From Terramyces sp. JEL0728 (Eukaryota; Chytridiomycota; Chytridiomycetes; Rhizophydiales; Terramycetaceae): a stretch of DNA of 22,135 bases. The notes beneath the pieces were generated by a model. That model was given only the letters and a program-made list of their open reading frames with translations, was not told where the DNA came from and made no database searches. A program made the translations under genes and the position numbers. This document shows, piece by piece, positions 1-22,135 of the stretch. Within the stretch, counting starts at the first letter, position 1. Each line of letters starts with the position of its first letter. The stretch spans positions 1-22,135 of the forward strand of contig JADIIU010000177.1 of the NCBI GenBank assembly GCA_027603945.1. The letters are read 5' to 3'.

Positions 1-337
1 GGTTGGCGCAAGCTGTCGGAGTTGAGCTGGTTGTAGTTGTTTTAGTAGCAGCAGTAGTTCCAGCGGAAGAGGTTGTAGGAGGTTGCGCTGAATTGGTAGT
101 AGAGGTTGCAGCCTTAGTCGTGGTAATAGGATTGGCTGAAGTAGTTGCAACTACTTGGCAGGATCCCCACCACACACTGAGGGAAACACAAGTTAATCCT
201 GCAGCGCAACAAGTAGAACCGGTATATCCGATTCCAGAACACTGTCCCCACTCTGCAACAGGGTTGGCGCAAGTCGGTGCTGCAGCTACGGTTTGCAAAC
301 GAGTTGCAATGAATAGCGATGCGAGTAGCTTGATCAT
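1..337 (-). CDS. Secreted CBM1 protein, 5' part only (runs off the window)
   Basis: Read from ATG at 337 and open to the window edge (112 codons seen). Residues about 1-20 (MIKLLASLFIATRLQTVAAA) form a signal peptide. A complete fungal CBM1 follows: CANPVAEWGQC, GYTGSTCC, then TCVSLSVWWGSC, with the cysteines and aromatic residues that pack on crystalline cellulose. A Thr/Ser/Ala linker comes next, and the last codons (TACAN) look like the start of a second CBM1. No intron is seen, unlike the CBM1 modules of the genes at 6074 and 10182. The module sits at the N terminus here but at the C terminus in those genes, so any catalytic domain lies outside the window. CBM1 identity is certain; overall function is unknown. 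Confidence 0.85.
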   Translation of the reverse strand, partial: MIKLLASLFIATRLQTVAAAPTCANPVAEWGQCSGIGYTGSTCCAAGLTCVSLSVWWGSCQVVATTSANPITTTKAATSTTNSAQPPTTSSAGTTAATKTTTTSSTPTACAN

Positions 338-878
338 TCGAAAATAAATTTCCTAAAATCCGAGGCTTTATTTTTAGGCGGAAAGAATGCCGAAATTAAG
401 GATTTCTCCCTTTCAATCGAAATCTTTTGCGAGGATCGTTTTCATACCTCGAGATGCGGTTTGGTTAGAAATCTAGACTCTCTGTATGCGTTACCTAAAG
501 TTGCTGTTCTGCTTGTCGAAATTGTATCTTGGTGGTACAAGGTTATGCAATTTTCTTATCACATGACCAGAATTATTATGGGAGACAATGACCAAATAAA
601 ATCACTTTTTTATGAATTGCCACAGAAAATAATCCGCTTGGATTTCCAACATATCACTCTGAGCAAAAGTTTATGAGTGCGCAGTTGAATTATGCCAATC
701 CCCACAACCAATATGAAATGCTTAACAAACTCTTTTTCTTATGGAGACTGGGTTAAAGTCGGACTGTGATATAATGCAATCGCCAAATGACGAAACCCAG
801 AGAAAGGAGTGTTGAATCTGGCTCAATTAAGCAATGATGCTATTACAAGTCTGCCATTTATTTAGTTTCAGTAAATAT
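338..878. other. Intergenic region, no gene supported
   Basis: The region lies between the start of the CBM1 gene (337, minus) and the 3' end of the tyrosinase gene (879, minus), so it holds the tyrosinase 3' end and the CBM1 gene promoter. TTTATT at 857-862 is an AATAAA signal on the minus strand about 17 bases past the tyrosinase stop. A 71-codon frame at 461-676 (+) has no recognisable motif and is probably chance. Confidence 0.6.
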
Positions 879-2214
879 TTAGTGGTGATAGGACGATTTG
901 AAAGCCAAAGCCCTGTCGATCAGCGTCTTGCACTCGTCGTCGTGCTCCTTCTGTGTTTTTGATCTGTAGCCATGCTTCAAACCATGTTTCAAGTGTTGCA
1001 AAGTGCCATAGTGTTCTACAGACAGGGAATTCAAATGCTCAGTATAATCCTTGATTTCTTTTTCAAATGCGCGAATATTCCTGATATCATTTTCGCCGTA
1101 ATGCCAAATATGCAGGTAGTCGTCTGGGATTGGCTCGTGATAACGGATATGAGAGTGATCATCTCTGTCAAATGGATATACTAAAGTTTGGGAACTCGTG
1201 TATCCCCTTTTTCCCGGCGCAAATGAAACCTTGCTGGTTAAGGCGATCGAGTTGGAGTACTGAACACACTGCGTGCCACCAGCACCTACTATTACCAAAT
1301 ATTACCACCGCCAGCAACATTCAACACATCAGATACTTTATAGTCAACTTTTTCAAGGCCGCTGAACGATGGCATTACCATGCTTGGTTTATCGTTTGGA
1401 TCCGAGCTAAAGAATGTATTTGCTAATGCTGGATTCTGTTTCTGCCAGATCCACCACAATCTATCTACATTTCTGTGGTGCATATAAAAGACTAGATTAG
1501 TAGAACGTACTTGGATCGCCAGGTGAGGTGGTTGGATCGTACATGTCGCCGCCAATACCAGCGTGAACATTGTTGTGCAGAATGTTTTCAAGGTTTTGGC
1601 GGAACGAATCATAGTTTTTTGAAGCCAGGATGTAGGCGACTTGCGCTGGAGAATACATTGACCCTAGAATCGGAATTTTGTTTGAATCTTGACCTGCTGG
1701 AGACCAATTTCTTTGGACACAGTGAGTGCTGGGATAATTTGATACAATGTTTGCTAATTCTCCATTTGTTACACAGTGAGTTCTCTTGACACCATTTGAG
1801 CCAAACTTTGTCCAGATTGGCGATAGTTCAGGTGCTTGCGAGTCGTGAGCTTCGTCCCAGTAGGGGAACTTGCCCTTATATCCACACTTGTTGATCAAAT
1901 TCAAATCTAGAACTTGGAGAAAGTGTCTGTGCCATGGCAAAAAGACTGCAGTGTTGTGGATTTGATCTGCAACATTGGCATGCGCATAAGTCTGTTTAAA
2001 AATAAATTACCAAATCGTCCCATACGCTACCAGGCTTGACACCAAAGATAGATGGTTGCTTTCGAAGACACAGCACTGCTTTTAAGAAGGCGTCTTGTTC
2101 GGCAGAGGTCATTTCCCTCCATTCAACATTTTGACGCAGAGTGGTGCACGCAGACAACGCTAATTCAACAAATAAGAGTGAAATCAACATTAATAATCCA
2201 ATTTGTGTTGCCAT
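879..2214 (-). CDS. Secreted tyrosinase (type-3 dicopper oxidase)
   Basis: Exons 2214-2011, 1991-1511, 1491-1306 and 1285-879 give 425 aa. The three introns are 19, 19 and 20 nt. Tyrosinases use a coupled binuclear copper centre to hydroxylate monophenols and oxidise diphenols to quinones, the route to melanin. The CuA site is seen as H72, H80 and H89 in WDDL-TYAH...QIH...FLPWHRHF. The CuB site is seen as H207 and H211 in LHNNVHAGIGGDM, plus HH233-234 in DPIFYMHHRNVDRLWW. Intron 1 falls inside CuA and intron 2 inside CuB (DP|IFYMHH), so the motifs only become continuous after removing 19 nt each time. The start chosen is the second in-frame ATG, which opens directly on a hydrophobic signal peptide (MATQIGLLMLISLLFVELAL); another ATG lies 33 bases upstream. 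A minus-strand AATAAA lies just past the stop. Confidence 0.93.
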
Positions 2215-2320
2215 TAAATAATTTAATCTGTGGGCATGGATTTCCAAATATTTGCTTTACAGGGCAAAAATAACGCGTAAATATTTGGGTAATTACCAAA
2301 CAAATAAGTTTATTCTACAT

Positions 2321-3742
2321 TTAAAAGTTGATTATTTTACACTTATTTTTCCTCTTAAAAGCTTTGATTAGATTTCCTTCTTGATCGAGAACCTCATTCC
2401 CTTTGATGTCCAAATACTCTACATTAGATATCAGCAGAATATTCAGTAAACTAACCAGGCCGACTTTGTTGATTTTGTTGTCACGTAATTCCAGGTATTT
2501 TAATTTAGATCCGGGGACGCATAAAGCCAAATCAATTATACTGTTGCTCATATTGCAATTGTTGAGTTTTAAAACAGACAACACGGATTTGTTGATACTC
2601 GGAGATATCAACGGAATCAATGCTTCTACATTTAAACTTCCACTAAAGTCAAGGGTTGTAAGGCCATCTGCAAAGAATTTCGTTAATGCACGCGCGAGCT
2701 TACTACAAAGACGTTCATCATGATAATACAATTTCAGACTTTTCAATCTACAGCAATGTTTGAGAGCATGAACGTCTTCCTTGCCCAGTTTGTGTGTCAA
2801 CTGCAAAGCTTCCAAACTTGCTGGCGTATTCAAAAGTAATTGTTTGGTATTTCTAATCCTGACTTTTAATTGCTTCAATTTTGAAGATTTGAAACTCGCC
2901 AGTAAGCTGTCTTCGCACCTATTTGTTATATATGGGTCAAAATCAATTTTTTCCAACTTTGTACTTTCCAATAGGTCAAACAGAAGATAAAAATCGGTTT
3001 GGTGTATGCCTATTATACCCAGTTCCTTTAGATCTGATTGGGGCAATTGGCGGATGAATGATTTAAAAGCTGCATTGGAGATTGGATTCAGGGAAACATC
3101 AAGCTTGGTTAGATTTAACTGCAGCAATGATTGCAGCCCCATCCCTTCAATACAATTTCCACTGAGATCAATGTATTTGATGTTCTTTAGTCTTTGGGAT
3201 ATTTGAGCTACTGCGATATCATCCAGTTGACAATTTACCATTGACAAATGAGTGAGTGATTCTAACTGGTATGCAATATGCTGCCCTATCTTGAACCCTT
3301 TAATTCGCAATTCTTTTTCCTTTCTACCCGAAATTCTTTCCAATATCGTATCCTGGTGTATTCCATTGATAATCGCTCCTTCTTTTCGCTTGTCATGGCC
3401 AATATCTAAACAATCCGCAGATATAAAGTCCAATTCCAGAGAAAATACTGTCAGTTTCTGTCTGTGTGGCAAGTTGAGCACATCCACATAATTTGGGGAT
3501 AGTACGTAAATATTACGAAACTTCCATTTGTAAGGAACAATCAAGTGCATTTCATAGGTTACTGCGCATGTAATAATCAAGTCTGGCCACACATATTTGA
3601 GTTTCTTTATCAGCATTCGGATTGGAGTTAGTCGTTTTGAAAGACGTTTATTGGTAACCGCAAGTTGGTACAATGAGCTGGCGTCTAGGTAATGGATTAT
3701 TTTAGATTCCAGTAAATCAAAGGGGAGGTGTTCTATGTACAT
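2321..3742 (-). CDS. F-box / leucine-rich-repeat protein 1
   Basis: A single exon of 473 aa. Residues about 5-42 (LPFDLLESKIIHYLD followed by LYQLAVTNKRLSKRL) match the F-box pattern that binds Skp1 in SCF ubiquitin ligases. From about residue 160 to the end there are irregular leucine-rich repeats of the ribonuclease-inhibitor type (IKYIDLSGNCIEGMGL, LTKLDVSLNPISNAAF, LKYLELRDNKINKVGL), the usual substrate-recognition part. There is no signal peptide. It is paralogous to the genes at 13650 and 17616: all start with an LPxD(I/L)LE box, have almost the same length and lie on the same strand. A minus-strand AATAAA (TTTATT at 2309-2314) lies 7 bases past the stop. The SCF role is inferred from the domains; the target is unknown. 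Confidence 0.82.
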   Translation of the reverse strand: MYIEHLPFDLLESKIIHYLDASSLYQLAVTNKRLSKRLTPIRMLIKKLKYVWPDLIITCAVTYEMHLIVPYKWKFRNIYVLSPNYVDVLNLPHRQKLTVFSLELDFISADCLDIGHDKRKEGAIINGIHQDTILERISGRKEKELRIKGFKIGQHIAYQLESLTHLSMVNCQLDDIAVAQISQRLKNIKYIDLSGNCIEGMGLQSLLQLNLTKLDVSLNPISNAAFKSFIRQLPQSDLKELGIIGIHQTDFYLLFDLLESTKLEKIDFDPYITNRCEDSLLASFKSSKLKQLKVRIRNTKQLLLNTPASLEALQLTHKLGKEDVHALKHCCRLKSLKLYYHDERLCSKLARALTKFFADGLTTLDFSGSLNVEALIPLISPSINKSVLSVLKLNNCNMSNSIIDLALCVPGSKLKYLELRDNKINKVGLVSLLNILLISNVEYLDIKGNEVLDQEGNLIKAFKRKNKCKIINF

Positions 3743-3911
3743 TTTAAGTTAGTTTTTCGCGCAATCGATGACTGATAAACTACATTTCCAAGCGACTTTT
3801 CCAGTGGACTCGCTTCGAATCAAGCCAGAGTTGTGTCTGAAAGTGTGCAGTCATTTATGGAGCCTTTAAATATTTTAATGGCGAAGAAGCAATGGCTTTG
3901 ATTTTCCCCAA

Positions 3912-5021
3912 ATGAATAAACTATCGCTGGATGAACTGCTTCTAGTTGCTCAAAAGTTGACATTAGCGGAATATCACCTATTGCGATTTGCACTAACTAC
4001 AGATCTGCCATTGATCCCAACAATCAACCCAGAACAGTTCTTTCTTTCCATCAAAGATAGTCGGAAGCAGTACTGGAACTACGTTAATCTAAACACTGAA
4101 CAAATATTAAACTGGAATTTGCTCGGGTTTCGACTTACTCAAAAATACCAGCTTCCTGCCATTAAAAGTTACTTTTACAAGATATCACAGAGCGGGAAGA
4201 TGAATATCATCCGGTATGGATGCGGCGATATCACTAGCATTATGCTGTTGCAATCGATGAGCCAAGATTTGCCTGAAGCTTTATCTATATGCTGTCGATT
4301 TGGATACCTTCAAGCAGCTCAGTATTTGCTGGATATCCATGTAGATGCTACATGGGATAATAATGAACCGATCCGTGCAGCAGCACATTATAACCACCTG
4401 GAAATTGTACAAATGCTATTGCTAGATTTACGAGTGGATCCTGCAGACAACAACAATGAGCTTTTACAGGACGCAGCAACGGAAGGGAGATATGAAATAG
4501 TAGAGCTAATGATGAAGGATAGTAGAATAGATCCATCGTTCCCAGAAAATCATGTTATATTCACTGCAGCGCTAAAACGGAATTTCAAAATTGTCAACTT
4601 GCTTCTAAACGATATTAGAGTGGACCCTTCAACGCACAACAATTTTCTAATCATTACAGCGGCAACGTTTGGCAAGTATGAGTTGGTTCATAGGCTGATG
4701 AATGATCCTAGAGTTACGCCATCTGCACAAAACTCTGAAGCTCTTGTCAATGCTGCCAAATACGGATACGAAAAGATTGTAGAGCTCTTGTTGACAGATC
4801 CCTCTATGGATCCGAGCGCCATGAGGAATGAAGCTTTTGTTGCAGCAAGTGGTGATGGATATATTGAAATTGTAAAGATGTTGGTGGAAGACGCAAGGTT
4901 TAAACTTGGGCCCTGCGATTTCGACAATGCGAGCGACTCTGCATTATTCTTTGGGCACGCAGACGTAGTGCAATACTTGCGAGTGCGATTTGGAAAGAAT
5001 AAACTGCATTTATTGCTTTAA
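3912..5021 (+). CDS. Ankyrin-repeat protein
   Basis: A single exon of 369 aa. The first 130 or so residues have no clear repeat; the extreme N terminus (LSLDELLLVAQKLTLAEYHLLRF) might be a degenerate F-box-like helix pair, which is speculative. From about residue 130 there are roughly seven ankyrin repeats of about 33 aa with the signature N-N-E-x-L...AA..G...IVxLLLxDxRVDPS. Ankyrin repeats bind proteins and give no enzymatic clue. The gene starts 169 bases from the divergent F-box/LRR gene, sharing its promoter region, and its stop lies inside the convergent zinc-finger gene (12-base overlap). An AATAAA at 4998-5003 lies within the last coding codons. Confidence 0.85.
   Translation: MNKLSLDELLLVAQKLTLAEYHLLRFALTTDLPLIPTINPEQFFLSIKDSRKQYWNYVNLNTEQILNWNLLGFRLTQKYQLPAIKSYFYKISQSGKMNIIRYGCGDITSIMLLQSMSQDLPEALSICCRFGYLQAAQYLLDIHVDATWDNNEPIRAAAHYNHLEIVQMLLLDLRVDPADNNNELLQDAATEGRYEIVELMMKDSRIDPSFPENHVIFTAALKRNFKIVNLLLNDIRVDPSTHNNFLIITAATFGKYELVHRLMNDPRVTPSAQNSEALVNAAKYGYEKIVELLLTDPSMDPSAMRNEAFVAASGDGYIEIVKMLVEDARFKLGPCDFDNASDSALFFGHADVVQYLRVRFGKNKLHLLL
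4998..5014. terminator. Overlapping convergent poly(A) signals
   Basis: On the plus strand AATAAA at 4998-5003 precedes the ankyrin-gene stop (5019-5021). On the minus strand AATAAA (TTTATT at 5009-5014) contains the stop codon of the zinc-finger gene (5012-5010). The two mRNAs must therefore overlap in antisense at their 3' ends. The role as poly(A) signals is inferred from the hexamer. Confidence 0.55.
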
Positions 5022-5773
5022 AAACACAAATTCGCCAGTCTCGGCATTGACGCTTACCTGCCTGTCTCTACAATTCTTGTTTACATAATACAATCCCAAA
5101 ACAAATCGTTTCGTAATTTCATCTTCTGACCTCAAGATTTTCATTTTCTGGTACAAATCTTGAATTGGATCTGGCTTGATTCGTTTGTAAGGAAACTTTG
5201 CGTCATCACCACTTTCAAATTCTGAACTTTGAATCGGGTCGCTATTTAATTCTCTTGCAGACTCACTATTTGATTCTTGTGTTTCTCTGGCTGTATCCGA
5301 CGTGTACTTTTTATCTGTATCCGACATTTTTTCGCCCAAGATTGCATATTCTGCAAATTTCGTAAGTGCACAGTTTGACTTGTCTTTTGTCACGCTGACT
5401 GCTGCTACTGCGTCTAGTAAAGGGTTGGCAATTGATTTCTTTTCGCCATCGTTTTTACGCTCCGTCTCGTATTCCTTGTGTCTCTTTGTGTGTGTACCTG
5501 TTGCGATACAATGCGCGCGGCTGGAACTGTGCGATTTTAAATCAGACAATTGGATGCCTTTATGATACCAAAATTACCTTTCTTGTTTGAACCAGTAAAC
5601 CCCGTATCGCTGTTGTTGAAGCTAGTTTTTGGCGCGCTCTTTTCAATACATATCTTGCAAAACACTGCGTCCTTTTCCTCATCATAAAGGAGCCAGTCCG
5701 ACAATCCCTCGGATTTGGGAAGATGGAGCCATTTCATCTTGAATCCTCTGGGGGATATTTTCTTTTCTTTCAT
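5010..5773 (-). CDS. TTF-type zinc-finger protein without a transposase domain
   Basis: Exons 5773-5578 and 5557-5010 (one 20-nt intron, GTAATTTTGGTATCATAAAG) give 247 aa. The N terminus resembles the TTF-type zinc finger found at the front of hAT transposases: WLLYDEEKDAVFCKICIE, then GFTGS and, across the intron, LSDLKSHSSSRAHCIA. This supplies Cys, Cys, His and His/Cys ligands. Removal of the intron is what joins the Cys pair to the LKSHSSSRAHC half. The rest is charged and low in complexity (ESNSESARELNSDP), with no hAT dimerisation or RNase H-like domain. The start is the first ATG of the frame; the frame is open further upstream without an ATG. It may be a domesticated DNA-binding protein; the function is unknown. 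Confidence 0.7.
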
Positions 5774-6073
5774 AATATACAATTTGGAGGAAAATTCCAG
5801 CGTTATACCATCCACCCCATTATCAAGCACGTTTATAATGATTTGACAATATTAAATTATTATCTCCAAATAAATATATTCGAATCCCAAGCAAGGTTTT
5901 AAGGATGCGAGCATCGTTGAATTACCGATTACTCGGACAATTATTACTATGGCATGATTTGTATGGGGAATCGATTTTAACTCACAAAATAATTTGAAAT
6001 AAACTCTTTCCAAATATAGTATGTGGCTTAAACACTATTGAGGTGTGGTGCCTTAAATTTTTTTAAAAAAGGA
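5774..6073. other. Divergent promoter region
   Basis: This AT-rich gap lies between the starts of the zinc-finger gene (minus) and secreted protein A (plus). TTCGAATCCC at 5879-5888 resembles a tRNA B box, but no cloverleaf can be built around it. Nothing else is recognised. Confidence 0.5.
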
Positions 6074-7217
6074 ATGTGGAAAATACTCTTGTTAATCCAG
6101 CAGATTATTGCATTTCAAGCAAGCGCCAGCTTTCCCGTTGTAGCAAGTTGGACTACTGATCCCAGCTCTGCCCCATACGTTTACTATGAACTCACCATTA
6201 CTGTTCCAGATCTTCCAGGAGCAGATTGGTATCCCATGGTCTTCATTGCTGGTATGCTTCCATTACCAAGTTCTCCTCACTTTTTACCACTCAATTATGG
6301 AATCCTTGATAGTGAACTCTCTCCAGGTGAATTATTTTTAATTCAGGCTCTACTCAATGGAATGCTGATCCAGCTTATAACAACGGTTATGTTAGCCCTA
6401 AAATTTACCAGAAAGGAGGTACAATTACTGTCGTTGCAGGTAACAGGTTGAAGGTTGTCATTGCCAAAAATGCTGGTTCCACAGTTTGGACTGCTACGAC
6501 TACCAATTTGGACAGTGGATCGTCATCAACGCAAACCTATGATCTGCAGGGTCAAGAACAAGCCAGTGCACAAATATACATAGAAACGATTAATGGCCAG
6601 CACACAAATCCGCCAAAGTTTTCCGTCTCCAATGTTTTATTAAAGTCTGCTGCTGGAACTAATGTCCAATGCTCTCCGGAATTGAGTGCATACCAAAGTT
6701 ATGCTGGAACTAGTGTGTCATGTAGCAATCCGGTTATCAGCGGGAATATTTGCTCCATTTCACAATGTCAATTTAACTTTCCTTCTCCAGCAACCACAAC
6801 TACAAAACCTGCCACCACTACTACAAACCCTGCCACTACCACTACAACCGCGCCAGTAACAACCACCACAAAGCCAGCTACCACTACTACTACCACTGCG
6901 GCAATTGCGACACCAACTTGTGCAAACCCAGTTGGAGCCTGGGGACAATGCGGTAATAACTAATCTTATGATAGGTGGTATCGGATATGCTGGCTCAACT
7001 TGTTGCCAAGCGGGATACAGCTGTGTCACATCCAGCGATTGGTGGTCTTCATGCCAAGTAAACGCTGCCACCGGTGGAACTGTTGCAGCTTGGGGTCAGT
7101 GTGGTAACTATTGATTAAAATATAGGTGGCCAAGGATACACTGGCAGTTCCACCTGCCAAACAGGTTACACCTGTGTCTACTCATCCCTTTGGTGGTCGT
7201 CTTGCCAGCCAATCTGA
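6074..7217 (+). CDS. Secreted protein A: beta-rich domain plus two CBM1 modules
   Basis: Exons 6074-6326, 6347-6952, 6975-7103 and 7126-7217 (introns 20, 22, 22 nt) give 359 aa. A signal peptide (MWKILLLIQQIIAFQASAS) is followed by about 215 aa homologous to the N-terminal domains of proteins B and C (SAPYVYYELTITVPDLPGADW, SSPHFLPLNYG, YDLQGQEQASAQIYIET). Next come a TTTTK/TTTTN linker and two CBM1 modules (VGAWGQCGGIGYAGSTCC...DWWSSC and VAAWGQCGGQGYTGSSTC...LWWSSC). Both 22-nt introns split the same codon of GQCG|G, both in phase 1, so exon 3 (129 nt) is a symmetric unit. Compared with B and C, the W-P-G-L-Q-P motif reads AGMLP, and the conserved Gln of GVLQ is Asp (GILDSEL, residue 79). 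A is therefore diverged and may have lost an activity. Confidence 0.85.
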
Positions 7218-7364
7218 ATTTATCGCGAGTTATGACAATAAATGCAACATTCAATTTACACATTGTATGAGATTATATAAATTGATGATTAAACTATTAG
7301 AAACCCTGATCTTTGATGGAAATTCAAAGCAGTTTCACTTTGATGATTGGCATATATTGAACTT

Positions 7365-7536
7365 TGGTTCACTGAGCTTGCTAATGCTCCATTCATAAAC
7401 TATGACAGTCTCTCTCTAAACAATGGGGCAGTATTGACCAATGGTTTATGGTTCTATTAACAGTAGGTTTTAGTGCTGCACCTAACCTTTCAATGTCGTT
7501 GATACCTCTGCCCAATATGTATCTCAGAGTTACATG
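7365..7536 (+). pseudogene. Decayed relic of a fourth secreted-family paralogue
   Basis: Past the end of protein A the plus strand reads WFTELANAPFINYDS, matching WFTDPVNAPFVYFES of protein B. It continues, after an apparent deletion, to LNNGAVLTNG (compare INNGVLQPVLTYG), then meets a stop. In another frame, NVVDTSAQYVSQSY matches protein C's GVIDTSKWWISAQYVNTY with the KWWI segment missing. The order of the pieces is that of the paralogues. Deletions, frameshifts and missing signal, linker and CBM1 parts mark it as dead. The rest of 7218-7571 holds nothing recognisable apart from the EXORDIUM-like gene's poly(A) signal (TTTATT at 7560-7565). Confidence 0.6.
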
Positions 7537-7571
7537 AAATAATTCATCCGAGTCAAAATTTTATTGAAAAT

Positions 7572-8582
7572 CTAATACAATGGTCTAATCTTAAAGTTCT
7601 TCTTGGTCTTTGCTTGAACCATTGGCTTGGCGTTTTGAACCTTTGAGCTTGCCTGGATTGCTGGAGTGTCAGATTCATTCAGGAGACATCCTTGTTTATC
7701 AGCGGACCACATTGATTGGATCAAGAATTTGCCGTTTGTGCCGAAATCAACGTTGTAAGCCCCATTGTATGGAGAAGTGCTTCCAATGCCTTGTACATTG
7801 ATAAAGTATGAAGCACACTTGTCGCCGTTTTCATAGCCGGTATCATCTCTCCACGCATTGTCATAATCTGAGGCAGTTTCTGCAATTTCATGGGCAAGGA
7901 CATCAATCATTGAATCGGCGTGTTGATCCTTGTTGATTGAGAAAGTAGAGTCAGTCTGGTTTCTATAGTATCTCTGCATACATCCAGCAGTACCAGTTGA
8001 GCCTCCTGGAGGTGGTAAAGTGCCTGGACATCTGGTAGCATCACCAATCATGTTGGACTTCAATCCAGAGCTGGTAACTCCATGATATCCACAGTAGTCA
8101 GTGCAGAATCCTCCGTTGGATGATTTTTCGGCTACATCGTTGTATACGAATACAGGGTAGATGCCGTTGGCGTCTTTTGGCCACTTGTTTACCTTGACGG
8201 CATTGTCAATGATCTTGTCAAGGTCGCCGCTCTTCAAGTTCTTGCCAAGGGAGTAGTTGTCTTGATAGGACCCCTTCCATGTAACTTGCCCATTGATTTG
8301 GCCATTATCGCCAGAGTAAGATTCAACTACGGTCCACCAGTTAGAAGAACCCAATCCGTTGATAAAGTTTTTGACCAAGGCTTGAGTACCAGATGAGTGG
8401 GAACCATAAAAGATTGCGTAGATATTGACACCGCTTGCCATTACATTTCCACCGTTGTTGTTGATTTGGCCTTGTGCAGTTTGGGCAGGCTCTTTGACGG
8501 TATATGTGCCAGAAGCGCTGTCTTCAACGGTTGGTGTAGCTTGAACACAAGCGAATGCAAGGAGAGCAGTCAAGAATTTCAT
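7572..8582 (-). CDS. EXORDIUM / PHI-1-like secreted protein
   Basis: A single exon of 336 aa. The ATG at 8582 begins a clear signal peptide (MKFLTALLAFACVQA); the frame is open upstream, but a TATA-like box just 23 bases before this ATG favours the short form. The body matches the phosphate-induced protein 1 (Phi-1, EXORDIUM) family: NIYAIFYGSHSSGTQ, NWWTVVESYSG, YPVFVYNDV, GFCTDYCGYHG, and the C-terminal DVLAHEIAETASDYDNAW...GYENGDKC (HE at 231-232). That last segment resembles a zinc-protease HE motif, but catalysis is unproven in the family. In plants these are apoplastic proteins linked to brassinosteroid- and phosphate-regulated growth; a fungal role is unknown. AATAAA on the minus strand lies about 7 bases past the stop. 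Confidence 0.85.
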   Translation of the reverse strand: MKFLTALLAFACVQATPTVEDSASGTYTVKEPAQTAQGQINNNGGNVMASGVNIYAIFYGSHSSGTQALVKNFINGLGSSNWWTVVESYSGDNGQINGQVTWKGSYQDNYSLGKNLKSGDLDKIIDNAVKVNKWPKDANGIYPVFVYNDVAEKSSNGGFCTDYCGYHGVTSSGLKSNMIGDATRCPGTLPPPGGSTGTAGCMQRYYRNQTDSTFSINKDQHADSMIDVLAHEIAETASDYDNAWRDDTGYENGDKCASYFINVQGIGSTSPYNGAYNVDFGTNGKFLIQSMWSADKQGCLLNESDTPAIQASSKVQNAKPMVQAKTKKNFKIRPLY

Positions 8583-8990
8583 TATTTCATACTCAATGGT
8601 GTCTCTTTTTATACCAGTTGCCGGCAAAATGTGCGTGTCGAACCGCATGGTGTCATAGAGTCCACACAGATGACAACTGTGCATTTTGCAACTATTTTCA
8701 GTCCAATTTGAAAAATATCCGTCTATTTCCAGAGATTGGTATTGGACCAGCCTGCCTGATAGTCGCTTTGCTTTCCAGCCAAAACCGACAGCAAAGAATG
8801 ACGAATAGCAGCAAATTCCACATTTTCATTTAAAAGTGAATCTTGCGGCAAACCATATGGAGAGTCACAATGGAGAGTAATCGCATCTACCAATCAGTCA
8901 AGAAAATGGACTAATCCCACGTTATTTTAATGAATTCTGCTCTTTCCCAAAAATTTTATCGAAATGTTTCACTTCCAACGCAAGAGGGAA
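8583..8990. other. Divergent promoter region, EXORDIUM-like / ERCC8
   Basis: The gap between two divergent genes holds the TATA-like box of the minus-strand gene. The short frames crossing it on the plus strand show no motif. An ATG at 8931 (+) opens a 37-codon frame that stops at 9044, overlapping the ERCC8 start in another frame; it could be an upstream ORF. Confidence 0.5.
8605..8613 (-). promoter_or_regulatory. TATA-like box of the EXORDIUM-like gene
   Basis: TATAAAAAG on the minus strand, 23 bases upstream of the chosen ATG at 8582. The spacing implies a very short 5' leader. Inferred from the motif only. Confidence 0.45.
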
Positions 8991-9972
8991 ATGGAATCAG
9001 TACTATTCCCTATAGAATCACTTTTTATACCTTTCAACTTTAGCCATAATCTCACTTTCTCATCAACCAGGTGTCTCTCAACTTTAGATCAGCAGTAAGA
9101 TGTTTTGATTCTAGTGTCCTGTGTGCGGGAGAAACAATACAGTTATACTATATGGCAAAGGAATTGATTGAAATCAAAGAGACCGGACATAAAGCAGAAA
9201 TCACTGGTTGCGAATTCTATACCGATTCGGGAGTGTTTTCCACCTGCTCGATGGACAAGACAATTCAAGTATGGGATACAAACGAATTGGCTCCGGTATT
9301 TAAATTCAATATGCGAGATCCGGTCTATAGGATAGCCAGTCAAGATGGACTGATTGCTGCTGGATTGAAATCGAAAATGATGCACCTGTGCGACTTGAAC
9401 TCTGGATCTATGACACATTCCTTGAAGCATTCTAGTAGCACGACGAGTCTCTGCTGGTATCCAGAAAACAAGCATTATATTGTATCTGGAGGATTGGAAG
9501 GAGAAATAAAAATGTGGGATGTTCGCAAGACAAACGAGTCGATATGGACGCAGCAGTGCTCTGGCACAGTTAAAGATGTGAAATTCTTGAATAATCAGAT
9601 TGTAGTTTCTGTGGATAATGAGCTGAATATCCTCGATCTTGATGGAGAAAATCAGCATGTAGTTCATTATTGACCTAGATTGTATTTAACAACAAACATT
9701 CAAACAAAGCAGATACCATTCAAAGCGCAGTTTACTCTACGGATAACGCAAGACGCGCAGTGATATTCATGCCGTCTGATAACGGCAGGATCTATATCTA
9801 CAATAGCAGAGGACAATTAGTTAGGGTGTTGCAATCCCATTTGGGTGGAATTTCTAGCTTGTGTTTCTGCCCAGAGTTGGTTGTCCTGTATTCGGCGTGC
9901 TATTTGGATGGTGTGTACTGCTGGAAGCAAGTGGATAAAGTGCCATTTATTGGAGATACCTGGGATAGCTAG
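8991..9972 (+). CDS. ERCC8: ERCC8/CSA-type WD40 DNA-repair protein
   Basis: Exons 8991-9094, 9115-9658 and 9679-9972 (introns 20 and 20 nt) give 313 aa. CSA (Rad28 in yeast) is the WD40 substrate receptor of a CUL4-DDB1 ubiquitin ligase in transcription-coupled nucleotide excision repair. The match runs the length of the protein: STCSMDKTIQVWDT; MMHLCDLNSGSMTHSL; YIVSGGLEGEIKMWDVRKT; LNILDLDGENQHIVFNN; RIYIYNSRGQLVRVLQSH; and the terminal GDTWDS (EDAWSS in human CSA). The first exon (MESVLFPIESLF...CLSTLDQH) is confirmed because removing GTAAGATGTTTTGATTCTAG joins TLDQH to VLCAGETIQLY, the first WD repeat. The frame is accidentally open through that intron, which hides the true start. The N terminus is shorter than in human CSA (396 aa). 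Confidence 0.85.
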
Positions 9973-10181
9973 TGCGAGCCCCATTAATAAATAGATACCT
10001 GAGGCATATGATAATCGCGAACTGAAAATAAGATCTATACGGATTCATCCAGCCACTGTCTGTAGCCGCTACGCAGCTGAAACAGCAATACAGACACTCC
10101 AACTTTATTATATCGTTGGCTTGGTAAATTCCAATTGCAGACTCAGCCACCTGTTGAGTTTTTTAACTTCCCAATTCTACA

Positions 10182-11335
10182 ATGTTTCAAACACTGCTCT
10201 TTGCTTCTAGTGCTCTTGCTGCCGATACAAACTTTGCAGTCAACGCTTACTGGTTCACTGATCCGGTCAATGCCCCGTTCGTCTATTTTGAAAGTACACT
10301 CACCGTTCCACTACTTTTGACTCCTGCCTGGGATACAACTTTCATCTGGCCCGGATTACAGCCATTGGGTAACTCTCCGCACTTTCTGCCAATAAACAAT
10401 GGTGTGCTCCAACCGGTATTGACTTATGGTATAAGCTGTGCTCCAAATCCGTCAAATACTCCGCTATCTTTAAACAGTTGGTGGATATCGGCTCAGTATG
10501 TAAATACATATGCTTCACCAATCATATGCACAGGAGGAAATGTTATGAACGTTAATGTTGGTGACTCGTTGAAAATGGTGATGCAGTTGAGAACTGGTAC
10601 AACAACCTGGGATCAAACTGTTACCAATTTGAATAGCGGAACCTCTGTTTCATTTTCTTACGATTTGCAAGGGCAAGAGCAAGGATGGGCTGAATATGTA
10701 ATGGAAACTCCAGCAGGTTGGCACGACAGTCCTCCTCAATTTATCGTTTCGAATTTGGTAATGAGATCAGCACCAGGGACTACAGTTGGATGCGATTATC
10801 AATCTTCTGCCTATTCTGGATATCCTGGTGCTGCAGTTACTTGCGACTCCCCAGTTGTGAGTGGTAATACGTGCACTGTAAGCAAATGCTTGTATAACGG
10901 TGCTTCATCATCTACTACCACCACTGCACCAAAGACTTCCACATCTTCCGCTATTTCAACCCCATCTTCCGCTTGTACTGCTCCAGTGCCAGAGTGGGGA
11001 CAGTGTTCTGGTGTTGGTTATGCTGGATCTACTTGCTGTGCAGCAGGGCTAACTTGTAATGAATTATTTAACTGTAGGTGTTGCAACAAGCCAATGGTGG
11101 GGTTCGTGCCAAAGAACTGTGTCTGCTCAGACAACTTCAGCCGCGGTCGCTTCAACTACTACTTCTGCCTCTGCTACTTCATCTTCTGCTTGTACTGCTC
11201 CAGTACCAGAGTGGGGACAGTGTTCTGGTACTGGCTATACTGGTTCTACTTGTTGCGCAGCTGGCTTGACCTGTAACCTTTCCACTAACAATAGGCAAAG
11301 CAACAAGTCAATGGTGGGGGTCTTGTCAACATTAA
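10182..11335 (+). CDS. Secreted protein B: beta-rich domain plus two CBM1 modules
   Basis: Exons 10182-11055, 11078-11272 and 11295-11335 (introns 22 and 22 nt) give 369 aa. A signal peptide (MFQTLLFASSALA) is followed by an unrecognised domain of about 225 aa with FIWPGLQPL, GVLQPVLTYG (Gln77), SWWISAQYVNTY, YDLQGQEQGWAEYVME (Glu175) and paired cysteines. Then come a Ser/Thr linker and two nearly identical CBM1 modules (CTAPVPEWGQCSG, GYxGSTCCAAGLTC, ATSQWWGSCQ). Both introns interrupt the same Cys codon (GLT-C) in phase 1, so the middle exon (195 nt) is a symmetric duplicated unit. Without splicing, the frame loses the WWGSC of the module. The motif set recalls secreted fungal proteins of lectin or G1-peptidase-like beta-sandwich fold; that link is inference. 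The protein should bind cellulose. Confidence 0.85.
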
Positions 11336-11752
11336 TTTCAATAAACAATCTGTCTGCCATATAATTTGAGAATTTCGTTACAAAGGCTTCTCGTAGTCTC
11401 TTAGTACAAGGTAGGGGTGAATAGGCTCAATTATTATCAGACTCTACTAATTATCCTATTTCTTTGCTAGTCAGCAGATACTTTGGGGGGTGTTATCAAA
11501 GGTCGTTGCGCAAAAAAATATTTAAAGACAAATCCGCTCCCCAACCCCAGTATCAGCCAGTCTTGCGGTGGAACCGGCGGATTGATTTCGTAATATTAAT
11601 TCCGATCGAATTACAAGTTGAGCGAGATCAAGAGCGACAATGACTCGAAATTGATCACATTTCGAATCCTACGGCTCCTGAGTGATTGTTTGTCATGGTT
11701 ACACAGGTGCCCAAAAGATATAAATATTCTACCATAAAAGCGTTTCGTTCAA
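11336..11752. other. Intergenic region with the promoter of protein C
   Basis: This gap lies between the tandem genes B and C. AATAAA at 11339-11344 is the likely poly(A) signal of B, four bases past its stop. A TATA-like box lies at 11719-11726. I see no coding relic or RNA gene in the remainder, which includes a G run at 11485-11490. Confidence 0.5.
11719..11726 (+). promoter_or_regulatory. TATA-like box of protein C gene
   Basis: TATAAATA lies 27 bases upstream of the ATG at 11753, a spacing similar to that of the TATA-like box before the EXORDIUM-like gene. Inferred from the motif and its position. Confidence 0.45.
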
Positions 11753-12856
11753 ATGTACCCTCTAATACTAGCCAGTTTGGCACTTGCTGCCGATCAAACG
11801 TTCGCAGTTGAAGCCTTTTGGTACACCGACCCAGTATCTGCACCATATGTATATTATGAAAGCACAATGACTGTTCCAGATCTTCCATCTATCGACTGGC
11901 AGACAACGTTTATATGGCCCGGATTGCAGCCTTTACCAAGCTCACCCCACTTTCTTCCAATCAACGAAGGGGTATTACAGGCAGTATTGACATATGGGAC
12001 ATCTTGTTCAATGCAGAGTTCAGATATGGGGGTAATTGACACTAGCAAATGGTGGATATCAGCTCAGTATGTAAATACCTACGGCCCTGCTTTTATATGT
12101 ACAGGCGGCAATGCAATGAATGTAAATCCTGGGGAGCAGCTGAAGATGGTTATAAGTTTGCCAACTGGATCAACGATATGGCAACAGACGATATACAACC
12201 TCAATAGCGGTAAAACAGTATCGTTTTCATATGATTTGCAAGGACAAGAACAAGCATGGGCAATGTTTATTATTGAATTGGCAAATGGCTGGCATAACTC
12301 TCCCCCTCAATTCCAAGTGACGAATATTGTGTTGAAGACTCCTCCAGGGACTGTAAATAGCTGCACATTTAGCCCAAGTGCATTTTCTGGATATGCTGGA
12401 GCTTCGGTAACTTGTAATGACCCGGTAAGAAATGGAAACGTGTGCACAGTGGCTAAATGTTGGATTGATTCTCCTACTGGCTCTACTGGAGGAGTTGTTG
12501 GGTCTGCATGTAGCAATACCGCCTATGCACAATGTGGAGGTGCTGGGTTCACAGGTTCAACTTGCTGTCCTTCAGGCTATACCTGCAACTATTCTAGTCA
12601 ATGGTGGTCAAGTTGCACTCTGTCTACATCAAATAACGTCCCAGCAGTAACTACCACGGTTCCAGCTGTTGTTCAAGCTACCAAAACAGCACCAGTTCAA
12701 ACAACGCAAAATAGCAACACTCAACCAACTCAATCTGGTACAGTTGCACCTTGGGGACAGTGCGGTGGTACTGGGTATACCGGAAGTACTGTTTGCCAAT
12801 CAGGCTACCAATGCACTTATAGTTCCGCATGGTGGTCCTCTTGTGCGCCAAATTGA
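11753..12856 (+). CDS. Secreted protein C: beta-rich domain plus two CBM1 modules
   Basis: A single exon of 367 aa, intronless although paralogues A and B each have CBM1 introns. A signal peptide (MYPLILASLALA) is followed by the same domain as in B: FIWPGLQPLPSSPHF, GVLQAVLTYG (Gln76), KWWISAQYVNTY, FSYDLQGQEQAWAMFIIE (Glu175). Two CBM1 modules follow (YAQCGGAGFTGSTCC...QWWSSC and WGQCGGTGYTGSTVC...AWWSSC), separated by a Thr/Val/Gln linker. Cysteines are paired as in other extracellular proteins. The Gln and Glu are spaced in a way that recalls the catalytic pair of eqolisins (G1 peptidases), but this rests on my eye alone. The likely role is binding and perhaps modifying cellulose-associated wall material. 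AATAAA at 12877-12882 lies about 20 bases past the stop. Confidence 0.85.
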   Translation: MYPLILASLALAADQTFAVEAFWYTDPVSAPYVYYESTMTVPDLPSIDWQTTFIWPGLQPLPSSPHFLPINEGVLQAVLTYGTSCSMQSSDMGVIDTSKWWISAQYVNTYGPAFICTGGNAMNVNPGEQLKMVISLPTGSTIWQQTIYNLNSGKTVSFSYDLQGQEQAWAMFIIELANGWHNSPPQFQVTNIVLKTPPGTVNSCTFSPSAFSGYAGASVTCNDPVRNGNVCTVAKCWIDSPTGSTGGVVGSACSNTAYAQCGGAGFTGSTCCPSGYTCNYSSQWWSSCTLSTSNNVPAVTTTVPAVVQATKTAPVQTTQNSNTQPTQSGTVAPWGQCGGTGYTGSTVCQSGYQCTYSSAWWSSCAPN

Positions 12857-12944
12857 TGCTGATCAACTACAATAGTAATAAACAGGTTTTCACATTCATG
12901 CTTTTTATCACCAATAATCAAAATTCTGTTTGATTTTTTCCAAG

Positions 12945-13602
12945 ATGGAAAACAATTTGGAAGCTAAAGATTTAGAGAAAATCCATGTCCACCAAGTATA
13001 CGAGGAAATTGCCGAGCATTTCAGTTCAACCAGATACAAGCCATGGCCAGTCGTCGAAGAATTTCTATTATCACAGCCTTTAGGAGCAATCGGAGCAGAC
13101 GTTGGATGTGGAAACGGCAAATACATTCATGTAAATCCAAATGTTTTCATTTCCGGATCAGACAGGTTGCTATTACTAACCCAGGAGCTCAAACTTGATC
13201 AAAATCGTAAGTGAAAAAGGTTTCGAAGGACTGGTGTGCGACGGATTATCACTAAGTTACAGATCAAACGCATTCGATTTTGCTATTTCTATTGCTGTAA
13301 TTCATCACTTCTCAACCGCAGAGAGAAGGCTGGAAGCAATCAGGGAAATATTAAGGATCTTGAAATCAGGCGGAAGTTGTTTGATTTTTGTTTGGGCATT
13401 GGAGCAGGAAAAGAATTCAAAGAGGAAATTTGAGACTCAGGATGAAATGGTTAGTTGGACAAAGAAGGATGTTGTGTATCATAGGTATTATCACTTGTTT
13501 AAAGCCGGGGAGCTGGATGAACTTGTCAAGGATTTGCCCTGCGAAATACTGAATTCTGGATATGACAGGGATAATCATTATGTTATCTTGAAAAAGAAAT
13601 AA
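12945..13602 (+). CDS. TRM9: TRM9/ALKBH8-type tRNA wobble-uridine methyltransferase
   Basis: Exons 12945-13165 and 13185-13602 (one 19-nt intron, GTTGCTATTACTAACCCAG) give 212 aa. Trm9, with Trm112, uses S-adenosylmethionine to make mcm5U at U34 of certain tRNAs. Seen: VYEEIAEHFSSTRYKPWPVVEEFL at the N terminus, the SAM-binding motif GADVGCGNGKY (residues 50-60), SGSDRSSNLIKI created by splicing, DGLSLSYRSNAFDFAISIAVIHHFST (93-118) and IFVWALEQE (141-149), all Trm9 hallmarks. The length is that of the stand-alone fungal enzyme rather than the fused animal ALKBH8. It starts only 88 bases after protein C. AATAAA (13598-13603) overlaps the stop. Confidence 0.95.
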
Positions 13603-13654
13603 ATTAAATTCACGGGCATCTCGGTTAGAATCTCTTTCATGGATACAATTTATT
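13598..13654. terminator. Convergent poly(A) signals overlapping both stop codons
   Basis: On the plus strand AATAAA at 13598-13603 contains the TRM9 stop (13600-13602). On the minus strand AATAAA (TTTATT at 13649-13654) contains the stop of the F-box/LRR 2 gene (13652-13650). Only 47 bases separate the two coding ends. The poly(A) role is inferred from the hexamer. Confidence 0.5.
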
Positions 13655-15053
13655 CAGTTTCATTTACCTCCAACATCAACTTTGGATATTTACAAGCGAG
13701 CAATCTGGCAAATTTAGCATTGAATCCTTTCCAGCATTGAATTTTTAAATGCCTAATTTGATTGCCCAATGCAAAGATAAATTGCGATATTCTGGATAGA
13801 GAGTTGCCATTCCAATAGATTTCCAATGTTTGGATAGGAATGTCCCTTACCATGGGAATCAAATATTGGAAACCGCCTTCCCCAAATGATTTCAATTTCA
13901 AGGACACCTTTCTTATTTTAGTCTTTTTCAAATGTGATTCAATGATTTCTAGTGCTTCTTTTGGAATCCATCCGTCGATTTCTAATTCTTGTACATTCAG
14001 ATGAGAAAACAACAAATCCAAACTGTCCTCGGAGAACTTTCCTGCAAGTTTTAGTGATTCAAGTTTGACTGAAAAGACTTTCTTTGCAGATTGGATATAT
14101 TCAGGTTCAAGTCGACTCAGCGAGAGATTTTGAACTCTGGATTTGCTGATTGATTTCATCATGGTGGGTAAATTGTCGTCTGCAACTAGGGAGAGCGTTG
14201 ATAGGTGCGATTTCGAAAGGGTTTGGCAGAGCAATTCTAAAGAATCGTGTTGCAATTGAAAGTCCAAATTCAAAGTCTGCAGGTTCAGCTCGGGTAATAC
14301 CTCCAGCATTCTATTCAGCAATTCCTTTGGTATTTCTCCGCTGAGCTCTGTCAATTTTTTGAATGCAAATGGGTTGTAAGCGATGCCCGATATTATGTCA
14401 TGACTTGGACTTGAATTTTCACATTTGTGGAGACAACCATTGGTTGCAATTCCAAGTTTAGCTATCGTGGTTGACGGACATATTAGTTTTAGAGTACTGC
14501 GGTCTAATTTGTTGAGAAACAGGTTCTGGATTTTGGAATTTGATAGCTTAACAAAGAAAGATTCTGGACATTGATATCGATGGCAACCAAAATATATACT
14601 CTTTAGGGCTGGCATTTTATCGATATTGTTGAGTATGAGGTTCATTTCATGTTGTGTGATTCTAGTCCTGCAGCTAATCTTGATGCTAGTGACATGGACG
14701 GCATTGAGAGCACTGATGAGTAGGTTGACGTCCGATATTGTAAGATTCAAAATCAGTTCATGTGCCAGAGGAAGGTACTGGTAAACCTGAACAAACAGTA
14801 AAGAATCAATTTCAATCCTTTTGAATTTCAGCGAAATACTTGACAGTTTTTTGAGTGGCAAGTGATCCAACGATTCAATATGAGAAAGGTCAAGAAAGGG
14901 CCAAACTGATTGGCTTTGTAATACAGATAGAATTTGGATTTGGTCCAATCTTTTGTGAAATCCTTTGTTTAATAGAGACAAATGGATAATGTCCTGGCTG
15001 TCCAAGTAGTCGAATATATTGTATTCAAGTATATCAACTGGCAGGTGGTTCAT
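13650..15053 (-). CDS. F-box / leucine-rich-repeat protein 2
   Basis: A single exon of 467 aa. The N-terminal F-box pattern reads LPVDILEYNIFDYLDSQDII followed by HLSLLNKGFHKRL. The rest is a series of diverged leucine-rich segments (LNLQTLNLDFQLQHDSLELL, HLSTLSLVADDNLPTM, VQNLSLSRLEPEYI, LESLKLAGKFSEDSLDLLF), more degenerate than in proteins 1 and 3. The C terminus is basic and hydrophobic (KYPKLMLEVNETE). It is a likely SCF substrate adaptor by domain content, with unknown target. It is convergent with TRM9 and divergent from the ERD2 locus. Confidence 0.78.
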   Translation of the reverse strand: MNHLPVDILEYNIFDYLDSQDIIHLSLLNKGFHKRLDQIQILSVLQSQSVWPFLDLSHIESLDHLPLKKLSSISLKFKRIEIDSLLFVQVYQYLPLAHELILNLTISDVNLLISALNAVHVTSIKISCRTRITQHEMNLILNNIDKMPALKSIYFGCHRYQCPESFFVKLSNSKIQNLFLNKLDRSTLKLICPSTTIAKLGIATNGCLHKCENSSPSHDIISGIAYNPFAFKKLTELSGEIPKELLNRMLEVLPELNLQTLNLDFQLQHDSLELLCQTLSKSHLSTLSLVADDNLPTMMKSISKSRVQNLSLSRLEPEYIQSAKKVFSVKLESLKLAGKFSEDSLDLLFSHLNVQELEIDGWIPKEALEIIESHLKKTKIRKVSLKLKSFGEGGFQYLIPMVRDIPIQTLEIYWNGNSLSRISQFIFALGNQIRHLKIQCWKGFNAKFARLLACKYPKLMLEVNETE

Positions 15054-15192
15054 TAGTTTGAAGGAGAAAGTCGCCAGCTGGTTAGGCTTTGATGACGGAA
15101 TCGATTCCGATTTGAAGAGTACCTTGAGTCTAGTAAATTAGTGCCCAGCCGATAATGCAAAAAATCATAATGGAAAGTATTGGATATCTTTA

Positions 15193-15375
15193 ATGGATCC
15201 TAGAATTGCCCTCCATTGGGCCAATCCCACTTGTATTTCTAAAGAAAATCAACTTTCGACCGAGCAATCTATTCGGAAGCAGCAATCTCCGATAAAAGAT
15301 TGTGATATGCGGGATGGTTCAAGCATGCCAATTAATTTTTACAATTCACCACGTAATCTAAAAAGCAAAACTTGA
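15193..15375 (+). CDS. Small open frame just upstream of ERD2 (doubtful)
   Basis: 60 codons from an ATG (MDPRIALHWANP...), ending two bases before the ERD2 ATG. No homology, signal peptide or membrane segment is recognised; the composition is polar with many Ser, Asn and Lys. It could be a small gene, an upstream ORF that lowers ERD2 translation, or chance. The near-abutment to ERD2 is the only reason to list it. Confidence 0.25.
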   Translation: MDPRIALHWANPTCISKENQLSTEQSIRKQQSPIKDCDMRDGSSMPINFYNSPRNLKSKT

Positions 15376-15377
15376 AA

Positions 15378-16099
15378 ATGAATATCTTTCAATTGATTGC
15401 AGATTTAACACACGTAGCATCAATATGTCTCCTCCTACTCAAAATGATTACCACGAGGTCTGCATCAGGTACAACTCACTAATACAGGTACCAATTACTA
15501 ACAAGGCATCTCATTCAAATCGCAACTGTTGTTCTGTCTTGTTTTCATTTTCAGATACATTGACTTGTTTACTCACTTTGTATCCTTTTACAACACAGTA
15601 ATGAAGGTTATTTATATCTCTACTTCAGTTTATACATTATTCTTGATGAAAACCAGCTTGAAGGCAACCTGGGACCCTAAATTGGATACCGTCAGACTGG
15701 AACTATTGGTGATTCCAAGTGCACTCTTTGCTTGCTTTGTCCATTATAACGGTGACTCAATTATAGAAGTACGAGGAGTTAATGTAGATTACATGGGCAT
15801 TTTCAATTTACTTGGAAGCTGTTGCTATTTTGCCGCAATTGTTTCAGTTATCTAGGACTGGAGAGGCAGAGACTATTACTGCGCATTATCTGTTTGCTTT
15901 AGGTGCTTACAGAGCGTGTTATATATTGAACTGGATCTATAAATATTTTACAAAGCCGCATTTTCATGATTGGATTGCAGTAGTGGCAGGAATTATTCAA
16001 ACTGGATTGTATGTCGATTTCTTTTACGTATATTTCACCAGGTTTTTTCACTTTAATTTTAGAGTTGTCAAGGGAAAACGATTCAGACTACCAGCATAA
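15378..16099 (+). CDS. ERD2: ER lumen protein-retaining receptor (K/HDEL receptor)
   Basis: Exons 15378-15468, 15506-15768, 15788-16041 and 16063-16099 give 214 aa, the family length. Erd2 cycles between Golgi and ER and returns HDEL/KDEL-bearing luminal proteins. It is a seven-helix membrane protein. Seen: [37 protein letters not shown] across intron 1; [53 protein letters not shown]; the hallmark [28 protein letters not shown]; and the C-terminal [15 protein letters not shown]. The first intervening stretch is 37 nt and reads as two abutting introns (19 + 18 nt); the others are 19 and 21 nt. AATAAA at 16098-16103 overlaps the stop. Confidence 0.96.
15469..15505 (+). other. Head-to-tail intron doublet in ERD2 (19 + 18 nt)
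   Basis: Between the codon-split bases G and GC of ERD2 Gly31 lie GTACAACTCACTAATACAG (15469-15487) and GTACCAATTACTAACAAG (15488-15505). Each has its own GTAC start, ACTAAY branch-like motif and AG end, and they align closely. Removing only one leaves an in-frame stop within a few codons (TAC TAA or CAC TAA). Removing both restores SASGISFKSQ. It could equally be excised as one 37-nt intron. Confidence 0.8.
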
Positions 16100-16140
16100 T
16101 AAACGGATTTAATGAATTATTTTATTAGTATATTTCAATA

Positions 16141-17416
16141 TCATTTGAACAGCTGTGTAATATCGTCGGCTACTTTAGATTCGTCTTGCGGATCGTAGTT
16201 GATGTTCAGAATGTCTTGCGACAACTCTGATGGATTGTATTGATAATCTGAAGGCGTTACAAAATTGACCAGAGGCGAAGTAGGATACCTTGGCGGTTGA
16301 ATATAATTCTGTAGCGGAGGAGATTTGAAACTAGCACCTCTATATGCCATTGGATAGGCAGGCTGCGCTGGTGACGGAAACGGTTGGGAAACCGGATACT
16401 GTGGAGGCGGATACTGAGCAGCTGGTTGAGGTTGAGTGTAAGGTTGGGGGAAAGGTTGCATCAAATCAAACGGTGCCTTGTCTGTGGAAGATGGGAAAGG
16501 GTTCACATCTTGGAACCCCTTCAGCAAATCATCGAACGGCTGTGCTAACGCTTCGTTGCTGGAATGTAAAGAGTCTGCTTGGTACAATGGCTGGGAATCT
16601 ACTTGGTTTGATCCCTCGATGAATGGCGTGTAAGGCGAATCAAAAGGAGAATCAAACGGCGAGTCGAACGGAGAATCAAAAGGAGACTCGAACGGTGATT
16701 TATGTGCAGACAATCCTCTTTCTTCACCGTCTTGGATCTCTGCTGGTTCTCCATTTGGCCCAGAATAGTGTCTTGGAGACCTGCCTCTAACTACAATTGG
16801 AGCGGACTCTAATGTGCATATCTTTACATTTTGTCCTGATTGAGTTGCTCCGTACAAAATCAAAATTACTGAAAAATGCTGTTTTCCCCTACTTCTCCTG
16901 GCGGTACTCGAGGGTGAGTTTTTAAACTGAATTCTTGGAAATGTAACGACAGAGAGGGATGTCCCATCAAAGGGGTTTCCTCCCGCCATACACACTGTTG
17001 GTTGAGGTATCAACTGCGGCCCTTTATCTCTTTTCGTTGTTTGCTGAATCAATTCTATTTTAGATCCTTCTATATGATTGCCAGACTCTACTCCTATCAA
17101 AAACGAGGTGACTTTTTCATAGTTCCCATTATTATTTACTGAAAAGTGTAGTTTTGGATGGTCATGCACTGTCCCCAGCGTAAATGAGCCAGATATTTGA
17201 AAGTAATTGCGGCGGTAACAAGTCCATTCATTGTCTACAAGGAAGAATCCCTTGTCAATCTTTCCAATCAACTTTGCTTCGACACTTTGTTAGAAGGATT
17301 TACTCTGTCTGGGTATCTTCTGCTCTGAGAGCTGCAAGCTGCTCTGCCCTTGTAAAGAACGGAATTTCCTGTTGCTGTTGTATTAATGGATCTTCTTCCT
17401 TTGGAGATTTCGACAT
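16141..17416 (-). CDS. NDT80/PhoG-domain transcription factor
   Basis: Exons 17416-17304 and 17284-16141 (one 19-nt intron, GTAAATCCTTCTAACAAAG) give 418 aa. The Ndt80 DNA-binding domain starts near residue 43: GKIDKGFFLVDNEWTCYRRNYFQISGSFTL (the invariant WTCYRRNYF at 58-66), then SGNHIEGSKIELIQQTTKRDKGPQ, VTFPRIQFKNSP and FSVILILYG. Family members control meiosis, nutrient responses and secreted enzymes in fungi. Residues 234-255 are a tandem SPFE/SPFD repeat, and the C-terminal third is rich in Pro, Gln and Tyr, like an activation domain. The ATG at 17416 starts MSKSPKEEDP. Another ATG at 17480 opens a different frame that overlaps this start (a possible uORF), or could join at GAAGAAGAT by a 52-nt intron, which would be atypical here. 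Confidence 0.85.
16633..16698 (-). repeat. 12-nt coding repeat, SPFD x5
   Basis: Five units of 12 nt encode SPFE, SPFD, SPFD, SPFD, SPFD followed by SPY in the NDT80-like factor. Synonymous differences between units (TCT/TCG, CCG/CCT) show the array is not brand-new. Ser-Pro pairs are potential proline-directed kinase sites. Confidence 0.85.
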
Positions 17417-17615
17417 ACAAGTTTGAAAAAGAATAATCGATTTCTCTTACAGGTGGCGCATTGGTGATTCCATTCTGCATTGTTTAAGCAAGGAAAGAAT
17501 AGAAAGCAGTTTTTATTCTCAATATCGGTATACAGCCAATACAATATATAATGGGAACGCAACTAGCACCAGACATTGTGTTGCAATCACCGCTTTTCTG
17601 GGTGAACACAAAGGA

Positions 17616-19073
17616 TCAATAATCAAACACGATTTCTTTCGAGCACAGCCTTGCCATTCTCCTAACTCTATTATCACACTCGCTAGTTATTATTAGTCTA
17701 GCCAACTTTGAATTCTGGTATGTTTGAAACATAGAAGCATACTCTTTACTTCCAAGGGGTCCTTTGAATACTACTGTTCTGATACGCGATTGTTCAAACA
17801 CCTCGCACATTTCCTCTGTCAGGGCATCCCATATCTCGATATATTCCAAATTGGTATGCGGAATGAGATCTTTTACAGACGCAAAATCCACGCAAAATCC
17901 ATATATCTGCGTGATTCTGGAGTTTGCCAGACTTTGAAATAACGGGTGCTGATCTTCAATCTCTGAGCGTTCTATTGTGATTGATTTAAAAGGCAAATTG
18001 TAAAGGTGTTGAGATAGTATAAATGCGTCTTCATTACTGAACACAAATCCGAGTGATACAGTTTCTATCGTACTGTTGACACACTGCTGCAGGAATTCGT
18101 TAAATAATCGTGTTCGAATCCACAGTTTTAGATCTTTAATTTTCGTTTTTGAAATGACCCTATTGATCGACTGCTGACTTTCGATCGACAGTTCATTTTC
18201 AAAATGAAAAACTTGCAATTGCGATTTAGCTAAATATTCCAGAGAAAGTGAGACGTCGTCCAGCAAATGCTCGCCCAGGTATAATTCTGTGAGTTTGGAT
18301 TGTGGTAAAGATGCCAACACCGTTTGAATTCCCGGTTTGGATATTGGATTAAATGACAAATCCAACGCTGTAACTTGCGACTTGATAATTATTTCAGCGA
18401 TATCTCTTGCTCCACTGTCCTGAATAAAGTTTCCCGAAAGGTTTAAATATTGAATTCTCGAGTTTATAATTGCAGATTTCATTTCGGCAACAAAATCATC
18501 CATCAGATCGTTGTGCATTATCGAAAGTTTTGTAATTGACGATACAGTAACAAAATTTTTGTATAAGGTGAGATTCCGCTCATATAGCTGCATATTGGTT
18601 TTCATTCCTACACACAGATCAATGATGTTAGGCTGATTGAATAGCTCCAGATACTCCATGTTGTGAAATAGCCCATTAAGTTGAATTTTCTGGGCTCGTA
18701 TATTCATGAGTGCGCTCGATAACTCTATATATTCACTGGGCTGTCCATGCGATATTTTAATTCGAAGCAAGTCTGTCCTTGGTAAATATTGCTGAATAAG
18801 CAATAATGTGGTAATTGAAATATCAATTTGTGTAAATCTCCACTTGTAATTCGATAATTGTTCTATTTGAGGATCGTATTGGAATGATTTCAGCGAATCG
18901 GGCTGTAATATTGGCCAAATACATTCTGGTTTCACTCGGCACTTTGAAAATATTTGGATTGGATATAGCCTCCGGTAATTCGCTTTACTGGTTAGTGATA
19001 AGTTGAATATATCCAGTCCTTGCAGGTAGTAAATAATTTTGCACTCCAGGATATCAAAAGGCAATTCCTCCAT
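17616..19073 (-). CDS. F-box / leucine-rich-repeat protein 3
   Basis: A single exon of 485 aa. The F-box pattern LPFDILECKIIYYLQGLDIF, then NLSLTSKANYRRL, occupies residues 4-37. The ribonuclease-inhibitor-like repeats include ITKLSIMHNDLMDDFVAEM, IQYLNLSGNFIQDSGARDI, VTALDLSFNPISKPGI and LTELYLGEHLLDDVSL. These are closely parallel to protein 1 (IKYIDLSGNCIEGMGL, LTKLDVSLNPIS), so proteins 1 and 3 are the nearest pair of the three. It is a probable SCF ubiquitin-ligase adaptor with unknown substrate. It is single-exon like its paralogues, while most neighbouring housekeeping genes are spliced. Confidence 0.8.
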   Translation of the reverse strand: MEELPFDILECKIIYYLQGLDIFNLSLTSKANYRRLYPIQIFSKCRVKPECIWPILQPDSLKSFQYDPQIEQLSNYKWRFTQIDISITTLLLIQQYLPRTDLLRIKISHGQPSEYIELSSALMNIRAQKIQLNGLFHNMEYLELFNQPNIIDLCVGMKTNMQLYERNLTLYKNFVTVSSITKLSIMHNDLMDDFVAEMKSAIINSRIQYLNLSGNFIQDSGARDIAEIIIKSQVTALDLSFNPISKPGIQTVLASLPQSKLTELYLGEHLLDDVSLSLEYLAKSQLQVFHFENELSIESQQSINRVISKTKIKDLKLWIRTRLFNEFLQQCVNSTIETVSLGFVFSNEDAFILSQHLYNLPFKSITIERSEIEDQHPLFQSLANSRITQIYGFCVDFASVKDLIPHTNLEYIEIWDALTEEMCEVFEQSRIRTVVFKGPLGSKEYASMFQTYQNSKLARLIITSECDNRVRRMARLCSKEIVFDY

Positions 19074-19180
19074 TTTCTAAAAAAAATGATGTGACAGCCA
19101 AATTTGTAATCCTGGTGCCTTTCTCATCATTAGTTGGGTTAGATTTAGAATTGGCGGAGCCATGGAAGATGCGAAAGTAG

Positions 19181-19423
19181 ATGAAAGTGCAGAACTGTCA
19201 GAATTTCAGCTATGGCAACATTCACGATAGAAATTATAGCGTGAATTCTCACACTTTACTTTTGCCAAACTATAATGAGCATATTCAGAGACCTGCTTTA
19301 ATGTTCGACGACATTGCTCTCGATTATCCATTCGAACCGTCCCGCCTAGTTGGATCGCACAGCTTTAGGAGTAGACGTTCATTAGCAATCGCTCTTGTAA
19401 AGAGAAATATTTGTCAAGGCTAG
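19181..19423 (+). CDS. Small open frame upstream of the UBX gene, unrecognised
   Basis: 80 codons from an ATG at 19181 (MKVQNCQNFSYGN...), with a moderately basic C terminus (SFRSRRSLAIALVKRN). It ends 22 bases before the FAF2 start. An earlier ATG at 19162 (MEDAK...) could be joined by a 16- or 25-nt GT-AG removal, but neither has the branch-like motif of the other introns. No domain is recognised. It may be a small gene, part of the FAF2 5' leader, or chance. Confidence 0.35.
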   Translation: MKVQNCQNFSYGNIHDRNYSVNSHTLLLPNYNEHIQRPALMFDDIALDYPFEPSRLVGSHSFRSRRSLAIALVKRNICQG

Positions 19424-19445
19424 CCACAAACTTTTGCTGAATTTA

Positions 19446-20848
19446 ATGGATCATCTTGACCCCGAACAGCAAGAGTCTGTTCAACAATTTCAGGTACATT
19501 TTTCTAATAGTAGAATATATCCGGAATAAATCAAGTCAGTCTTGCAATAGAAATCCTTGAAAACCATGATTGGGATTTGCCTCAAGCAGTTGAAAGTTTC
19601 CTGACCGAACAAACAATCCCTTCAAAGGTACAATCAGAACCATCATCATCCAGAACACCTACAAGAACGCCTGCAAGAGCACCAGCTCAAGTACGAACTG
19701 CAGGAGCCGTTTCTCGACCAAAACCTTCAATTTTTTCCCTTTTAACAACTCCTTTTATCTGGGGATATAAATTATTGTGGAATATCTTGACCGTTACACT
19801 TTCATTTTTCCCATTTTGGAAGAATAGAAGAATTAGAGCCAGTACCGATCCAACAGATTGTGCAATCAAGTTTAGGAAAGAGTTTATCAAGAACTATGGA
19901 GAAAAAGGACCGCAATTCTTTGAAGGATCTTACTCGAACGCTTTAGATGCTGCAAAAAGAGAGTTGAGATATATGCTGGCGGTACTTAATTCCGAAGAAC
20001 ATGACGATAATGACCTCTTTTGCCGGTAATCTTAATTGACCGCAGAGATACTTTGACCTCGGATTTATTCTCTAGCTTTATTAGAGACAAGGATGTATTG
20101 GTTTGGGGAGGCAGTGTGCTTGAAAGCGAACCGTTCAAAGGTATCTGCGGACTAACAAAGTTGCGGAGTTGCTGGGGGCAACCAAATACCCTTTCATGGC
20201 TCTTATTGCTCTGCATGATTCTCGAATGAAAGTTGTTCACAGGTTTGAAGGAATCACTGAGCCGGAAGCATTCATTAGTATCACTTCCAATTTTATGAAT
20301 CAATTGGATCAGTTTTACAACCAGGCTAGGGCAGAAAAAAGGGAACGCGAACTTGCCAGATCGATCAGGGAACAACAGGATATGGCCTATCAGCAATCCC
20401 TGAAAGCCGACAGGGAGAAAGCGGAAAAGCTGAAACGCGAGCAGGAAGCTGCAGCTCAACTTGAAAGGGCAGCCAAACTCCAGGAAATTGAAATCGAATT
20501 AAAAAGACAGCAAAAAAGAGAATACAAGTTACAGCTAGCACAAAACCTTCCAAGTGAACCTGAACAAAAGGATAATGTCGCCAATTTATCGATTAGACTG
20601 CCAAATGGAACTCGATTGACCCGCAGATTTGATGCAGAGACAAAAATCAAAGTAATCTTGATATAACTTAGAATTTACATGATTTCATCGAAAGTAACGA
20701 TTTGGAGCCAATTGACCTCTTATCTGAATTTGTTATTGTAAATACTTACCCAAGAAAAGAGTACACCGACCTGAACCTTACATTTAAAGACGCAGGGTTA
20801 TATCCTAGTGCCGCTGTCATTGTTGAAGAGGTTTTCGAAGATGAATAG
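19446..20848 (+). CDS. FAF2: FAF2/UBXD8-type UBA-UAS-UBX protein (Ubx2-like)
   Basis: Exons 19446-19493, 19514-20025, 20046-20140, 20161-20651 and 20672-20848 (four 20-nt introns) give 440 aa; human FAF2 has 445. This ER and lipid-droplet protein recruits Cdc48/p97 through its UBX domain for ER-associated degradation. Seen in order: a UBA-type segment (LAIEILENHDWDLPQAVESFL, about 25-45); a membrane hairpin (FSLLTTPFIWGYKLLWNILT, then FFPFW); a UAS thioredoxin-like domain (FEGSYSNALDAAKREL, LVWGGSVLESEPFK, YPFMALIALHDSRMKVV); a long charged coiled coil (QQDMAYQQSLKADREKAEKL); and a UBX domain (IRLPNGTRLTRRFD, DFIESNDLEPIDLL, LTFKDAGLYPSAAVIVEE). The p97-contact FPR loop of UBX reads YPR here. 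All splice junctions restore family sequence. Confidence 0.94.
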
Positions 20849-20889
20849 TAAAGCCAAGACGATTAATGTCAACTAAATATATATTATAA

Positions 20890-21952
20890 TTACCATGGGT
20901 TTTCGTAGGATCTGTGCAACATATCAGCAACTGGTGCAATACTGACTTCTTCCATGCGAACAGTAATATCTTCTGTGATACGATTTCTAGGTGGTTTTTC
21001 TGGAATTCCAGAATCTTCCTGCTCAGCCCAATTGGTACTTGAGTAGCCACGAGTATTCAATTGCTCTGCAGGTGGTGAGATGTCCTTAGCTTCGCTCCAA
21101 TTGCTACTTGGAAAATTTAATTGCTCTGCAGCAGGTGAAATGTCAGATCCAGGATAATGCTGAGAAATATTTGAAGAATCTATAATTTCTGGCTGAAAGT
21201 ATGAGTGGTTAGATTCAATAAGCTCTAAATCTGGTAGCCTCATCAGAGCATGTTGGAAATCACTGTAGATTTGGTTGGTCATACTTCGCCCTGATGTAAA
21301 CTATAGAGTACCTTTGAATGCAGGTAAATCCTCACCGGGCTTTACTTCAAATTGAGGAATTTGAGCTGCAAGATGATTTCCATAGATGCCAACTTGTTTT
21401 GCCTGCATCAATCAAAACAAACCTTTAGTGCGAATTTCAAAATCCCATTGAATTGGGCAGAGAGTCCTTCTTGCAACAATAATCTCTTCTTGGATTCATA
21501 AACTGCAACTTCTTCCCTTTCTTGTTTTTCCAAGAAATCTCTATCAGCAACCAACACTTCATACGGCTTCCCAGCTTTAATAGCTCGCTGGCACTTTTCT
21601 GCTGCTGCTTTCAATTTTTGTCTAGTAGCTGAAATTTCATCATACAATGTTCTAATATCCTTTAATTTTTCCCTGAAAGCAGTTTGAGAGTCAGTGTATT
21701 CGTTCAGAATAAAAGTGAATTCATTCATCATTGAGGTGTATCCTTTTGTAATTTCCTTTAAATCTTCATGCTCTCCATCTCCCCATATTTGAATGTATCG
21801 GGAAGCTGGGTTACTGTTTGGTTACCTGATGTAGTGCTTCTGGTGACACTATTCATGCCGGCAATGCAATCCTTTTCTTCGGAAATGCAGTTGGATAAGT
21901 GCGGATCATTTGCCTTGAGGTTTATTATCGATCGTTTTATACCTCCAAACAT
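20890..21952 (-). CDS. Eisosome Pil1/Lsp1-like BAR-domain protein
   Basis: Exons 21952-21826, 21805-21423, 21402-21312 and 21290-20890 (introns 20, 20, 21 nt) give 333 aa, close to yeast Pil1 (339). Pil1-type BAR proteins assemble into plasma-membrane furrows (eisosomes). After splicing the sequence reads SASRYIQIWGDGEHEDLKEI, recalling the A-x-QLSIWG...DVSDI segment of Pil1. It continues as a long helical region (FREKLKDIRTLYDEISATRQKL, KPYEVLVADRDFLEKQEREE, LLLQEGLSAQFNGILKFALK) and then AKQVGIYGNHLAAQIPQFEV, equivalent to the A-x-YG segment. The acidic tail carries a 20-residue duplication. Pil1 identity is moderate: another BAR family is possible. It converges on FAF2 with a 41-base gap. 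Confidence 0.68.
21019..21145 (-). repeat. About 60-nt coding duplication in the Pil1-like tail
   Basis: Two copies encode DISPAAEQLNFPSSNWSEA and DISPPAEQLN...YSSTNWAEQ. At DNA level AATTGCTCTGCAG recurs at 60-base spacing on the plus strand (21059 and 21119). The second protein copy carries a few extra residues. Confidence 0.75.
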
Positions 21953-22091
21953 TTGAAGAAATTTTGTGTGGCTAGAGATTGGGGGGTTTCAAAGTTTCAC
22001 AAATATTAAATTGTACTGTAAAAGAATGTGCCAGTAAAAACTGAAAACAATAAATTACAGACAAACATTTGTTTCCCTCCTACACAACAGA

Positions 22092-22135
22092 TTATCTTTG
22101 TAAGGCGTCTTCATAGTTGGAGTTTGATGGCTTGA
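22092..22135 (-). CDS. Possible 3' end of a further gene (very weak)
   Basis: From the window edge a minus-strand frame reads KPSNSNYEDALQR and stops at 22092. The stretch is too short to identify, and the other frames are also open for part of it. The remaining 21953-22091 is the AT-rich upstream region of the Pil1-like gene. Confidence 0.2.
   Translation of the reverse strand, partial: KPSNSNYEDALQR

Follow-up and report, generated by a model that had tools for sequence, protein, structure and literature searches.

The introns of the chytrid Terramyces sp. JEL0728 (Chytridiomycota, Rhizophydiales) appear to be close to the shortest known in any organism. Judged from the sequence, nearly all introns of the genome are very probably alike and represent genuine U2-type introns of 17–23 nt, most often 20 nt (estimated probability about 96%). 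The best reading of this uniformity would be that ordinary U2-type introns have arrived at their lower size limit, as they did in Stentor, mikrocytids, and nucleomorphs, here in a chytrid fungus.

Introns of the analysed contig

The window, a contig of 22,135 nt, yielded 22 reconstructed introns in ten genes, all of which have GT...AG termini and a length of 18–22 nt (18 nt, one; 19 nt, six; 20 nt, ten; 21 nt, one; 22 nt, four; Table 1). A preliminary description of the same contig had counted 24 introns; its length range and termini hold for the window, but the range is slightly too narrow for the genome, where it extends from 17 to 23 nt. The outer coordinates that it gave (1286 and 21825) coincide with the outer ends of the first and the last rebuilt intron, and both introns that it quoted were located (tyrosinase intron 2 and FAF2 intron 3). 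The excess of raw motifs in the window is small (16 of length 20 versus 9.8 expected), so that the claim of short introns depends on reading frames and homology.

Table 1. Introns reconstructed in the window, with the evidence for each
Intron	Length (nt)	Position	Strand	Evidence and remarks
Tyrosinase intron 3	20	1286..1305	-	Gene finder and model; frame join, 3' of Pfam domain
Tyrosinase intron 2	19	1492..1510	-	Pfam gain; close to end of tyrosinase domain; GTACGTTCTACTAATCTAG
Tyrosinase intron 1	19	1992..2010	-	Gene finder and model
Zinc-finger-like gene intron	20	5558..5577	-	Frame join only
CBM1 gene A intron 1	20	6327..6346	+	Gene finder and model
CBM1 gene A intron 2	22	6953..6974	+	Gene finder; CBM_1 gain; within WGQCGG motif
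CBM1 gene A intron 3	22	7104..7125	+	Pfam match of spliced protein; equivalent site in following CBM1 repeat
WD40 gene intron (ERCC8-like in preliminary description)	20	9659..9678	+	Gene finder; frame join
CBM1 gene B intron 1	22	11056..11077	+	Gene finder; CBM_1 gain
CBM1 gene B intron 2	22	11273..11294	+	Pfam match of spliced protein
TRM9-like methyltransferase intron	19	13166..13184	+	Gene finder; Methyltransf_11 gain
ERD2 intron 1a	19	15469..15487	+	Gapless versus PDB 6y7v_A; adjoins 1b with zero exon
ERD2 intron 1b	18	15488..15505	+	Alignment to PDB 6y7v_A; or 1a and 1b a single 37-nt intron
ERD2 intron 2	19	15769..15787	+	Gene finder; ER_lumen_recept gain
NDT80-like gene intron	19	17285..17303	-	Motif-free gene finder
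FAF2 intron 1	20	19494..19513	+	Spliced protein identical to deposited P0241
FAF2 intron 2	20	20026..20045	+	Identical to P0241; 15/15 homolog rows gapless
FAF2 intron 3	20	20141..20160	+	Identical to P0241; 15/15 homolog rows gapless; GTATCTGCGGACTAACAAAG
FAF2 intron 4	20	20652..20671	+	Identical to P0241; UBX gain
Pil1-like gene intron 3	21	21291..21311	-	Pil1 match only once spliced; no T[AG]AY motif
Pil1-like gene intron 2	20	21403..21422	-	Pfam match of spliced protein
Pil1-like gene intron 1	20	21806..21825	-	Model and Pfam match of spliced protein

Protein-level evidence at the junctions

Removal of the short segments from the predicted genes raises Pfam scores in most cases. Pfam scores of unspliced pieces were compared with those of spliced proteins for eight of the ten window genes; the introns of the other two, the zinc-finger-like and the WD40 (ERCC8) gene, are based on frame joining, and WD40 matches were found in the first unspliced piece of the latter. 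Scores increased upon splicing for ERD2 (ER_lumen_recept; pieces of 93.5 and 85.8 bits, spliced 192.1 bits), tyrosinase (pieces of 88.5 and 28.4 bits, spliced 135.1 bits), the UBX domain of FAF2 (28 to 64.6 bits), the CBM_1 domain of CBM1 gene B (31.8 to 58 bits), and the Methyltransf_11 domain of the TRM9-like gene (40.7 to 53.8 bits). CBM1 gene A shows two CBM_1 stretches when spliced (72.2 bits) and none in the unspliced piece 6331–6963, and Pil1 has no Pfam match unspliced and reaches 49.5 bits spliced; the matching stretch of Pil1 stops close to the junction of intron 3. The score of NDT80 did not increase (110.2 bits unspliced, 109.8 bits spliced); its intron is located outside the domain.

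Homologs and deposited proteins provide further evidence for the position of the junctions. FAF2 without its four 20-nt introns is identical over 440 amino acids to the deposited JEL0728 protein P0241. In a phosphorylase-kinase gene with seven junctions, nearly all homologs that have letters at the respective junction align without a gap within ±6 residues of it (120/120, 118/120, 118/118, 107/119, 112/116, 110/111, and 115/115). The junction of a 20-nt intron in Rpb1 aligns without gaps to a solved structure, as does the first junction of ERD2 to PDB 6y7v_A; the same alignment is interrupted by a gap of one residue, which lies five residues upstream of the second ERD2 junction. One gene is present in two copies, which carry a 21-nt and a 20-nt version of an intron, with identical residues on both sides. 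Homologs cover four genes wholly or for the most part (FAF2, ERD2, the kinase subunit, and RIO2), and the 16 introns observed in them are all 18–23 nt long when the abutting pair in ERD2 is counted as two. Wherever they were compared, the predicted short introns match the deposited gene models, which are predictions as well.

Genome-wide extent

The same length class dominates outside the window. A first gene finder, which used only coding statistics and GT..AG termini, with neither a motif nor a length prior, placed 22 of 59 introns at 19–22 nt in 222 kb of sequence, compared with 0/60, 1/56, and 1/53 in three controls with wrong terminal dinucleotides. A second gene finder with learned donor, branch, and acceptor scores, again without a length prior, was applied to 249.5 kb and allowed introns of up to 150 nt; this run excluded L001, L023, and L027 (short, near-copy, overlapping). 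It assigned 121 of 155 introns to 17–23 nt, with 62 at exactly 20 nt; in a control with reversed motifs, this range received 7 of 91. Calls of 24–150 nt were not above that control (33 versus 82), so that no longer intron class stands out. Short introns are present over 21 sampled contigs (the window contig and 20 others). The preliminary proposal of a fungus whose spliceosomal introns are uniformly ~20 nt long is supported by the 20 other contigs, by the homolog junctions, and by the deposited models.

Some of the calls above 23 nt were inspected by eye. A 144-nt call in L012 seems to join two genes, which we take to be STT3 and a lumazine-synthase-like gene, and a 26-nt call in L009 seems to remove part of what we take to be a kinase motif; a false 79-nt call in ERD2 vanished in the improved gene-finder model. 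The gene finder also failed to call the second intron of RIO2, which is 22 nt long. An in-frame stop is present in all 16 introns of length 3n and in 70 of the 105 others, but a rule that 3n introns always contain a stop was set aside, because the gene finder reads through stopless 3n introns and is blind to them. The same bias may also lower the counts at 18 and 21 nt.

Splice signals and spliceosomal components

The signals of the 121 short introns are closely spaced. The donor is GTAATT-like, with GTA at the 5' end in 110 introns; position 5 is T in 77 and G in 16. A T[AG]A[CT] branch motif is present in 112 introns and lacking in 9; its inferred form is [CT]T[AG]A[CT], with letter counts based on the 99 of 112 introns that have the A at positions 13–16. 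Of the 112 motif-bearing introns, 93 have the putative branch A at position 14 or 15 and 89 have 5–6 nt after it, which makes both the donor–branch and the branch–acceptor spacing near-fixed. The AU content of the short introns is 71.5%.

Several central components of the spliceosome are encoded in the genome. U2 snRNA (140.2 bits, with an intact GUAGUA), U5 snRNA (85.9 bits), and the genes of Prp8 (774.1 bits) and SF1 (two pieces of 66.2 and 42.9 bits) exceed their cut-offs. A U2AF65-like gene scored 251.7 and 299.6 bits, just below the curated cut-off of 310.3, with a spliced query that lacks the N-terminus. A Prp40-like gene was recognized by eye in L003. U1, U4, and U6 were not detected in the 231-contig assembly, a silence that does not prove their absence. 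Where the preliminary description had raised possible losses of U2, U6, SF1, and U2AF, U2, SF1, and a U2AF65-like gene are present, and U6 is the one not detected.

U6 is normally among the most conserved RNAs. No candidate was accepted from a model search, from BLAST with the consensus of Rfam, from two patterns of the core that allowed one mismatch, or from a pattern that tolerated gaps, in a search that scored part of the candidates and had no genome with known U6 as positive control. Weak Rfam matches at C199 and C111 (27.4 and 26.9 bits; cut-off 44) are not considered U6, because they lie inside a coding gene (VMP1 by eye), across its intron. The sole match to the 5' U6-core pattern, at C65, falls within sequence that by eye reads as coding.

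Proposed mechanism and alternative explanations

We infer from the sequence the removal at the RNA level, the use of the branch point, the part played by each factor, and the history of deletion. The signals would form a single compact unit of donor, branch A at position 14–15, and an AG that ends 5–6 nt beyond. Splicing would likely follow the standard course, with U1 and then U6 on the donor, SF1 and then U2 on the branch site, and a Prp8/U5 core, and would leave no more than a few bases unpaired between the pairings at the donor and at the branch site. Since there is no space for a polypyrimidine tract 3' of the branch, the 3' AG is probably the first AG past the branch, and any contact of U2AF65 would have to be made over the branch site or upstream of it. 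Intron length may be fixed by the minimum span of the spliceosome, with deletions piling up down to this floor.

Errors in sequencing or assembly, or gene decay, are an extremely improbable source of the gaps, which a reader or gene finder would then have patched with short GT..AG stretches. The small raw-motif excess in the window and the ability of a gene finder to mask frameshifts with false introns would fit such an origin, but neither the wrong-dinucleotide nor the reversed-motif controls show a 20-nt peak, the branch position is near-fixed, conserved residues stay in register over the junctions, and the deposited proteins that were compared show identical 20-nt solutions. Translational bypassing or deletion of the segments at the DNA level, without splicing, would agree with their uniformity and very small size; this origin is hardly credible, because the peak appears with GT..AG ends only, the prevalent GTA is combined with a near-fixed branch motif to which U2 could base-pair, and U2, U5, Prp8, SF1, and the U2AF65-like gene have been retained. 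An ordinary mix of lengths, with short introns over-represented since long ones were missed, is very improbable as well. Although the gene finder reached only 150 nt, it permitted introns of 50–120 nt, a usual size in fungi, which showed no excess over the control; also the introns of the four homolog-covered genes all fall into the short class.

A remodeled spliceosome would be an extension of the U2-type reading rather than an alternative. U6, and perhaps U1 and U4, would be diverged or split by tiny introns, and the donor–branch distance would be locked at 14–15 nt. The failure of every type of search used to recover U6 and the preference for T over G at donor position 5 point in this direction, but the snRNA genes may simply be absent from the assembly, the U6 search was limited in its scoring and its control, and the scores of U2 and U5 against their families exceed the cut-off. 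We consider such remodeling unlikely.

Comparison with other short-intron systems

Terramyces is free-living, and JEL strains are kept in a culture collection. Our literature search found no paper describing ~20-nt introns in this chytrid; a rough extrapolation suggests that its genome may contain ~7,000 or more of them. Microsporidia, which are sister to or within the fungi, have introns down to roughly 23 nt. They share with Terramyces very short introns and a place in the fungal branch but are reduced intracellular parasites with few introns per genome, whereas Terramyces has a large, uniform set.

The published accounts consulted describe ultrashort introns in ciliates, intracellular parasites, and nucleomorphs, to which Terramyces adds a chytrid fungus. 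They agree with the lengths that had been quoted for comparison, 18–21 bp in chlorarachniophyte nucleomorphs (as cited in PMC10245619) and 15–16 nt in the heterotrich ciliate Stentor coeruleus (PMC9505925), and add the mikrocytid Mikrocytos mackini with 16–17 nt (PMC10245619). The uniform GU-AG introns of Stentor are similarly AU-rich (75.6%) and have a near-fixed branch A with a 5-nt tail; by contrast, their branch A occupies position 10 of 15 without a strong consensus (14–15 with a clear motif in Terramyces), and all five snRNAs were found (U1, U4, and U6 not detected in Terramyces; PMC9505925 for Stentor). The introns of Mikrocytos mackini likewise fall into a narrow length range near the lower extreme and have a conserved motif, but this intracellular parasite has 224 introns and a strongly reduced spliceosome (PMC10245619), whereas Terramyces has thousands by extrapolation and Prp8, SF1, and a U2AF65-like gene were all located. 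The length range of nucleomorph introns is nearly equal to that of Terramyces (PMC10245619), but a nucleomorph is the relic nucleus of an endosymbiont and not a main fungal genome. Microsporidian introns are described as few and relatively short in the same source (PMC10245619). The fungal introns of a survey of 644 genomes (PMC8476143) belong to the same kingdom as those of Terramyces, which have a mode of 20 nt.

The occurrence of ultrashort introns beside the well-studied fungal spliceosomes of S. pombe and yeast makes the lower limit of intron size, and the part that sets it, directly testable. The intron-length floors of annotation software could harm gene models in this chytrid family; in the RIO2 model of Boothiomyces macroporosus, the catalytic loop may have been damaged by such a floor.

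Abutting introns in ERD2

Introns 1a and 1b of ERD2 touch without an intervening exon, so that the site could also be a single 37-nt intron. A joint reading, which we regard as improbable, would combine a fixed donor–branch span of 14–15 nt and a diverged or intron-split U6 (possibly also U1 and U4) with an inability to use ordinary fungal introns; the longer removal in ERD2 would then proceed stepwise, as two abutting introns with a zero-length exon, by recursive splicing of minimal units. A second candidate for tandem introns was observed in L017.

Support for the introns of the window

The ten genes of the window, part of the 15.0-Mb assembly (231 contigs) of Terramyces sp. JEL0728 (Fungi, Chytridiomycota, Rhizophydiales, Terramycetaceae), were rebuilt with 22 introns of 18 nt (1), 19 nt (6), 20 nt (10), 21 nt (1), and 22 nt (4). 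The range of 18–22 nt claimed in the preliminary description thus holds for 22 of 22 rebuilt introns, most of which are backed by homology. Once four 20-nt introns are removed from FAF2, its 440 residues match the deposited protein of Terramyces sp. JEL0728 exactly. A domain rescan of eight of the ten spliced proteins raised the Pfam scores of ERD2 (from two pieces of 93.5 and 85.8 bits to 192.1 bits) and tyrosinase (from pieces of 88.5 and 28.4 bits to 135.1 bits), as well as those of the UBX match (28 to 64.6 bits), CBM1 gene B (31.8 to 58 bits), the TRM9-like gene (40.7 to 53.8 bits), and Pil1 (no match unspliced, 49.5 bits spliced). NDT80 gained no score from splicing in the domain scan because its intron lies outside the domain. 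Four CBM1 introns interrupt cellulose-binding motifs, which are restored whole by intron removal; the introns of the zinc-finger and WD40 genes were placed by reading frames alone.

Alignments at the junctions gave an independent check. The model of the phosphorylase-kinase alpha/beta gene (locus L017) has seven introns (20, 20, 20, 22, 22, 22, and 23 nt), and the alignments are gapless over ±6 residues in 120/120, 118/120, 118/118, 107/119, 112/116, 110/111, and 115/115 of those homologues, among 120 listed, that have letters at the junction. The deposited JEL0728 protein has identical residues at 7/7 junctions, six of which are covered when it is aligned to the solved structure 8jfk_M. The alignment of Rpb1 to 3h0g_A is gapless across a 20-nt intron, and that of ERD2 to 6y7v_A is gapless at the first junction, with a one-residue gap five residues upstream of the second. 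Two near-identical gene copies on different contigs, recognised by eye as presumably VMP1-like, carry introns of 21 nt (GTAAATGTTTGCTAACGATAG) and 20 nt (GTAAATGTTGCTAACGATAG) with identical flanking residues on both sides in the compared stretch; a one-base change in length within the segment is therefore tolerated.

Intron lengths across the genome

A Viterbi gene finder using coding statistics and GT..AG only, with lengths of 10–150 nt equally permitted, was applied to the window and 200 kb from 20 other contigs. It called 59 introns, 22 of them at 19–22 nt, compared with 0/60, 1/56, and 1/53 in controls with the wrong ends TG..GA, CA..TC, and GA..GT. A second run, again with no length prior, used scores for donor, branch, and acceptor that were trained on the matches; it covered 249.5 kb in 29 loci, a small share of which was picked by gene. 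Of its 155 introns, 121 measure 17–23 nt and 33 measure 24–150 nt; the remaining one has 11 nt. A reversed-motif control gave 91 introns: 7 of 17–23 nt, 82 of 24–150 nt, and 2 shorter than 17 nt; calls above 23 nt are therefore not above background. The short introns measure 17 nt (2), 18 nt (1), 19 nt (29), 20 nt (62), 21 nt (15), 22 nt (11), and 23 nt (1). The gene-finder calls thus peak at 20 nt but range slightly beyond the 18–22 nt given in the preliminary description.

Scaling 121 introns in 249.5 kb to 15.0 Mb suggests a rough total of 7,300 introns of 17–23 nt. This is probably low, because the finder overlooks introns (among them one in RIO2) and matches to a strict intron pattern number 488 in the sample, against 229 in shuffled sequence (overlapping ones included). 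All 16 short introns with a length divisible by three contain an in-frame stop, a count to be read with the invisibility of stopless ones to the gene finder.

Anatomy and probable mode of splicing of the tiny introns

Among the 121 short introns, the donor has A at positions 3 (110) and 4 (74) and T at positions 5 (77) and 6 (72), and 88 acceptors carry T at −3. A branch motif, T[AG]A[CT], can be recognised in 112; the branch A occupies position 14 in 54 introns and position 15 in 39, and 5 (44) or 6 (45) nt follow it. Its placement is nearly constant for each length (position 14 in 23/26 introns of 19 nt, 14 or 15 in 49/59 of 20 nt, 15 in 11/13 of 21 nt, and 15 or 16 in 9/10 of 22 nt), so that the intron approximates one rigid unit. 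The Stentor intron, as described in PMC9505925, likewise has a tail of 5 nt, but its branch A is at position 10.

The simplest account would be ordinary splicing at the lower size limit of the machine. With the donor hexamer at positions 1–6 and the branch site at about 10–15, only few bases would separate the stretches held by U6 and U2, and the 3–4 nt from branch A to AG would leave no polypyrimidine tract. The 3' site would be the first AG downstream of the branch, and U2AF65, if in contact with the intron at all, may sit on the T-rich stretch upstream of the branch. PMC10245619 proposes a functional minimum combined with deletion bias as a route to a floor in intron length, which the narrow peak in Terramyces would fit.

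At the first ERD2 junction, 37 nt must be taken out to satisfy both the solved-structure alignment and the reading frame. This stretch can be read as two complete units (19 and 18 nt) that adjoin with no exon between them and both place the branch A at position 14. A strict scan found such abutting units at two places in 249.5 kb (ERD2 and one in L017) and at none in five Markov-shuffled sets. The two ERD2 units may be removed stepwise (recursively) or may form a single 37-nt intron.

The genome encodes a U2 snRNA (140.2 bits) with intact branch-pairing GUAGUA, a U5 snRNA (85.9 bits), Prp8 (PROCN domain, 774.1 bits), SF1 (two pieces, 66.2 and 42.9 bits), and a U2AF65-like gene, which scores 251.7 bits over unspliced DNA and 299.6 bits for a spliced part without the N-terminus, both below the curated cut-off of 310.3 bits. 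The U2 and U5 scores exceed their family cut-offs. Among the factors proposed for inspection for losses, U2, SF1, and the U2AF65-like gene are thus present; U6 was not detected in the assembly, whether with a covariance model, with BLAST, or with sequence patterns (two of the core and one gap-tolerant), and U1 and U4 likewise went undetected, a silence that is no proof of absence in snRNA searches run without a positive control genome. Divergence, intron interruption, or an assembly gap would each suffice to explain it.

Relatives and novelty

The FAF2 models of Boothiomyces align at 4/4 junctions (JEL0866) and at three (JEL0838, whose model begins after the first junction). The deposited RIO2 model of Boothiomyces macroporosus (P0003) lacks 11 kinase residues (GDFNEFNLLIK) exactly at the position of the Terramyces intron. 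One guess is that a tiny intron was annotated some 33 nt too long, although the corresponding longer stretch in Terramyces DNA does not end in AG.

The deposited FAF2, RIO2, and kinase subunit proteins already imply tiny introns, so the data are public. Searches of open-licence papers in PubMed Central turned up no report of introns of about 20 nt in Terramyces or any chytrid; the original genome paper lies outside that scope and may carry a remark. Microsporidia have few short introns; these aside, Terramyces is the first lineage with uniformly ultrashort introns that could be found in fungi.

Other features of the window and genome

The three intronless genes look like a local family expansion; leucine-rich repeats were demonstrated in one of them, at 2321-3748. 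The Phi_1 family is known mainly from plants. Genes resembling the flagellar dynein-regulatory complex, a likeness we presume by eye, are expected in a zoosporic fungus.

Coordinates of features in the window and in sampled Terramyces loci (L handles)
Feature	Location	Strand	Remark
Intronless ORFs (three, 475–495 aa)	window 2321-3748, 13650-15137, 17616-19076	-	alike in their F-box-like starts, as judged by eye
Phi_1 (phosphate-induced protein 1) domain protein	window 7572-8648	-	88.4 bits
ERD2 abutting units	window 15469-15505		
Introns of VMP1-like copies	L022, L023, ~1510-1530		
Dynein-regulatory-complex-like genes	L003 5828-6928, L020 2045-3911		by eye
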